64,000 nt of DNA from Antarctobacter heliothermus (GTDB lineage Bacteria > Pseudomonadota > Alphaproteobacteria > Rhodobacterales > Rhodobacteraceae): assembly GCF_002237555.1 (NCBI RefSeq), contig NZ_CP022540.1:1372501-1436500 (forward strand), written 5' to 3'. The notes beneath the pieces are model-generated. The model searched no databases. It was not told the origin of the DNA and saw only the letters and a list, made by a program, of their open reading frames with translations. Shown one piece after another: positions 1-64,000 of this stretch. A program made the position numbers and the translations under genes. The stretch's first letter is position 1. Every line of letters begins with the position of its first letter.

Positions 1-2
1 GG

Positions 3-377
3 CGGGCCAAACCTGCTGCTGAAACCTACATGCGCTACGATCTGGGGCACCGCAACGGTCCCTTCGGCCATGCGGTCGGGCTTTCAGTTGGCGAAAAGGG
101 AGAGGCCTGGGTCGGCTACGGCGCGACCTACCGGATTGATCTGTGGCAGAGCGGCTTCTACGTCGAACTGCACACGATGCCGGGGCTGTACTTCGATAAC
201 GGCGGCTTTGATCTAGGTGGAATGCTTGCATTCCGGTCAGGGATCGAGCTGGGCTTTGAAACGTCCCGCGGCTGGCGCTTTGCGCTGAGCTATGACCATC
301 GGTCAAACGCGGAGATCTACGAGGCCAATCCCGGTATCGAAACGGTGCAATACCGTGTCTCCATCCCGAGCAGATAA
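3..377 (+). CDS. Lipid A 3-O-deacylase / acyloxyacyl hydrolase (PagL-like), 5' truncated by window edge
   Basis: C-terminal part of an outer-membrane beta-barrel of the PagL family, which removes the 3-O acyl chain from lipid A. The frame is open from base 3 with no stop upstream, so the start lies outside the window; the first internal ATG is at 30. Alternating hydrophobic strands end in an aromatic-rich C-terminus. Counting from that ATG, the family's His-x-Ser pair is seen as H90 and S92 (YDHRSNA), and a Glu sits 12 residues later at 104, the spacing of the known PagL triad. The fragment therefore looks catalytically intact. The stop codon is about 12 bases before the start of the truncated 23S rRNA, which is an odd neighbour. 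Confidence 0.75.
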   Translation, partial: RAKPAAETYMRYDLGHRNGPFGHAVGLSVGEKGEAWVGYGATYRIDLWQSGFYVELHTMPGLYFDNGGFDLGGMLAFRSGIELGFETSRGWRFALSYDHRSNAEIYEANPGIETVQYRVSIPSR

Positions 378-388
378 GGTTATCATTA

Positions 389-2643
<2,255 letters not shown>

Positions 2644-2803
2644 ATCCAGTAACAGCAAGGTTAATCACCGAGCTCTACGGACAAATAAGCATACTACACC
2701 GTAAACACAGTAAACTTCGACCTGGACAACGACCTCGCCCCAAAAGCGACGGTGTTGATTGATTGACGATGCATCACAAATGCATCGTCCTGGTTTTTCC
2801 TTG

Positions 2804-2921
2804 GTTTGGTGGTCATAGCACGAGCAAAACACCCGGCTCCATTCCGAACCCGGCCGTTAAGTGCCGTCGCGCCAATGGTACTGCGTCTTAAGACGTGGGA
2901 GAGTAGGTCGCCGCCAAACCT
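2804..2921 (+). rRNA. rrf: 5S ribosomal RNA
   Basis: 118-nt 5S gene whose ends pair (GTTTGGTGG with CCGCCAAAC). It has the internal CCATTCCGAACCCGG and GTGGGAGAGTAGGTCGCC signatures and lies 160 nt after the 23S 3' end, the normal order. Confidence 0.93.
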
Positions 2922-2956
2922 AGAAAAAACCAGATACTCTATACGACAACCAATAC

Positions 2957-2992
2957 AAAAAGCCCCGTAGGTGAAAACCTGCGGGGCTTTTC
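2957..2992 (+). terminator. Rho-independent terminator of the rRNA operon
   Basis: AAAAGCCCCGTAGGT and ACCTGCGGGGCTTTT form a long stem around a GAAA loop, ending in a T run. It lies 36 nt after 5S. No tRNA-fMet follows the 5S here, unlike many Rhodobacterales rrn operons; the fMet gene is 6.6 kb away. Confidence 0.9.
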
Positions 2993-3280
2993 TCATAAAT
3001 CAAAAAACTTTTGAATGTAATATGCTCTCCACGGAGTCCGCTAATTCAGGTTGGCTTTGTTCAGGTTTTGGTCTCTTTTGACCGGTTGATATATTCCGCA
3101 AGAGTCATACCAGCGGGGCTTGAACGCGGGCGGTGTGAGTCGAAGTCTGTGCGCTATGAGCCTCATCAAGCGCATCAGTCGACGTATCCTCTTTTCGTTT
3201 ACGAGATGTCCGCCGCGGAGCAGGTGACCTACCACGAGATCTTTCCGCCACCGTCGATTAGAGGCCGGCCCAACTTGAGG

Positions 3281-3582
3281 ACGGACAATGAAGCGAACGA
3301 GGAGATCATCCATTGCCCGGCAGGCACATGCGCAGAATGCTGCCGAGAGGGGGCATCCTAGCCGAGCACGAGGCAGGCGCAAAATGCGCGGATCTGTGCC
3401 ACAAGCACGGCATGTCTGAAGGTACTTTCTACAACTGGAAGGCCAAATTCGGCGAAATGACCGTGTCGGAGGCGATGCGGCTGAAGACGCTTGAGGATGA
3501 GAGCGCCAAGCTTAAGAAACTGCTGGCCGAGCAGATGCTCGATCTCGCCTGGATTAAGGAACTGAGTTCAAAAAAGTGGTGA
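3281..3582 (+). pseudogene. IS3-family transposase OrfA, disrupted
   Basis: Encodes the helix-turn-helix subunit of an IS3-type transposase. The recognisable part is EHEAGAKCADLCHKHGMSEG followed by a leucine-zipper-like ALDDESAKLKKLLAEQ-type segment. The N-terminus is damaged: the ATG at 3289 is out of frame with the body, and a 41-bp palindromic insert (3311-3351) separates EEII from GILAEHEAG. The 3' end has AAAAAAG overlapping the stop, the usual IS3 -1 frameshift signal into orfB. Confidence 0.75.
3311..3351 (-). repeat. 40-bp palindromic insert, copy R1 (in IS3 orfA)
   Basis: On the plus strand it begins CATTGCCCGGCA and ends GAGAGGG, the two ends shared by all six copies in the window. 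Removing it joins the codons for EEII and GILAEHEAG of OrfA. Confidence 0.7.
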
Positions 3583-3669
3583 CGCCTGCTGTGAAGCGCG
3601 AGGCGGCCGAGCATCTGAAGGCCCTGATCGAGCGCCACGGAAAGCTGGGGATGATCGTCTCTGACAACG
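3583..3669 (+). pseudogene. IS3-family transposase OrfB, 5' remnant
   Basis: In the -1 frame after the A6G slip the reading is KVVTPAVKREAAEHLK and then abruptly ALIERHGKLGMIVSDN. The second piece normally lies about 200 residues further on, so the first catalytic Asp and most of the integrase core are deleted. The fragment stops at the SDN of the SDNG motif, where IS110 enters. The continuation (GAELTSNAV...) is at 5978. Confidence 0.75.
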
Positions 3670-3929
3670 TCCTATGCGCGGAATAATTGGCTGATTTGGC
3701 ATCAGGTCATTGTCATGCTGAAGCGTTCCAGCACGTTCGAATGTGTGTCAGTTCGGCATTTTGGTCAACAACATGTCTCTCCCATAACAAACACAGAGTA
3801 CGCTTATTGCGGCTCTCACCGTCCTTAAGACGAGATCTTCGGGTCGTTGAGCAGAAGGCCTGAACATTATCTACGAGGTCGAATGCTCGCCTCTACGGCC
3901 CTTACAGAGAAAGGTCCTTCTGCTGTCAA

Positions 3930-4557
3930 TCATCCCTCAAAGAAGGGACGATAGGGTTCGCCGCGGTTTATTATCCCATGCACGGTGCGGGCCATTTTTG
4001 CGGCGATTGCGGTATACGCCTTGCGACGTAAATGCGTGTTTTGACGATCCTTGGCGATGTAACGCTCGAACTTGTCGCGGAAGCTGTTGGTCTTTTGCAT
4101 GATGGCGACCTGACCGGCCATCCAGAGCGTGCGGCGTAATCTGGCATTCCCATATTTTGAGAGCTTGGTTTGGCCACGGAATGTGCCCGACTGGATCGTT
4201 GCGAGGTCCATCCCACAGAACTTCAAAAATTGGCGGTGATGCCGAAAGCGGCGCAGATCGCCTGCTTCTGCAAGGATGGTCAGCGCGTTGATCGGCCCGA
4301 TCCCTGGGATGGATGTTAGCAGTTGATAGTCGTCGTTGGTCTTGAGAAGCTCAACGGCGCGATCCTCAATCTCGTTGCGTTTGGCAATCAGGCCGCGCCC
4401 TTCACCCAAGACCAAACGGAACATCCTTGCAGCGTCGGAGTCCGGCGCAATTGGCAGGCCTACAGAGAACTTGGCGGTCTGATAAATATCTGCAAGCAAA
4501 CGTTCTTTTGACACTTTGCGGCCGACCACGTCCCAAGCATCTGCAATGAAAGCCTCT
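3930..4557 (-). pseudogene. IS110-family transposase, 3' part only
   Basis: Encodes the C-terminal half of the IS110 transposase from EAFIADAW onward, identical in translation to copy 2 at 30785-31417. It includes IPGIGP (helix-hairpin-helix) and the IQSGTFRG segment expected to hold the catalytic Ser. The N-terminal RuvC-like DEDD half is lost at the IS256 junction. Apparent upstream codons in 4558-4625 come from the IS256 end, not from this gene. Confidence 0.85.
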
Positions 4558-5933
4558 GAGATATGCGCGAAAGTTGGTGATGCCCTGAGGGGCGACATAT
4601 CATGGCGGTGTCGAAGCGCCGTCAATTCTCAACCGAGAAAGGGATATGCCACATGCAAGAGAATACCATCACCCAGCTATCTGATCCATCCGGGATTTCG
4701 CCGGACCCGCTGACCGACCTCATCCGGGACGGCGCGCGCAAGCTGATCGAGCAGGCGATTGAGGCGGAACTGTCCACGCTGCTTGGCGCCTTTGCCGATC
4801 ACAAGCTTGAGGATGGTCGCGCAAGACTGGTTCGTCATGGGCACCTGCCCGAGCGTGAGATTTTGACCGGTGTCGGGCCTGTTGCCGTGACGGTGCCGCG
4901 TGTGCGGGACCGCAAGCCGGGCACGGACAAGATCGCGTTCACGCCCAGCATCCTGCCGCGGTATCTGCGCAAGGCAAAGTCGGTCGAAGAGCTGCTGCCC
5001 TGGCTTTACCTGAAGGGCGTGTCCACCGGCGATTTCAGTGAGGCGCTTGCCGCCCTGCTGGGGCCACACGCCAAGGGCCTCTCGGCCACTACGATCACGC
5101 GGCTGAAAGCGGACTGGTGGTCCGAGTACGAGGCCTGGGAAAAGCGTGACCTCGGCACCCGGCGGTTTCTCTACATCTGGGCCGACGGCGTCTATTTCAA
5201 GCCGCGAAGGGCCGAGGAAAAACAATGCGTTTTGGTGATCGTGGGTGCGGATGAATACGGCCGCAAGGAGCTGCTGGCCATGACCGACGGCTTCCGCGAA
5301 AGCACTCAGAGTTGGCGCGAGGTTCTGCTCGATCTCAAACGCCGCGGACTGAAGCAGGATCCCAAGCTCGCCATAGGCGACGGCGCCCTGGGGTTCTGGG
5401 CGGCACTGCGCGAGGTCTTCCCCTCGACACAGGAGCAGCGGTGCTGGCTCCACAAAACCATGAACGTGCTCAACGCGCTGCCGAAATCGGTGCAAGCCAA
5501 GGCCAAGGCGCACCTGCACGACATCTGGCAGGCCGAAACCCGAGCCGCGGCGTCGGCCGCCTTCGACTTCTTCGTCGATGCCTACGGCGTGAAATGGGAC
5601 AAGGCAGTCGCCAAGTTGGTCAAGGATCGGGATGCACTACTGACCTTCTACGACTACCCGGCCGAACACTGGAAACACATCCGGACGTCAAATCCGATCG
5701 AGAGCACGTTCGCCACCGTCAGACACAGGACGAAACGCACCAAGGGCTGCCTCAGCCGCAAGACTGGGCTCGCCATGGCTTTCCGGCTGATGATGTCTGC
5801 TCAGACGAAATGGCGAAAACTCGACGGGCGGAATCGCCTCCCGGAGGTCATCAGCGGGGTTGAGTTCCGCGACGGCGTCCGCCAACTTCAAAACGCCGCC
5901 TGATCACGCGTCACCAACTTCTGCGCATATCTC
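4558..5933 (+). mobile_element. IS256-family element, apparently complete
   Basis: A 1376-bp unit bounded by imperfect 26-bp inverted repeats: the left end starts GAGATATGCGCGAAAGTTGG (4558-4583), and the right end, read inward, starts GAGATATGCGCAGAAGTTGG (5908-5933). Flanks are GAAAGCCTCT and GGCAATCATA with no target duplication, and 700 bp of the IS110 host is missing between them. This suggests an adjacent deletion or recombination between two insertions rather than simple insertion. Confidence 0.88.
4653..5903 (+). CDS. IS256-family (mutator) transposase
   Basis: 416-residue DDE transposase, full length for the family. The catalytic residues are visible: D178 in IWADGVYF, D243 in [10 protein letters not shown] and E350 in [12 protein letters not shown], with the [10 protein letters not shown] segment between the second and third. 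The start at 4653 is chosen because GAGAAAGGGA precedes it at a suitable distance; an in-frame ATG at 4602 lies close to the terminal repeat and adds 17 unlikely residues. It has no frame damage, so this may be the only recently active element in the first nest. Confidence 0.9.
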
Positions 5934-5977
5934 GGCAATCATAGCCTCAACATCAACAACATTCCGAAGGTGTTACG

Positions 5978-6250
5978 GCGCGGAACTGACCAGTAACGCA
6001 GTCTTAACCTTCGCTGCCGCGCACCGAATCGAGTGGCACTACATCGCGCAGGGTAAGCCGATGCAGAACGGCTTCGTGGAGACCTTCAACGGACGGATGC
6101 GGGATGAACTTCTCAACGAGACCATGTTCCGCAGCCTGGCCCACGCGCGGATGGTGATCGCGGCCTAGACTGCCGACGACAATACCGAACGCCCGCACTC
6201 GGCCTTGGACTACCAGACCCCGGCAGCAAGCGCGGACCCTGACCACCGCA
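5978..6250 (+). pseudogene. IS3-family transposase OrfB, 3' remnant
   Basis: Continues the interrupted orf[21 protein letters not shown], then [19 protein letters not shown] containing the catalytic Glu, then ERPHSALDYQTP, the usual C-terminal IS3 block. A TAG at 6166-6168 replaces the Trp expected before the TADDNTERPHS segment. Its first codon GGC completes the SDNG motif begun at 3669. Confidence 0.8.
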
Positions 6251-6284
6251 ATCGCCCGTCTCGGCGCAGCAAAGGGAGTGGATC

Positions 6285-6660
6285 ATATGTTGTGCTATTT
6301 GGCCCGGCTGACCGAGCTGGAACTGGTCGACCGGGAACGGCGCATGGTGGAACGCCGGATCAAGGCGGAAAAGTTCCCGGCTGTCAAAAGCCTCCCCTCC
6401 ATGGTTTGTGCTGCAAACCACTGAAGGGCAACGGACCAGCTTCGACTTCATGGCCATCACGTCCTTGAACACGATGACGGTGCTGGACCTGGCACGCTGC
6501 GAATGGATCGAGCGCAAAGAAAACATGATCGCGCTTGGGCCGTCGGGCACCCGCAAGACTCATGTCGCCCTCGCCCCTTGGCTTCGCTGCCTGTCCGAGG
6601 GGATTGCCCGTCGCCTTCGTGACCGCCGCCGCAGATATGCTTCGAGGCCATAGCGGGCGC
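6285..6660 (+). pseudogene. istB: IS21-family IstB helper ATPase, broken fragment
   Basis: Reads LCYLARLTELELVDRERRMV and RIKAEKFPAVKSL in one frame. After a 40-bp palindromic insert (6395-6434) it continues as SFDFMAITSLNTMTVLDLAR, then ALGPSGTRKTHVAL in another frame. The last motif is the Walker A of IstB with the expected Gly replaced by Arg (GTGKT to GTRKT). Further frame slips follow near 6590. The C-terminal half is absent. The matching istA fragment lies 22 kb away at 28640. Confidence 0.75.
6395..6434 (+). repeat. 40-bp palindromic insert, copy R2 (in istB)
   Basis: Plus strand starts CCCTCCATGGTTTG and ends AAGGGCAACGG; it is the most diverged copy. The inner stem GGTTTG / CAAACC around GTGCTG-like loop bases is intact. 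Removing the 40 bases joins codons for KSL and TSFDF of IstB in frame. Confidence 0.65.
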
Positions 6661-6694
6661 ATGGCACTCCCGCTATGCTTTTCAGGTTTGCGGA

Positions 6695-7126
6695 TCATGC
6701 TGCTTCGGTCAGCCGTTGAAGGATCTCCAGCATGCTTGGCGACAGGTCCGTATGATGGTGCGCCAGTTTCCACGTTCCGTCCTGCTTCTGATAGACGTTG
6801 GTCACACGGTGTTGGATCTTGGCCTCATTGCCGGCGATGATTAACTTTCCGACCTCCACGCCGGTTTCAACGGCCATGTCCGATCCAGCGTTAATCATCT
6901 GATCCAACAGCCGGATGTCTCCTCCGCCAGCAATTTCGGCAACCTTGCTGAAGGAGGCCAAGACGGAATCCGAACCCATGTCCCGCCCGCCGATGGGATG
7001 CTGCGCCGTGGCGCCGCCGCCTTTGATCCACGCGTCCTGCATCGCGGTATCGTCGCCGTTCGCCATGCTGTTGAGGGCATCGTAGAATGCGACCGAGGCG
7101 CGGCGAACATCTTCTAAGTTGATCAT
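6695..7126 (-). CDS. SnoaL/NTF2-like fold protein
   Basis: 143-residue single-domain protein with the pattern of the DUF4440/SnoaL-like cone fold: an N-terminal helix (RRASVAFYDALNSM), a WIKGG loop, and a C-terminal strand block ending WKLAHHHTDLS. This fold is used for small-molecule binding or minor isomerase and hydrolase roles; substrate unknown. The start at 7126 follows AAAGGAA at 8 bases; an ATG 27 bases upstream lacks such a site. It shares its strand with the sulfotransferase gene 87 bp upstream and may be co-transcribed with it. Confidence 0.7.
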   Translation of the reverse strand: MINLEDVRRASVAFYDALNSMANGDDTAMQDAWIKGGGATAQHPIGGRDMGSDSVLASFSKVAEIAGGGDIRLLDQMINAGSDMAVETGVEVGKLIIAGNEAKIQHRVTNVYQKQDGTWKLAHHHTDLSPSMLEILQRLTEAA

Positions 7127-7213
7127 GATTTGGTTCCTTTCAGTTGTTGGCAAGCCGGGAGTATGCCCGGCCCATGCCGAACGCCCCGTAGCCGAAAATT
7201 TCAGTGGGTTGGA

Positions 7214-7849
7214 TCAGGCCGCCGGTTCTTGCGTCCCGGACTTCACCGACGAGAAGAAATCGGCCCGCGCATTGGTTTTGGGGAAAGGCGCATCCGGCAC
7301 GTCAACGCCAAGAAAGCGGCAGAGAGGTTCCCATCCGTCGCGGACACTGAACACCAGGGCCTTGCCCTCCGCCTCCAGGTCCCGCGCGGCTGCTTCGTTG
7401 GCGCGGTAAACCTTCAGGATGCCGTCCCTGTCGGTATGCCCACCAAGGGCCCTGCCGATGATGACGCTCTCAATCATCTGAAACCAGGGAACCGCGTTTT
7501 GTGGCCAGGCCTCCTTGTCGAGGATCAGCGGCAGGATGGTCTGGGAAAAGCTGCCATACCAATCCTCGGCTTCCCGATGTGAAAGAATGACTTTGGCGTC
7601 CGGTGTTGCCGCAAGCACGTCTTGCCAGTAGGCCGAAACCGGGAAATCCACGGCCGATCGAAAGCCCGAGAAGATCGCGTCAAAGTCGGGACGCCCCTCT
7701 GCCACCTTGGACCAGGCTTCGATCTGCCCGGAGTCGCTGACGACCTCGGACATGTGATGGCATGGGCCGAAGCCCAAATGCTCCAACGCCGCCTTCAGTG
7801 AGTAAGTCCCGGTTCGACCGAACCCCGCGCCAATGATTTCGAGTGTCAT
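7214..7849 (-). CDS. Sulfotransferase family protein
   Basis: 211 residues with the P-loop-like 5'-phosphosulfate binding motif GFGRTGTYSLKAAL at residues 8-21 and a second binding segment ILSHREAEDWYGSF near 90-105. This matches the short bacterial sulfotransferase group that uses PAPS; the acceptor is unknown. It diverges from the LysR gene at 7963, with palindromic boxes between them, so LysR control is likely. It is followed in the same direction by the NTF2-like gene. Confidence 0.75.
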   Translation of the reverse strand: MTLEIIGAGFGRTGTYSLKAALEHLGFGPCHHMSEVVSDSGQIEAWSKVAEGRPDFDAIFSGFRSAVDFPVSAYWQDVLAATPDAKVILSHREAEDWYGSFSQTILPLILDKEAWPQNAVPWFQMIESVIIGRALGGHTDRDGILKVYRANEAAARDLEAEGKALVFSVRDGWEPLCRFLGVDVPDAPFPKTNARADFFSSVKSGTQEPAA

Positions 7850-7870
7850 TGCATATCACCTCCTCTATGA

Positions 7871-7917
7871 ATAAGATCGATCTACCTTGCTTGATCTTCG
7901 CCTAGTGAAATTAAGAT
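7871..7917. promoter_or_regulatory. Divergent promoter with LysR-type boxes
   Basis: The 113-bp gap between the sulfotransferase and LysR genes contains AGATCGATCT (7874-7883, perfect dyad) and ATCTT-N14-AAGAT (7894-7917). The two share the ATCTT half-site, as expected for a LysR protein binding a recognition and an activation site. Confidence 0.5.
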
Positions 7918-7962
7918 GAGCCATTCGCCCCACAAAAGTCGAACGAAACGATTTCATAGATC

Positions 7963-8931
7963 ATGAGCGAAATTGATCTGCACCGCGTCGACCTGAATTT
8001 GCTGGTTGTTTTCGAGTCCCTGATGGAGACCCGAAGCGTTACGGTGACAGCCGACAAGATCGGGCGCACACAGTCGGCGGTCAGCCACTCGCTTGCTCGG
8101 TTGAGGGAGCAACTCGACGATCCTGTGCTGGTCCGGGTCGGCGGCAAGATGCACCCCAGCCCGTTCGCCGAGGCCATCATCGAAGATGTCCGCCCCATTC
8201 TGCGCAGCATCCGCCGGGTGATCGCGCCGCGCAACCTGTTTGACCCGGGCCAAAGCGATCGCGTGTTTCGCATCGCCATGCCGACGCTGACCAAAGTCAT
8301 TGCAGAGGTGTCGGCACGGGTCGAAGCCGAAGCGCCAAAGGTAAAGATCGAGTGGCTGCCAGCGCACCACGACGTCTATCCGGCGCTGAGCGAAGGGTTG
8401 ATCGACCTCGCCCATCTGGGCGGACAGCCGCGATTGCCGGATGGGCTTGATCAGCAAATCATGGAGCCATTTTCCTGGGTGACTTTCGCGCGTCAGGGGC
8501 ACCCTGCGGTCTCGGGCTGGGGGATCGACGCCTGGCGCAAATACCCGCATGTCATGGTCAATGTCACGAGGTCGCAGCAAAATCCCTTTCCGGCCACGCC
8601 CTCCACCGATGTTGGGGGGCGGCGGGTCAGCGCGATGATTGGGGACTCGGCCGGTGTAGCCTCACTCCTTGCGAATTCTGATTTTCTGGCCACATTCCCG
8701 GCGGTCCTGCTCGCTTGGGATATGGAGGCGCACGGCCTGATTGCGATGAAGCCACCTGTCGACCTCGGACAGGTTCTTGTTCGTTTTTTCTGGAGTTCGC
8801 GCCTAGCCAACGACGCCGGTGGTATCTGGATCAGATCGATCGTGATCGAGGCCTACCGACGCCTGCAAGCTGAAGCAGAGGCGAAACTGGCCGAGCCACG
8901 ACTTCTCCAGCCGTCTAGGCGACCGGCTTGA
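7963..8931 (+). CDS. LysR-family transcriptional regulator
   Basis: 322 residues. The N-terminal winged helix-turn-helix is clear: DLNLLVVFESLMETRSVTVT, then TQSAVSHSLARLREQL and DPVLVRVGGKM. The remainder fits the periplasmic-binding-like effector domain. It is divergent from the sulfotransferase gene, the usual arrangement for a LysR regulator and its target. Effector unknown. The following 260 bp (8932-9190) hold no supported gene. Confidence 0.88.
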   Translation: MSEIDLHRVDLNLLVVFESLMETRSVTVTADKIGRTQSAVSHSLARLREQLDDPVLVRVGGKMHPSPFAEAIIEDVRPILRSIRRVIAPRNLFDPGQSDRVFRIAMPTLTKVIAEVSARVEAEAPKVKIEWLPAHHDVYPALSEGLIDLAHLGGQPRLPDGLDQQIMEPFSWVTFARQGHPAVSGWGIDAWRKYPHVMVNVTRSQQNPFPATPSTDVGGRRVSAMIGDSAGVASLLANSDFLATFPAVLLAWDMEAHGLIAMKPPVDLGQVLVRFFWSSRLANDAGGIWIRSIVIEAYRRLQAEAEAKLAEPRLLQPSRRPA

Positions 8932-9189
8932 TTGGAGCATCGCCTGCTCGTGCGCCGAGCAACCGCGCCCGAGCCACTTCGTTGCGCGTGTCGACTGTTG
9001 AAATCGAACACAGCGCATGGTCGGCTTGGTTTCCGCAGTCTGAACTGGATTGAACGACCGCGTAGGGAAAAGTCGATGCATCGCCGCGATTTCGCCGCCG
9101 CAATTGGGCGGATCATTTTCGGTTTTCAGCACTTGTCGTCGCTGCGATAAAGTAGGTCAAGAAAGGCCCGCACTGCCGTCACCGGGCTA

Positions 9190-9514
9190 TCCAAAATGCT
9201 GCATGATCAACGAATGGCCGGTCTGGTGAAGCTGCGCCGCACAGACAAACGTTAGTCCATTCGCAAGGGAGAACTGGAGGCCCAACTCGTAGTTGAGCCG
9301 GAAAGGTCGCCGGTTTTACTGACCCAGGGCTGGCGGACCAGTATTGTGCCGAAGTTGCACAGTTGAGTGCTGCACTCGACAATCCTGTCAGAAGGGCCGA
9401 GGTGACGTCGATCGTCCGCAGCCTTTTGTCCGAAATCAGGCTGATTCCGGGCTCGGAATCGTTGATGCTCGAACTGGTAGGGGAACTGGAGAATCTCTTG
9501 TCGCTCAACGAGTC
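9190..9514 (+). pseudogene. Site-specific serine recombinase, C-terminal remnant
   Basis: Translation in pieces gives LHDQRMAGLVKLRRTDKR, then a stop, then LSAALDNPVRRAEVTSIVRS and GSESLMLELVGELENLL. The last block is the typical C-terminal end of large serine recombinases found in integrated elements (AAEIIRGLIDRI...IELVGELA pattern). The catalytic N-terminus is absent and there are in-frame stops. It abuts the tRNA-fMet gene, suggesting a decayed element that once used this locus. Confidence 0.6.
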
Positions 9515-9515
9515 C

Positions 9516-9555
9516 AAAACGACAACGCCCCGAGGCGGCAAGCCTGCGGGGCGTT
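9516..9555 (-). terminator. Terminator of tRNA-fMet
   Basis: On the minus strand AACGCCCCG and CGGGGCGTT pair around an AGGCTTGCCGCCT loop that can itself pair, followed by GTCGTTTT. It starts 10 nt after the CCA end of the tRNA. Confidence 0.8.
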
Positions 9556-9564
9556 CGACACTGT

Positions 9565-9641
<77 letters not shown>

Positions 9642-10260
9642 ACAGTGAGGCTTAGTTATATCGCCAATTGGCGGACCGCAAGGGGAAGTCAGTGCTGAAT
9701 GTAAAAGTTTTCCAACTAACTGTTAGCACAAACAGCACATGCATGGTTCCCTGAAGCCCGCATCGTTTGAAACTGGAATTTTGGGCTAGAGCTTCCTGCT
9801 CAGGGGAGGGCTTCGCCATTCCGGTGGGCTATCGCCGTTTGACGCCGTGACTTGGGTCTCGTGGCCATGACTTCAGCGCAGCGCGACGTTTAACAACTTT
9901 CCCGCACAGATAAGTTTCAATTTCTGGAAACGTGGCGCTGCTACGATCGGGTCCGGAAAGAGTGTTCGTCTTGGTGAAATGTGGATTTGTTCGGTGGCTC
10001 GCGGAAATTGGCCCGACAGAACGCCACGGCGCCCGCCTGTGCCGCTGCGGGTTTGCTTGTTTTAAGCGGCCTTTGTTGGGGCGTAGCGGGCGCCTAACCC
10101 GTTTTATACTATAAGGGAAATTGAACATATTTTGCTTCACCCAGTGCCGTGCAATGCCCCGGAGCGTACTTTGAAGAGGTTTTTGACGATAAGGTGATTT
10201 TTGCAGAAGAGGGCAGTTTAGCCTTGTAATCGCTTTATTTACTTGGATATACGCGTCGGT
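9642..10260. other. Gene-free stretch between two divergently placed tRNA genes
   Basis: About 620 bp with no coding pattern I can support. A minus-strand frame at 9829-10140 is open but basic, low in complexity and has no recognisable domain. Promoters of the two tRNA genes should lie at its ends. Confidence 0.5.
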
Positions 10261-10350
10261 GGAGACGTGGCCGAGTGGTCGAAGGCGCTCCCCTGCTAAG
10301 GGAGTAGGCCCGGAAGGGTCTCGAGGGTTCGAATCCCTTCGTCTCCGCCA
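10261..10350 (+). tRNA. tRNA-Ser (GCT)
   Basis: 90-nt class II tRNA. The acceptor stem GGAGACG pairs with CGTCTCC, the anticodon loop is CTGCTAA (GCT, reading AGC/AGT), a long variable arm TAGGCCCGGAAGGGTCTCGA follows, and CCA is encoded. Confidence 0.96.
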
Positions 10351-10695
10351 TATGGCATTGTACTTATTGAATCATTCGGGACTTTCCAACCACACCCGCC
10401 AATGCACCCGCCAACTTGATTGCGTTTGGTTGCAACAGTTGGCGACGCCATCATGCGGAGCATTCCAGATTCGGCAGTCAATCGCCAACCAGCATCCGCG
10501 CCTCTCATCTCTTTCCAACTGATTCGAGAGCAAATGCACCGCCTCCGCCTCCCGACTGCGCCCGTCGTGTTTCCAGTAAGTGCCTACCCACCCGGTTTCG
10601 CCCTGCTGCGCATTCGGCGCTCAATTTAGCCCTTCAAAAATTCGTAACTGACGCTTAAGAGCGTCGGGCTTTTCCAACTAAACTGAGCGGGTCCG
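10351..10695. other. Gene-free stretch after tRNA-Ser
   Basis: 345 bp with no supported gene. At 10650-10665 a hairpin GACGCT-TAAG-AGCGTC is followed by GGGCTTTT and could end a transcript. The next gene starts 31 bp later. Confidence 0.4.
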
Positions 10696-10920
10696 ATGCG
10701 TAAATTTGTAAAACTCTTTTTGGCCGCAACTCTTTCCGTACTGTTTGCTGTTTCAGCTTATGCCGAAACCAACTCTCCCAACGAGGCTGCCTATTATGTC
10801 GGATCCTCAGTGACCGTTGAGGGCGTCGTTAGTCAGGTTTCAGTAACCCGCAGTGGAACGACCTTCATCAACTTCGGCGGGGCGATATCCCAACCACGTT
10901 TTTTATGGCGTCATGGCTCT
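10696..10920 (+). pseudogene. Small secreted OB-fold-like protein, frameshifted and cut by IS1111
   Basis: A clean signal peptide (MRKFVKLFLAATLSVLFAVS, cleavage after AYA) leads into GSSVTVEGVVSQVSVTRSGT and TFINFGG. An extra G in the GGCGGGG run near 10880 breaks the frame; in the other frame the protein continues RYPNHVFYGV, as expected for small OB-fold proteins with an NFGGRYPN-type segment. The gene then ends in the IS1111 left end. Function unknown; the fold suggests nucleic acid or small-ligand binding outside the cytoplasm. Confidence 0.55.
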
Positions 10921-10993
10921 GATGATGTAACCGCCCCCCGACGGCATCTGTGTGCCAAGGTGGGTCTGTGAGGATCCACAAAGGGGAGCGGTC

Positions 10994-12022
10994 ATGTCGG
11001 AGATTATCACGGTCGGAGTCGATCTGGCAAAGAATGTGTTTCAGGTGCATGGCGCTGATGCGTCGGGTCGTGCAGTTCTGCGCAAGAAGCTGAGGAGAAT
11101 GCAGGTGTTGGAGTTCTTCAGCCAGCTGCCGCCTTGCATTGTCGCGATGGAAGCATGCGGCAGCGCCCACTTTTGGGGGCGCGAGATCGGCAAATTGGGG
11201 CATGACATTCGGCTGATCCCACCTGCTTACGTCAAGCCCTTCGTCAAGCGCCAGAAAAACGATGCGGCAGATGCCGAGGCTATTTGTGAAGCGGCAGTTC
11301 GCCCAACCATGCGTTTTGTGCCGGTGAAGAGCGAAGAGACCCAAGGCGCGGCGATGATCTTCCGCGTACGGGAATTGCTGATCCGGCAGCGGACACAGGC
11401 GATCAATGCCCTACGTGGCCACCTGACTGAATTCGGGCAGATCGTGCCGCAGGGGGCGGCCAACGCGTCAAAACTCATCGCCATCGTTGAGAACCCGGAC
11501 AGCAGCATACCCACCGATGCCATCGCCACTTTGAAGGTGCTGGTTCTGGCACTCGCCCACCTCGAGGCAGAGATTGGGAAGTTGGATGCCGAGATCGCCC
11601 GCCGGGCAAAAGAGAATGACGTGGCCCGACGGCTGATGACTATCCCGGGCATTGGTCCACTTATCGCCACGGCCATCGCGGTGTTGGCCCCGCCGCCCGA
11701 GACTTTCCGTAAGGCCCGAGACTTTGCGGCATGGCTTGGTCTAGTGCCACGACAGCATTCGACCGGTGGCAAGCAACGGCTCGGGGCCACGACCCGAATG
11801 GGCGAACGATCTTTGCGACGCTTGCTCATCATCGGGGCTAACAGCGTCATCATAAAGCGGCATGTCCACGCGGCGGCCAAGCCCGGCACCTGGCTTGGCC
11901 GCATGCTGACGCACAAGCCACCAATGTTGGTGCGGGTGGCGCTGGCGAACAAAATGGCGCGCATCGTTTGGGCCCTGATGGCCCGAGGTGGCGTCTACAA
12001 AGCTCCGGCCGTGGCGGTGTAA
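10994..12022 (+). CDS. IS1111-group transposase (DEDD, IS110 family)
   Basis: 342 residues. The N-terminal RuvC-like domain shows D10 in VGVDLAKNVFQVHG, E53 in AMEACGSAHFWG, and D90 and D93 in KRQKNDAADAEA. The C-terminal domain has IPGIGPLIATAIAV and the catalytic-serine segment PRQHSTGGKQRLG. The start at 10994 follows AAAGGGGAG at 6 bases; an ATG at 10952 would add 14 residues lacking similarity to the family. No frame damage is seen. Confidence 0.92.
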   Translation: MSEIITVGVDLAKNVFQVHGADASGRAVLRKKLRRMQVLEFFSQLPPCIVAMEACGSAHFWGREIGKLGHDIRLIPPAYVKPFVKRQKNDAADAEAICEAAVRPTMRFVPVKSEETQGAAMIFRVRELLIRQRTQAINALRGHLTEFGQIVPQGAANASKLIAIVENPDSSIPTDAIATLKVLVLALAHLEAEIGKLDAEIARRAKENDVARRLMTIPGIGPLIATAIAVLAPPPETFRKARDFAAWLGLVPRQHSTGGKQRLGATTRMGERSLRRLLIIGANSVIIKRHVHAAAKPGTWLGRMLTHKPPMLVRVALANKMARIVWALMARGGVYKAPAVAV

Positions 12023-12090
12023 GCCGTCAGGGGCGCGAGGACGTCGGAGCGGAAGAGGGCAAGGAGCAGTTTGGCGCAATCGTCGTGAGA

Positions 12091-12230
12091 CGGGATTGGG
12101 AGAACCAGTGTGCAACAGAGTGCCTTCGAGCACGCGGCTTTGATCTGGACCCGACCCTCGAACACCATACGGGCCCGCGGCACGAAGATGGCCGCACACG
12201 AGGCCGGATACATGTCAGCACCCGATGACG
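12091..12230 (+). ncRNA. Candidate IS1111 guide (bridge/seek) RNA region
   Basis: Non-coding block between the transposase stop and the right end. It aligns over its whole length with 14611-14751 downstream of a second, strongly degraded IS1111 transposase, with shared runs such as GGGCCCGCGGCA/GGCCCGCGGCA, CCGCACA and CCCGAT. IS1111 elements are known to encode a guide RNA in this position; that this block is it is an inference. Confidence 0.4.
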
Positions 12231-12408
12231 CGACAAAATCAGCTCTGAAAATATCTCTTGCGCAAGGGGCGGTTATACATGTTGCACAAAGCCCGTGAAT
12301 CCAGTGTGGTAGCTGGCATGCATGAGCAGACCGATACCACCGACCTACAAGACCAGGAAGTGGCCAGCCTATAACGAAGCGCTCAAGCGCCGCGGCTCGC
12401 TGACGGTC

Positions 12409-12449
12409 CATTGACCGGCAGGGCAGTGCAGAGCAATGTCCCGAGAGGT
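12409..12449 (-). repeat. 40-bp palindromic insert, copy R3 (in IS5 transposase)
   Basis: Plus strand begins CATTGACCGGCAGGG and ends GTCCCGAGAGG. It lies between the codons for LTV and WFD, and is in the opposite orientation to R4 in the same gene. Confidence 0.75.
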
Positions 12450-12722
12450 TGGTTCGACGCCGAGATGAGCTGGGATGCCGTGCCGACAGGCAGGCGTGGC
12501 CGCCAGCAGACCTACAGTGACACCGCCATCCAGACGTGCCTGACGACAAAGGTTCTGTTCGGCATGGCGCTCCGGCAGACGACCGGTTTTGTCGAGAGCC
12601 TGCTGAGGCTGGTTGGCCTCGACTGGACGGTGCCTGACTTCAGCACGCTGTCCCGCTGTCAGAAGACCCTGGCCGTCAACATCCCCTACCGTGGGTCAAA
12701 GGACCCGCTCCACCTGTTGATC

Positions 12723-12763
12723 CCCTCTCGTGACATTGCTGCGCAATGCACTGCCGGGCAGTG
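12723..12763 (+). repeat. 41-bp palindromic insert, copy R4 (in IS5 transposase)
   Basis: Plus strand begins CCCTCTCGTGACATTGC and ends CACTGCCGGGCAGTG. The inner CATTGC/GCAATG stem and outer CACTGC/GCAGTG stem are both perfect. It lies between the codons for LLI and DSTGIK. Confidence 0.8.
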
Positions 12764-13436
12764 GACAGCACCGGAATCAAGGTCGAGGGCAAAGGCGAGT
12801 GGCGCGCTCGCAAGCCTGGTGGCCCCAAACGGCGGGTCTGGCGCAAGATCCACCTTGGGGTCGACGAGGAAACGCTGGAGGTCCGGGCTGTCGGGATCAC
12901 CGGGAGCCACATCAGTGATGCGCCGGTCTTGCCCGATCTGCTCCGCCAGATCCCGATGGGCGAAAAGATCGGCTCGGTGGTCGCCGACGGTGCCTGCGAC
13001 ACCCGCAAGTGCCACGATGCCATCGCGGATCGCGGCGCCCACGCAGTCATCCCGCCCCGCAAGAACGCTAAGCCGCGGAAGACCGCTGGTGCCGTGGCTC
13101 GAAACGAGGCCTTGCGCGCTGCGAAAGACCTCGGCCGAGCCCTGTGGCGACGATGGAGCGGAAACCACCGCCGGAGCCGCGTCGAGACGAAGATGCATTG
13201 TGTAAAGCTGCTGGGTCAGCGCCTCATGGCACGGGACTTCGACCATCAGGTCGCCGAACTCCAGGTCCGCATCGCCGTCATGAATGGCCACACAGCGCTC
13301 GGCATACCCGTCACAGAGCCTGTGGAATGAGTCCGTCCGGGTAAAGGGGAACCTCGGTTTTCAGACGATTTGGGCAACAGGGTCTCAATGAATAGACGCA
13401 ATTTCTATAGTTCTATCGCACTGCACTGCAGCCCAC

Positions 13437-13918
13437 CTACTTCTCTGACTCTCGCCGCAGTCGGTACACTTCCAGCCGGGCCGCCAATTCCTCGTCGGTC
13501 AGGGTCCTGGGGTCTTCTTCGTTCTGTTGTCCATCATTGTTTGAGGCGTTGCGCGCTTCGAAGTGCTCCAAGGTATTGCGCGGCTGCTGACCCCAGGTCG
13601 CCGGAAAACGTGTCGCCATGACCTGTAGTGCTGTGGTTTGACGGAAGGCCGGATTGGTGATGTTCTCTCGCAGCAAGTTGATCCAGCACGCGTGAAGCTT
13701 GTGCCAACTGATTTCCACAGCCTCTTCGAACTCGGGATATTCGTTGGCCCACGCGTAGAGCGTTAGCATTGCGATCCCGAGCTCGCGCACCATTCTTCGG
13801 GAAACATGCCCTTGCGGGACATGTCGAGGATCTGATCGGGGATGCTCGTGTGGTACTTCTGGCGGTTGGGGCGGGTGTCCGTTTTCGGTGCGGGGACGAT
13901 ATTATTCCTTATGGCCAT
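13437..13918 (-). pseudogene. Phage terminase small-subunit-like protein, frameshifted
   Basis: Read from 13918: MAIRNNIVPAPKTDTRPNRQ, then HTSIPDQILDMSRKGMFPEE, then a frame change near 13800, then LGIAMLTLYAWANEYPEFEE and a charged C-terminus with DEELAARLEVYRLRR. The pattern of a short helix-turn-helix followed by WANEYPEFEEA resembles small terminase subunits of phages and related packaging proteins. It is isolated: no large terminase, portal or capsid gene is nearby. The family call is from memory of similar sequences. Confidence 0.45.
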
Positions 13919-14229
13919 GTGTGCAGTTCCAATTCAATGGCGTGAGAGTTCGAGAGCATGGCGCCGCTGGGCGTCAGGCAACGGATGTCTTTCGTCGGCG
14001 AGAGCGGTTTTCGACCGAGACATTGATGGTCAGCCACAAGCGCTATCGAACGGCTCGTCTCTTTCCGTGCAGGGTCAATTGCCGTTATCTGCGAACCATC
14101 TCTTCCGGATGTTGCACTAATGCCGCCCATTCGGCCCATGGCGATCCCAGTCCGACAGCCTGCGCCAATCGTCCATCGACACGACGCGGCCCGTCCCAGG
14201 TGAGCGGGCGCCCACCGGGTGAGGTGCCG
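13919..14229. other. Unassigned stretch between mobile-element remnants
   Basis: About 310 bp. No gene or IS end recognised. A minus-strand frame reading RSIALVADHQCLGRKPL is open but has no start, no ribosome site and no family I know. Confidence 0.4.
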
Positions 14230-14548
14230 TGCGGGAAAGGGGGGGGTCCGGCGCGGACGCGACTGTGCGGCTTGGCTCGGGCTGGTCCCGGTACAGAAAT
14301 CCACTGGAGGCAAACAGGTTCTTTGTCGGACGTCAAAGATGGGACAGCGCGATATCCGGCGGTTGCTGATCATCGGTGCCATGACCCGGATCAGATGGGC
14401 GGTCCGGAACGGCGCTCCGCGGGGCTCCTGGCTGGAGCAGATGCTGGCGCGCAAACCGCGGATGCCGGTCACCATCGCCCTGGCGAACAAGACCGCCCGG
14501 GCGATCTGGGCAATGATGACGAAGCAGGAGGCGGCGGTGGTCGCCTAA
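14230..14548 (+). pseudogene. IS1111-group transposase, C-terminal remnant
   Basis: Encodes only the last third of an IS1111 transposase: GRDCAAWLGLVPVQKSTGGK, then MGQRDIRRLLIIGAMTRIRW and PVTIALANKTARAIWAMMTK. The QKSTGG serine motif is kept, but the RuvC-like half is gone. It is clearly diverged from the intact copy at 10994, so it is a different IS1111 lineage. Confidence 0.8.
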
Positions 14549-14610
14549 GGCGACACCGGCTGGCAGGTGTGAGAAGGACATTGGACAGTAAGGACAAACG
14601 ATCGGCCAGA

Positions 14611-14751
14611 TCGAGGTTGGGGAAACCAGGCACTCCCAAAGGGCATTCAGCTCGGGCGCACTGATATGGACCCAACCTTCGCATCGCCATACCGGCCCGC
14701 GGCATGTGATGCGCCGCACATCGAGGCCTGACACATGACCGTACCCGATCA
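14611..14751 (+). ncRNA. Candidate IS1111 guide RNA region, degraded copy
   Basis: Same position relative to its transposase remnant as 12091-12230, nearly identical in length (141 against 140), and with the same conserved runs (ATGGACCCAACC, GGCCCGCGGCA, CCGCACA, GAGGCC, CCCGAT). Its right flank is cut by an IS30 remnant. Confidence 0.35.
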
Positions 14752-14811
14752 CATGTTCGAACCGTGCAAAGGAAAGCTTGCATCGCCCGAGGTATCCACA
14801 CATGAGGAGTG

Positions 14812-15346
14812 TGATCTGATGATGTTCCGCAACGAAGATCGCCAATCCAAGCCGATCATGGAGGCGCTGATCCAGGCGTTGGCTCCCCTGCCTGCCGGCG
14901 CGCGCCAATCGATTACCTTCGGCCGAGGCTCCGAGTTTTCGGCCTGGCGGCATCTCAAAGCGGGCATCGGCGCCGAAGCGTGGTTTTGTGATCCTCAAGC
15001 GCCCTACCAGAAAGGCATCGTCGAAAATACGAACAACAGGCTGCGGAAGTACCTGCCCCGATCAACCGAACCGACGGCGCTGACAAATCGATATTTGAGG
15101 TCGATTTGTCAGCGCCTCAATTCCACGCCGCGCAAATGCCTCGGTTACCGAACGCCTGCGGAGGTTTTCGAGGCAAAGCTCCTGGGAATTCAGAACCGAT
15201 TGGAAAAAAACAGATCAGAGTTTGCACTTCGCCGTGAGTTCGCCAAGCACTTGCCATTGGCAAGGTTTGCAGGCTTCGCAGCGGCAAGTAGTGGAACTGT
15301 CGGGAAGGGTGCGCGCAGACGTCGCCAGCAGGCCCAGCGGAGATGA
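14812..15346 (+). pseudogene. IS30-family transposase, C-terminal remnant
   Basis: Reads FRNEDRQSKPIMEALIQALA, SITFGRGSEFSAWRHLKAGI, FCDPQAPYQKGIVENTNNRL and RKCLGYRTPAEVF, the DDE core end of an IS30 transposase. The Asp normally found in the ITFDRG/ITFDNG motif is Gly here, while the Glu in GIVENTNNR remains. The N-terminal half and first Asp are absent. An ATG at 14735 is in frame but its first 25 codons derive from the IS1111 tail. Confidence 0.8.
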
Positions 15347-15494
15347 CAATCGTGAACTTCGCGTGCGAATGGGAGCTATGGCAACAGCCGCAAACGTTTT
15401 CGTGGCCTGTACCTTACTGGACAGCGTGAAGTTGACCGGGCATTTCTTCTCGCACGCCACCGGACTGGTCAGTCCCAACTTGAAGGAAGATCCC

Positions 15495-16307
15495 ATGACG
15501 GCATCGTCAGCCGAACCCCAGCGAAGTCTCACATCTTCCGAACGCCACGATTGCATTGTCGAACTGCTTCAGTCGCGCGCGATGGTTACCATCGCTGACC
15601 TCGCTGACCGCTTTGGTGTCTCTGCTGTTACAGTGCGCTCAGACCTTGCAGCGCTTGAGCGCCGACAACTGCTGCGCCGGGTGCGCGGCGGTGCGATCGC
15701 GGTGCATCCGGCGCGCTTTGAACGTCCGACCGATTTGACTCGGCTGAATTTCACGGAGGAAAAGAAACGCATCGGCGCGGCGGCCGCCTTGCGGGTGCGC
15801 GATGGTGACACGATCATTCTGGACAGTGGGTCGACGACGCTGGCGATGGCCAGCGCGCTTCCCCACACCCTGACCGACGTGGTAGTGCTGACAAACTGCC
15901 TCGACATAGCGCTGACGCTTCAGGATCATCCGGGAGTCGCGGTCATCGTGACCGGAGGACTGCTGCGCAAGAGCAGCGGGCGCGACGTCTGGCACACGCT
16001 GGTGCCGCCCCTCGCGACCCTTCTGCTGAAAGAAGTCAACGCTGACACAGCCTATCTTAGTTGCACCGGGATCGATGTGAACGCCGGGTTCACCAACGGA
16101 AACTGGGAAGAGGCGGAACTGAAAAAGGTGATGATCGCAGCCGCCCGGAAGGTGGTGTTCCTGGCCGACCACGCCAAGGTGGGACACATCGGCAGCGCGC
16201 GCATCGCTTCGCTTTCGCAGGCATCCGCTCTTGTAAGCGACTCGCAGATGGCTGCCGCCGCAGTTGAAGAACTGGAAGGGACAGGGCTGAACGTTACCCT
16301 TGCCTGA
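15495..16307 (+). CDS. DeoR/GlpR-family transcriptional regulator
   Basis: 270 residues. The N-terminal helix-turn-helix ADLADRFGVSAVTVRSDLAA is followed by RRVRGGAI, the DeoR signature, then a sugar-phosphate sensing DeoRC domain (ILDSGSTTLAMASAL near residue 110, NGNWEEAELKKVM near 200). The start at 15495 follows GAAGGAAG. It lies 376 bp upstream of and codirectional with the ABC/SIS/PfkB operon, and a CGAAAG-N6-CTTTCG dyad sits 33 bp after its stop. DeoR proteins usually sense a phosphorylated sugar, which fits the kinase in that operon. Confidence 0.88.
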   Translation: MTASSAEPQRSLTSSERHDCIVELLQSRAMVTIADLADRFGVSAVTVRSDLAALERRQLLRRVRGGAIAVHPARFERPTDLTRLNFTEEKKRIGAAAALRVRDGDTIILDSGSTTLAMASALPHTLTDVVVLTNCLDIALTLQDHPGVAVIVTGGLLRKSSGRDVWHTLVPPLATLLLKEVNADTAYLSCTGIDVNAGFTNGNWEEAELKKVMIAAARKVVFLADHAKVGHIGSARIASLSQASALVSDSQMAAAAVEELEGTGLNVTLA

Positions 16308-16339
16308 CATTTGGTTATTTCTTTCTAATCTAGAATTAT

Positions 16340-16461
16340 CGAAAGCTGAATCTTTCGGGGAAACGTCTGTCAATAGGCTTGTCCTGCCGCGTGGCGCGGT
16401 TGCGATTTTGCCTGAATGTGTGCAGATTTTGCCATATTCGGGCAAATAGTAAGCAAAATTC
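16340..16461. promoter_or_regulatory. Candidate operator and promoter region of the catabolic operon
   Basis: In the 376-bp gap before the first transporter gene, CGAAAG-N6-CTTTCG (16340-16357) is a perfect dyad with the TTTCG core common in DeoR operators. A second cluster at 16405-16461 includes TTTGCC-N7-GGCAAA (16428-16446) and opposing CCTGAAT/ATTCAGG. Nothing coding is seen in 16308-16683. Confidence 0.5.
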
Positions 16462-16683
16462 AGGGTAAGATCGGCAGAGTTGGAGCATCGTGCGGCCTTG
16501 CGAACAAAAAACTTGCCAATCTCTTTGTGCTTGCCTTAGCTTTCATTCAGGCACATTGTGAAAGTGTCGAAGTAGCAGCCGGCCATTCGACGGGCGGTGC
16601 CGGGCCACTTGGCCCGGGTGCAATAACGGCCCGAAGGGGTGGCCCCAACGATGGTCCACCTCGCGGTCAACAAGGATGAGAGA

Positions 16684-17946
16684 ATGTCACTAAAAAGACG
16701 TACGCTTATGGGGGCTGGCACTGCGATCGCGCTGGCTCTGGCCGCGCCGGGGCTGGCCCAGGCAGAACTTGCCAATGTCACGATCTGGGTGCAATCGGGT
16801 CCCGAGGCCGAGGCTTTGGGTGAGGTCGCCAAGGCCTATACCGAAAACACGGGAAACCCCGTCACCATCAGCCCGCAGGGTCGGGCCGGGTGGCGTCAGC
16901 GCTATGAGACCGCGCTGGCGGCAGGTAGCACAGAATTCGACGGTGTTCTGCACATTAGCCGTTTCGTGCCGGCCCTGGCCGCCGGCGGCCTGATCGCGCC
17001 CTATGACGATTATATCGCTGGCGCGGCCGAATATGACGCCGATGACTTTCCCGAGATCATCCAGTCCGAGATGAAATACGACGGCACATGGTACATGATG
17101 CCGACCGACATCACGCTGGAAACGCTGGTCTATCGCACCGACCTGATCCCGGAAGCCCCTGAGACCTGGGACGACCTGCGCGAGAACGCGTTGAAGTTCA
17201 CCCAGTCGCACAATCCCGACTCTCCCACCAAGTACGGCTTTGCCTATGCCGGTTCGCCCGGCAACGTGATGGCAGCTTTTCTCGGGATTATGGGCGGGCA
17301 TGGTGGCGATTTCCTTGACAGCCAGAGCTGTGTGACCACCGACAGCCCCGAAGTCACCGCCGCCTGGAAGATGTTCGTCGACATGAAGAACGAGGACAAG
17401 GTGACGCCGCCCGACATCAACGCATGGGACTATCCCGAACTGCTGGTCGGTCTTCAGAACGGCACGCTTGCTCAGGCGCAGTTCTTTACTGCTGGCATGC
17501 CGATCCTGAACGACTGTGCTCAATCCCCTGACGTTTGTGAGAACCTTGCACTGGTCGCGCAGCCCGAAGGTCCGATGGGATCGAAGACCCGTGTGAACCC
17601 GCTTGGCGTGATGATGAACGCGCAAAGCCCGAACAAGGACGCGCTCTGGGCGTTTCTGGAATTCGCCACCGGGAAAGAAGGCGGAGTCATCTATAGCAAG
17701 GCTGGCGGTCAAAGCCCGCGGTCAAGTGTTCTCGCCAATGAAGAGGTCGCCTCTGAACGTCCTTGGGTGCCTGAGGTGTTGAAGGCCTCCAAGGCCGGTA
17801 TGGGCACCCTGCGCATCGCGGAATCGCGCGAAGTGGCCGAAGCGTTCGACCGCTATGCCCAGCAGGCCATCGCTGGCCAGATCACCCCCGAGGAATCGCT
17901 GATCAAAGCGGCCGAAGAAATGCGCGCTATCCTCGGCGGCTGCTAA
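16684..17946 (+). CDS. ABC transporter substrate-binding protein (carbohydrate uptake family 1)
   Basis: 420 residues with a signal peptide (RRTLMGAGTAIALALAAPGL, cleavage after AQA at 27), so periplasmic. The body fits the UgpB/MalE-type sugar-binding family: ANVTIWVQSGPEAEAL, YETALAAGSTEFDGVL and DLIPEAPETWDDLRE. Start chosen at 16684, after AAGGATGAGA; an upstream in-frame ATG at 16639 would put 15 polar residues before the signal. It is the first gene of an 11-gene run whose later members overlap by 1-4 bases. Substrate not readable from sequence; the operon suggests a glycosylated nitrogen compound. Confidence 0.9.
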   Translation: MSLKRRTLMGAGTAIALALAAPGLAQAELANVTIWVQSGPEAEALGEVAKAYTENTGNPVTISPQGRAGWRQRYETALAAGSTEFDGVLHISRFVPALAAGGLIAPYDDYIAGAAEYDADDFPEIIQSEMKYDGTWYMMPTDITLETLVYRTDLIPEAPETWDDLRENALKFTQSHNPDSPTKYGFAYAGSPGNVMAAFLGIMGGHGGDFLDSQSCVTTDSPEVTAAWKMFVDMKNEDKVTPPDINAWDYPELLVGLQNGTLAQAQFFTAGMPILNDCAQSPDVCENLALVAQPEGPMGSKTRVNPLGVMMNAQSPNKDALWAFLEFATGKEGGVIYSKAGGQSPRSSVLANEEVASERPWVPEVLKASKAGMGTLRIAESREVAEAFDRYAQQAIAGQITPEESLIKAAEEMRAILGGC

Positions 17947-17971
17947 GCGACCACGACAAGGAACAGACCGG

Positions 17972-18889
17972 ATGCCCATGGAAAAAACACGCCCCAGCGG
18001 CGCCGGTCTGTTCGACCGTATCGACAGGAATATCGGCCGCGTGATGATCGCGCCAGCGATCATCGTGTTCCTCTGCGTCTCTCTCTATCCCTTCCTGTTC
18101 AACTTCTGGATGGCGACACACAACGTGAGCCTGCTGAACATCCGCGCCCCTGAGTGGGCATGGACGGGCACACGAAATTTCTTGCGCATCCTGCGCGATC
18201 CCTCGACCCAGGGCGCGCTGATCCGCACGGCGATCTTTGCCTCGGCCACCGTGACGCTGCAACTGACCCTTGGCATGCTGGGCGCTTTAGCCTTCAACCG
18301 GGCGTTTCGCGGCAAGGCTGCACTGATGGTGCTGGCGCTGGTGCCGATGATGGTGACGCCCATCGTTGTGGGTATCTCATGGCGGATGATGCTGAACTAC
18401 GACTGGGGACTGGCGAACTATTTCCTGGATCTGGTCGGAAGCGGTCCCCTGCAATGGCTGTCCAATCCGCGAATGGCGCTGATTTCAGTGATCTTGGTGC
18501 AGGTTTGGTGGGGCATGTCGTTTGCCATGCTGGTGATCCTTGGCGGTTTGGCGGCAATCCCGCGCTCTCTCTATGAGGCGGCAGAGGTGGACGGCGCCAG
18601 TGATCTGCGCATGTTTTTCCACATCACCCTACCCATGCTGCGCCCTGTCCTGCTGATCGTCGGCACAATCAAGGTGATCGACGCACTGCGAGAATTCGAT
18701 CTGATCTACAGCCTGACCGGGGGCGGGCCGGGTGATGCCACGCGCGTCTTTGCGCTGGAGCTTTACTACACCGCCTATGAGCGGGGGAATTTCGGGATGA
18801 GCGCAGCCCAAGCCCTGTTGCTGATGCTGCTTGTATTGATCCTGACTGTGCCGCTGATCCGGCTTCTGACCAGCAAGGAGCCGACGTGA
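17972..18889 (+). CDS. ABC transporter permease (MalF/UgpA type)
   Basis: 305 residues with six predicted membrane segments. The EAA loop that docks the ATPase is clear (YEAAEVDGASDLRMFFHITL, near residues 201-220). The start at 17972 follows AAGGAACAG at 8 bases. It is 25 bp downstream of the binding protein and overlaps the next permease (TGATG). Confidence 0.9.
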   Translation: MPMEKTRPSGAGLFDRIDRNIGRVMIAPAIIVFLCVSLYPFLFNFWMATHNVSLLNIRAPEWAWTGTRNFLRILRDPSTQGALIRTAIFASATVTLQLTLGMLGALAFNRAFRGKAALMVLALVPMMVTPIVVGISWRMMLNYDWGLANYFLDLVGSGPLQWLSNPRMALISVILVQVWWGMSFAMLVILGGLAAIPRSLYEAAEVDGASDLRMFFHITLPMLRPVLLIVGTIKVIDALREFDLIYSLTGGGPGDATRVFALELYYTAYERGNFGMSAAQALLLMLLVLILTVPLIRLLTSKEPT

Positions 18890-19731
18890 TGGCCCGTATG
18901 TCCTCTATCCGCAGCCGGTCGGCCGCGCGACTTGTCATCACTTATCTGACAGCCGTCCTGCTGGGGGTTTTTCTCAGCCTCCCGTTGCTGTGGATCGTGC
19001 TGACATCGTTCAAACCGACGGCGCAACTGCTGACTTCGCCGCCAACCTGGATTTTTTCCCCGACGCTGGAGCATTTCGATGCGGTGTTCGCGCGGCCGGA
19101 ATTCTGGCGCGCACTGGTCAACACCGCCATTGTGACCGTCTCTACCACCTTCGTCACGCTGAGCGTCGGCACCATGGCCGCCTATGGCATGGCCCGTGAC
19201 CGGGCCGGTGGGGCACCACTGCTGTACACCACGCTTGCGATCCGGGCGCTGCCGCCCATCGTTCTGGGCCTGCCGCTGTTTGTTGTCTTCACCCGCACCG
19301 GTCTGATCGACACTTTGCCCGGTCTGACGGTCGCCTACACGGCGTTTATGCTGCCCAACACGATCTGGTTGATGCTGGGCTTTTTCCAGTCAGTGCCGAA
19401 AAGCCTTGAGGAAGCGGCGCTGGTGGACGGGTGCACCCGGTTCGGCGCGTTCCTGCGTATTGCGCTGCCGCTGGCCCGTCCGGGTCTGGTGGTAACGGGT
19501 TTTTACAACGCAGTGGGGGCTTGGAACCACTTCTTCTTCGGGTTGACCCTGTCCACTGCGGATGCGCGGACACTGCCCGTCTATGCCGCGCAATTGATCG
19601 GTGAATACTCGATCCGATGGGGCGAAGTGTCGGCGATCGGCGCGATCCTGGTGATGCCCCCCATCGTGCTGGTGATCCTGATGCAACGGCATCTGGCCGG
19701 CGGCCTGACGTTGGGCGGCGTCAAAGGCTGA
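18889..19731 (+). CDS. ABC transporter permease (MalG/UgpE type)
   Basis: 280 residues with six membrane segments and the EAA motif (LEEAALVDGCTRFGAFLRIA). It is the partner of the preceding permease. The ATG at 18889 shares its A with the TGA of that gene, so the two are translationally coupled; a GTG three bases earlier is possible. Confidence 0.9.
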   Translation: MARMSSIRSRSAARLVITYLTAVLLGVFLSLPLLWIVLTSFKPTAQLLTSPPTWIFSPTLEHFDAVFARPEFWRALVNTAIVTVSTTFVTLSVGTMAAYGMARDRAGGAPLLYTTLAIRALPPIVLGLPLFVVFTRTGLIDTLPGLTVAYTAFMLPNTIWLMLGFFQSVPKSLEEAALVDGCTRFGAFLRIALPLARPGLVVTGFYNAVGAWNHFFFGLTLSTADARTLPVYAAQLIGEYSIRWGEVSAIGAILVMPPIVLVILMQRHLAGGLTLGGVKG

Positions 19732-19754
19732 ACATGACAACAAGGAAAGACAAG

Positions 19755-20876
19755 ATGAGCGATTATACCGCGCGCCTAAAGGCGTTGACTGCTGAACCCT
19801 CGAAAGACACCGGAGACGATGCCGCCCGCCGCGGCCGCGTGGGCCGCACCCGCGATGAGATGATGGATCAAGGCCGCGTTCTGGATACGACCATCGCCGC
19901 AGAGCGCGAAGCCTGCAGCACTCTTGCGCGTGCTGTGGTCGAGCGTGGGGTCAAACGCATCGTGATCACTGGCTGCGGCGATTCATGGTTCGCCGCCATC
20001 GGTGCCCGTCTGGCCGTTGAGCGGGCGACCGGCCTTGTGGTGGAACCTGCGCAAGCCTTTGACTGGGCGCATTTCGCTAGCTCAACGGCTGACGCCTCGA
20101 CCCTTGTGATCGGCATTTCGTCTGGCGGCAGCACGCCTGCCGTCGTGGCATCCATGCAGGCGGCAAAGGCACAGGAGGCGCTGGTCTTTGGTGTTTCCAA
20201 CACCACGGGTTCCACGGTTCTGACTGATTTCGACGGAGGGTTGGTCGTACACGCGCAGCGACGGGGCTGGCCGACACAATCCAGTACAGCGACCACGGGC
20301 CTTTTGATTGCTCTGGGAATCGAGATCGGCGCGCTGCTTGGGCGGGATGTCGATGCGTTGCGCAAGGGGCTGTCGACTGTGGGGGCGTCGATGGATGCGG
20401 TTGCACGCGACTGCGATGACGCCGCGCGCGACTGGGCGGCGCAGATCGCGGATGCCTCGATCGTGCTGTTCGCCGGGGCCGGTCCGCATTTCGCCGCGGC
20501 CGCGTTCGGTGCGGCAAAGGTGCGGGAGCTTTCCCCGATCCACGCTATGGCGATGCCGCTCGAAGAATATCACCACTATCGCTCGCAGAAGCGCGACGAT
20601 CCGTTGTTCCTGATCGCGCCCGACGCCGCATCGCGCGAACGCGCGCTCGACACCGCGCTGGTCAGCGAGGATGCGGGCGGGCGCACGGTCGCCCTGTTGC
20701 CGGGGCCCGATGACGAGATCGACAGCCGCATCGCCCACAGCTGGCGGATGCCGCAGGTCGACGATGCTCTGGCGCCGCTGGTTTATTCTGTGCCGCTGCA
20801 CCTCGTGGCCTATCACTTTGCCGAGGCGCGGTTCGCCCGCAACCTCGGGTATCCGGGCCACCTTCAGGCGACATGA
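19755..20876 (+). CDS. SIS-domain sugar-phosphate isomerase/deaminase (GlmS-AgaS-like)
   Basis: 373 residues with two SIS domains. The first has IVITGCGDSWFAAIGARLAV and VIGISSGGSTPAVVASMQAA, equivalent to the phosphosugar-binding loops of GlmS (CGTS and SQSGET). The second has VLFAGAGPHFAAAAFGAAK and the catalytic-type loop MPLEEYHHYRSQ. Proteins of this size act on amino-sugar or ketose phosphates in the cytoplasm. AAGGAAA precedes the ATG at 19755; an ATG at 19734 is less well placed. Working beside a PfkB kinase, it probably isomerises or deaminates the phosphorylated sugar. Confidence 0.85.
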   Translation: MSDYTARLKALTAEPSKDTGDDAARRGRVGRTRDEMMDQGRVLDTTIAAEREACSTLARAVVERGVKRIVITGCGDSWFAAIGARLAVERATGLVVEPAQAFDWAHFASSTADASTLVIGISSGGSTPAVVASMQAAKAQEALVFGVSNTTGSTVLTDFDGGLVVHAQRRGWPTQSSTATTGLLIALGIEIGALLGRDVDALRKGLSTVGASMDAVARDCDDAARDWAAQIADASIVLFAGAGPHFAAAAFGAAKVRELSPIHAMAMPLEEYHHYRSQKRDDPLFLIAPDAASRERALDTALVSEDAGGRTVALLPGPDDEIDSRIAHSWRMPQVDDALAPLVYSVPLHLVAYHFAEARFARNLGYPGHLQAT

Positions 20877-21910
20877 CCGATACCGATGCACATATTCTGA
20901 CGACCGGGGGGGTGATCCGCGACAGCGTGATCACCGCCGACGGGCGCGTGTCGCTGGAACAGATGGGCGGCAATGCCGTCTATTCGGCGGTCGGCGCCCG
21001 ACTCTGGTCTGACCGGGTGGCGCTGGCGGGCAATGTCGCGGCAAATTACCCCGACGCGCTGCTAGACCAGCTGCGCGCTGCCGGCATCGGCTGCGACGGG
21101 ATCGATCGTGCGCCCGAAGAGGTTAGCGAGACTGAGTGGTTCCTGAACAACGCCGACGGATCGCGTGTCGATCTTCTGTATGCGCCATCCCAAGTGTTCC
21201 AAGCGTTCGGCTTTGCCGAGCCGTTGGATGCCGAGGATCGCGCGCGGTTTCTCTCCCGCCTGAAGACACGCACCCCTGAGGGGCTTGGCTTTGGCGCACT
21301 ACGCCAACTCTACCCGGTGTCGGTCGATCAGGCGCTGCGGGCGGCGCCCGGACCGCGCATCGTGCATCTCGCCCCCGAAAATTTGTCGGCACAGGCTGAC
21401 CTGATCGCCGCGTTCCGGGCACGCGGGGCGATCCTGTCGCTTGATCCCGGGTCGTCGGGCGCCCAATCCCCGCACGAGATTGAGACGCTGGCGGGTCAGG
21501 TCGACATCTTTCTTCCCAGCCAAAAGGAACTTGCGGCGATGCGTCCGGGCCTTTCGCCCGCTGCGGCCCTGAAGGATCTGGGCCGGACCTCGTCTGCGGT
21601 TCTGGCCGTCAAGATCGGCGCAGAGGGCGCGTTGCTGCTGGACCGTGATACGGACCGGATCGTTCATGTTCCGGCGCTGGAGGTCGATGCCCCGGATCCG
21701 GTCGGTGCAGGTGATGCATTTTGCGGCGGCTTTGCGGCCGGATACCTGGCGGGGCGGGACGTCCGCCATGCTGCGGCCTGCGGCACCGTTTCTGCCTCTT
21801 TCGCGGTTGGGGGCTTTGGTGCCCTGCATGCCCTGACCGCCACCCCCGACGAGATCGCGCTCCGCCACCGCGCGATTGTTTTCAACACCCTGCCGGAGTT
21901 TTCCCGATGA
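20873..21910 (+). CDS. PfkB-family carbohydrate kinase
   Basis: 345 residues with the ribokinase fold. The C-terminal PfkB signature DPVGAGDAFCGGFAAGYLAG gives the anion-hole GAGD at residues 278-281, with Asp281 as the catalytic base. The N-terminal GG motif is MGGNAVYSAVGA near 31-42. It phosphorylates a sugar or nucleoside, and the start ATGA overlaps the SIS gene stop. The substrate is unknown; ribokinase, nucleoside kinase and fructosyl-amine kinase activities all occur in this family. Confidence 0.88.
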   Translation: MTDTDAHILTTGGVIRDSVITADGRVSLEQMGGNAVYSAVGARLWSDRVALAGNVAANYPDALLDQLRAAGIGCDGIDRAPEEVSETEWFLNNADGSRVDLLYAPSQVFQAFGFAEPLDAEDRARFLSRLKTRTPEGLGFGALRQLYPVSVDQALRAAPGPRIVHLAPENLSAQADLIAAFRARGAILSLDPGSSGAQSPHEIETLAGQVDIFLPSQKELAAMRPGLSPAAALKDLGRTSSAVLAVKIGAEGALLLDRDTDRIVHVPALEVDAPDPVGAGDAFCGGFAAGYLAGRDVRHAAACGTVSASFAVGGFGALHALTATPDEIALRHRAIVFNTLPEFSR

Positions 21911-23385
21911 CCGATCTCCTGATCCGCGGCGGAACCGTCGTTACGATGGACCAAGACCGCCGCATCATCCCCGACGCAAGCGTCGCGGTCAGCGACGGGC
22001 GCATCACATATGTCGGACCCGCCGCCACCGGTCCACAAGACGCCTCAAGGGTGCTTGAGGCTGACGGCGGCATCATCCTGCCCGGTCTGGTGGATGCCCA
22101 CGGCCACGGCGGGCATGGCCTGCTCAAGACGATCGCCTCGGACACGCCGTCGTTCTGGGGCAAAGTGGTGACGCGCACCTATTACCATCATACCGATACC
22201 GATTTCTGGTCGGCGGAGGGCCAGCTTTCGGCGCTGGAGCGGTTGATGTTCGGTGTGACCACCGGCCTGTGCGTCATCGCGTCCGAACCGCGCAGCGATG
22301 ATCCGGCGCTGGCAGGGGCCCATGCCGCCTCTTATGCAGAGGCTGGCCTGCGTGAGATAGTGGCGACAGGCCCCTGCAATCCGCCCTACCCCCGGCCCGC
22401 CACCCGGTGGCGCGACGGCATCCCACATGACGCGCCGTTCACCTTTGAAGACGCAATGACCGGCGCCGAGCAGGTTATCCGCGACTGGCACGGCGGTGCG
22501 AATGACCGCATCCGGGTGATGTTGACGCCCTTTCTGATTGTGCCGTCCTGCGACAGTTCCGGCCCGACCCCCGCCGATAAGGCGCGCCTGACCGATCACG
22601 ACTTGATGCAATCGCGCCGGATCCGCGAATCCGCGCGTGAACACGGGGTGCGCATCCATTCGGACGCCTTTGGCGGCATGGTGCGGCTGGCAAGCCGCGA
22701 TCCCAACGGGCTGCTTGGGCCGGATGTTCTGGTGCAGCATTGCACCGGGCTGGGCATCGATGAGGTGCGCATCATCGCGGACACCGGCACCTCTGTGGGG
22801 CACGCGCCGCTGGCTGGGTCGATGGGGCGGGCGCGCTGTCCAGTTGTCGAACTGATCGAGGCCGGCGCGAACGTGGCGATCACCACTGATGGCACCTCGC
22901 CGCGCACCAGCTTTGATTTGTTGCCAAACCTGCGCGTCGCGATGCGCCTGCAACAGAACCATTTTCAGGACAGTGCCGTCATGCCGACCGGAAAGCTGCT
23001 GGAGATGGCGACGATTGATGCCGCCAAGGCGCTAGGGATGGACAGTGACATCGGATCACTGGAAGTCGGCAAAAAGGCCGACGTGATTACCCTTGGCGGA
23101 GGTCTGCGTCCGCATTTGACGCCCATGTACATGCCGGTCCACCGGGTCGTCCATCAGGCGGCGGGGCAGGATGTGGATCACGTTGTAGTGGATGGCCGCG
23201 TGCTGATGGAAAATCGCTGCCCTGAGGTCGTTGATGCGCGTGCGATTCAAGCCCGCGCCGAACGCGAGTCCGAGCGCATCGTTGAGCGCGCTGGGCTTGC
23301 GCCCTTCATGGAACCTCCCGAGGGGTTCTGGAGCGCGTCGTCGTCGCGCATTTCCGATGATCGTTTCGCGGAGTTCTCATCATGA
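21907..23385 (+). CDS. Amidohydrolase (TRZ/ATZ/cytosine deaminase-like), first of two
   Basis: 492 residues. Metal-dependent TIM-barrel hydrolase with HxH at 65-67 (VDAHGHGGHG), a later His in RIHSDAFGGM, another in VQHCTGLG and the metal Asp in AITTDGTSPR. This set fits deaminases and chlorohydrolases that use one metal to attack a ring C-N bond. Overlaps the kinase gene (ATGA). The substrate is probably a ring amide or amidine produced from the imported compound; assignment to cytosine deaminase itself is not supported. Confidence 0.85.
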   Translation: MTDLLIRGGTVVTMDQDRRIIPDASVAVSDGRITYVGPAATGPQDASRVLEADGGIILPGLVDAHGHGGHGLLKTIASDTPSFWGKVVTRTYYHHTDTDFWSAEGQLSALERLMFGVTTGLCVIASEPRSDDPALAGAHAASYAEAGLREIVATGPCNPPYPRPATRWRDGIPHDAPFTFEDAMTGAEQVIRDWHGGANDRIRVMLTPFLIVPSCDSSGPTPADKARLTDHDLMQSRRIRESAREHGVRIHSDAFGGMVRLASRDPNGLLGPDVLVQHCTGLGIDEVRIIADTGTSVGHAPLAGSMGRARCPVVELIEAGANVAITTDGTSPRTSFDLLPNLRVAMRLQQNHFQDSAVMPTGKLLEMATIDAAKALGMDSDIGSLEVGKKADVITLGGGLRPHLTPMYMPVHRVVHQAAGQDVDHVVVDGRVLMENRCPEVVDARAIQARAERESERIVERAGLAPFMEPPEGFWSASSSRISDDRFAEFSS

Positions 23386-24509
23386 CCGGTCTGAAACTTC
23401 GCAACGTCACGAAAAGCTATGGCACGACGCAAGTCGTGCATGGCATCGATTTGGACGTACCCGAGGGGGCATTCACGGTTTTCGTCGGCCCCTCTGGCTG
23501 TGGCAAATCCACCTTGCTTCGGATGATCGCGGGGCTGGAAACGATCAGCGGGGGCGAGATCGAGATTGGCGGCGTTCTGGTCAACGACATCCCGCCGCGC
23601 GGTCGTGACGTGGCCATGGTGTTTCAGGACTATGCGCTTTACCCGCACATGAAAGTGCGTGAAAACATTGGCTTCGGTCTCAAGATGCGCGGCGTTCCCA
23701 AGGACGAGGCCAAGCGACGGCTCGAAGATGCGGCCGAAATTTTGCAGATCGAACATCTGCTGGACCGGCGGCCCCGCGATTTGTCCGGTGGTCAGCGTCA
23801 GCGGGTCGCCATGGGCCGCGCCATCGTGCGCGACCCCAAGGCGTTCCTGTTCGACGAACCGCTGTCCAACCTCGACGCCAAGTTGCGCGCCGAGATGCGG
23901 ACAGAGATCAAGCGCTTGCATGGTCAGTTGAAAACCACGGTGGTCTATGTGACCCACGATCAGGTCGAGGCGATGACCCTCGCCGATCAGATCGTCGTGT
24001 TGAACGGCGGGCGGATCGAGCAACTGGGCACCCCTGACGAAATCTACAGCCAACCGCGCAGCCGATTTGTCGCCGCATTTATGGGCGCGCCGCCGATGAA
24101 CTTGATCCCGGTGACTGCCGTGGACGGGATGCTGGAACTTGAATCCGGCGCACGGATTCCGATCCCCGCCCGATACCGCGATGCGGTTGAACGGGAGGCG
24201 TCGGCAGGTGGCAAAATGACCCTTGGCATTCGGCCCGAACATTTCACTGCAACCCCCGAACCGGGAATCGACTCTGCCTGGATTGAGCTGCCGGTATCCG
24301 TGGTTGAACCGCTTGGGTCCGACACTCTGGTCTTTCTCAAGACCGGGCAGCGCGAGATCGTCGCGCGCGTCGCTCCTGCCGCCGCGCCGCAGCCCGGCAG
24401 CGACTTTCGGCTGGCCTTTGATCTGGCCGCCTTGCACCTGTTCCGCCTTGATGACGGGCTGAACCTTTTGGCCGACCCCGACCTGACTGGAAAGACCGCA
24501 CACACATGA
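23382..24509 (+). CDS. ABC transporter ATP-binding protein (MalK/UgpC type)
   Basis: 375 residues. Walker A GPSGCGKST at 36-44, Q-loop in MVFQDYALYP, signature LSGGQRQR at 134-141, Walker B FLFDEP at 155-160, switch His in YVTHDQVEAM, and a C-terminal TOBE domain, as in sugar importers. It supplies the ATPase for the binding protein and permeases at 16684-19731, although four bases of overlap place it after the amidohydrolase, in the middle of the enzymes. Confidence 0.93.
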   Translation: MTGLKLRNVTKSYGTTQVVHGIDLDVPEGAFTVFVGPSGCGKSTLLRMIAGLETISGGEIEIGGVLVNDIPPRGRDVAMVFQDYALYPHMKVRENIGFGLKMRGVPKDEAKRRLEDAAEILQIEHLLDRRPRDLSGGQRQRVAMGRAIVRDPKAFLFDEPLSNLDAKLRAEMRTEIKRLHGQLKTTVVYVTHDQVEAMTLADQIVVLNGGRIEQLGTPDEIYSQPRSRFVAAFMGAPPMNLIPVTAVDGMLELESGARIPIPARYRDAVEREASAGGKMTLGIRPEHFTATPEPGIDSAWIELPVSVVEPLGSDTLVFLKTGQREIVARVAPAAAPQPGSDFRLAFDLAALHLFRLDDGLNLLADPDLTGKTAHT

Positions 24510-25309
24510 CCGACACCACGCAAAACCCCGGCCTGTCGCCCCGTCCCGGCAAGCCGTTCCTTGTGGCTGCCCTGCATTTGCCCGATCTGTCGGTGCGCCG
24601 CCATCTCAGCCCTGCCTTCCTCGAGGACTACACCTTGGCCAACACTGAGGCGTTGGTTTCGGGAGGCATCGACCATGTGATCCTTCAGGATCAAACTCGC
24701 CAAAAAGGTGAAGCCGCGCCGGAAACCGTGGCACTGACCGCAGCGCTGGGACGGACGATGAAGCGGGCCTTTCCGGAGATGAGTCTGGGCATCATCGTGC
24801 AGGCTCATGACGCTTGCGCGCCCATCGCCATTGCTCATGCCTCTGGCGCGGATTTCGTCCGTCTCAAGATTTTTGTCGGTGCGGCCATGACCTTTGAGGG
24901 CCACCGCGAGGCGCTTGCCGTTGAGGCGGTCAGCTATCGCCACCGGTTGCAGGCCGACAACGTCGCAATCATGGCCGACGTCTTTGACCGCACCTGCGTG
25001 CCGACGATCGCCGTCACGCCTGAACGCGCCGCAGTTTCGGCGGTGCATAATGGTGCTGATGCGCTTGTGATTACCGGATCGGACGTGCCCGACAGCTTAG
25101 CGCGCATCCGCGCGGCGCGGGGGGCCGGGGTGAAACGGCCAATCCTGATCGGCGGCAGTGTCACGGCGCAGAACGCGCAGGACGTGCTGGCGGCGGCGGA
25201 TGGCGCGATCGTCTCCTCCTCTCTGATGCGCCCCGATTATGCCGAGGGCGACCTGCTGCGCTGGGACGCGGGGCTGACCCGCGCGCTGGTCGACGCCGCT
25301 GCGTCATGA
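24506..25309 (+). CDS. BtpA/SgcQ-family TIM-barrel protein
   Basis: 267 residues matching the BtpA/SgcQ family: FLVAALHLPDLSVRRH at the start, GGIDHVILQD, ASGADFVRLKIFVGAAMTFE, and the C-terminal phosphate-binding-like ILIGGSVTAQN and DGAIVSSSL. In other bacteria SgcQ genes sit beside PfkB kinases and sugar-phosphate enzymes; the biochemical role is poorly known, with N-glycosidase or aldolase-like activity on a phosphorylated sugar being plausible. Its place directly with a PfkB kinase and SIS enzyme supports that direction but does not prove it. Confidence 0.8.
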   Translation: MTDTTQNPGLSPRPGKPFLVAALHLPDLSVRRHLSPAFLEDYTLANTEALVSGGIDHVILQDQTRQKGEAAPETVALTAALGRTMKRAFPEMSLGIIVQAHDACAPIAIAHASGADFVRLKIFVGAAMTFEGHREALAVEAVSYRHRLQADNVAIMADVFDRTCVPTIAVTPERAAVSAVHNGADALVITGSDVPDSLARIRAARGAGVKRPILIGGSVTAQNAQDVLAAADGAIVSSSLMRPDYAEGDLLRWDAGLTRALVDAAAS

Positions 25310-26217
25310 CTGACCGGCGGGACTTCATCGGACATGGGGGGCAGCCCCCCATGCGCCACTGGCCGAACGGGGCCGGCTTGGCCGTATCGTTTGTCGTCAA
25401 CGTCGAGGAAGGTGCAGAACTGTCAATCGCCGACGGGGATGAGTGCAACGAGTTCATCTATGAGGCGGTCGAGCCGGTCGAGGGTGAGATCGACCTGTGC
25501 ATGGAAAGCCATTTTGAATACGGCCCGCGCGCGGGCTGGCCGCGCATCCGGCAGGCGCTGCAGGATCGTCGTGTCCCGGCGACCCTGAACGCCTGCGGAC
25601 GGGCAATCGCTCGCCTTCCCTGGCTTGCGCAGGAGGCCGTCGCGGACGGCCATGAGATCGCCGCTCATGGGTATCGGTGGGAGCGTCACGTTCACATGGA
25701 CGCCGCGCAAGAGCGCAAGGCGATTGCCGATTGCAGCGACGCGATTGCGGCGGCCTGTGGTGAGGCTCCGGTCGGCTGGCACACCCGCTCTGCCACCTCG
25801 CCGCGCACGCGCGATCTGCTACAGGAAAACGGCGGCTTTCTTTACGACAGCAATGCTTACAACGACGATATCCCCTTTACTGTCCCCGGTCCGAATGGCC
25901 CGCATGTGGTGCTGCCCTATGCCTTTGACACCAACGACATGCGGTTCTTCAATCGGGGCGGCTTTGTCTTTGCCGAGGACTTCTCACGCTATTGCATCGC
26001 CGCCTTCGACCGGCTGCTTGACGAAAGCGCTCACGCCCCACGGATGCTGTCCATCGGGCTGCACCTGCGCATTATCGGGCGCCCGGCACGGATCAGCGGA
26101 CTGGAACAGGTGTTGGACCATGTTCTGAACCACCCCGATGTCTGGATCGCGCGCCGTGACCAGATTGCACATGCCTGGCGGGCAGGGCTGGATCTTCCGG
26201 TCTGGAACACACGATGA
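25306..26217 (+). CDS. Polysaccharide deacetylase-fold hydrolase, allantoinase (PuuE)-like
   Basis: 303 residues with the NodB fold in the PuuE subgroup: LAVSFVVNVEEGAE near the N-terminus, EIAAHGYRWERH (metal His), GWHTRSATSPRTRDLLQENG and FLYDSNAYNDDIPF. PuuE-type enzymes open the hydantoin ring of allantoin without being related to dihydroorotase-type allantoinase. Here no uricase or other purine gene is adjacent, so another cyclic ureide or imide is the likely substrate. Overlaps the BtpA gene by four bases. Confidence 0.8.
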   Translation: MTDRRDFIGHGGQPPMRHWPNGAGLAVSFVVNVEEGAELSIADGDECNEFIYEAVEPVEGEIDLCMESHFEYGPRAGWPRIRQALQDRRVPATLNACGRAIARLPWLAQEAVADGHEIAAHGYRWERHVHMDAAQERKAIADCSDAIAAACGEAPVGWHTRSATSPRTRDLLQENGGFLYDSNAYNDDIPFTVPGPNGPHVVLPYAFDTNDMRFFNRGGFVFAEDFSRYCIAAFDRLLDESAHAPRMLSIGLHLRIIGRPARISGLEQVLDHVLNHPDVWIARRDQIAHAWRAGLDLPVWNTR

Positions 26218-26873
26218 AAATCACGCTGGTTAATCCCAACAGTTCGCGCGCGGTGACAGAGGCGATGGTTGCTATTGCCCGCTCGGTCGCGCCCGGCGTC
26301 ACTGTCCAGGGCGTGACCATCCCGGACGCCCCGCCGACCATTTTGAACCCCGATGCGTTGGACGCGGCCGCCATCCGCGTCGCGGCGCTGGCACCGTCTC
26401 TTGCAGGCGCGGTGATCGTGGCTGGGTTCGGCGATCCGGGGCTGATGGAGCTGCGCGCCGCGGGGCTATCCCATGCCACCGGCCTTGCAGAGGCGTCGAT
26501 CGCTGAGGCCGCCGCCCTCGCGCCTCGCTTTGCCGTGGTGACGACGACGCCGCAACTGGTCGGGCGGATCGACCTTGCCGCACAGCGGGCCAGTCACGAT
26601 GGGTATGCAGGCACCTGGGTCACTCCCGGCGATCCCCAGCAGCTTATGTCCGATGCGTCGGCGCTGACGGATGCCTTGCTTGCGGCCTGTCAGCGCGCCT
26701 GTGCCGAGGCCGAACGGGACGGCGCGCTTGGAGCCATCATCATTGGCGGCGGGCCGCTGGCTGTCGCAGCGCGCACCATTTCGGCGGACGCTCCAGTGCC
26801 GTTGATCGAACCCGTTCCCGCAGCGGTGCGCCGCCTGCTTGCAACCGCTCATACAGATGGAATTCCCGGATGA
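26214..26873 (+). CDS. Asp/Glu/hydantoin racemase-fold protein lacking both catalytic Cys
   Basis: 219 residues. ITLVNPNSSRAVTEAM at the N-terminus is the family opening, and AGFGDPGLMELRA and AIIIGGGPLA are the two active-site segments. In active hydantoin and allantoin racemases these read with Cys (CFGDPG and LGCAG types); here they are Gly71 and Gly179. The fold is therefore present but two-base racemisation by thiols is not possible as in known members. It may act as an isomerase, decarboxylase or lyase of another kind, or be a binding protein. Overlaps neighbours by four bases on both sides. Confidence 0.8.
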   Translation: MKITLVNPNSSRAVTEAMVAIARSVAPGVTVQGVTIPDAPPTILNPDALDAAAIRVAALAPSLAGAVIVAGFGDPGLMELRAAGLSHATGLAEASIAEAAALAPRFAVVTTTPQLVGRIDLAAQRASHDGYAGTWVTPGDPQQLMSDASALTDALLAACQRACAEAERDGALGAIIIGGGPLAVAARTISADAPVPLIEPVPAAVRRLLATAHTDGIPG

Positions 26874-28360
26874 CCGAAACGCTCGTAACAGCCGACCGCA
26901 TCCTTGTCGGCTTTGGACCCGACCACACCCCCGACCTGCGAGAGGATGCCGCGCTGCTGATCCGTGACGGCAAGGTTGCCGCCATCGGCCCGGCAGAGAC
27001 GTTGCGCCGCGATCACCCCGATGCCGAACGGATTGGGGGTTCGGGACAGGTTGTCATCCCCGGACTGATCAACGCCCACCATCATGTGGGTCTGACACCA
27101 TTCCAACTGGGCGTGCCTGATCTGCCGCTGGAACTGTGGATCGCGGCGCGGATCGGCCTGCGTGAAGTCGCGCCCCGACTGGACACACTTTTTTCAGCGT
27201 TTGAGATGATCGCCTCTGGCGTGACGACGGTTCAGCACCTGCACGCGCGTGCGCCGGGGACACCAGAGGGCGTGCTGGGGCGGGCGGATGAGATCCTTTC
27301 GGCCTACGCCGAGATTGGGATGCGGGTGTCCTATTCCTTTGCCCTGCGTGATCAAAACCGGCTGGTCTATGCGGCGGATCAGGACTTTGTGGCGACGTTG
27401 CCAGAACCGCTGCGTGCGCCCACCGCGGAATACCTTGGAGCCTTTGCCTTGCCCCTGTCGGACCAGGTCGCCATCTTTGACGCCCTACGCAGCCGGTATG
27501 CCGGGGATCCGATGACTGCGATCCAGATCGGCCCGTCGAACCTGCACTGGCTGTCGGATGCGGCGCTGGAAAGCGCGGCGGAGATGTCCGGGCGAACCGG
27601 CGCGCCTATGCACATTCACCTGCTCGAGACTCCGTATCAGGTCGAATACGCCCGCCAACGCACCGGCGGATCGGCCGTTGCCCATCTGGATCGTTTCGGA
27701 CTGCTGGGCCCGCAAACCACGCTGGGCCATGCCGTCTGGATGACCGCCGATGACATTGCGCTTTGTGCTGAGCGCGGCGTGTGTCTATGCCACAACTGTT
27801 CGTCCAATCTGCGGCTGAAAAGCGGAACTGCCGACCTCAACGGCTTTCTTGCCTCTGGCGTTCCGGTCGCCATGGGCATTGATGAGGCGGGCATAAACGA
27901 CGACCGCGACATGATGCAGGAAATGCGGCTGGTGCAGACTCTGCACCGACCGTCCGGGCACAGCTCGCCGACCCCGTCGGCCGCGCAGGTGCTGCAGATG
28001 GCGACCGAATATGGCGCCGCGACGACGCCCTTTGCCGACCGGGTCGGACGACTGGAAGTCGGTTGCGAGGCCGATCTGGTGTTGCTGGATTGGGCCCGGC
28101 TGACCTATCCTTGGCAAGACCCCGCGCGGCCTTTTGCTGAGGTTCTGGTGCGCCGCGCCCGGCCCGAGTTTGTGCTGCAGGTGCTAATTGGCGGTCGCAG
28201 CGTTCTCAAGGACGGTCGGTTCGTGAATGTGGATCGCGACCAGATACTTGATGAGATCGCGGCCAGTTTGGGCCGTTCGCCACAAATCTGCGAACAATCT
28301 CGGGTCCAGCTTGCAGCGGACCTCTTTCCGCATGTCGATAAATTCTACGCGAACTGGTAG
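26870..28360 (+). CDS. Amidohydrolase (TRZ/ATZ family), second of two
   Basis: 496 residues. The metal motif is at 70-72 (NAHHHVGL), further His in HIHLLETPYQ and LGHAVWMTADD, and the Asp in MGIDEAGINDD. Similar in plan to atrazine chlorohydrolase-type and SAH deaminase-type enzymes that act on exocyclic groups of N-heterocycles. It differs from the first amidohydrolase of the operon and so likely performs a separate step. It is the last gene of the run; IS21 debris begins about 280 bp later, and I see no terminator in 28361-28639. Confidence 0.85.
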   Translation: MTETLVTADRILVGFGPDHTPDLREDAALLIRDGKVAAIGPAETLRRDHPDAERIGGSGQVVIPGLINAHHHVGLTPFQLGVPDLPLELWIAARIGLREVAPRLDTLFSAFEMIASGVTTVQHLHARAPGTPEGVLGRADEILSAYAEIGMRVSYSFALRDQNRLVYAADQDFVATLPEPLRAPTAEYLGAFALPLSDQVAIFDALRSRYAGDPMTAIQIGPSNLHWLSDAALESAAEMSGRTGAPMHIHLLETPYQVEYARQRTGGSAVAHLDRFGLLGPQTTLGHAVWMTADDIALCAERGVCLCHNCSSNLRLKSGTADLNGFLASGVPVAMGIDEAGINDDRDMMQEMRLVQTLHRPSGHSSPTPSAAQVLQMATEYGAATTPFADRVGRLEVGCEADLVLLDWARLTYPWQDPARPFAEVLVRRARPEFVLQVLIGGRSVLKDGRFVNVDRDQILDEIAASLGRSPQICEQSRVQLAADLFPHVDKFYANW

Positions 28361-28639
28361 GTGGTGAGACGGAAATGCGCGGAGCCAATGCCACATGTGC
28401 TCCGAGAGATCTTTTCGAGTTTTAGCGCAGCGAGGTGGTCCCGAATGTTCGACCAGTTTGCCAACGGGCTTCAGCATGGGTTTCATGTCTAGCGGCGGTT
28501 GCCACTTTTTGGCTCCCGGTATCAAAGGCCTCCGCTAGCGTCAGCAACACGTGGGATGCGTACGGGCGTCTCTCGTTGCAATAGGTGATCCGCGCGTCGA
28601 TCCCGCGTCTTGCCTCGGAACCGGCGGCAGGCCAGGTAA

Positions 28640-29043
28640 GCCAACGGCAAGGTCAACTCGCAGTTGCGCGTGAGCTACGACACCAACGATTACCCGGTCC
28701 CGGTCGCCTATGGGCATCAGGATGTCTGGACCCGCGCCTGCATCGACCGGGTGATGATAGGCTGCGACGGCAATGTCATTGCGCGGCATGCGCGCTGCTA
28801 CGACCGCGAGGACATGGTCTTCGATCCGGTCCACTACCTTCCGCTTATCGAGCGCAAGATCAATGCCCTGGATCAAGCCGCGCCCTTGACGGAGTAGGAT
28901 TTGCCTAAAGAGCTCCAAACCCTGCGCCGTCTCATGGAAGCGCGCATGCTGAAAATGGGGCGGCGCGAGTATGTTCAGGTGCTACGCCTGCTCGAGACCT
29001 TCGGCATGGAGGACCTGCACGCTGCCGCAAAGCAGGGATAGTA
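28640..29043 (+). pseudogene. istA: IS21-family transposase IstA, C-terminal remnant
   Basis: Reads QLRVSYDTNDYPVPVAYGHQ, RHARCYDREDMVFDPVHYLP and IERKINALDQAAPL, then a TAG at 28895-28897, then LRRLMEARMLKMGRREYVQV and LRLLETFGMEDLHAA before another stop. This is the beta-barrel and tail of IstA; the DDE core is missing. The istB fragment at 6285 may be from the same kind of element. Confidence 0.8.
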
Positions 29044-29091
29044 TCCCGAGGACTGGAATAACTTTGCTCTTCGGCCTTGGCTCGGCCGCAG

Positions 29092-29640
29092 TTACAGGGC
29101 GGCGATTTTCGCCGGGTCCATTGGTGCAGTGTCACAAATGGCGGTGACGGTTTCCAGCGTCATGTTGCACCGCGTGATCGCCCATTCGTCATTTTGCTCC
29201 AGCATCAGGGCGCCGACCAGGCGCGTCACCGCGGCTTCGTCCGGGAAGATCCCGACGACATTGGTCCGGCGCTTGATCTTCTTGTTCAGACGCTCAAGCG
29301 GGTTCGTCGAGTGTATCCTGGCCCAGTGCTCCTTGGGGAAGCTCTTGTAGGGCAGGACTTCGTCCTCGGCCCTGCGCATCAGCTCCGCGAGCTTGGAGTG
29401 GCGCGGTCCGAAGGCGTCGATCAGCTTGGCCCAGTGCTCTTTCGACGTTGTGAGCGTGTCCTGATCGAAAGCGGTTCGAAGCGCCGCAGTGACGATCGGG
29501 CGGTCCATCTTGCCGACGCAGGCCAGCGCGTTGCGCATGAAATGTGCGCGGCAGCGCTGGACGGTGACGCCGAGCACCTTGGCGGCCGCAGCCTTCAGGC
29601 CCTTGTGGTAGTTTGCGATGATCAGGATCGTCCTTGATGG
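29092..29640 (-). pseudogene. IS256-family transposase, C-terminal remnant
   Basis: Encodes HKGLKAAAAKVLGVTVQRCR, AHFMRNALACVGKMDRPIVT and HSTNPLERLNKKIKRRTNVV, which carries the catalytic Glu (NPLERL). The second Asp motif, normally SDDHKGLK, has become ANYHKGLK, and everything upstream is missing. It differs from the complete IS256 at 4653 in sequence, so it is a separate lineage. Confidence 0.8.
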
Positions 29641-29693
29641 CCTGCGTGGCGAGGATAGTACCATTCGTGACGTGCCCCCCGCTGGTCCCTCGC

Positions 29694-30049
29694 TCATGAC
29701 GAGAGTCTGCGGGTCTGATTTTGGTGGTCGTCGGTTTCGGGTTTGGCAAGCGCGGCGGGCGCGGAGCCCTCAAATAGCTCAAGCACCTGCCGCGCTTGCT
29801 TTGGCGTTTTGTTCCCCAGCGAAGAGTGCGGCCTGACGTTGTTGTAATCGTAGCGCCCCAGCGCCAGTTTGCGGCGGGCATCGTCCAGGGTATCGAACAA
29901 CTCTTCATTGAGGAGCTCGTCCCGCAGGCTGCCGTTGAATGGCTCGATAAAGGCATTCTGCTACGGTTTTCCGGGGTCGATATAGTGCCAATCCACGCCG
30001 TTCCTGTCGGCCCATTTCAGGCTTGCCCGGCTGGTGAACTCCGTGCCGT
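29694..30049 (-). pseudogene. IS3-family transposase OrfB copy 2, 3' part
   Basis: Continues after IS110 as GTEFTSRASLKWADRNGVDW, HYIDPGKP, then TAG where Gln is expected, then QNAFIEPFNGSLRDELLNEE with the catalytic Glu, and DYNNVRPHSSLGNKTPKQAR. Its first codon completes the SDNG motif left at 31679. Confidence 0.85.
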
Positions 30050-30184
30050 AACACCTTCGGAATGTTGTTGATGTTGAGGCTATGATTGCCTGCGCAGCCC
30101 CCAAATAGCGCAGCAGGTGATCATAGCCGGGTCTCAGGTCCCTACAGTGGTTTTGCACAAACCACGCCGCAAGGGAGACCGACT

Positions 30185-31417
30185 ATGACCGATGCCACTA
30201 TTGCACAAACCGAGCCTGTTTTGGTTGCGATTGATATCGCAAAGGCCCGCCATGAAGTCTTGATCGCTGTTCCGGGCCGAAAGCGCCGCCGCCGTTTGAC
30301 CGTTCTCAACCAGCTCGACGAATTCAATCGATTGATCTCTACACTCTCAGAGTATGATCGTCCTGTCCGCGCGGCTTTTGAGGCTACAGGCAATTACCAT
30401 CGCGCTCTCGCTTACCGGCTTGGGGTGGCCGGTTTCGATGTGAAGCTGGTGTCTTCGGTCGCATTGGCGCGCACCCGTGAGGCTTTGAACAACAGTTGGG
30501 ACAAGAACGATCCGAAAGACGCGCAAGTCATCCTGCATATGATGCTGATCGGGAACGAGCAGTTTTACCACGACCCAATGCTGAGCGGTACGAATGATCT
30601 TCAGGAGTTGTCCAAGACGCACGACATAGTCTCGCGCTCAAAGACGGAACTTTGGCATCGGGTGCTGACCCACTACCTGCCGCTGTATTGGCCCGAGGCT
30701 GACCGCTTTCATCGCAGCTCACGCAGCGATTGGTTCTTTGCCTTTCTCGAACGTTATCCTTCACCGCATTTCATCTCTGCCATGGACCAAGAGGCTTTCA
30801 TTGCAGATGCTTGGGACGTGGTCGGCCGCAAAGTGTCAAAAGAACGTTTGCTTGCAGATATTTATCAGACCGCCAAGTTCTCTGTAGGCCTGCCAATTGC
30901 GCCGGACTCCGACGCTGCAAGGATGTTCCGTTTGGTCTTGGGTGAAGGGCGCGGCCTGATTGCCAAACGCAACGAGATTGAGGATCGCGCCGTTGAGCTT
31001 CTCAAGACCAACGACGACTATCAACTGCTAACATCCATCCCAGGGATCGGGCCGATCAACGCGCTGACCATCCTTGCAGAAGCAGGCGATCTGCGCCGCT
31101 TTCGGCATCACCGCCAATTTTTGAAGTTCTGTGGGATGGACCTCGCAACGATCCAGTCGGGCACATTCCGTGGCCAAACCAAGCTCTCAAAATATGGGAA
31201 TGCCAGATTACGCCGCACGCTCTGGATGGCCGGTCAGGTCGCCATCATGCAAAAGACCAACAGCTTCCGCGACAAGTTCGAGCGTTACATCGCCAAGGAT
31301 CGTCAAAACACGCATTTACGTCGCAAGGCGTATACCGCAATCGCCGCAAAAATGGCCCGCACCGTGCATGGGATAATAAACCGCGGCGAACCCTATCGTC
31401 CCTTCTTTGAGGGATGA
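30185..31417 (+). CDS. IS110-family transposase (DEDD recombinase)
   Basis: 410 residues. The RuvC-like acidic residues are D17 (VAIDIAKARHEV), E66 (AAFEATGNYH), D109 and D112 (WDKNDPKDAQ). The C-terminal Transposase_20 domain has SIPGIGPINALTILAEAGDL and the likely catalytic serine S325 in ATIQSGTFRGQTKLS. Start at 30185 follows AAGGGAGA. IS110 transposases are guided by an RNA made from the element's own non-coding ends. It is the intact parent sequence of the broken gene at 3930. Confidence 0.93.
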   Translation: MTDATIAQTEPVLVAIDIAKARHEVLIAVPGRKRRRRLTVLNQLDEFNRLISTLSEYDRPVRAAFEATGNYHRALAYRLGVAGFDVKLVSSVALARTREALNNSWDKNDPKDAQVILHMMLIGNEQFYHDPMLSGTNDLQELSKTHDIVSRSKTELWHRVLTHYLPLYWPEADRFHRSSRSDWFFAFLERYPSPHFISAMDQEAFIADAWDVVGRKVSKERLLADIYQTAKFSVGLPIAPDSDAARMFRLVLGEGRGLIAKRNEIEDRAVELLKTNDDYQLLTSIPGIGPINALTILAEAGDLRRFRHHRQFLKFCGMDLATIQSGTFRGQTKLSKYGNARLRRTLWMAGQVAIMQKTNSFRDKFERYIAKDRQNTHLRRKAYTAIAAKMARTVHGIINRGEPYRPFFEG

Positions 31418-31678
31418 TTGACAGCAGAAGGACCTTTCTCTGTAAGGGCCGTAGAGGCGAGCATTCGACCTCGTAGATAATGTTCAGGCCTTCTGCTCAA
31501 CGACCCGAAGATCTCGTCTTAAGGACGGTGAGAGCCGCAATAAGCGTACTCTGTGTTTGTTATGGGAGAGACATGTTGTTGACCAAAATGCCGAACTGAC
31601 ACACATTCGAACGTGCTGGAACGCTTCAGCATGACAATGACCTGATGCCAAATCAGCCAATTATTCCGCGCATAGGAC
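31418..31678 (+). other. IS110 right non-coding end, candidate guide RNA region
   Basis: 260 bp without coding pattern, identical by eye to 3670-3929 of copy 1 on the other strand. It contains several short inverted repeats (for example CAGCAGAAGG near 31423 against CCTTCTGCT near 31490) and a TGACAA run near 31633 that could pair with the TTGTCA half of the target. The 135-bp left end is the alternative location. Confidence 0.35.
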
Positions 31679-32270
31679 GTTGTCACTGACAATGCAAGCG
31701 GGTTTTCCGTAGATCCGGGCGAGTGCGTCCAGCTCTCGGGTCACGCGCTCGCCTGAAATGCTGGTGTCGGCGGCCAGGCACAGGTTTTCCCGGCAGCAGT
31801 CATCGTTCACGGCCAGGATGCGGAACTTCCGCGATGCGCCGAAGTTGTCCGCCAGGAAATCCAGGGACCAGCGCTGGTTCGGCCGTGTGGCTTCGGGCAT
31901 CGGCGTGCGCGAGCCCCGGGCGCAACGGCGGCACCGCCGCCGTTCCACCGCAAGGCCTTCTTCGCGGTAGAGGCGGTAGAGTTTCTTGTGGGTCATGTTC
32001 ATGCCTTTGCGCTCAAGCAGCACGCCGATCCTCCGGTAGCCGAACCGGCGGCGTTTGCCAGCGATCTCCTTCATCTCCTGGCGGATCTCGGGATGGTCAG
32101 GCGGGCGTTCGCGCCGGACCGTCTTTGGATCGACACCCCCTCTCATGGTTTTCAAGCAAAACCACTGCCGGGCAGTGGACCAGCCGGCAGGCCCTGCGCT
32201 GCGAGACATCATGATCCCGCATTGCATGGAGCGCTGCCTCTCGCCGCTCTTTCGGTGCCGTCAGCTTTTT
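31679..32270 (-). pseudogene. IS3-family transposase OrfB copy 2, 5' part
   Basis: In the -1 frame after GGGAAAAAGC near the orfA stop it reads KKLTAPKERREAALHAMRDH and DVSQRRACRLV. Then 40-bp insert R5 shifts the frame, then GVDPKTVRRERPPDHPEIRQ, GYRRIGVLLERKGMNMTHKK, NQRWSLDFLADNF (first catalytic Asp), and RIYGKPACIVSDN (second), where IS110 enters. Apart from R5 and IS110 the frame is open. Confidence 0.85.
32138..32177 (+). repeat. 40-bp palindromic insert, copy R5 (in IS3 orfB)
   Basis: Plus strand starts CCCTCTCATGGTTTTC and ends CCACTGCCGGGCAGTG. The inner stem GGTTTT/AAAACC and the outer CACTGC/GCAGTG are perfect. Removal joins RRACRLV to GVDPKTV. Confidence 0.8.
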
Positions 32271-32560
32271 CCCAGCAAGTCTTTCAAAACCACGTTGTCG
32301 AGCATCGTATCAGCCAGCAGCCGCTTCAGCTTGGCGTTTTCGTCCTCCAACGCCTTCAGTCGGCGGCTTCCGACACCTCCCTCTCACACATGCAGCGCAT
32401 ATGTTGCCGGGCAATGCATGCCGCCATACTTGGACTTCAGCTTGTAAAAGGTCGCCGGGCTCAGGACGTGCCGACGGCACACCTCAGCTGTCGACATCCC
32501 GGCTTCCTGCTCTTCAATCATCCCGATGATTTGCGCATCAGTGAAACGGCTCTTACGCAT
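32261..32560 (-). pseudogene. IS3-family transposase OrfA copy 2, interrupted by insert
   Basis: Starts MRKSRFTDAQIIGMIEEQEA, helix-turn-helix STAEVCRRHVLSPATFYKLK, then KYGGM. The 37-bp insert R6 introduces a TGA, after which EVSEAARLKALEDENAKLKR and LLADTMLDNVVLKDLLGKS follow. Without the insert it is a normal 87-residue OrfA. Confidence 0.85.
32380..32416 (+). repeat. 37-bp palindromic insert, copy R6 (in IS3 orfA)
   Basis: Plus strand runs from CCTCTCACACATGC to TGCCGGGCAATG. The inner stem pairs ACACATGC with GCATATGT with one mismatch. It is slightly shorter than the other copies, or the flanking codons also changed. Confidence 0.7.
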
Positions 32561-32598
32561 TCGTCTGCTCCTAAATAGGTTGGGCAGACTCTACTTCA

Positions 32599-33140
32599 TG
32601 GTGTGGGATTTGGCGGCGGGCACGTCATCCACCATGAACAGGGCCGGGTGATTGGCGTTGTCGATGGCTTTGCGAACAGCCGCAACAGATGTCACTATAG
32701 CCTGTCGAGGTTTCATTGTGGACCACGCAAACTGTCTTGAGTTGGTGCGCTCGATCCTCAGCCAGCTATGCCTCGATCTTGTCCGGCGCCGCGCCGCGGC
32801 GCCAGTCGCCAGAGATGAACTCAGGCCGACGCCCGAGTTTTTGCGCCAGTTTCTTCCGCTTCGTCGCAAAATGCCCGGTCTCAAACATCAGAACACGCTC
32901 GCCCGACGACAATGTGTTGACCAGCGCCGCCTCCCACGCACCGGTTCCGGAAGCCGGGTAGATGAAGACGTGTTCATCGGTCTTGAAGATGCTCTTGAGT
33001 CCATTCAGCGCTCTTTGCCCGACTTCGGAGAAATCTGCTCCGCGGTGATTGATGGTCTGCTGCGAAATCGCGCTGAGGATGCGGTCAGATAAGGCGCTTG
33101 GCCCCGGAATCTGCAAAAAGTGACGGCCGGCTTTTCTCAT
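32599..33140 (-). pseudogene. sgaA: Serine-glyoxylate aminotransferase, truncated and frameshifted
   Basis: Starts MRKAGRHFLQIPGPSALSDR and keeps HRGADFSEVGQRALNGLKSI, EHVFIYPASGTGAWEAALVN and VLMFETGHFATKRKKLAQKL, the N-terminal third of this PLP enzyme. TAG replaces an Arg codon at about 32763, a frame slip follows near 32700, and the gene ends at the IS3 terminus, before the PLP lysine. It is therefore inactive. It is divergent from the FAD-linked oxidase gene, with which it probably formed a glyoxylate/hydroxyacid locus. Confidence 0.85.
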
Positions 33141-33213
33141 GAAACCACTCTTGAATTTCATCCGGACCCAACGATGGCGCGGGTGCGTAACCTTTTGCGG
33201 TTGCGAGATCATG

Positions 33214-33229
33214 ATTTTGAATTCAAAAT
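33214..33229. promoter_or_regulatory. Perfect 16-bp palindrome, likely GntR operator
   Basis: ATTTTGAATTCAAAAT lies between the divergent aminotransferase pseudogene and the FAD-linked oxidase gene, 53 bp before the latter's ATG. AT-rich dyads of this size are typical of FadR-type GntR proteins, and such a regulator is encoded just downstream of the oxidase (36187). Confidence 0.55.
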
Positions 33230-33281
33230 TTTATTAATCAGAATGTGATAGACGCTCGCCGGGCAATGGATTGGACCAAAC

Positions 33282-36170
33282 ATGAGTGATCTGGCCGAAA
33301 TCCTGCGGAAGCGCACCCAAGGCGATGTCCTGTTCGACCGCTTTTCCAGAGGACGCTACGCCACCGATGCCTCTCTGTACCAGATGATGCCGCTGGGTGT
33401 TCTGGCCCCCAAATCCAAGGATGATATCGCCGCCGCGCTGGACATTGCCCGCGAACAGGGCGTGCCGATCCTTGCGCGTGGGGGGGGGGCGTCACAATGC
33501 GGGCAGACGGTGAATACCGCGCTGGTTCTGGATAACAGTCTGTACTTCAATGACATTCTAGAGTTGGATGTCGACAACATGCGTTGCGTTGTGCGCCCTG
33601 GCATCGTTCTGGATGAACTGAATCGCGCACTAAGGCCGCACGGGCTGTGGTTTCCGGTGGACGTCTCTACGGCGTCGCGGGCCACCATTGGCGGCATGGC
33701 CGGTAACAATTCCTGCGGCGGGAAATCGCTGGGCTATGGCATGATGCGCGACAATGTTCTGTCCATCGACGCCTTTCTGGCCGATGGCGGCCATCACCAT
33801 TTTGGTGTGGGCGACGTTTCTGGCACGTTGGCGGCGCTGTCAGATGACATGTTGCGCCTGGGCGCGCGCGAGGCCGAGGAGATCAACGCGCGGTTTCCCA
33901 AAGTCATGCGCCGGGTGGGCGGCTACAACATCGACGCGCTGACGCCTGCACAAGCGCCCCACAACCTGTCCCATCTTTTGGTCGGCTCTGAGGGGACGCT
34001 GGCCTATTCCACGGCTATCGAACTGAAACTTTGGCCGTTGCTCGCACAAAAGGTGCTGGGCGTTTGCCATTTTGCGACCTTCCATCAGGCGATGGACGCC
34101 GCGCAGCATCTGGTGACACTGAAACCGCAGGGCGTCGAGTTGGTGGATGCCACAATGATCGCGCTGGCCAGAGACATCCCGATGTTCCGCACCACAATCG
34201 AAGAGGTGGTCACCGGCTCGCCAGAGGCCCTTTTATTGGTTGAGTTCGCCGAAGAAGACTCAACGCGCCACCCTGAAAGGCTGAACGCGCTGGAAGAAAT
34301 GATGGGTGATCTTGGCTATACATGGTCCGGTACGGGCAGGGCATGGGGCGGGGTGACCAAGGTCACGGACGCCGCAATGCAAAGCCGGATCGCCGATCTG
34401 CGCAGCTCCGGCCTGAACATCATGATGTCGATGAAGGATGACGGCAAACCCGTGTCCTTTGTCGAGGACTGCGCCGTCGAGCTGCCGGACCTTGCGGCCT
34501 ATACTGCCGGGCTGACCGAGATCTTTGAAAAACATGGCACGCGGGGAACGTGGTATGCCCATGCCTCTGTCGGTTGCCTGCATGTGCGGCCGGTCCTGAA
34601 CCTCAAACTTGACAAGGACGTGCGCACGATGCGCGCCATCGCCGAGGAATGCTTTGACCTTGTCGCCAAGTACAAGGGCTCCCATTCCGGCGAACACGGT
34701 GACGGGCTGGTTCGGTCAGAGTTTCACGAAAAGATGTTCGGCACCCGCATGGTCGCGGCCTTTGCCGAGGTCAAAAAGCGCTTTGATCCGGACGGGTTGT
34801 TTAATCCGGGCAAGATCGTCGATGCCCCGAAAATGGATGACCGTCGGCTGTTTCGCTACGGTCCCGATTACGCCGCGCCCGAAATGCGGACCGAGCTTGA
34901 CTGGTCCGAATGGACTGGCAGCGGCGGCGGGTTTCAGGGCGCTATCGAGATGTGCAACAACAACGGTGCTTGCCGCAAGCTCAAGGGGGGCGTGATGTGC
35001 CCGTCTTTCCGCGTGACGCGCAAAGAGCAGGACGTGACACGGGGGCGGGCCAATTCGTTGCGCCTTGCGATCTCCGGGCAGTTGGGGCCCGATGCGCTGA
35101 CCTCGGACGCGATGGCCGAAACGATGAAGCTATGTGTGTCCTGCAAGGGATGCACGCGTGAATGCCCCACCGGGGTCGACATGGCTCGCATGAAGATAGA
35201 GGTGATGGCCGCGCGGGCGCACAAACATGGGTTGACCTTGCATGATCGGCTGGTTGGCTATCTGCCGCGTTTTGCCCCGTGGGCGTCGCGCCTGTCATTC
35301 CTGGCGAACTTGCGAAACTCCGTTCCGGGACTGGCAAAGCTGACCGAGCGCTTGACCGGTTTCACCGCCTCACGGAACCTGCCGCGTTGGAGTGCGCGGC
35401 CCTTTCGAAATGATGAAGTCGAGACAGTAGAGCCGCCCAAGGCGGTGATTTTTGCGGACTGTTTCAACCGCTATATTGAACCGGAAAATCTGCGCGCTAC
35501 GGTCAACGTGCTGGGCGCGGCGAACGTGCCGCTGCATGTGGCAGCAGCACCGCGCGGCGAACGCCCCTTGTGCTGTGGGCGCACGTTCCTTTCCGTAGGT
35601 CTTGTGGACGAGGCCAAGGCGGAGGCGCAGCGCCTGTTGGCTGCGCTGCTGCCTTACGCGCGGCAGGGGATACCCATCATCGGGCTGGAGCCTAGCTGCT
35701 TGCTGACCCTGCGCGACGAGATCCCCGCCTTGTTGCCGGGCGAGGATGCGGCACTGCTGGGCCGGCAGGCCCGAATGTTGGAAGAGTACATTGCCGATCA
35801 GGATGACAATCCAGACTTTACCCTTTCGCTACAATCTCCTGCGCCACGGATTTTGTTGCACGGCCACTGTCATCAAAAGGCGATGGGTGTGATGACCAGC
35901 ATTCAAAAGACCCTGTCACGCTTGCCCGATACCGAAATCGAGACGGTTGAGACAAGTTGTTGTGGTATGGCCGGGGCCTTCGGTTACGGCACTGACACAC
36001 ATGATATTTCGCTCAAGATGGCCGAGATCGACCTGGCCCCCACCGTGCGCAAGGCGTGCGACGCCACGTTGATTGTTGCCGATGGAACGTCCTGTCGGCA
36101 TCAGGTGTCCGACACGACGGGGCGCAAGCCGATCCATGTGGCTCGGCTGCTGGAAATGGCGCTGAAATAA
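33282..36170 (+). CDS. FAD-linked oxidase with 4Fe-4S domain (D-2-hydroxyacid dehydrogenase, YdiJ/GlcD-like)
   Basis: 962 residues. The N-terminal FAD-binding domain contains VPILARGGGASQCGQTVNTA and ATIGGMAGNNSCGGKSLGYG. The substrate domain ends with SGEHGDGLVRSEF and DPDGLFNPGKIV. Then come two cysteine clusters (NNNGACRKLKGGVMCPSF near 556 and CVSCKGCTRECPTGVD near 616) and a C-terminal pair of CCG domains (LCCGRTF and TSCCGMAGAFGYG). This plan oxidises a D-2-hydroxyacid and passes electrons through Fe-S clusters to the quinone pool. The exact acid (lactate, glycolate, 2-hydroxyglutarate) is not readable. A GntR gene follows 16 bp later. Confidence 0.88.
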   Translation: MSDLAEILRKRTQGDVLFDRFSRGRYATDASLYQMMPLGVLAPKSKDDIAAALDIAREQGVPILARGGGASQCGQTVNTALVLDNSLYFNDILELDVDNMRCVVRPGIVLDELNRALRPHGLWFPVDVSTASRATIGGMAGNNSCGGKSLGYGMMRDNVLSIDAFLADGGHHHFGVGDVSGTLAALSDDMLRLGAREAEEINARFPKVMRRVGGYNIDALTPAQAPHNLSHLLVGSEGTLAYSTAIELKLWPLLAQKVLGVCHFATFHQAMDAAQHLVTLKPQGVELVDATMIALARDIPMFRTTIEEVVTGSPEALLLVEFAEEDSTRHPERLNALEEMMGDLGYTWSGTGRAWGGVTKVTDAAMQSRIADLRSSGLNIMMSMKDDGKPVSFVEDCAVELPDLAAYTAGLTEIFEKHGTRGTWYAHASVGCLHVRPVLNLKLDKDVRTMRAIAEECFDLVAKYKGSHSGEHGDGLVRSEFHEKMFGTRMVAAFAEVKKRFDPDGLFNPGKIVDAPKMDDRRLFRYGPDYAAPEMRTELDWSEWTGSGGGFQGAIEMCNNNGACRKLKGGVMCPSFRVTRKEQDVTRGRANSLRLAISGQLGPDALTSDAMAETMKLCVSCKGCTRECPTGVDMARMKIEVMAARAHKHGLTLHDRLVGYLPRFAPWASRLSFLANLRNSVPGLAKLTERLTGFTASRNLPRWSARPFRNDEVETVEPPKAVIFADCFNRYIEPENLRATVNVLGAANVPLHVAAAPRGERPLCCGRTFLSVGLVDEAKAEAQRLLAALLPYARQGIPIIGLEPSCLLTLRDEIPALLPGEDAALLGRQARMLEEYIADQDDNPDFTLSLQSPAPRILLHGHCHQKAMGVMTSIQKTLSRLPDTEIETVETSCCGMAGAFGYGTDTHDISLKMAEIDLAPTVRKACDATLIVADGTSCRHQVSDTTGRKPIHVARLLEMALK

Positions 36171-36186
36171 TGGGGAACGGCGCGCG

Positions 36187-36879
36187 ATGATGAACCACAC
36201 CGGGTCTCAGGCGATCAAGCGGAAATCCCTTCACCAGGAGTTGGTCGACCGCCTGCAGCCGCTGATCATCGGGGGTGAGCTTGCCCCCGGTTCCAAGGTT
36301 CCGGAAAAGATGCTTTGCACGCGGTTCGGCGTTTCACGGACCCCGCTGCGCGAGGCGCTCAAGGTCTTGGCGTCCGAGGGGTTGGTGCGGCTGGAACCCA
36401 ACCGGGGTGCGTGGGTCACGCAGGTCACGATCAGCGAGGTCGAAGAGGTTTTCCCGGTGCTCGGTGCGCTTGAGGCGTTGTCAGGCGAACTGGCCTGCAA
36501 GAGCATAACCGACGCAGAAATCGCTGCCGTGCGCGGCCTGCATGAAGACATGATCCGCAGTTACGAGAAACGGGATCTGGACAGCTATTTTGCCATCAAC
36601 CAGAAAATCCACCGCGCGATCCTGCTGGCGGCACGCAACGACACGCTGACGACATCCTGCCAAGCGCTGTCCCTGCGGATGCAGCGCGCCCGGTATCTGG
36701 CCAACATGTCTGAGGGCCGCTGGTATGCCGCAGTGCAAGAGCACGAAACCATCCTGAAATTTCTGGTCGAGAGGGATGGCAGTAGGTTGGCCCGTACGCT
36801 GCTGGATCACATGGATGCCAAACGAGCATCGGTTGTTCAGTGGCTGGAAGCTCAGAAAGTGTCCACGGACCCCGATTGA
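36187..36879 (+). CDS. GntR-family regulator (FadR/FCD subgroup)
   Basis: 230 residues. The winged helix (HQELVDRLQPLIIGGELAPG, SKVPEKMLCTRFGVSRTPLR, EALKVLASEGLVRLEPNRGA) is followed by an all-helical FCD domain with metal-binding His (IHRAILLAARND, EHETILKFL). It probably controls the oxidase gene just upstream through the dyad at 33214. The ATG pair at 36187/36190 leaves the start ambiguous by one codon. Confidence 0.9.
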   Translation: MMNHTGSQAIKRKSLHQELVDRLQPLIIGGELAPGSKVPEKMLCTRFGVSRTPLREALKVLASEGLVRLEPNRGAWVTQVTISEVEEVFPVLGALEALSGELACKSITDAEIAAVRGLHEDMIRSYEKRDLDSYFAINQKIHRAILLAARNDTLTTSCQALSLRMQRARYLANMSEGRWYAAVQEHETILKFLVERDGSRLARTLLDHMDAKRASVVQWLEAQKVSTDPD

Positions 36880-37124
36880 TCGACAAGGCGGTCGCGGGCA
36901 ACGCGGTGTCCGATTGTAAGCCGCTGATACACAACCTTTCCCCGAATTGGTCGGACTAAGCCGATGACGATCGTCAATCTGGCGTAATACTTTCCACTCA
37001 AGATGGTTGTTGTGCCTGTCGGGCACGCAACCTCACACATCGGGACGCGGAGGCAGTCTTTGTCGGCTCTGCCGATACAGCACAGTCCAGACCCACTGGA
37101 ATGAAAAATCGACAGGATAGAAAA

Positions 37125-38084
37125 ATGAGCAACCCCCTCCTCCCAACGGTCTTGCGGATGCAAGGCAACGTGGCGCCACTAGAAGATGGCCGGGTGTCGG
37201 TTGAAGGCTTCGATCTGTCGATCTTGAACGAGTCCACCATGAAGGGCGCCTTTCGGCGTATGGTCCGATCCCACGAGTTCGAGGTCAGTGAACTGGCACT
37301 GACGACCTATGTGGTGGCCCGTGAATACGGCGCCCGTTTCACCGCGCTGCCGATCTTTCTGGTCCGTGAATTTCATCACGGAGCGATCCTGTTCAACCGA
37401 CATGCGGGCATCACCGATCCTCGCCAGCTAGAGGGGCAGCGCGTCGGCGTAGACCGCGGATTTACCGTGACGACCGGCGTTTGGGCCCGGTCGATTTTGG
37501 CAGATGAATACGGCGTTGACCTGTCGAAAATCACTTGGGTTCTGTCGAGCGACGAACATGTGGAGAATTTCGAACCGCCTGCGAATGTCGAGTACCTTGA
37601 GGAGGGCCGCGAGTTGCGGGAGGAACTCAACAATGGCGCACTATCGTGTGTGATCGGCTTTTTCCCGCACGACATTCCGGCAGAATACGAAAACATCGTG
37701 GCGCTGTACCCCGACGGGCTTCAGGCTGGACTGGATGCGTTCGATGCGCGCGGGCACTATCCCATCAACCATCTGATGGTTGTGCGAAATGACATTCTGG
37801 ACGCGCACCCGACATTGCCACGCGCCATGTTCGATGCGTTTTCCCAGTCGAAAGACCTATACGTCGATGCATTGAGGGCGGGCCTGATCAAGAACCCCGA
37901 TCATATCGACGACATGCACCGAAGAATTCTTGACCGGGGCAAGGATCCGTTGCCCTACGGTCTGGCGCCCAATCGGGAGTTGCTTGAAACCTACATTGAA
38001 AGCTGCGTGTCTCAGGGGGTTCTGAAAAACCGGGTCGCCCTGGATGACCTGTTCGAACCTTCAACGCTGGACCTAGTCGGTTAA
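37125..38084 (+). CDS. 4,5-dihydroxyphthalate decarboxylase-like protein, first of two
   Basis: 319 residues without a signal peptide. Similarity is to the Pht5/4,5-dihydroxyphthalate decarboxylase family, which has a periplasmic-binding-protein fold: SEFEVSELALTTY-type segment, ALPIFLVREFHHGAILFNRH, QLEGQRVGVDRGFTVTTGVW and RGHYPINHLMVVRND. Many family members sit in unrelated catabolic clusters and their substrates are unknown. Start at 37125 after AGGATAG; an ATG at 37101 is possible. The paralogue at 53371 is only distantly similar. Confidence 0.75.
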   Translation: MSNPLLPTVLRMQGNVAPLEDGRVSVEGFDLSILNESTMKGAFRRMVRSHEFEVSELALTTYVVAREYGARFTALPIFLVREFHHGAILFNRHAGITDPRQLEGQRVGVDRGFTVTTGVWARSILADEYGVDLSKITWVLSSDEHVENFEPPANVEYLEEGRELREELNNGALSCVIGFFPHDIPAEYENIVALYPDGLQAGLDAFDARGHYPINHLMVVRNDILDAHPTLPRAMFDAFSQSKDLYVDALRAGLIKNPDHIDDMHRRILDRGKDPLPYGLAPNRELLETYIESCVSQGVLKNRVALDDLFEPSTLDLVG

Positions 38085-38220
38085 AAGGGCGGCTTTCCTT
38101 CGGTGCACCCAACCAGTCCTTAGACGCTTTGAACGGGGAGTTCCTGTCGAAGCGGTGGAAGGGCGTTCTCGTAAGTTATTGTAGTTAATTTATTTTATCT
38201 GAGCGTTGGCAGCGAGGTGC

Positions 38221-38267
38221 TTGACATGTGTTGCTGCCGCTGCATAGAAAATGAAATAATGATTTCA
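38221..38267 (+). promoter_or_regulatory. Promoter with overlapping dyad before amidohydrolase
   Basis: TTGACA (38221-38226), 18 bp, then TAGAAA. The dyad TGAAAT-AATG-ATTTCA (38252-38267) lies just downstream, with another TGAAAT 5 bp on, as expected for a repressor site. The region 38170-38300 is AT-rich compared with its surroundings. Confidence 0.5.
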
Positions 38268-38308
38268 CTGAATGAAATTATAGCTAAACGAAATGGGAGG
38301 CACCGGAC

Positions 38309-39628
38309 ATGTCCAAAATTATGGCGATCAAAGTCGGCAAGCTGATTGACGGGAACGGCGGGCCGGTTCTGGACAATGGCGTTATTGTCATTGAGGGCGA
38401 CAGGATCACAGCTGTCGGCGCGCAGTCTGACATACAGGTGCCGCCTGATGCGGAGGTGGTCGAAGAGCCCGGCCTGACGGCGATGCCGGGGATGATGGAC
38501 GTTCATCTGCATATCGGGCAGTTCAACAACCTCACTTTCCGGAACTACCGTGTGGCGCAGTATGAGATTTCGCCGGAACTTCAGCAGCTTTACATGCTGT
38601 TCCACTCTCAACTGTGCTTTGAGCGCGGCTTTACCACGTTGCGTGACGAAGGGCTGATGTCGACGCGCGGCCTGCTGACGGATCATACGATTGCGGTGCG
38701 GGATTCAATCAATCTTGGGATTTTCCCCGGACCTCGTCTTGTCGTCGCCGCCTTTACTGTGGGGACTGGCTCACATCTGGATCTCATTCATCCCCGTGCC
38801 GCGCTGCGGGATCCGGACGCAACCGCCGACGGCGCCGATGAAATGCGCAAGCTTGCCCGACAGAACCTGCTCCGGGGCGCGGATTGGTTGAAGACCTGTG
38901 CATCTGGTGGTGGTGGCACCGACAAAGAAAGCCCCAAAGTTCGCAATCACACTCAGGAAGAGTTGGATGCGGTCTGTGACGAGGCGCATGCGCAGCACAG
39001 TTATTGTTCTATTCATTGCTTTACCCCGGAATCCCAGAAAATGGCGATCAAGGCGGGGGCTGATACGATTGAACACATGGTGTTCCACAGTGACGAGATG
39101 AACGAGGAAATCGTCAAGCACGGTATCCCGGTCTGTCCAACCCTGCTCCATCGTACCGACCGCGCGATCGAGATCCGTAGCGGAACAGGCACGTCGCAGT
39201 TCACCTTGGACAAGATGAAAAAGATCCAGCCGTTCACCTATGAAACCTTTCAGGCAATGCACAAGGCGGGTGTCAAGATCATCATGGGCACTGACATGGG
39301 TCAGGAACCCGACATGGGCAGCAACGCGCTTGAACTGGAGGTCTACGTTCAGCTGGGTATGACGCCGATGGAGGCGATCCTGACAACGACGCGGAATGCG
39401 GCCGAGGCGTTGCATATGGAAAAGGACATCGGCACGCTGGATGCAGGCAAACTCGCCGACATCCTGTTGATCGATGGAAACCCGGCCGAGGATATTACGG
39501 TCTTGCAGCCGCGCGAAAATATCAAGGTGGTCATGAAGGACGGAAAGATTTTTGTCGACCGTCGCAATGGCAAGGACAAGTCGGTGATCAATGTTGATTA
39601 TGGCTCATGGCAGCTTGCTGACGGGTGA
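38309..39628 (+). CDS. Amidohydrolase family protein (prolidase/imidazolonepropionase-like)
   Basis: 439 residues. HxH at 66-68 (MMDVHLHIGQF), a carbamylated-Lys-type segment RGADWLKTCASGGG, His in YCSIHCFTPES and DTIEHMVFHSDEM, and the Asp in IIMGTDMGQEPDMG. This is the two-metal subtype seen in Xaa-Pro dipeptidase-like and imidazolonepropionase-like amidohydrolases. It has its own promoter and follows the decarboxylase-like gene by 224 bp; a TauE exporter and an IclR regulator follow. Confidence 0.85.
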   Translation: MSKIMAIKVGKLIDGNGGPVLDNGVIVIEGDRITAVGAQSDIQVPPDAEVVEEPGLTAMPGMMDVHLHIGQFNNLTFRNYRVAQYEISPELQQLYMLFHSQLCFERGFTTLRDEGLMSTRGLLTDHTIAVRDSINLGIFPGPRLVVAAFTVGTGSHLDLIHPRAALRDPDATADGADEMRKLARQNLLRGADWLKTCASGGGGTDKESPKVRNHTQEELDAVCDEAHAQHSYCSIHCFTPESQKMAIKAGADTIEHMVFHSDEMNEEIVKHGIPVCPTLLHRTDRAIEIRSGTGTSQFTLDKMKKIQPFTYETFQAMHKAGVKIIMGTDMGQEPDMGSNALELEVYVQLGMTPMEAILTTTRNAAEALHMEKDIGTLDAGKLADILLIDGNPAEDITVLQPRENIKVVMKDGKIFVDRRNGKDKSVINVDYGSWQLADG

Positions 39629-39754
39629 CGTTGGTCGCGGTGGGGGCGGCTCTTTCGGGTGTCGACGGAGTCTGCTGGCCATCCCCGTAGTTGGCAACGC
39701 GAAAACCGGCACGCGCTTTGACTCCCCCAACGGGTGTCCGCCAGACTTGGTGGG

Positions 39755-40501
39755 ATGGATATGACTTTCCTGCTCATAACAACAATCGGCGTTGCTTGCC
39801 TGCTGGGCGGCCTCCTCAAGGGGATTTCCGGTTCTGGGTTGCCATCCGTTGTTGTCCCTTTGGTTGCGCTCCAGTCCGATGTGCCGACAGCGGTCGCAAT
39901 TGCCCAGATTCCGACCCTGGCGATCAATCTCGTTCAGGCTTGGCCCCGCGCGCATCCTGCTCGTTCGGTTTTGCCGCACTGGCCCATTGCAGCAACGCTG
40001 TTTGTGGCCACGCTCATCGGTGTTAGCCTTCTTCGGGTGGCTCCGCCAACCATCCTGCTTCTCATCGTGGCCGGGCTTACCACTTTCGCCGCGATGTTCC
40101 TTGTCCTTGTTCCGTCCTTTGTTTTGCCAAAGCGACTGAGGTTGACGGTCGGCGTTCCCATTGCCTCGGTTGCTGGCGTGTCTGCTGGATTGGCGTCGCT
40201 CGCGGGGCCGATCCTAGTGCCCTATCTTCTGGCGCTTCGATTGCCGAAGGACCTCTTCATCTCGGTTGTCAGCCTTTGCTATCTAGCTTGCATTGTGCCG
40301 ACGATTGGCGCGTTTCTGTATTGGAACGTGGTGGATCCCCGGCTGTTTATACTTTCAGGCGTCGCCGTCCTTCCCGCACTTTTGGGAATGTGGGTCGGCA
40401 ATCGGATGCGCGACAGAATAGACGAAAGGCGCTTTCGGTATGTCGTTCTGACCGTATTGGTGGGAACAGCGGCCCTATTGGTTGGAAAGGCTATGTCATG
40501 A
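39755..40501 (+). CDS. TauE/SafE-family membrane permease
   Basis: 248 residues with about eight hydrophobic segments and the family's N-terminal GGLLKGISGSGLPSVVVPLV loop and the repeat SVAGVSAGLASLAGPILVPY. These carriers move sulfonates, sulfite or organic acids across the inner membrane. The start could also be ATG 39761. The neighbouring amidohydrolase and SDR suggest an organic-acid cargo, but nothing in the sequence fixes it. Confidence 0.85.
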   Translation: MDMTFLLITTIGVACLLGGLLKGISGSGLPSVVVPLVALQSDVPTAVAIAQIPTLAINLVQAWPRAHPARSVLPHWPIAATLFVATLIGVSLLRVAPPTILLLIVAGLTTFAAMFLVLVPSFVLPKRLRLTVGVPIASVAGVSAGLASLAGPILVPYLLALRLPKDLFISVVSLCYLACIVPTIGAFLYWNVVDPRLFILSGVAVLPALLGMWVGNRMRDRIDERRFRYVVLTVLVGTAALLVGKAMS

Positions 40502-40573
40502 TGGAACGTGCCTGCAACGGGCGGCGGGGCGACGTCCCTGGGGACCAGTGTTTGGATTAAGGGCAGCGGACGG

Positions 40574-41368
40574 ATGGTGAACCAAGAACCACGGAAACCG
40601 GTCCAGACAGTGGAACGGAGTTTGACGATCCTGTTTCATGTGGCCCACACGGGGCGTCCCATGACGCTCACGGAAATCAGCGCGGGAACGTCAGTCGACA
40701 AGGCGACCGCGCTTCGGTTGCTCGGAACGCTTCAGGATTTCAACCTTGTGTCGCGCGATCCGGTCAAACTTGTTTATGTCATTGGTCCTGCAGCGCTTCA
40801 TCTGGCCGGGGCAATGCAGGGTAGCCTCCAGACGATGGCGCTGCCGCATTTGACCACTTTGCGCGACAAGACAGAAGAATCGGCCTCGCTTAACGTTCAG
40901 CGCGGTTTGGAACGTGTTGCTCTTTTGTCAGTTGAGGCGCGTCACGAACTGCGAGTTGTGCCAAGTCCTAACAGCGCTGCACCGATATACTCGGGCGCGT
41001 CGGGTCTGGCGTTCATGGCGTTCATGCCGCCCGCGAACAGCGCCCGAATAATTGAGATCACAGGTCTGGACCCTGTCAACCAGCGCGGGATCTCGGAGCC
41101 CGGACAATTTCTGGAAGAGATGAACACAGTTCGGCGCCAAGGTTACGCCGTCACCCGAGGCGATGTCACGCCCGGAGCGGCAGCAATTGCGGCGCCGGTT
41201 CTGGACAGCGCGGGATTGCCATTGGCGGTTGTCTCTTTGCGCGGCCCGGATGTGCGGATGAGCCCGGCCCGCATTGCCGAAATTGCGCCGATGGTTGTGG
41301 ATGCAGCATCGCGCATCAGCGCCGATCTCCTTGGCGCGACCGACGCAGACCTAAGCGAGGGAAAATGA
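40574..41368 (+). CDS. IclR-family transcriptional regulator
   Basis: 264 residues from ATG 40574. N-terminal winged helix VQTVERSLTILFHVAHTGRP, MTLTEISAGTSVDKATALRL and an effector GAF-like domain (HELRVVPSPN, GASGLAFMAF, GYAVTRGDVTPGAAAIAAPV). Overlaps the following SDR gene by four bases, so it is likely autoregulated with it. Upstream in-frame ATG at 40508 adds 22 residues of low complexity. Confidence 0.88.
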   Translation: MVNQEPRKPVQTVERSLTILFHVAHTGRPMTLTEISAGTSVDKATALRLLGTLQDFNLVSRDPVKLVYVIGPAALHLAGAMQGSLQTMALPHLTTLRDKTEESASLNVQRGLERVALLSVEARHELRVVPSPNSAAPIYSGASGLAFMAFMPPANSARIIEITGLDPVNQRGISEPGQFLEEMNTVRRQGYAVTRGDVTPGAAAIAAPVLDSAGLPLAVVSLRGPDVRMSPARIAEIAPMVVDAASRISADLLGATDADLSEGK

Positions 41369-42093
41369 CAGATACTGTATTGATCACAGGAGCCACGCGG
41401 GGCATCGGTTTGAGCACGGCGCACCATCTCTCTGATCAGGGTTTCCGGGTCGTCGGCATTGGTCGCAGCGCGCCTGACACCGAGTTTCCGGGCGAGCTTT
41501 TTCTTGCGGACCTAGCAGACATCGCTGCAACTCACTCCGTCATGGACGCCATACTGGCGCGGTTTGAGGTGGATTGCATCGTCAACAACGTCGGCCTCAA
41601 TATCGTGGAGCCTCTTGGTGACGTACAACTGGACAGTCTGGCACGGGTTCTGGACTTGAACCTGCGTGTCTCGGTTCAGGTTGCTCAGGCAGCGCTGGAA
41701 GGGATGAAGTCTCGTAAGTACGGGCGGATCATCAACCTTTCAAGCCGGGGCGCGCTTGGTCGCGCCGGGCGCACGAGCTATGGTGCCGCCAAAGCTGGCA
41801 TCATAGGTATGACGCGGACTTGGGCGCTTGAACTCGCTCCGTATCAAATTACGGCGAATGCGGTTTCTCCGGGACCGACGGAAACGGAAATGTTCAAGCG
41901 CAACAATCTTGAAGGACCGGGCGCGGAGGAGAGGCGTCAGGAGTTTCTGTCGGGTATTCCCCTGGGCCGGTTCGCGCAGCCAGATGAGGTCGCGTTCGCA
42001 ATCGGTTTCCTGCTCGACCGAAGAGCGAGCTTTGTGACGGGCCAGTTGTTGCATGTGTGCGGAGGTTCGTCACTTGTCTCATCGGCGATTTGA
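41365..42093 (+). CDS. Short-chain dehydrogenase/reductase (FabG-like)
   Basis: 242 residues. The NAD(P) motif TGATRGIGLSTAHHL, NNVG at 74-77, and catalytic SSRGALGRAGRTSYGAAKAG with Ser, Tyr and Lys in place, then VSPGPTETEMF. It is a classical SDR oxidising or reducing a small alcohol/ketone, coupled to the IclR gene by ATGA overlap. Confidence 0.9.
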   Translation: MTDTVLITGATRGIGLSTAHHLSDQGFRVVGIGRSAPDTEFPGELFLADLADIAATHSVMDAILARFEVDCIVNNVGLNIVEPLGDVQLDSLARVLDLNLRVSVQVAQAALEGMKSRKYGRIINLSSRGALGRAGRTSYGAAKAGIIGMTRTWALELAPYQITANAVSPGPTETEMFKRNNLEGPGAEERRQEFLSGIPLGRFAQPDEVAFAIGFLLDRRASFVTGQLLHVCGGSSLVSSAI

Positions 42094-42118
42094 TCGCGGC
42101 GCACCGGTCGCCGCGATC
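42092..42118. terminator. Hairpin between convergent genes
   Basis: GATCGCGGCG and CGCCGCGATC form a perfect 10-bp stem around a 7-base loop, between the SDR stop and the heme-binding-like gene stop on the other strand. No strong T run, so termination is probable but not certain. Confidence 0.5.
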
Positions 42119-42125
42119 GGGATGC

Positions 42126-42557
42126 TTATCCGGCGTCGGGTGTAAATCCAACTTTCTCGATGGCGGCAATGGCGCAAATCTCGTCATTGGGGCCAGTGTC
42201 CCCTGAAATGCCCACGGCACCGATGATGTGCCCGTCCGCGTTCTTGATCAGCACACCGCCGGGTGCCGGAATGCAACGACCCCCCGACGCATCCGAGGCC
42301 CCGACCATAAAGCCCGGCGCGTTCTTGGCCTTGCCCGCCAGATCGCGCGAGCCGAGCCCGAAACCGAGCGCGCCGTAGGCTTTCCCGAGCGCCAGTTCGA
42401 AACGGATGATGCCGCTTCCATCCTCGCGTTTTGCCGCGACAACGTGGCCACCCGCGTCAAGCACCACCGCAGTCAGAGGCTCGAATTCCTGTTCTCGCCC
42501 CTTTGCGAGCACATTGTCGACCACCTCGGCGGCATCCTTAAGTGTAATACTTGTCAT
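42126..42557 (-). CDS. GlcG/HbpS-family (DUF336) protein
   Basis: 143 residues of the small GlcG/HbpS alpha-beta fold: LTAVVLDAGGHVVAAKREDG, LALGKAYGALGFGLGSRDLA, RCIPAPGGVLIKNADGHIIG and AVGISGDTGPNDE. Members bind heme or act as accessory proteins in catabolic operons (glycolate, propanediol, phthalate). It ends an operon with the TIM-barrel gene upstream (21 bp apart). Confidence 0.88.
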   Translation of the reverse strand: MTSITLKDAAEVVDNVLAKGREQEFEPLTAVVLDAGGHVVAAKREDGSGIIRFELALGKAYGALGFGLGSRDLAGKAKNAPGFMVGASDASGGRCIPAPGGVLIKNADGHIIGAVGISGDTGPNDEICAIAAIEKVGFTPDAG

Positions 42558-42578
42558 GGTTTATTTTCCTCTTTCCGA

Positions 42579-43418
42579 TCAGTTTTTCTGCATTTCCATT
42601 GAGGCTTTCTCGACCAACTCCCGCGTCACGCGCACGCCTTCGGCGCAGACCTCTTTGGGACAACGCTCCCACAAGGCCGGATTGGGGGCCTCATAACTCA
42701 GGTAGCTGTCGTAGCCGATTTCGCTCAATCGCCAGAGCAGGAAGGTCCAGTCAATAACACCCTCACCGGGCACAAGCCTGTCGACAGGGCGGCGAACGCC
42801 CGGCTCGGGAACGGGCGGGACATCGCTGTATTGAAACGCGAACAGCTCATCGGCCGTCACGTCCTTCAGTCCCGTTTCCATGCCTTGGCTTCTATGAAGG
42901 TGGTAGGCGTCCAGCAGCATCCCGCAATTCGTTCTGTCGGCGCGCTCGACGATCTCTCTGAGGACCGTAGTTTTGTTCACAAGGGGGTGCTGTGAATTGA
43001 ACTCCAGCGCAAGCGATAGGTCGTGCTCCCCCACGATATCGCCCGCGACCTTCGTCGCTTCGACGGCGTCTTCGATGGTCCCGGTGACCTGACCCGGTGC
43101 GCTCATGATCATATCGCAACCGACGGCGCAGGCTATTTCACAAGTCTCCCGGAGCACTTCGAACAATCGACGTGTCTCGTCAGGTGGTGTGAACCACCAC
43201 CCATATTCGGTCCCCAAGACGCTTACCGTGACGCCACTGTCGCGTATCATTCCGATAACATCGTCCTTGCTCATGCCTTTTTCATAGCACTGAACGATGT
43301 CACTTCTTCTGATTTCGATTGCATCGAAGCCGCCGTAGGCCGCCGCCTCAAGACAGGTCTCCAGCGGGGTCGTATGGATCGTCCATGTGTGAAGCGAAAG
43401 CTTGAACTCAGTGAGCAT
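42579..43418 (-). CDS. Sugar phosphate isomerase/epimerase (AP endonuclease 2 fold)
   Basis: 279 residues, TIM barrel: LSLHTWTIHTTPLETCLEAA, GFDAIEIRRSDI, LALEFNSQHPLVNKTT (metal Glu), GMLLDAYHLHRSQG (metal Asp/His) and VPGEGVIDWTFLLWRLSEIG, SYEAPNP. This is the usual pattern of xylose-isomerase-like epimerases and dehydroshikimate-dehydratase relatives. Start at 43418 follows AAGGGTGAAGAA. It faces the SDR at 43824 across a 405-bp regulatory gap with no other gene. Confidence 0.85.
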   Translation of the reverse strand: MLTEFKLSLHTWTIHTTPLETCLEAAAYGGFDAIEIRRSDIVQCYEKGMSKDDVIGMIRDSGVTVSVLGTEYGWWFTPPDETRRLFEVLRETCEIACAVGCDMIMSAPGQVTGTIEDAVEATKVAGDIVGEHDLSLALEFNSQHPLVNKTTVLREIVERADRTNCGMLLDAYHLHRSQGMETGLKDVTADELFAFQYSDVPPVPEPGVRRPVDRLVPGEGVIDWTFLLWRLSEIGYDSYLSYEAPNPALWERCPKEVCAEGVRVTRELVEKASMEMQKN

Positions 43419-43692
43419 TTCTTCACCCTTCGTCTTGCGTGAACGGAACGGCACTGCCACCCCGGCATTCGTCTTGCGGCCAAAGCCGCACGTTTTTCAT
43501 TGATGCGCGGCCATGAATCGACACGATTGTTTCATTTCCACCTGATGCCGGAAGGTGCTCGCGCGTTTCAGGCGCAGAGCGCCCCGCACTACTGGCGTGA
43601 CGGACAAACAATGACGCCACAAACCGCGAATTCGGCTCCGGGTCAGTGTCGATATTAGGCCCAGACAGACGCAGTTGCAGTTTTCAAACCCA

Positions 43693-43710
43693 ACCATTTG
43701 CCCGATTGGG
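43693..43710. promoter_or_regulatory. Dyad resembling the GntR operator ACCAAT-N6-ATTGGT
   Basis: ACCATT-TGCCCG-ATTGGG matches 10 of 12 positions of the operator pair seen at 52004 and 54505, and is enclosed in AACCCAA-N12-TTGGGTT. It lies 113 bp before the SDR start at 43824, in the gap 43419-43823. Confidence 0.4.
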
Positions 43711-43823
43711 TTGAAGGCGGGCCTTACAGGGGCTCCGGTCCGAAAGGTATCGTTCGGTGTTTCTGTTCAACAGGTTCAGCGGAGACGCATAGTCAAGAAA
43801 CGTAGGAATTCGGAGGGATCACC

Positions 43824-44570
43824 ATGGGGAATCGCGTAGCAGTTGTGACAGGTGCCGGAAGCGGTGTCGGTCGTTCCGCAGCTCTGGCCTTGCTAGGGGG
43901 TGGATATGCGGTGGCGCTGGCGGGGCGGCGTCGCGAAGCATTGGAAGAGACGGCGGAAATGGCCAAAGGTGCCGAGGCGCTGGTCGTACCGACAGATGTG
44001 ACCGACCCCGAGGCTGTAGAAGCGCTTTTCGCGGCGGTGAAGGACAAGTTCGGTCGCCTCGACACGCTATTCAACAACGCGGGCGGTGGTGCCCCAAGCA
44101 CCAATTTCGGCGATGTTGAATACGAGACTTGGCGCAAAGTTGTTGAGGTCAACCTGAACGGCATGTTTCTGTGCGCGAACGCGGCATACCGCATGATGCG
44201 CGATCAGGACCCGCAGGGGGGCCGGATCATCAATAACGGATCAATCTCCGCTCACGCTCCGCGTCCGGGCTCTGCGCCATACACAACAACCAAGCATGCC
44301 ATTTCCGGCTTGACCAAGTGCATATCTCTGGACGGGCGGGTTCATAATATCGTTTGCGGACAAATTGACATCGGCAATGCGGCAACGCCGATGACCGCGC
44401 GTATGGCGGGCGGTGTTCCGCAACCAAACGGGACCGTCATGCCTGAGCCGACAATGGATGTCAGCAACGTTGGAAACATGGTTCTGATGATGGCCAACAC
44501 TGAACTTTCGGCAAATATCCAATCTGTCATGGTGATGGCGTCAGACATGCCGTTTGTTGGCCGTGGATGA
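43824..44570 (+). CDS. Short-chain dehydrogenase/reductase
   Basis: 248 residues: [55 protein letters not shown] with Tyr and Lys of the active site. Longer insertion after the active site ([17 protein letters not shown]) than in FabG, a feature of several sugar-alcohol and glucose-type dehydrogenases. Followed after 38 bp by the ketopantoate-reductase-like gene. Confidence 0.9.
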
Positions 44571-44608
44571 TGCTGTTCTGACACATGGAAAACGTGCAGG
44601 ATAAGCCG

Positions 44609-45613
44609 ATGAAGATCTGCATTTTCGGGGCGGGTGCCGTAGGCGGACACATCGCGGTGCGCAGCAGCTTGGGCGGCGCGGATACATCCATCATCGCGCG
44701 CGGCGAGACGCTAAAGGCGATACGCGATCACGGCATCGTGGTTCAGGCACCCGAGCAGGAATTGCGCGCAACATTCAGTGCCAGCGACGATCCCGCCGCG
44801 CTGGGCGTGCAGGATGCCGTAATCGTCACCGTGAAAGCGCCTGCTTTGGGGGATGTCGCCAAGACAATCGGCCCACTACTTGGGCCGGAGACGGTGGTTC
44901 TTTTTGCGATGAACGGCATCCCGTGGTGGTATTTCTATAAGGCGGGCGGGCCCTTCGACGGCAGGAAACTGACGACGATAGACCCTGAGGGCCAGCTTTG
45001 GGACCGTATCGGACCCGATCGCGCGCTTGGGGGTGTCGTGTTCTCTGCGTGCTCTGTCGTGGAGCCGGGCGTTGTGCGGCTTGCAGGGGCCAAGAACAGG
45101 CTGACAATCGGAGAACCCGGCGGTGCCGACACAGCGCGCGCGCGTCGGATCGCCGAGGTCTTGACCCGGGGCGGCCTGCAGACAGATGTGACTGAGACGA
45201 TCCGCAATACCGTTTGGTCCAAGTTGCTGAACAATGTGGCGTCCGGGATTGTGGCAACCCTGACCCAAAGCACGGTCGATGTTATTGCGGCGGAACCACC
45301 TTGCGAAAGGGCAATGCGCGACATGCTGGCCGAGACGATTGCGGTCGCCAAGGCGCATGGCTGCGATCCGGGTACAGAGATCGACAGTGTGATCGGTTTC
45401 ATGAAGGCATTGTCGCACAAGCCAAGCATCCTGCAGGATCTAGAGGCCGGTCGCCTGATGGAGATCGAATCCACCTACGGCATCATCCTGCGGCTTGCCG
45501 AAATGGTTCAGGTCGACACGCCGATGCTGGATCTGATGGTGACACTTGCCCGGCTCCGGGCCGAAACTGCGGGGCTTCTGGGCGATGTCCCGAACAGGAT
45601 TGCCCAGTCGTGA
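44609..45613 (+). CDS. 2-dehydropantoate 2-reductase family (ApbA/PanE) protein
   Basis: 334 residues. N-terminal Rossmann GAGAVGGHIAVR, RGETLKAIRDHGI; C-terminal helical domain with the catalytic-Lys type segment NTVWSKLLNNVASGIVATLT. Family members include ketopantoate reductase and many relatives that oxidise 2-hydroxyacids in catabolic clusters; this one is in such a cluster and its length is slightly above PanE. Start 44609 follows AGGATAAG; ATG 44585 is an alternative. Confidence 0.88.
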   Translation: MKICIFGAGAVGGHIAVRSSLGGADTSIIARGETLKAIRDHGIVVQAPEQELRATFSASDDPAALGVQDAVIVTVKAPALGDVAKTIGPLLGPETVVLFAMNGIPWWYFYKAGGPFDGRKLTTIDPEGQLWDRIGPDRALGGVVFSACSVVEPGVVRLAGAKNRLTIGEPGGADTARARRIAEVLTRGGLQTDVTETIRNTVWSKLLNNVASGIVATLTQSTVDVIAAEPPCERAMRDMLAETIAVAKAHGCDPGTEIDSVIGFMKALSHKPSILQDLEAGRLMEIESTYGIILRLAEMVQVDTPMLDLMVTLARLRAETAGLLGDVPNRIAQS

Positions 45614-45677
45614 CGCAAGGCGTTTCCATGGAGTTCCCTCTGCGCCCGCAACTGGTCGCGGGCGCGCCTATGGTCTG

Positions 45678-46628
45678 TCAGGGAAGAACGCGCGCAGCTT
45701 GGGCAATGGGCCGACCGGCAAAGTGGTCTTGCAGATTTTGAATGAAGAAGTGCTTTCTTTTTTCCCGGACATCCTGAATCTGTGTCCCGATATGCGCCAC
45801 CAGAACTGCGCGGTCCGAATTGCGCAGCCGCTCCGGGACGTGCGGTTCATTGGCGTAGACGTCAAGGGCCGCAGCGCGGATCGTCCCCTTCTCCAGTGCC
45901 TCGATAAGGGCATCTTCATCGACGACGGGGCCGCGCGCGATATTGACAAGTGTGCCGTCCGGGCCAAGCGCGCCAAGAACTTCGGCATCAATCAGTCCAC
46001 GGGTTTCGGGCGTGTCGGGACAGCAAAGAACCATAAAGTCGCTTTGCTGCGCCAAGGTCTTGAGATCGGGTTCAAACCTGTAGGGAACGTCGACCTTTTT
46101 CCGGGGGCCGAAATATGCAATCGACATGCCAAAGGCGGCGGCGCGTTCGGCGACGAAACGTCCGATGACACCAAGTGCGACTATCCCGCATCGTCGGCCC
46201 GCCAGCCCAACCCCCATGCGCGGATACCCGTCAGTTTCCCAAGCCCCGGACCGGACCACGCGTTCGCTATCGGGAATCCAGCGCGCGGCTGCCAGCATCA
46301 GGCCAAGCCCCAGCTCGGCAACGGCCACCTTGGAGTCGTCAGGCGTTCGTGTGACGACAATGTTCCTTTCGCGCGCGGCATCCAGATCGAGTTCGCTGAT
46401 GCCCGCGCCCCATACGGACACCATCTCGACCTTCGGCAACTTGTCCAACATCGCCCGGTCGAAGCCGCGAAAACCGGGAACCACAAGACCGCGCACCCGT
46501 GGACCGACCTCAGCGATCAGCGCATCAGGGTCTTCAGTCTCCGTCACAACATGCGCTGTGAAAGTTTTGCGAAGTTCCTCCACGTTGTCGGGCGGGATTT
46601 TTCCACCCACAAGAATCTCGATGCTCAT
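45678..46628 (-). CDS. D-isomer-specific 2-hydroxyacid dehydrogenase
   Basis: 316 residues. NAD-binding motif GIVALGVIGRFVAERAAAFG, catalytic Arg in NIARGPVVDEDALIEAL, then DVYANEPHVPE with the Glu and VAHIGTQ with the His. It reduces a 2-keto acid or oxidises the D-hydroxyacid. Start at 46628 follows TGGAGG. Divergent from the dehydratase gene at 46733, with a dyad in the 104-bp gap; both may act on the same sugar-acid route. Confidence 0.9.
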   Translation of the reverse strand: MSIEILVGGKIPPDNVEELRKTFTAHVVTETEDPDALIAEVGPRVRGLVVPGFRGFDRAMLDKLPKVEMVSVWGAGISELDLDAARERNIVVTRTPDDSKVAVAELGLGLMLAAARWIPDSERVVRSGAWETDGYPRMGVGLAGRRCGIVALGVIGRFVAERAAAFGMSIAYFGPRKKVDVPYRFEPDLKTLAQQSDFMVLCCPDTPETRGLIDAEVLGALGPDGTLVNIARGPVVDEDALIEALEKGTIRAAALDVYANEPHVPERLRNSDRAVLVAHIGTQIQDVREKRKHFFIQNLQDHFAGRPIAQAARVLP

Positions 46629-46686
46629 GACAGCCTCCATTGCCTGCTTCGTTTCATCTGTCTGCTTGATGTTCGCGCGCCGCGAT

Positions 46687-46702
46687 TTGGCCAATGCGCC
46701 AA
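46687..46702. promoter_or_regulatory. Dyad in divergent promoter region
   Basis: TTGGC-CAATGC-GCCAA lies between the divergent hydroxyacid dehydrogenase and dehydratase genes, 31 bp before the dehydratase ATG. Confidence 0.35.
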
Positions 46703-46732
46703 CCATGTGATCCACAAAGAAGGAGTCCACCC

Positions 46733-48466
46733 ATGACCCGCCGTTCGCCTGAAAGCCTTCGCAGTGCCCGCTGGTTCGATCGGCCAGATCTCAAATCCCA
46801 TGTCCATCGGGCGCGCGCCATGCAGATGGGGTATTCCGCCGAGGATTGGCGAAAAAAGCCATGTATAGCGGTCATCAACACCTGGTCGGACGTCAACCCA
46901 TGCCATGCGCACTTTCGCGACAGGGCAGAGTCGGTGAAACGCGGCATTTTGCAGGCGGGTGGCTTTCCGCTTGAGATGCCGGCGATCTCGCTCGCCGAAA
47001 CCTTTGTGAAGCCAACCACGATGCTCTATCGCAATCTTCTGGCGATCGAGGGGGAAGAGCTTTTGCGATCCCATCCTGTGGACGGGGCGGTTCTGTTGGC
47101 GGGCTGTGACAAAACAACCCCGGCGCTCATCATGGGCGCGATCAGCGCGAACCTTCCCACCATACTTGTGCCCGGCGGTCCGCAGATGAACGGAATGTGG
47201 CGCGGTGAACGTCTCGGGAGCGGTTCGGATGCGTGGAAATACTGGGATGAATTGCGGGGCGGGACCATAGATGAGGAACAATGGAACGATGTGCTTGCGC
47301 ATACCAACAGATCGTTCGGGCATTGCATGACCATGGGAACCGCAAGCACGATGAACTCGTTGGCGGATGTGATGGGCCTGACCTTTACGGGTGCAAGCTC
47401 TATTCCGGCTCCGGATTCCAACCACACCCGCATGGCGACTGCGGCTGGCCGCCGCATCGTGGACATGGTCTGGGAGGATCTGACCCCGGACCAGATCGTG
47501 ACGCGGGCCTCGATTGAGAATGTGCTGGTCACAGCAATGGCGCTGGGCTGTTCGACCAACGCGGTCATTCATGTTCTGGCGATTGCCGCCCGCGCGGGGG
47601 TCGACATAAGCCTTGATGACTTTGACCGGGTGTCGAGAGACACGCCCATCCTCGCCAACGTGCGCCCCACAGGTGAGAAATACCTGATGCAGGACTTCCA
47701 CGAAGCAGGAGGCCTGTGCGCTTTGCTGGAACGTCTCAGGCCGCAGCTCAATGTCGATTGCTTGACAGTCAGCGGCAAGACTCTCGGTGATGAAATCGCG
47801 GGGGCCGAAGTCTACATGGACGACGTGATACGCCCGGTCGACAACCCCATTTTTAAAGATGGGGCGATTGCGGTTCTGCGTGGCAATCTGGCTCCGGATG
47901 GATGCGTTATGAAACCTCGCGCCTGTGACCCCCGGTTCCACAATCACCGCGGCCCGGCATTGGTTTTCGACTCTATGGCAGAGATGAAAGAGTTGATTGA
48001 TCAGGACGACCTCGATGTGACTGCGGATCACGTCCTGATCCTGCGAAACGCGGGTCCGCTGGGCGGGCCGGGCATGCCGGAATGGGGCATGTTGCCGATC
48101 CCGAAAAAGCTGCTCGAACAGGGGGTGAGGGATATGGTTCGGATTTCTGACGCGCGGATGAGCGGTACCAGCTATGGTGCCTGCATCCTCCATGTCGCCC
48201 CCGAAGCCCATATTGGCGGCCCTCTTGCGTTTGTCGAGAACGGCGACATGGTCGCGGTCAATCTGCAAGAGCGGACCATCCATCTTGAGGTTGATGACGC
48301 GACTCTCCAGGCACGGCGCGCGCGCTGGACTGCACCGGAGCCACGTTTCGGACGTGGCTACGGTTGGATGTTTGCTCAACATGTCGGCCAGGCGGACAAG
48401 GGATGCGACTTTGACTATCTTCAAACCGCGTTCGGACCAGCAGTCGGAGAGCCGGAGATCTTCTGA
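46733..48466 (+). CDS. IlvD/Edd-family dehydratase, aldonate (pentonate) type
   Basis: 577 residues, the length of sugar-acid dehydratases such as L-arabinonate dehydratase rather than IlvD or Edd. The cluster ligands C58 (TWSDVNPCHAH), C125 (LLAGCDKTTP) and C198 (FGHCMTMGTAST) have the spacing of those [2Fe-2S] enzymes, and GCSTNAVIHVLAIA and ISDARMSGTSYGA complete the signature. It removes water from an aldonate to give a 2-keto-3-deoxy acid. AAGGAG precedes the ATG. Neighbouring TctABC importer and kelch protein fit uptake and use of a sugar acid. Confidence 0.88.
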   Translation: MTRRSPESLRSARWFDRPDLKSHVHRARAMQMGYSAEDWRKKPCIAVINTWSDVNPCHAHFRDRAESVKRGILQAGGFPLEMPAISLAETFVKPTTMLYRNLLAIEGEELLRSHPVDGAVLLAGCDKTTPALIMGAISANLPTILVPGGPQMNGMWRGERLGSGSDAWKYWDELRGGTIDEEQWNDVLAHTNRSFGHCMTMGTASTMNSLADVMGLTFTGASSIPAPDSNHTRMATAAGRRIVDMVWEDLTPDQIVTRASIENVLVTAMALGCSTNAVIHVLAIAARAGVDISLDDFDRVSRDTPILANVRPTGEKYLMQDFHEAGGLCALLERLRPQLNVDCLTVSGKTLGDEIAGAEVYMDDVIRPVDNPIFKDGAIAVLRGNLAPDGCVMKPRACDPRFHNHRGPALVFDSMAEMKELIDQDDLDVTADHVLILRNAGPLGGPGMPEWGMLPIPKKLLEQGVRDMVRISDARMSGTSYGACILHVAPEAHIGGPLAFVENGDMVAVNLQERTIHLEVDDATLQARRARWTAPEPRFGRGYGWMFAQHVGQADKGCDFDYLQTAFGPAVGEPEIF

Positions 48467-48554
48467 GACGATCACGCCAGGAAATCTCGGTGCTGCGCGA
48501 TACGCGATCGCGCATCCATCATGTCCACGTTTGTGTTCCAAGGGCCTTTTGGGA

Positions 48555-50090
48555 TTACTCTTTCTGTTCGTTCCTGCTTTGCAGCTTTGACCGATGCTCG
48601 CGGATGCTGCTGATGGCGCTGTACAGGAACGTCGCCAGAGCGAGGAAGAGGATGACCAGCGTGATGGGCCGGGTCATGACGACACTCAGATCGCCCGCAT
48701 GAATGGTCATCGCGCGCGAGAGGTTGGTCTCGATGATTGGCCCCATGACGAAGGCAAGCACTACCGGAACAACGGGGATGTCGACCTTCACCATCCAATA
48801 GGCGAGCATGCTCAGGAAAATTACCATCATCACATGCGCAGAGTAGTTCGCGTATGCGTAGGTTCCGAGCAGGATCAGAATGAATACCAGCGGGCCCAGA
48901 ATGCGCCGGGCGATATTCGAGATGTAGGCGAACCCACGCGTGTAGATCAATCCCAGCAGCAACAGCCAGAAGTTGATAAAGATCAAGCCCACGAAAATCG
49001 TCGTGATCAGCAACGGTTCCTGTCCAAAGAGCAATGGACCGGGCACGATGCCCTTGCTGATCAGGACACTCAGCAGGATCGCGGCAGACCCCGATCCGGG
49101 GATACCCAGCGTCAAGGACGGGACAAGCGTTCCGGCGACAACCGCGTTGTTTGCCGTTTCAGGCGCCGCGATGCCTTCGGGAATACCGGTTCCGAACTCC
49201 TCTGCAGGCCGTTTGGACCAGCGTCTTTCCTCACTGTATGCGATCAACGATCCGATGGATGCTCCTGCGCCCGGTATTGCGCCAATCGCAGTGCCGATGA
49301 GGCTCGAACGGATCCATGTCGGCACTAGACGCCGAACGTAGCGCAGCGGGAAACGGTCATCGCTCGTTTTTTCGATAGCTAGAACCTTTTTCGGCTTCTC
49401 AACCGTCTTGCGGTGATTGATGAGCAGCCGCAGCGATTCCGGCCCCGCCAAGAAGGCAATAATGACGACGACAAGCGGTATGCCGTCCGTCAAAAATGCC
49501 TGATCGAAGGTGAAGCGCATACCGCCGAAATCCGACGCGCCAACCGTCGCGAGGAAAAGCCCCAGTCCGGTCGCAAGAAAGCCCCGCGCCGGATCGCGTC
49601 CAAAGAAGCTGCCGATCACCGAAAGCCCGAAAATGCCCAGGGCGAACATCTCGCCCGGTCCAAATTCCAGTGCGACGCTCGCGATCCAGCCGCCCACAAA
49701 GATAAAGATAACCGTGCTTGTCACCCCGCCGATCACGCCCGAAAACAGCGACACTTTAAGCGCCCGGTTCGGATAGCCCTGCTGCGCCATCGTGTAGCCG
49801 TCAAGCACCGTCACGGATTGCGCGGGCGTCCCGGGCGTTCGTATCAGAATGGCTGGGATCGACCCGCCATATTCCGCGGCGGAATAAACGGCCAGAAAGA
49901 AAATGATCGCCACGTCTGCAGGCATCGCGAAGGTCAGAGGGAAGAGCAGCGCCAGAGATTGCGAGCTGCCAAAACCGGGTAGAGCCCCAAGGATGACGCC
50001 GAATGTGACGCCGGAAATGATGGCGAAAACGACCGCCCAGCTTCCCATCTGGAGAATTGCAGGCACAACGTAAGTGAATAGGTTTTCCAT
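48555..50090 (-). CDS. tctA: Tripartite tricarboxylate transporter large permease TctA
   Basis: 511 residues with about 12 membrane segments. LGALPGFGSSQSLALLFPLT and ALGAIPGAGASIGSLIAYSEE are the two conserved glycine-proline loops of TctA, with ALLFPLTFAMPADVAIIFFL and the GIPGSGSAAILLSV repeat. Start at 50090. It is the last gene of the tctCBA operon, converging with the dehydratase gene. Confidence 0.92.
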   Translation of the reverse strand: MENLFTYVVPAILQMGSWAVVFAIISGVTFGVILGALPGFGSSQSLALLFPLTFAMPADVAIIFFLAVYSAAEYGGSIPAILIRTPGTPAQSVTVLDGYTMAQQGYPNRALKVSLFSGVIGGVTSTVIFIFVGGWIASVALEFGPGEMFALGIFGLSVIGSFFGRDPARGFLATGLGLFLATVGASDFGGMRFTFDQAFLTDGIPLVVVIIAFLAGPESLRLLINHRKTVEKPKKVLAIEKTSDDRFPLRYVRRLVPTWIRSSLIGTAIGAIPGAGASIGSLIAYSEERRWSKRPAEEFGTGIPEGIAAPETANNAVVAGTLVPSLTLGIPGSGSAAILLSVLISKGIVPGPLLFGQEPLLITTIFVGLIFINFWLLLLGLIYTRGFAYISNIARRILGPLVFILILLGTYAYANYSAHVMMVIFLSMLAYWMVKVDIPVVPVVLAFVMGPIIETNLSRAMTIHAGDLSVVMTRPITLVILFLALATFLYSAISSIREHRSKLQSRNEQKE

Positions 50091-50097
50091 GTGTGTC

Positions 50098-50670
50098 TCA
50101 ATACTGGCCCAGATAGCGCGGCAGGAAAGCAAGCGGCAAAGAAACCCCAAGCCCGATGACGAAAGCGAAATAGATGAAGATGGTTGTGGTAACCGCGCCG
50201 ACCGCCGCATAGGCCGCCGCCTTCGGCCACGGCATCAAGATGCGTGGAAAGAAAAGGCAGAACATGAAAATCGTTGTCATGATCTCCAATCCGACCCGTC
50301 GCATGAGAACGACATATGCCGTTGAAAGCACGACTATTGTCGCCGCTTCCAACAGGTCGAACCGGATTGGACCGGACTTGTCGTCGTCCTCATCGTCGTC
50401 TTCGTCGGCTTGAACAGCCGTCGTGACCTGATCGACCTCCTCAAGGGGCGTCCGGATGAGTTCACGAAGCAGGATAATTGCTGCAAAAATCAGGATAACC
50501 GACAGCGTGATCCGGGGGAAAAAGCCGTCTCCGGGGTATCCCGGCAGGATGGATCTCGGCAACTGCGTTGCGATGTAGAAGCAGTAAGCCGCACTGACAA
50601 ATGCAATCGCTGTAGTCACTTGAAGGCTGCGGCGACGATGAAGCGTGAGTGTGCGGAGCTTGTTCAACAT
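50098..50670 (-). CDS. tctB: Tripartite tricarboxylate transporter small permease TctB
   Basis: 190 residues with four hydrophobic segments and the PGDGFFPRITLSVILI motif typical of TctB. An acidic linker (EDDDEDDDK) separates the two halves. Start taken as 50670; an ATG 51 bases upstream is possible and neither has a strong ribosome site. It is 7 bp before tctA. Confidence 0.85.
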   Translation of the reverse strand: MLNKLRTLTLHRRRSLQVTTAIAFVSAAYCFYIATQLPRSILPGYPGDGFFPRITLSVILIFAAIILLRELIRTPLEEVDQVTTAVQADEDDDEDDDKSGPIRFDLLEAATIVVLSTAYVVLMRRVGLEIMTTIFMFCLFFPRILMPWPKAAAYAAVGAVTTTIFIYFAFVIGLGVSLPLAFLPRYLGQY

Positions 50671-50755
50671 GAAGCGTGGTCCAATGGGAAAGCGGTGCTT
50701 CGGAAAGGCGGGTCTGGCCAAATGGCGCCTGCCGATGGAGTACTTGATTATGCGA

Positions 50756-50787
50756 CCGCCCGGAACACTGGTGTGTATTCCGGGCGG
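50756..50787 (-). promoter_or_regulatory. Intercistronic hairpin after tctC
   Basis: CCGCCCGGAA and TTCCGGGCGG form a perfect 10-bp stem just after the tctC stop, without a T run. Such hairpins usually protect the binding-protein transcript from 3' decay and reduce expression of downstream permease genes. Confidence 0.6.
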
Positions 50788-50795
50788 CCGATTGT

Positions 50796-51812
50796 TCAGC
50801 CTTGGATGAACTCGATCTCGAGCAGGAATTCCCGCGTCGTCGCGACGGCATCAAGAAAATCGGACATCAGCTTGTCCCGATCGCCGCCAACGAAGTTCGG
50901 CACCACATGCGGGTTCCGATCCATGTAAACTTCCTTGTAGTGATCGGACTCCGAGACCTTGCGCAGGGCATCGGTGAGGATGTCCATCCGATCATCCGGA
51001 GTTCCGGCCTTGACCAGAAAGCCCTGCCACTGATGCGGCACGTCGTAGGACATGCCGACGTCGCGGATCGACGGAACGCTGGCCCACAGCGGATGATCCA
51101 GCTGCTCCTCGTTGAGGATGAGCACCGGGCAGATTGTGCCTGCCTCTATGTGGCTGTTCCAGAGGCCGGGCTGGGCCGCGCCAACGCGCAGGTGACCGCC
51201 GACAACGTCTTTGACGACCCCGCCAGTACCGGAGTAGGGCACAAAGTTCAGCTTGGCTCCTTTAGGGTCGCGCGTGATCATCGTGGTCTGCAAGTGGTGA
51301 GTCGACCCGATCTTGTTAAAGCCCATGCCAAGCTGGCCGGGATTGTTCTCTGCGTAGGCGACAATATCGTCCCAGGTCTTCAGATCGGGGTCATCGCACC
51401 GAACGCCGATGCCGTAGATGGTTTCCTCGAACTTCGCGAGGATTTCAAAGGCTGCCGGCTCCAGTTCAAAGTGGGGAAGATTGAAGTAGCTGGTGAAGCT
51501 GCGGCTGAAGTGCATGATCGTGTACCCGTCGGCCGGTTGTTGCGACACATACAGCGTCGGCTCCCAGTTCGACGCACCGTTCTTGTAGGTCACGTTGACC
51601 GGAACGCCGAGGTAACCCTCCTTGGCAAGCTCACCTGCCACCATTTCGCACCAAGCCGCGGTGCCCGAGCCCGGCGACGTCGTGCACACCAGGTCGATGG
51701 GCTTGGACGGGTAGTCCTGCGCCTGCGCGGCCGAGCCGAACGCGAAAGCGGCCGGCAGGGCGATCGCCATTGCCGACACAAGATTTCTGGTCGTCGTCTT
51801 GATGGATGTCAT
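50796..51812 (-). CDS. tctC: Tripartite tricarboxylate transporter substrate-binding protein TctC
   Basis: 338 residues with a signal peptide cut after AQA (31). Body: YPSKPIDLVCTTSPGSGTA, YTIMHFSRSFTSYFNLPHFE, GKIGSTHHLQTTMI-type loop and GGVVKDVVGGHLRVGAAQPG. It has the Bug/TctC fold that binds carboxylates in the periplasm. GGAGG precedes the start at 51812. The operator ACCAAT-N6-ATTGGT lies 190 bp upstream. Confidence 0.92.
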   Translation of the reverse strand: MTSIKTTTRNLVSAMAIALPAAFAFGSAAQAQDYPSKPIDLVCTTSPGSGTAAWCEMVAGELAKEGYLGVPVNVTYKNGASNWEPTLYVSQQPADGYTIMHFSRSFTSYFNLPHFELEPAAFEILAKFEETIYGIGVRCDDPDLKTWDDIVAYAENNPGQLGMGFNKIGSTHHLQTTMITRDPKGAKLNFVPYSGTGGVVKDVVGGHLRVGAAQPGLWNSHIEAGTICPVLILNEEQLDHPLWASVPSIRDVGMSYDVPHQWQGFLVKAGTPDDRMDILTDALRKVSESDHYKEVYMDRNPHVVPNFVGGDRDKLMSDFLDAVATTREFLLEIEFIQG

Positions 51813-52003
51813 GGGTTGGTCCTCCTCGGTGTCGAAAAACGGAATAGTGATGCGGGACTCGTCTTGCGCTGCCTTCTGGCGGACAACGTCGTTGCTGCAC
51901 CCTGGTGGTGCCGGACCCCGGAGCCGGGTTGGCTTGCGCAGACCCGTATTCCATGGCTTGAATCGTAGGCGCAGAACCGCTGGGTTAGATAGCTTGATTG
52001 CTG

Positions 52004-52021
52004 ACCAATTCTCGTATTGGT
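52004..52021. promoter_or_regulatory. GntR-type operator upstream of tctCBA
   Basis: ACCAAT-TCTCGT-ATTGGT within a larger 26-bp dyad (GCTGACCAAT and ATTGGTCAGC, 52000-52025). The same half-sites and spacing occur at 54505 beside the GntR gene. Confidence 0.65.
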
Positions 52022-52212
52022 CAGCTTGTGACGGTCGTTTGACAGCCGGAATCCGATGGATCGCCCGCGCGCCTTGGTCGCAGCGATGCCCACCGAAACG
52101 TATCATGCGCACGGATCAAAAAAATGTAAGCCATGAGGAAAATCATGCCATGCGAAAGGGGTGAATTAGCGTGACGCATGTGCAGAGAGTTGGGGGGGCG
52201 CACGTCCAACTG

Positions 52213-52245
52213 CGCGCAATCGGGCAAAATTTGCCCGATTGCGCG
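52213..52245. repeat. 33-bp perfect palindrome
   Basis: CGCGCAATCGGGCAAA, one central A, then its exact complement. It lies in the gap between the kelch gene and tctC. The core TTTGCCCGATTG also occurs at 43697. It is too long and symmetric for chance; it may be an operator or a cruciform, and no T run suggests a terminator. Confidence 0.85.
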
Positions 52246-52290
52246 ACAGGTCGGTGCGAACCGATGTTTCAGAGGGCCGGTAGGGGGCAA

Positions 52291-52320
52291 ACGCCCGTGC
52301 CTCAATCGAAGCACGGGCGT
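52291..52320 (-). terminator. Terminator of the kelch operon
   Basis: ACGCCCGTGC and GCACGGGCGT form a 10-bp stem with a 10-base loop. Read on the minus strand it is followed by TTTGCCCCC, 10 bp after the kelch stop. Confidence 0.7.
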
Positions 52321-52329
52321 CCGACAGGA

Positions 52330-53358
52330 TCAGCCGAACGTAAACGAGTCGTGGTATGCGCCCTGAACACTACCACCCGTGATTGGCGCACCACCGGGTA
52401 CATAGACAGTGTCGCCGATGACAGCCGCGGTCGAGCCGTGCAGGCCATGCCGCGGAATCGGCATGGGCGCCACGAGCTCCCAGCTGTCGGTCTTGGGATC
52501 ATAAGCTTCGTTCGCCTCGAAAACGAGACCGCGCGCCTCACCACCAAAAGCCAGAATCTTGCCGCCGACATATGCAACCGAAAGCCCGCTTCGCGCGGTG
52601 GGCATTTCCTTGCGGAAGGTCCAGGCGGCGGTTTCAGGATCAAAGACCGAATGCAGGCCTGTATTGAAATCGTAGGAGTCCTTCCGGCCGCCAATCGCGT
52701 GGATCTTGCCGTCGACGACAACCGCACCGAAATGGCAACGTTGTCCTGCGAAAGGCTGGGTCGGCGTCGATCCCCGCATATCGTTCAGGATCTCGTATTT
52801 TTTCGTTTCGGGATCGTAGACCTCGTGCCAGTCAAGTGACCTGACATTGCGCCCGCCCAGCAGGTGTATTTGACCGTTCAGGGGCACGGCCATTGTCGCT
52901 CCGCGTGGGCGCAGAAGGTTTGGGATGCGCTCCCACTCGTCAGCGTCGGCATCGTAGACAAAGCAATTGCTGTGCGGGCACCGGTTCTGTTCGATGAACC
53001 CGCCAAAGCTGTAGATGCGGTTTCCGATAACGGCGTTGCACAAGTGGTTGCAGGCATACGGGATCGGGGCCTTTAACTCCCACTCGCCCGTGGCCGGATC
53101 GAACACCTGATGAAAATCGCTGTTCACCTGACCGCGGGCGTAGCCGCCGATCACATGGACCTTGCCGTTGCACGCAACGACACCCATTTCGGCTGTCGCG
53201 ACGGGCATTCGCGTCTCTTCTTTCCAGCTGCCCATATTGGCCGCGTTCGGGATCGGATCAGGAACAGGTTGAGAGACCCCCTGCGGGATGCTCGTGATCG
53301 TCGGGTCGAATAGACCGGAGAAGAGAGGATCTTCGTGGCTGTCGCGTGTATCGGGCAT
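52330..53358 (-). CDS. Kelch-repeat protein, NanM-like
   Basis: 342 residues with about six kelch blades: VIGGYARGQVN, SFGGFIEQNRC, LLGGRNVRSLD, AIGGRKDSYDF, AFGGEARGLVF and PGGAPITGG, each followed by an aromatic-containing DP.T..W segment. No signal peptide, so cytoplasmic, unlike E. coli NanM. Kelch proteins of this kind can be sugar mutarotases or epimerases. It follows the decarboxylase-like gene by 12 bp in one operon. Exact role unknown. Confidence 0.8.
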   Translation of the reverse strand: MPDTRDSHEDPLFSGLFDPTITSIPQGVSQPVPDPIPNAANMGSWKEETRMPVATAEMGVVACNGKVHVIGGYARGQVNSDFHQVFDPATGEWELKAPIPYACNHLCNAVIGNRIYSFGGFIEQNRCPHSNCFVYDADADEWERIPNLLRPRGATMAVPLNGQIHLLGGRNVRSLDWHEVYDPETKKYEILNDMRGSTPTQPFAGQRCHFGAVVVDGKIHAIGGRKDSYDFNTGLHSVFDPETAAWTFRKEMPTARSGLSVAYVGGKILAFGGEARGLVFEANEAYDPKTDSWELVAPMPIPRHGLHGSTAAVIGDTVYVPGGAPITGGSVQGAYHDSFTFG

Positions 53359-53370
53359 CGATGACCTCAT

Positions 53371-54369
53371 TCAGTTGCTGGTGTCTTTCAGTGGAAGCGT
53401 GCTTGGATGGAAAACATCCTCGGCATTCAGCAAGCGACCCGTCAAGCCGTCGGAATGCGCATACCGCAGCATCATCTCGATTTCCGCCTTGCTCTCGGAG
53501 AAACCATACTTCCAGAAATTGCCGCCCATCATGCTCCGCGCGTCAGCGGCTCGCTCCGCGACCCAAGGCAATGTCAGGCGAAGAATATTGACCTGTTTGA
53601 GCTCGTCATACGCGATTTGCTTTGCGCGCACGAAGGCATTGAAGACTTCTGCGGCCAGCCATGGGTGTTGTTCGATCAGGCTCCGGCGAATAACGACACA
53701 ATGCATGATCGGGAATGCGCCTGTGCGCTGGTAGTAAGCCATTTCCGCCGACACATAGTCCGGGAAGAGGCGCGCGACATTCGGTTTGCCTTGGGCATAG
53801 CTGGATGGAGGCTTTGTCGCGATGATTGCGTCCAGTCCCCCCTCCGCCAACATCCCGTTAAGGGTCTGATCCGCCGGAATCGGACTAAGATTGATGTCCT
53901 CGGGAAGGTCGAGCTTGAGACGTTCACCGCCGCCGGGGGCCTCTAGACCGCCGTTCTTCCATTCGACGTCCTTTGCGGGGACACCATGCTCGTCACCCAG
54001 AATGCCCCGAACCCACAGGCCGATCGTTTGCTGGAATTGTTGCACGCCAATCGTCTTGCCGCTCAAATCCTCGGGGCGCTCGATTCCGCTATTGGTGTTG
54101 ATGTATATTGATGAATGCCGAAACGCGCGGGACAGGAACACGGGGATTGCTACATAATCCTGCGCCCCGCGATCAACCTGCACAAGATGTGAAGACATCG
54201 ACATCTCGGCAATATCGAACGCCTGATCATCCAGTACTTGCCGGAAAATTGTCTGCGTCACACCCGGGAGCGGGATAACCTCGCAGCCAGCGATCTCGAC
54301 GCGGCCATCGAGAATTGGCGCAGCGCGATCGGTTTGCGTACAAGCAAGCGACAGCTTTAGCTTGGCCAT
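53371..54369 (-). CDS. 4,5-dihydroxyphthalate decarboxylase-like protein, second of two
   Basis: 332 residues without a signal peptide, of the same family as 37125: LSLACTQTDRAAPILDGRVE, FDIAEMSMSSHLVQVDRG, PVFLSRAFRHSSIYINTNSG, DLSGKTIGVQQFQQTIGLWV and RTGAFPIMHCVVIRRSLIEQ. It has the substrate-binding fold of that family; Pht5 itself removes CO2 from 4,5-dihydroxyphthalate, but no aromatic-pathway gene is near. It is the first gene of the kelch operon, whose promoter it shares with the divergent GntR gene. Confidence 0.8.
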   Translation of the reverse strand: MAKLKLSLACTQTDRAAPILDGRVEIAGCEVIPLPGVTQTIFRQVLDDQAFDIAEMSMSSHLVQVDRGAQDYVAIPVFLSRAFRHSSIYINTNSGIERPEDLSGKTIGVQQFQQTIGLWVRGILGDEHGVPAKDVEWKNGGLEAPGGGERLKLDLPEDINLSPIPADQTLNGMLAEGGLDAIIATKPPSSYAQGKPNVARLFPDYVSAEMAYYQRTGAFPIMHCVVIRRSLIEQHPWLAAEVFNAFVRAKQIAYDELKQVNILRLTLPWVAERAADARSMMGGNFWKYGFSESKAEIEMMLRYAHSDGLTGRLLNAEDVFHPSTLPLKDTSN

Positions 54370-54504
54370 TGGGAACTCCTGGTGTGCTGTGGCCGAAATA
54401 CGAATTCATCGCTGATTGAATGGCTCACAGCGGCCACGCGGCAAGCCTCAGCACCTCGTCTCAGACTGAGGCGCGACCGCTTGAAATAAAAGGTGCAATG
54501 CCCA

Positions 54505-54522
54505 ACCAATTGTGCGATTGGT
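54505..54522. promoter_or_regulatory. GntR-type operator before the GntR gene
   Basis: ACCAAT-TGTGCG-ATTGGT, the same half-sites and spacing as at 52004. It ends 5 bp before the ATG at 54528, so binding would block translation start or transcription of the regulator and act on the divergent operon 136 bp away. Confidence 0.65.
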
Positions 54523-54527
54523 GGCCC

Positions 54528-55205
54528 ATGGCCCGTGATCAGCAGTCCGATGCGCTGCAAAAATTGCGCACATATCTCAAAACGAAAGACTTCGCACTAA
54601 ACGACCGTTTGCCGCCGGAACGTATGCTTGCCGAAGAGCTTGGTTTGACACGTTCAACCCTGCGAAACGCGATGGACGTGATCGAAAGCGAAGGACTGAT
54701 TTGGCGTCAGGTCGGACGCGGCACCTTTATCGGGGCAAGGTCGGTAATCAATCTGGCAGAGGTCCGCTATCTCAGCAGTATAACGCGGCCTTCGGAAATC
54801 AGCGACGCCAGACTGATCATCGAGCCCGAGCTGGCGCGCCTCGCCGCGTTGAACTCGAAACAGAGCGATCTTCGCGAATTGCGGCATTGCAACAGCCGCT
54901 GTCGGTCGGCGACAGATTGGCGGCTTTTTGAGTCGTGGGATAACCGGTTTCACTACGCCGTCGCCGTGGCGACGCGGAACAAACTGCTGATCACGGTTTT
55001 TGAGACGTTGAATGCCGTCCGCCGCTCTTCGACCTGGCAGACCGTTCGCAAAACGACTGGTCCCACCAAGGGATACCCTTCGCTCGACGAGCACGCGGCG
55101 ATCTACGATGCAATCAAAAGCCAGAACCCAGATGCCGCTGCAGACGCCATGCGTGCACACCTCGGATCAGTTCGCACCCGCCTTATTGGAGCGGTGGAGG
55201 AATAA
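54528..55205 (+). CDS. GntR-family regulator (FCD subgroup)
   Basis: 225 residues from ATG 54528: DALQKLRTYLKTKDFALNDR, PPERMLAEELGLTRSTLRNA and DVIESEGLIWRQVGRGTFIG form the winged helix; the helical FCD domain follows (ISDARLIIEPELARLAALNS, NRFHYAVAVATRNKLL, DEHAAIYDAI with the metal His). Earlier in-frame ATGs at 54420 and 54498 would put the operator inside the gene, so the later start is preferred. It most likely represses the kelch and tctCBA operons. Confidence 0.88.
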   Translation: MARDQQSDALQKLRTYLKTKDFALNDRLPPERMLAEELGLTRSTLRNAMDVIESEGLIWRQVGRGTFIGARSVINLAEVRYLSSITRPSEISDARLIIEPELARLAALNSKQSDLRELRHCNSRCRSATDWRLFESWDNRFHYAVAVATRNKLLITVFETLNAVRRSSTWQTVRKTTGPTKGYPSLDEHAAIYDAIKSQNPDAAADAMRAHLGSVRTRLIGAVEE

Positions 55206-55422
55206 GGCGGCAGGATTTTCCACGATGCACCCGCCCGGCAACAACTCAAAAATGACCACGGCACAGGTTGACGACGCCTCGGCAAGGCGGACAGGCGTGC
55301 GCGCAAGTTATGCGTTTGCTGCAATGCGGCATTTCCGGATCGTCGGTGGTCATGTCCACACATGTGGCCCATTTCTAGCACAGCGGCGCAATAGCCAATC
55401 GAAATAGATAAGGTTGATCCAG

Positions 55423-55638
55423 ATGACGACTGTCACAGAATCCCACATTCCTCAGACAAGCCTAATCGGTGGCTTGTTTCGCTTCCTGACCGAGACAGTC
55501 GGAGCCTTTTCGCGCGCACGTTCGGCGGCTGCTGAGTTCGAATTCCTCACTTCCCTGTCCGACGAAGAACTTACGGACCGAGGACTTGACCGCGATATGA
55601 TCGTGGATCGCGTCAACCAGCGGTTTCTCGGCCGCTGA
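55423..55638 (+). CDS. Small DUF1127-like protein
   Basis: 71 residues. The C-terminal LTSLSDEELTDRGLDRDMIVDR resembles the YjiS/DUF1127 tail, preceded by an amphipathic helix (GGLFRFLTETVGAFSRARSA). In alphaproteobacteria such small basic proteins bind RNA and influence phosphate and carbon metabolism. Start at 55423 after AAGG. It is 217 bp downstream of the GntR gene; that gap has no gene I can support. Confidence 0.7.
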   Translation: MTTVTESHIPQTSLIGGLFRFLTETVGAFSRARSAAAEFEFLTSLSDEELTDRGLDRDMIVDRVNQRFLGR

Positions 55639-55679
55639 CGGCGGCAAAGCCAATCTATTAAGGCACGTTCAATCCATCC

Positions 55680-55730
55680 AGACGGCAGGACATTTCAGCC
55701 CAATGCTGAGTGTTGCCGTCTCGGGCTGAA
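55680..55730. repeat. Interlocked inverted repeats (A-B-A'-B')
   Basis: AGACGGCA (55680-55687), TTCAGCCC (55694-55701), TGCCGTCT (55714-55721) and GGGCTGAA (55723-55730). Each 8-bp arm has a perfect partner, but the two stems cross. A further stem, CACCCCGC/GCGGTG, follows. It lies between the DUF1127-like gene and the convergent phosphatase gene. Confidence 0.7.
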
Positions 55731-55814
55731 CCAAATCAAGCACCCCGCTTGCGGCAGCGGTGAACCTACCTTCCCTCTCTTAGCGACGTCGAAACCTTTG
55801 CCTGCGTCCTGATC

Positions 55815-56603
55815 CTAGGACATTGCCACCAACGCCTCTGCATGAAGGGCGCGGTTGGCAGCGGCAATGACGCGCCCATCGGAATGCAGCCCCAGCGCCT
55901 TTCCGTCCCAGTCGGTGATGACGCCGCCAGCGCCCTCGATCACCGGAACCAGCGCCATGTAGTCGTACGGGTGCAGGTCCATTTCGAACACCAGATCGAC
56001 ATGACCCGACGCCAACAGCCCGTAGGCGTAGCAATCCCCCCCAAATCGTCGCATCCCGACCTGCGCTGACAGCGTCTCGAATTTCTTGCGCCCTTCTGCG
56101 TCAAAAATGTCCGGCGTGGTACAATAGAGCGTGGCCTCAGCCAACTGGCTGCGATTGCTGGTTCGGCACGGCTGCCCGTTCAGCGTAGATTGCTGGCCGC
56201 GCACCCCAACCCAGCGTTCGGCCATCGGCGGAATCGAGATGATGCCGATATCCGGTGCGCCATTGGCGAGACAGGCGATCAATGTTCCAAAGGTCGGCAT
56301 CCCGGACACAAAGCTCTTAGTGCCGTCAATGGGATCAAGAACCCAAACATGCGCCGCGTCCAGACGGGCGTTTTCATGCTCTTCGCCAAAGACGCCATGC
56401 GCCGGAAATCGCTGCGTGATCCGTTCGCGCATGGCGGTCTCAATGGCGCGGTCGGCCTGCGTCACCGGGGACAGGTCATCCTTTGTTTCAACATCCAATG
56501 GCTTGCGGAAATAGGTCATCGCCATCGCGTCAGTCACATCGGCAAGCTCATCCGCGAACTGCGCCAGCATTTCAATCTCATGTGATCCCACAGGGCTCTG
56601 CAT
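55815..56603 (-). CDS. Inositol monophosphatase-family phosphatase (HisN-like)
   Basis: 262 residues. Metal and catalytic residues are visible: E74 and E75 (FGEEHE), D90 with PIDGT at 91-95 (VLDPIDGTKSFVSG) and D214 in LHPYDYMALVPVIEGAGGV. These Mg-dependent enzymes remove phosphate from inositol phosphate, histidinol phosphate or sugar phosphates. It diverges from the ABC importer genes, sharing their operator region, so dephosphorylation of an imported phospho-compound is the likely role. Confidence 0.85.
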   Translation of the reverse strand: MQSPVGSHEIEMLAQFADELADVTDAMAMTYFRKPLDVETKDDLSPVTQADRAIETAMRERITQRFPAHGVFGEEHENARLDAAHVWVLDPIDGTKSFVSGMPTFGTLIACLANGAPDIGIISIPPMAERWVGVRGQQSTLNGQPCRTSNRSQLAEATLYCTTPDIFDAEGRKKFETLSAQVGMRRFGGDCYAYGLLASGHVDLVFEMDLHPYDYMALVPVIEGAGGVITDWDGKALGLHSDGRVIAAANRALHAEALVAMS

Positions 56604-56673
56604 GATTTTTCCTCATTTGTAGGGGCTGGCACAACAAGACAGTGCGCTGTCAAAAATAAACATTAGACAAAGC

Positions 56674-56695
56674 GCACAAAAGTGCAAGACTGCAC
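56674..56695. promoter_or_regulatory. Operator cluster in the phosphatase/ABC divergent promoter
   Basis: Overlapping dyads GCACAAAAGTGC (56674-56685) and GTGCAAGACTGCAC (56682-56695), with GCACAAA repeated 19 bp apart. They lie in the 210-bp gap between two divergent transcripts; the DeoR protein at 60632 is the obvious candidate to bind. Confidence 0.55.
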
Positions 56696-56813
56696 AAATA
56701 ACCCCAAACCCGCACACTGTGGGCGCGGCAATCAGAATGGGCCACGGCGAGGGCCTGCACCGATCTGGGCGGGCGCCGGGTCGGCAATGCGTGGAGCAAC
56801 AAGGAGAGATGAC

Positions 56814-57821
56814 ATGAAGACCTGGACCAAACTCACGGCGGCGACGGTGGCGACACTCGGCCTGGCGGCACCGGCCTATGCGGATGAACTGACCGTCTAT
56901 ACCGCGCTCGAAGAAGAAGAGATCGCGGCCTATGTCGACGCGGCGCAAAAGGCGATGCCCGACACGGAAATCAACGTGCTGCGCCTGTCGACCGGCAAGC
57001 TGGGCGCGCGCCTGTTGGCCGAAGCGGGCAACCCGCAGGCCGATGTGATCTGGGGTTGGGCTGTCAGCGCGATGATGGACCCCCAGATCCTTGAGATGCT
57101 CGAACCTTATGCGGCTGAGGGTGTCGATGTCCTGCCTGCCACCTTCCGCGACGAAGGCGGAAAATGGTTTGCGCCGATTGGCTACATGGGCGCCTTTTGC
57201 GTGAATACCGCGCGGCTGGAAGAAAAAGGTCTTCCGATGCCGACAAGCTGGAAAGACCTGGAGAATCCGGCATTCGAAGGCGAAGTATTGATGCCCGACC
57301 CGAACTCCTCGGGCACCGGATATCTGCACGTCAACGCCGTTTTGCAGACCCTCGGCGCAGAGGCCGGTTGGGCGCAACTCGAAGCGGTCGATCCGAACAT
57401 GGCGGAATACACGTCATCGGGGTCAAAGCCCTGTAAATCGGCGCGTGTCGGCGAATACACCGTCGGGATCTCATTGGCCTTTACCGCAATGCAGTCCGTG
57501 GCTGAGGGCTATCCTCTGGCGATGGTCTTTCCCGAAGGTGGTGTCGGGTATGAGCTGGAGGCCTCTGGCCTGATGAGCAGCTCGGACAACAAGGACGCGG
57601 CGAAAGCCTTTCTTGATTGGACGATGTCGGATGAGGCCATTGGTTTGTACCAGCAGTACAAGGCGCTGATCACTGTGCCGGGTGTCGATGCGTCCAAAGC
57701 TGCCGAAGACGCAGGCTTGCCGGCGGACATCTCCACAATCCTTGCGGATATCGATTTTGTCGAAGCGGCTGAGAACCAGACTGCCGTCAAAGCAACCTGG
57801 AAAGACAAGCTGGGCCGCTGA
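56814..57821 (+). CDS. ABC transporter substrate-binding protein (Fe3+/aminoethylphosphonate/AfuA type)
   Basis: 335 residues; signal peptide cut after AYA (23). ELTVYTALEEEEIAAYVDAA and NVLRLSTGKLGARLLAEAGN open a type-2 binding fold of the PhnS/AfuA/FbpA group; YTSSGSKPCKSARVGEYTVG and NKDAAKAFLDWTMSDEAIGL complete it. The Tyr pair used for ferric iron is not seen; the AfuA-like choice of a phosphorylated organic is more consistent with the divergent phosphatase. AAGGAGAG precedes the ATG. Confidence 0.88.
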   Translation: MKTWTKLTAATVATLGLAAPAYADELTVYTALEEEEIAAYVDAAQKAMPDTEINVLRLSTGKLGARLLAEAGNPQADVIWGWAVSAMMDPQILEMLEPYAAEGVDVLPATFRDEGGKWFAPIGYMGAFCVNTARLEEKGLPMPTSWKDLENPAFEGEVLMPDPNSSGTGYLHVNAVLQTLGAEAGWAQLEAVDPNMAEYTSSGSKPCKSARVGEYTVGISLAFTAMQSVAEGYPLAMVFPEGGVGYELEASGLMSSSDNKDAAKAFLDWTMSDEAIGLYQQYKALITVPGVDASKAAEDAGLPADISTILADIDFVEAAENQTAVKATWKDKLGR

Positions 57822-57856
57822 TCGAAACCTCGGCGGCACAGGCTGCCTTCCCTTGC

Positions 57857-57880
57857 GCGCGGGCCAGAAAGGGCCCGCGC
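57857..57880 (+). promoter_or_regulatory. Intercistronic hairpin after the binding-protein gene
   Basis: GCGCGGGCC and GGCCCGCGC form a perfect 9-bp stem with a 6-base loop, 36 bp after the stop. No T run follows directly, so it more likely stabilises the binding-protein message than ends it. Confidence 0.6.
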
Positions 57881-57906
57881 CTCAACTTAAAAAAGACATT
57901 ACCCCT

Positions 57907-58950
57907 ATGTTTCTGACTGTCCGCGAAGCGACCAAAACCTATGGCACATTCACCGCGCTAGATCGCGTGTCGATAGAGATCGAACAGGGTGATTTCGTGT
58001 GTCTGCTGGGGCCTTCGGGCTGCGGAAAGACGACGCTGTTGCGGTTGATCGCGGGGCTCACTGACCTAGACGGCGGGGAAATCCTGCTGGAGGGCGAGAC
58101 TCTTACAGACCTGCCAGCGCGCAAGCGGGGCTTTGGTATCGTGTTTCAGTCCTACTCGCTTTTTCCCAACATGACGGTGGCCGAAAACGTCGGCTATGGC
58201 CTGAAAATCCGCGGTATCCCGCAACCCGAAATCGCCAGTCGCGTCACCGAACTGCTGGATTTGATCAAGCTGCCGCAGGTGGCCGACAAATTCCCGGGAC
58301 AGTTGTCAGGCGGTCAGCAACAGCGGATCGCCTTGGCGCGAGCCATTGCCGTCGATCCGCGTGTGCTGTTGCTGGATGAGCCGTTGTCGGCGCTAGACGC
58401 CAAGGTGCGCGCCGACCTGCGGGCAGAGATCCGCCATGTCCAACGCTCGCTTGGTATCCCCACATTGATGGTCACACACGATCAGGAAGAGGCGCTGGCT
58501 CTGGCGGACAAGATCATCTGCATGAACCACGGGATCGTGGTGCAGGCCGGAACCCCTGAGGATTTGTATCACCGCCCCAAGACCCGGTTCGTTGCGGAGT
58601 TCATGGGGATCAGCAACATGTTAACCACCGACGCGATCCGACGCGCCTTTCCGCACCTGCTGGATACGCAGCCAGGTGACACCGGCGACGGGCTTGTTGC
58701 CTGCATTCGCCCCGAACAGATCGGTGTGGCTCCAACGCAGGATGGCACCGCAACGGTGCGCAGCATCAGCTTTCTGGGCAATCTGCGGCGGCTGGAAATC
58801 GACAGCGAGGGCGGGACGCTGGTGGTTGAAACCCACGGCGCAAACCCCTGTCGGGAAGGCGACCGCGTCACTCTGACCATCGCGCCAGAGGCCTGCACAT
58901 GGCTGGCAGACGACATCGTTGCCCGCCCCATCGCAGAGACCCCAGCATGA
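57907..58950 (+). CDS. ABC transporter ATP-binding protein (PhnT/FbpC/AfuC type)
   Basis: 347 residues. Walker A GPSGCGKTT at 35-43, Q-loop IVFQSYSLFP, signature LSGGQQQR at 133-140, Walker B LLLDEP at 154-159, switch His MVTHDQEEAL, and a TOBE tail. Start 57907; the permease gene overlaps its stop by four bases. Confidence 0.92.
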   Translation: MFLTVREATKTYGTFTALDRVSIEIEQGDFVCLLGPSGCGKTTLLRLIAGLTDLDGGEILLEGETLTDLPARKRGFGIVFQSYSLFPNMTVAENVGYGLKIRGIPQPEIASRVTELLDLIKLPQVADKFPGQLSGGQQQRIALARAIAVDPRVLLLDEPLSALDAKVRADLRAEIRHVQRSLGIPTLMVTHDQEEALALADKIICMNHGIVVQAGTPEDLYHRPKTRFVAEFMGISNMLTTDAIRRAFPHLLDTQPGDTGDGLVACIRPEQIGVAPTQDGTATVRSISFLGNLRRLEIDSEGGTLVVETHGANPCREGDRVTLTIAPEACTWLADDIVARPIAETPA

Positions 58951-60632
58951 GCGTCGCAAAAACCGCGCCCGCCGCCGCGCGCCGCCCGCAGTTTGACGCC
59001 GATCGGTTGCTTGTTCTGGTCTGTGTTGGGTTGCCCCTACTGGGGCTGACCTTGTTTTTCCTCTACCCGATGGTCATCGTGTTCCTGCGCTCTGTCACCG
59101 TCGACGACGGATATGGCTTGGGCAACTACACGCAGGTTCTGGGCTCTGTCGGGTTCTGGCGCGCGACGTGGCACTCGCTGCTCATGGGCGGGGCCACCAC
59201 GGCGCTCAGCGTCTTTTTGGGCTTTATCATTGCGCATGGCCTACATCGCTGTGCCTTTCCGGGCAAATGGCTGATCCGCGGCATCATAATCCTGCCGCTG
59301 CTTGCACCCTCATTGGTGCAGGCGCTTGGCCTGATCTTTCTGCTGGGGCGCAACGGCGTGGTCAGCCGGGCGCTTGGGGTCGAGATAGAGATCTACGGCT
59401 TTCCCGGATTGTTGATTGCCAACACCCTCTATGGCTTGCCGCAGGCGGTGATGATCATCGGGGCCGCGCTGGTCCTGCTGGACGCGCGTGTCTATGAGGC
59501 GGCAGAGGTTCTGGGCGCCGCGCCGTCGCGCCAGTTTCGTGACCTGACGCTGCCTGCCGCCCGCTTTGGCATCCTGAATGCGGCCTTTGTTTGCTTTACC
59601 ATCACCATTACCGATTTTGGCAACGCGGCGGTGATCGGCGGCGATTATTCCGTATTGGCGACCGAGATCTACTCGCAGGTGGTCGGACAGAGGAATTTCA
59701 ACATGGGCGCTGTTGTGGGGATCATGTTGCTGTTTCCCACCGTAATCTCTTATGCAATCGAACGGCAGGCGATGAAGCGGCAGAAAACCGGGCACAACGC
59801 CGGGCAGGTTCCGTATCGGCCCAGCTTTGCGCCACTCCGCGACACGATCATGGCCGGGCTGTCATTGTTGATTTGCATGGGCATCGTCGCAGTGATCGGC
59901 ATCGTGGTCTACGCCAGCTTTGTCACCCTGTGGCCCTACAACATGTCCCTGTCGACCAAGCACTACAACATCACGCTGGCCGGTGGGTATTCGTCGCTCT
60001 GGATGACCATTGTCATCTCGCTGATGGCGGCGGTGGGGGGCACGCTGGCGCTGTTTCTGCTGGGTTTGGGATTGCGCCGCTTGCCGCGTGGTGTGGCACA
60101 ACCGATCCAGTTGCTGGCCGCGATGCCCGCCGCCGTGCCGGGTATGGTTTTGGGGCTTGCCTATATCCTGACGTTCAACTCAACCGCCACGCCGCTGTAT
60201 CTGCTTTATGGCACCGCTGCGCTGATCGCGATCGTCAACTTTTACCATTATCACACGCAGGGCTTTCTGACGCTGATGACCGGCTTTCGACAGCTGCCCC
60301 CCGCGCTGGAAGAAGCGGCTGGCAGTCTAGGCGCTGGGCTGCGGCGAACAGCCATTGATATCGTCGCGCCGTTCATTGCCCCCATGCTGGTCGCCGTGTT
60401 CTTTTTCCTGTTCATGCGGTCGATGGTCACTTTGTCGGCAGTCGTCTTCCTGACCACGCCAAAGCTGAGCGTCGCCGCCGTGACCATCATGCGACTGGAC
60501 GATGCCGGGCTGACCTCACAGGCGGCGGCCTTTTCCACATGTGTCATGGCGGTGGTCTGTCTGGCGCTCCTGAGCATGAAGGGTCTGATGCTGTTGATGG
60601 GGCAGCGGAGCGAACCAAAGGGCGCGTCCTGA
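58947..60632 (+). CDS. ABC transporter permease, fused dual domain
   Basis: 561 residues with twelve membrane segments: two permease domains in one chain, each with an EAA loop (YEAAEVLGAAPSRQFRDLTL near 184 and LEEAAGSLGAGLRRTAIDIV near 460). This fused layout is usual for iron, phosphonate and AfuB-type importers. It overlaps the ATPase gene (ATGA) and the DeoR gene (TGATG). Confidence 0.92.
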   Translation: MSVAKTAPAAARRPQFDADRLLVLVCVGLPLLGLTLFFLYPMVIVFLRSVTVDDGYGLGNYTQVLGSVGFWRATWHSLLMGGATTALSVFLGFIIAHGLHRCAFPGKWLIRGIIILPLLAPSLVQALGLIFLLGRNGVVSRALGVEIEIYGFPGLLIANTLYGLPQAVMIIGAALVLLDARVYEAAEVLGAAPSRQFRDLTLPAARFGILNAAFVCFTITITDFGNAAVIGGDYSVLATEIYSQVVGQRNFNMGAVVGIMLLFPTVISYAIERQAMKRQKTGHNAGQVPYRPSFAPLRDTIMAGLSLLICMGIVAVIGIVVYASFVTLWPYNMSLSTKHYNITLAGGYSSLWMTIVISLMAAVGGTLALFLLGLGLRRLPRGVAQPIQLLAAMPAAVPGMVLGLAYILTFNSTATPLYLLYGTAALIAIVNFYHYHTQGFLTLMTGFRQLPPALEEAAGSLGAGLRRTAIDIVAPFIAPMLVAVFFFLFMRSMVTLSAVVFLTTPKLSVAAVTIMRLDDAGLTSQAAAFSTCVMAVVCLALLSMKGLMLLMGQRSEPKGAS

Positions 60633-61384
60633 TGTGGGCGCAGGAGCGGCACCAACGGATTCTGTCCATGCTGGCCGCCAGCCGACAGGTCAGCGCCAAT
60701 GATCTTGCAGAGATGCTAAGCGTTTCCAGAGAGACCGTGCGGCGCGATCTGCTGGATCTTGAGAAAACCGGGCAGGTGAACCGGGTCCACGGCGGCGCGG
60801 TTCTGCCAGAGCCCCGCACCGAAGAGCCGTTTCGCCAGCGTATGACCGTCCAGCTGCGCGCCAAGTCAGAAATCGCACGCAAGGCTGCCGGACTGATCCA
60901 GCCGGGCCAGACGATCCTTGTCGATGCCGGCACAACCACGGCGATTTTTGCGCGTGAACTGGCCAAACTGTCGGGCGTGTCGGTAATCACCAATTCGCTG
61001 GACGTGGCCACCACGTTGCAGGGGGCTGGCAAAGAGGTTCTTTTGCTGGGGGGGAGGATGCTGGCCGATGTACCTGCCACCGTCGGAGAGTTGACGCTGT
61101 CAGAGATCCGTCGATTCAGTGTGGATTTGTGTTTCTCCGCCCCTGTGGCGGTTCACCCGGTCAAAGGCGCGTTCTTTTACGATCTGCAAGAGGCTGAAAT
61201 CGCGATTGCCATGGCATCGCAATCGTCACGCTCTATCATTTTGGCCGATCAAAGCAAGTTGGGAGAAACCAGCCGTGTTCGGTCTTGGGAACCCGGAGAG
61301 ATTGGTACCCTCGTCACGAACAAGGCCGCAACGACAGAACAGATCGCGGCCTTTCGGAAGGCCGGGGTCAACGTCATGATCTGA
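60632..61384 (+). CDS. DeoR/GlpR-family transcriptional regulator
   Basis: 250 residues. QERHQRILSMLAASRQVSAN, DLAEMLSVSRETVRRDLLDL and VNRVHGGAVLPE are the DeoR DNA-binding signature; ILVDAGTTTAIFARELAKL and VHPVKGAFFYDLQEAEIAIA belong to the sugar-phosphate sensing domain. Its start overlaps the permease stop, so it is the last gene of the importer operon and probably regulates it through the dyads at 56674. Confidence 0.9.
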   Translation: MWAQERHQRILSMLAASRQVSANDLAEMLSVSRETVRRDLLDLEKTGQVNRVHGGAVLPEPRTEEPFRQRMTVQLRAKSEIARKAAGLIQPGQTILVDAGTTTAIFARELAKLSGVSVITNSLDVATTLQGAGKEVLLLGGRMLADVPATVGELTLSEIRRFSVDLCFSAPVAVHPVKGAFFYDLQEAEIAIAMASQSSRSIILADQSKLGETSRVRSWEPGEIGTLVTNKAATTEQIAAFRKAGVNVMI

Positions 61385-61408
61385 CGTCTGGTCTCAGGTT
61401 GAGAAACC

Positions 61409-61576
61409 TCAGGCGCGGATGCCGTGACCCTGGGGGGCCGGATTTGCCTGAAATTCGGCTTCGGCGGCCAGACGTACATTGCGCACGGCCTGAGACACCT
61501 TTTCTTGCAGGCCGCCCTCAACGGACATGCGGGTATCGTGGAGCAATTGCATGATTTCATCATACAGGCCCGTCAT
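61409..61576 (-). CDS. Small hypothetical protein
   Basis: 55 residues: MTGLYDEIMQLLHDTRMSVE, helical, ending QANPAPQGHGIRA. Supported mainly by GGAGG placed 7 bases before the ATG at 61576. No known domain. Possible partner of the small gene upstream on the same strand. Confidence 0.45.
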   Translation of the reverse strand: MTGLYDEIMQLLHDTRMSVEGGLQEKVSQAVRNVRLAAEAEFQANPAPQGHGIRA

Positions 61577-61644
61577 ATCAGCCTCCATGGTTGTTTTCAC
61601 AAAGTGACCGCAACCATGGCTATGACGAGTGTGTGAACCAGAGA

Positions 61645-61839
61645 TTAACGTCCTGCGGTTGATAGGGGTTTTAGCGCCTCAGGGTGTTGCGGCTGGGCCT
61701 CAGTTTCCGGGAGGGCCGCATAAGTACACTCGTGCATCTGCTGCGCCAGAACACGCAGCGACTGGGCCGTAGCGTGAAACCCTTGGGCTTCGCATTGATC
61801 CGCTGCAAATCTGGCGCGATTGATGAGTTCTTCGGACAT
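61645..61839 (-). CDS. Small hypothetical protein
   Basis: 64 residues from ATG 61839: MSEELINRARFAADQCEAQG, FHATAQSLRVLAQQMHECTY. Helical and charged with a disordered proline-rich tail. GGAAGG lies about 10 bases before the start. No known domain; codon use looks normal. Confidence 0.45.
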   Translation of the reverse strand: MSEELINRARFAADQCEAQGFHATAQSLRVLAQQMHECTYAALPETEAQPQHPEALKPLSTAGR

Positions 61840-61861
61840 CTTTGCACGACCTTCCCGCATT

Positions 61862-62295
61862 CAATTTTCTTCAATCTGGCGCGGGTCCGTTAACGAGCCT
61901 TTAACACACGACGAATTGGGCGCGCGCGCGCAAGATCTCGCTCAGTCGATTTCTGTCAGGCGGCAATCAGCTCATGCGGCCGTACAGTTCTTGCAAAGCT
62001 CTGTCCGAGTGGAGGTCTGGTTAACTTGTTGTAAATTATATAATATTCATAAGGCGGGAGACGCGCTATTGCCCAATCGCGTTGGGCGCACACAGTTCTG
62101 TCGCCTACTAAGCAATCTAGAGGCGCGCCGTTCAGGCCATCGGTGAATCACGGGGGGCCAGACAACATCGGGCCGCCTATGTGGTGCAAGGACTGCGATT
62201 CGAAGGGACAGGGGAGGCCCGGATGAGCCCCCAGAGCATCTGAATCGGGACCAACAAAAGGGCCCGTTCCTGCGCAGACAGCGCCAAGGAGGGGT
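61862..62295. other. Gene-free stretch
   Basis: 430 bp with no supported gene. It includes GCGCGCGCG near 61920 and an AT-rich patch (TGTAAATTATATAATATTCA, 62029-62048) that may hold a promoter for the small genes on the minus strand. Confidence 0.4.
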
Positions 62296-62754
62296 CTAGG
62301 TAACCCCCGGAACGGCGCTCATGGCGATTGTCGCCTCCAGCATGACAGGGGCATTTCGCGGCAAACGACTGACCCCAAGGACTGTTCTGGGGTGGCGACC
62401 AGATGGGCCGAGCCTTGCAATAATCGTCTCCGATGCAGCATCGGCGACGCTTGAAATGTCAAAGCCTCCTTCCGCGACCGCGACATAGACCTGCAAGCGC
62501 AGGACGCGGTCCACGGTCTCATCGGGCAGGCGTTCGGCCTCTAGCCACGCAAGGACCTGCCCGGCGGCAAGGCGCGCGCTTTCGCAGGCAGTGACCATGT
62601 CGATGTCTTCGCCGCACCGACCGGCTGCGAAGATGGTTCTTGGGTCGGTCTTGGGGATCTGGCTGGCCAGCAGCAAAACACGACCGTGACGTGCCGCCAT
62701 CAGATATTGATACTCGGTCCCGATAGGTTCCGGCAGGACATTGCTCTGACTCAT
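62296..62754 (-). CDS. RidA/YjgF-family protein
   Basis: 152 residues from ATG 62754: GTEYQYLMAARHGRVLLLAS, LPDETVDRVLRLQVYVAVAE and the C-terminal GRHPRTVLGVSRLPRNAPVM LEATI block of the RidA family. The Arg used to bind carboxylates is in the HPRTVLGV segment. RidA proteins hydrolyse reactive enamine/imine intermediates. The TGATG overlap couples it to the TRAP permease gene. Confidence 0.85.
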   Translation of the reverse strand: MSQSNVLPEPIGTEYQYLMAARHGRVLLLASQIPKTDPRTIFAAGRCGEDIDMVTACESARLAAGQVLAWLEAERLPDETVDRVLRLQVYVAVAEGGFDISSVADAASETIIARLGPSGRHPRTVLGVSRLPRNAPVMLEATIAMSAVPGVT

Positions 62755-64000
62755 CACGTCACACTTTCATTTGTATGCAGAACACGACGCTGAAGGCCGT
62801 AGACGCCAATTAGCAGGAGGACGCCAGCCAATGAGGTCCAGATACCCGGATGGACCATCAGAACCGCTGTGAGGATCAATCCGCCCCGCGCCAGCCATGA
62901 CAGCGACGCGCCGAACAGCCAGCCGATCACGACCGCTGACAGGGCGCCAACCGCGACAACAGACCGGCCCAATGTGTAGATGAGATCGACAGAGACTTCG
63001 GGCGTCAAAAGAACGGTATTCGACACGAACATGAACGGAACGATGTAGATCGGCAGGCCGATCAGGAAGGCGGTCCATCCGACGCGGCTGGCCTTTTCGC
63101 CAGCAATGGGCGCGGCGGCGTAGGCCGCCACCGCCAAGGGCGGTGTGATCTGGCCGAGGACGGCATAGTAAAAGACGAACATATGCGCGGCCAGCGGGTC
63201 GGCCCCTAGCTTGACCAACGCGGGGGCCACCAGCGTCGCCTGCACGATATAGGCGGCCGTTGTCGGCATCCCCATGCCAAAGATGAACGCGGCAATCATG
63301 GCGAGCACCAGCGCCATATCCAGCGATCCGCCCGCAAACCCGGTCACGACGGAACTGAACTTGAACCCCAGCCCAGAGATTTGGACAATACCGACAATGA
63401 TCCCGGCAGAGGCGCAGGCAACGGCCACCACGGCAGCCCCTTCAACACCCAGCCGGATACCGGCAACCACCTGCCGCCAACCGACAAAGGTGGATGGGCG
63501 CAGGTAGGGCACGACCAAGGCAGCAATCACCCCAAAAAAGGCGCTGTAGCCCGGCGAATACCCTTGCAGCATCAGCGTCACCAGCAGGACCACTGGCAAG
63601 AGAAAGGTCCATCCACTGGCCAGTACCCGGCGCGTTGATCCCGCCTCGGCCTTGTCCAGCGGCTTGAGACCCAATTTCAGCGAGGCAAGGTGAACGGCCA
63701 ACAGAAGGGCCACATAGAACAGTGCTGCTGGTAGAAACGCGGCAGCGACCACCTCTAGATACGGAATGCCCAGAATTGCGGCCATCAAAAAGGCGGCAGC
63801 GCCCATGATCGGCGGCGTGATCTGCCCGCCTGTCGAGGCAATCGCCTCAACCGCGCCAGCGAAACGGCGCGGGTAGCCCAGTTTCAGCATCATCGGGATG
63901 GTCAGCGATCCGGTTGTGGCCACGTTGGCCACCGAACTGCCCGACATCATGCCCATCAGACCGCTGGCCACCACGGCAATTTTCGCAGGTCCGCCACGGG
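62754..64000 (-). CDS. TRAP transporter fused permease (DctQM-type), truncated by window edge
   Basis: At least 415 residues; the frame is open to base 64000, so the N-terminal part lies outside. SGLMGMMSGSSVANVATTGS, SLTIPMMLKLGYPRRFAGAV and EAIASTGGQITPPIMGAAAF are the hallmark of 4TM/12TM fused TRAP permeases, followed by many membrane segments. It moves an organic acid or related solute with a periplasmic binding protein expected to be encoded beyond the window. Confidence 0.92.
   Translation of the reverse strand, partial: RGGPAKIAVVASGLMGMMSGSSVANVATTGSLTIPMMLKLGYPRRFAGAVEAIASTGGQITPPIMGAAAFLMAAILGIPYLEVVAAAFLPAALFYVALLLAVHLASLKLGLKPLDKAEAGSTRRVLASGWTFLLPVVLLVTLMLQGYSPGYSAFFGVIAALVVPYLRPSTFVGWRQVVAGIRLGVEGAAVVAVACASAGIIVGIVQISGLGFKFSSVVTGFAGGSLDMALVLAMIAAFIFGMGMPTTAAYIVQATLVAPALVKLGADPLAAHMFVFYYAVLGQITPPLAVAAYAAAPIAGEKASRVGWTAFLIGLPIYIVPFMFVSNTVLLTPEVSVDLIYTLGRSVVAVGALSAVVIGWLFGASLSWLARGGLILTAVLMVHPGIWTSLAGVLLLIGVYGLQRRVLHTNESVT

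Follow-up and report, generated by a model that had tools for sequence, protein, structure and literature searches.

Short palindromic inserts in insertion sequence genes of Antarctobacter heliothermus and related Rhodobacteraceae

Six interrupted transposase genes

Why should transposase genes of three insertion sequence (IS) families, lying within one stretch of bacterial DNA, each be interrupted by a related palindrome of about 40 bp? The window considered here comprises 64,000 nucleotides of Antarctobacter heliothermus (contig NZ_CP022540.1, positions 1,372,501 to 1,436,500). An earlier note on it had described six such inserts in IS3 orfA and orfB, IS21 istB, and IS5, 37 to 41 bp long and with no clear target duplication. 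It had suggested either a miniature mobile hairpin comparable to the Rickettsia palindromic elements or the traces left by some process that tags transposase genes.

References for the empty sites were taken from annotated plasmids and consist of a Thioclava IS5 (L487), a Phaeobacter IS3 (L488), a Sulfitobacter istB (L489), and a Sulfitobacter IS3 (L490). Alignment to these uninterrupted homologues returns all six inserts as clean query-only blocks of 41, 40, 41, 41, 40, and 37 bp, in window order, with 81.6 to 91.0% identity outside the blocks and no target duplication at any of the six window sites. The inserts and their lengths are thus as the earlier note gave them, apart from one edge base in istB, and the segments are not a natural part of these IS genes.

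The first element (41 bp, 3311 to 3351, + strand; C1:1375811-1375851 among the matches of the covariance model introduced below) lies in an IS3 orfA fragment (3235 to 3600, + strand) that is 89.2% identical to L490 and is missing 13 bp at 3301. An istB fragment (6250 to 6640, + strand; 81.6% identity to L489) hosts a 40-bp element on the − strand at 6394 to 6434, the CAYTG end of which is degenerate. By alignment this insert block is 6394 to 6433 (40 bp), where the earlier note had 6395 to 6434, and its edge is ambiguous by one base. The copy had already been described as weaker, and it is the weakest of the six, falling below the model threshold and outside the 40 genome matches. The IS5-type transposase (12300 to 13320, + strand) is 90.4% identical to L487, which has DDE_Tnp_1 domains, and hosts two 41-bp elements, one in the gene's own orientation (12409 to 12449, + strand) and one opposite to the gene (12723 to 12763, − strand) at LLI↓DSTGIK, where the arrow marks the insertion point. 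Two further elements, both on the − strand, occupy an IS3-type host (31700 to 32590, − strand; 91.0% identity to L488), namely a 40-bp copy in orfB (32138 to 32177) and a 37-bp copy in orfA (32380 to 32416). None of the six has a counterpart in its reference, and all except the istB copy are matched by the model.

Other differences from the references are a 6-bp gap in IS5, 3 bp in istB, and a 1-bp deletion in the IS3 host after 32362, near the insert at 32380 to 32416. Once the two inserts are removed, the IS5 of the window (L003) and that at L001 each encode 311 aa, compared with 310 aa in L487. Exact empty sites were also found for many copies beyond the window.

Structure of the hairpin

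The insert measures 36 to 45 nt across 171 unique elements, including one base after GAGAGG, and is built on the plan CAYTG-CCC-GGCA-(variable stem)-GAGA-GGG. This anatomy is conserved, with CAYTG followed by an outer helix of CCC and GGG, an internal loop of GGCA and GAGA, and a covarying stem. Each stem pair is kept in 44 to 49 of 49 distinct 41-mers. In the set of 30 41-mers, 96.7% of 360 cells are paired; both sides are altered in 67 cells and a single side in 4. The covariation score of 0.542 compares with 0.145 for shuffled alignments and no more than 0.101 for slid ones. None of 500 shuffles matched the covariation measures. The base that follows GAGAGG pairs with position 6, as C-G in 44, A-T in 2, and C-A in 3 of the 49. 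The small number of G-T pairs suggests that a DNA hairpin fits better than an RNA one. The element has no match in Rfam 15 at the gathering score, and two sub-threshold matches lie elsewhere in the loci.

Size and distribution of the family

The pattern CAYTGCCCGGCAN{10,30}GAGAGG, searched with its reversed form as the control, gave 23 matches in this genome against 0 for the control. With A. heliothermus itself counted, it is present in 15 of 61 genomes, with 0 of 24 among other families. Within the bacterial family of A. heliothermus, again counting that genome, 105 of the 394 sampled genomes have it (control, 0). A covariance model built from 30 distinct 41-mers finds 40 copies in the A. 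heliothermus genome (E≤0.01, the genome threshold), so further copies do exist beyond the six described. A class-wide search with the model, under strict filters that may miss weak matches, hit 5 of 190 genomes, two of which (G501 and G512) are from other families. A stricter pattern run over 84,980 species genomes gave at least 120 loci; among the matches listed, 78 of 80 are titled Rhodobacteraceae or Rhodobacterales and two only Alphaproteobacteria.

The element is also carried by 109 plasmid records, and the ten genera named in the plasmid tally are ones that we take to be of the Roseobacter group. There were no matches in 50,697 phage records. In viral contigs a loose pattern gave at least 120 loci, with about 13 genuine-looking copies after filtering among the matches listed, some in ISs and some adjoining phage or other genes. 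The family is held mainly by the Rhodobacteraceae/Roseobacter group, marine and related bacteria, and its spread is mainly clade-bound. A full-text literature search found no description of this hairpin family.

Host genes

Sorted according to the protein around them, the 171 unique elements form 31 groups. The three largest together hold 122, and each is a chain in which several types of IS may be linked. Among host representatives Pfam identified rve, DDE_Tnp_1, DUF4096, Mu_transpos_C_2, DUF772, DDE_3, Y2_Tnp, IS66, and Mutator, while the IS110, IS481, IS30, and istB labels were assigned by reading. The elements are strongly concentrated in IS genes, with about ten families represented, and the host frame is broken. 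Nearly all 40 copies of this genome read as lying in an IS; C1:1785552 adjoins an EamA gene, and C2:278412 is just beyond an rve-like fragment. In 120 loci from named genomes, IS homology was found for 140 of 184 finder matches, a few of them weak; the other 44 are partly further ISs, recognised by eye, and partly intergenic.

Copies outside ISs adjoin M3 peptidase, BrnT, TfoX/NDK, periplasmic-binding, AMP-ligase, beta-lactamase-fold, and EamA genes, or lie inside a RelE-type gene. Of the long copies (44 nt to GAGAGG), 5 of 7 lie outside ISs, against 5 of 164 among the shorter ones, a split that rests on a hand-made locus list and in which three of the five long copies represent one repeat in one genome. 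At least 10 long copies occupy an ATC↓G-like site within an intergenic repeat that contains two more hairpins, and the same repeat is empty at L437:7610-7681 and L459:2146-2217. The earlier statement that the inserts occur only inside transposase genes therefore holds for the six window copies and fails for the family, given the intergenic copies, the RelE-type gene, and the intergenic repeat. These same copies speak against a strict mark on transposase genes.

Target site, orientation, and reading frame

The triplet before the insert is most often ATC (44 of 152 sites) or GTC (37 of 152), as had been noticed in the window, and two bases beyond the triplet there is a C or a T. On the other side of the insert, the next base is G in 71% and A in 17%. 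YCRTC↓G is only a tendency, since RTC is found at about half of the sites. Insertion near it is precise, leaves no target duplication, and takes place in either orientation. Relative to the host gene, 51 of the 171 elements are opposite, 43 are in the same orientation, 50 are ambiguous, and 27 are unsupported. In a mutual information analysis of element and target, the only strong pair joined the terminal base to position 6, and weaker signals had z of about 3 to 4.

The motif does not account for the choice of host. Its density is 20.6 per kb in genes and 17.1 in gaps, which was judged no denser in genes, and it thus fails to explain the bias toward IS genes. Insert lengths modulo 3 fill all classes (30, 64, and 77 of 171). 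The junction falls on a codon boundary in 84 of 141 cases, and in ordinary genes the target motif itself does so in 378 of 600 and 452 of 653, so that codon-boundary junctions are what the motif gives anyway and are not evidence for an intron or bypass. The site LLI↓DSTGIK, with close variants, recurs in seven rows, all opposite to the gene and with five different hairpins. Such sites at Asp codons (LLI↓DSTG, VMI↓DATYL) are perhaps a by-product of RTC↓GA rather than a special targeting of the catalytic Asp. Confident frames on both sides were available for 42 elements, 33 of which keep one strand; removal fits the frame in 26 of these 33 and not in 7.

Mobility and effect on insertion sequences

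One IS5 site carries an identical 41-mer in L044, L001, and L023, although the flanks of L001 and L023 are only 74.5 and 74.9% identical to L044, and the same 41-mer is also present in other ISs. Identical elements in IS copies that are about 75% alike indicate that the element moves. The 41-mer shared at this site would reflect either a separate arrival or a very short conversion, and short gene conversion could imitate independent gain. The sequence comparisons point to repeated gain, at one and the same site as well as at separate ones. The earlier proposal of a miniature mobile hairpin is supported by the exact empty sites, the many unrelated insertion sites, and the identical copies in diverged hosts.

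The G018 genome contains six full-length IS3 copies, each with the same four inserts, two per orientation, and there is no gap between the copies over 1385 bp. Without the four inserts this IS is otherwise intact, with an orfA of 100 aa and an orfB of 308 aa that has an rve domain. The next full-length match in this 2-contig genome is about 32% identical, and short fragments reach 94%. A 3-bp duplication was seen by eye at three of the six copies. Of the changes between the copies, 14 are nonsynonymous and 3 synonymous, and no selection for function in the insert-bearing ISs is visible among the copies, in a test that is weak because recent IS copies often drift. The IS1182 of A. heliothermus has an insert in six copies, with another break in the copy read. 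ISs that bear inserts have therefore multiplied, and help in trans is the simplest way for this to happen.

Comparison with known systems

Rickettsia palindromic elements keep the reading frame on insertion and add a peptide, and their hosts are ordinary protein genes. The Rickettsia and Wolbachia elements (RPE and WPE) resemble those described here as small mobile palindromes within genes, but the present elements, at 36 to 45 bp, break the frame and lie mostly in ISs rather than in ordinary genes. The three length classes show that the frame is not kept, so the likeness proposed in the earlier note fails, and an in-frame peptide of RPE type is rejected on these classes. The hosts, which are mostly IS genes, also differ from those of the Rickettsia elements. 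Bacterial MITEs are likewise non-autonomous, palindromic, and multicopy, but the present elements are far shorter and lack IS terminal repeats and target duplication, and a MITE is ruled out by the absence of duplication at the six window sites. Group II introns that home into ISs also use them as havens and leave no target duplication; the elements here differ in being about 40 bp, without intron features, and in both orientations. In translational bypass the take-off and landing codons match, whereas here RTC precedes the insert and GGG ends it, which together with the two orientations rejects a bypass element.

PMC3733652 describes the CGTC REPs of alphaproteobacteria as short palindromes with no known transposase, composed of a CGTC tag, an 8-9 bp stem opening with A and T pairs, a 4-5 nt loop, and a CCA tail. 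Judged by that description, the elements here are similar in being short palindromes with CRTC at one side and no known transposase, but CRTC is part of the empty target, the CCA tail is missing, and the elements lie inside IS genes (PMC3733652). The different stem, loop, and GAGAGGG end, and the CRTC already found in empty sites, exclude a CGTC REP as characterized there. GTAG REPs and REPINs with RAYT, described partly in PMC3733652, are also non-autonomous hairpins spread in trans, but the present elements have no GTAG tag and most element-rich genomes are missing a resident Y1 gene. The absence of a resident Y1 transposase in 19 of 25 such genomes rejects a RAYT-borne REP. Elements of the IS200/IS605 type have hairpin ends and leave no target duplication, with a fixed target on their 5' side; here there is no target duplication and the target is degenerate, as the ATC and GTC counts illustrate. 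The element works like a non-autonomous hairpin transposon, and these tests place it outside the RPEs, CGTC REPs, RAYT-borne REPs, and MITEs.

Proposed mechanism and alternatives

We consider it probable, at roughly 60%, that the inserts are non-autonomous mobile DNA palindromes of 36 to 45 bp that ride on ISs. The element would move as a DNA hairpin, probably single-stranded, and a trans-acting enzyme would open the target 3' of RTC. Insertion would disable the transposase, but the disabled IS copies could still be mobilised in trans, allowing the hairpin to multiply and to pass between species aboard ISs, whereas most insertions into single-copy DNA would be lost. If this is true, the family is a mobile DNA of very small size whose main home is other mobile DNA, a rider and breaker of ISs that spans about ten IS families and depends on a trans-acting enzyme. 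Because the empty sites are precise, experiments can address how the element moves, how its target is chosen, and which enzyme is responsible.

Candidate enzymes were compared between 25 element-rich and 25 element-free genomes. Y1_Tnp (PF01797) is present in 6 and 2, respectively (Fisher p 0.25), and is absent in A. heliothermus; RVT_1 is present in 10 and 7 (Fisher p 0.55), and Y2_Tnp in 9 and 3 (Fisher p 0.10). By these counts none of the three is required in residence as the engine, and the helper may have been lost, belong to another family, or be carried elsewhere. A longer, autonomous relative with the same ends was not recognised among the loci examined.

Alternatively, host or element machinery could insert hairpins preferentially into transposon genes and so disarm them. 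Such a system would fit the accumulation of elements in IS genes across about ten families, the bias that motif density leaves unexplained, and the several inserts in one IS with no other lesion; four inserts in an otherwise unharmed IS are not easily obtained by hitch-hiking alone. IS riding can nevertheless yield the same bias, no machinery was identified, and copies turn up in intergenic DNA, in the RelE-type gene, and in the intergenic repeat, and we regard this explanation as unlikely. It seems to us rather improbable that a system dedicated to recognising transposon genes writes disarming hairpins into them, so that one bacterial group, of marine and related species, would control its transposons by DNA writing.

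Movement of a REP- or IS200/IS605-like hairpin through a Y1 HUH transposase, now lost or located elsewhere, would explain the hairpin form, the lack of target duplication, the one-sided target motif, and the terminal base paired inside the element, but is quite improbable given that PF01797 is missing in 19 of the 25 element-rich genomes, A. heliothermus and G018 among them, and that guide-target covariation is absent. An intron-like or bypass element, cut from RNA or skipped in translation to leave the IS active, would agree with exact ends that restore frames in 26 of 33 elements, intact ORFs after removal, and multicopy insert-bearing ISs, but is highly improbable in view of the two orientations, even within one gene, a preceding triplet that differs from the insert's last triplet, codon-boundary junctions at the level set by the motif, the 14 nonsynonymous against 3 synonymous changes in G018, and the second break in IS1182. 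For annotation, what looks like an IS pseudogene in this group can be an ORF whose sole interruptions are these hairpins.

Partial copies and further element sites

A covariance model search of the A. heliothermus genome (G000, contig C1) found three copies of the hairpin element that match model positions 7-40 only. These copies, at G000:C1:2008759, 4025293 and 4093766, lie near copies of IS1182 and look as if they had lost the CAYTGC end. In the window, the interrupted ISs are adjoined by two genes that are free of hairpins, a Mutator/IS256-like gene (4620-5905) and an IS110-like gene (10990-12022), both labeled by reading the sequence.

At four loci (L063, L070, L108, and L137), elements occupy one common site that seems to lie beyond the end of an IS110-type gene and therefore in non-coding IS DNA. 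Another common site, in or adjoining a RelE-type gene, is shared by L042, L370, and L307, and is found in prophage-like DNA from three sources. Genome G406 has a repeat of approximately 250 bp with the element inside, which is present at several sites of this single genome (loci L055, L101, and L102).

An intergenic structured repeat of Rhodobacteraceae, which has hairpins of its own, occurs both with the element (L383, L385, L393, L432, L469, L472, L031, and L058) and without it (L437:7610-7681 and L459:2146-2217). In the loci scanned, Rfam gave no match at the gathering score. To the right of the element in L437 and L459, a second element is present in the opposite orientation, inside the same intergenic repeat.
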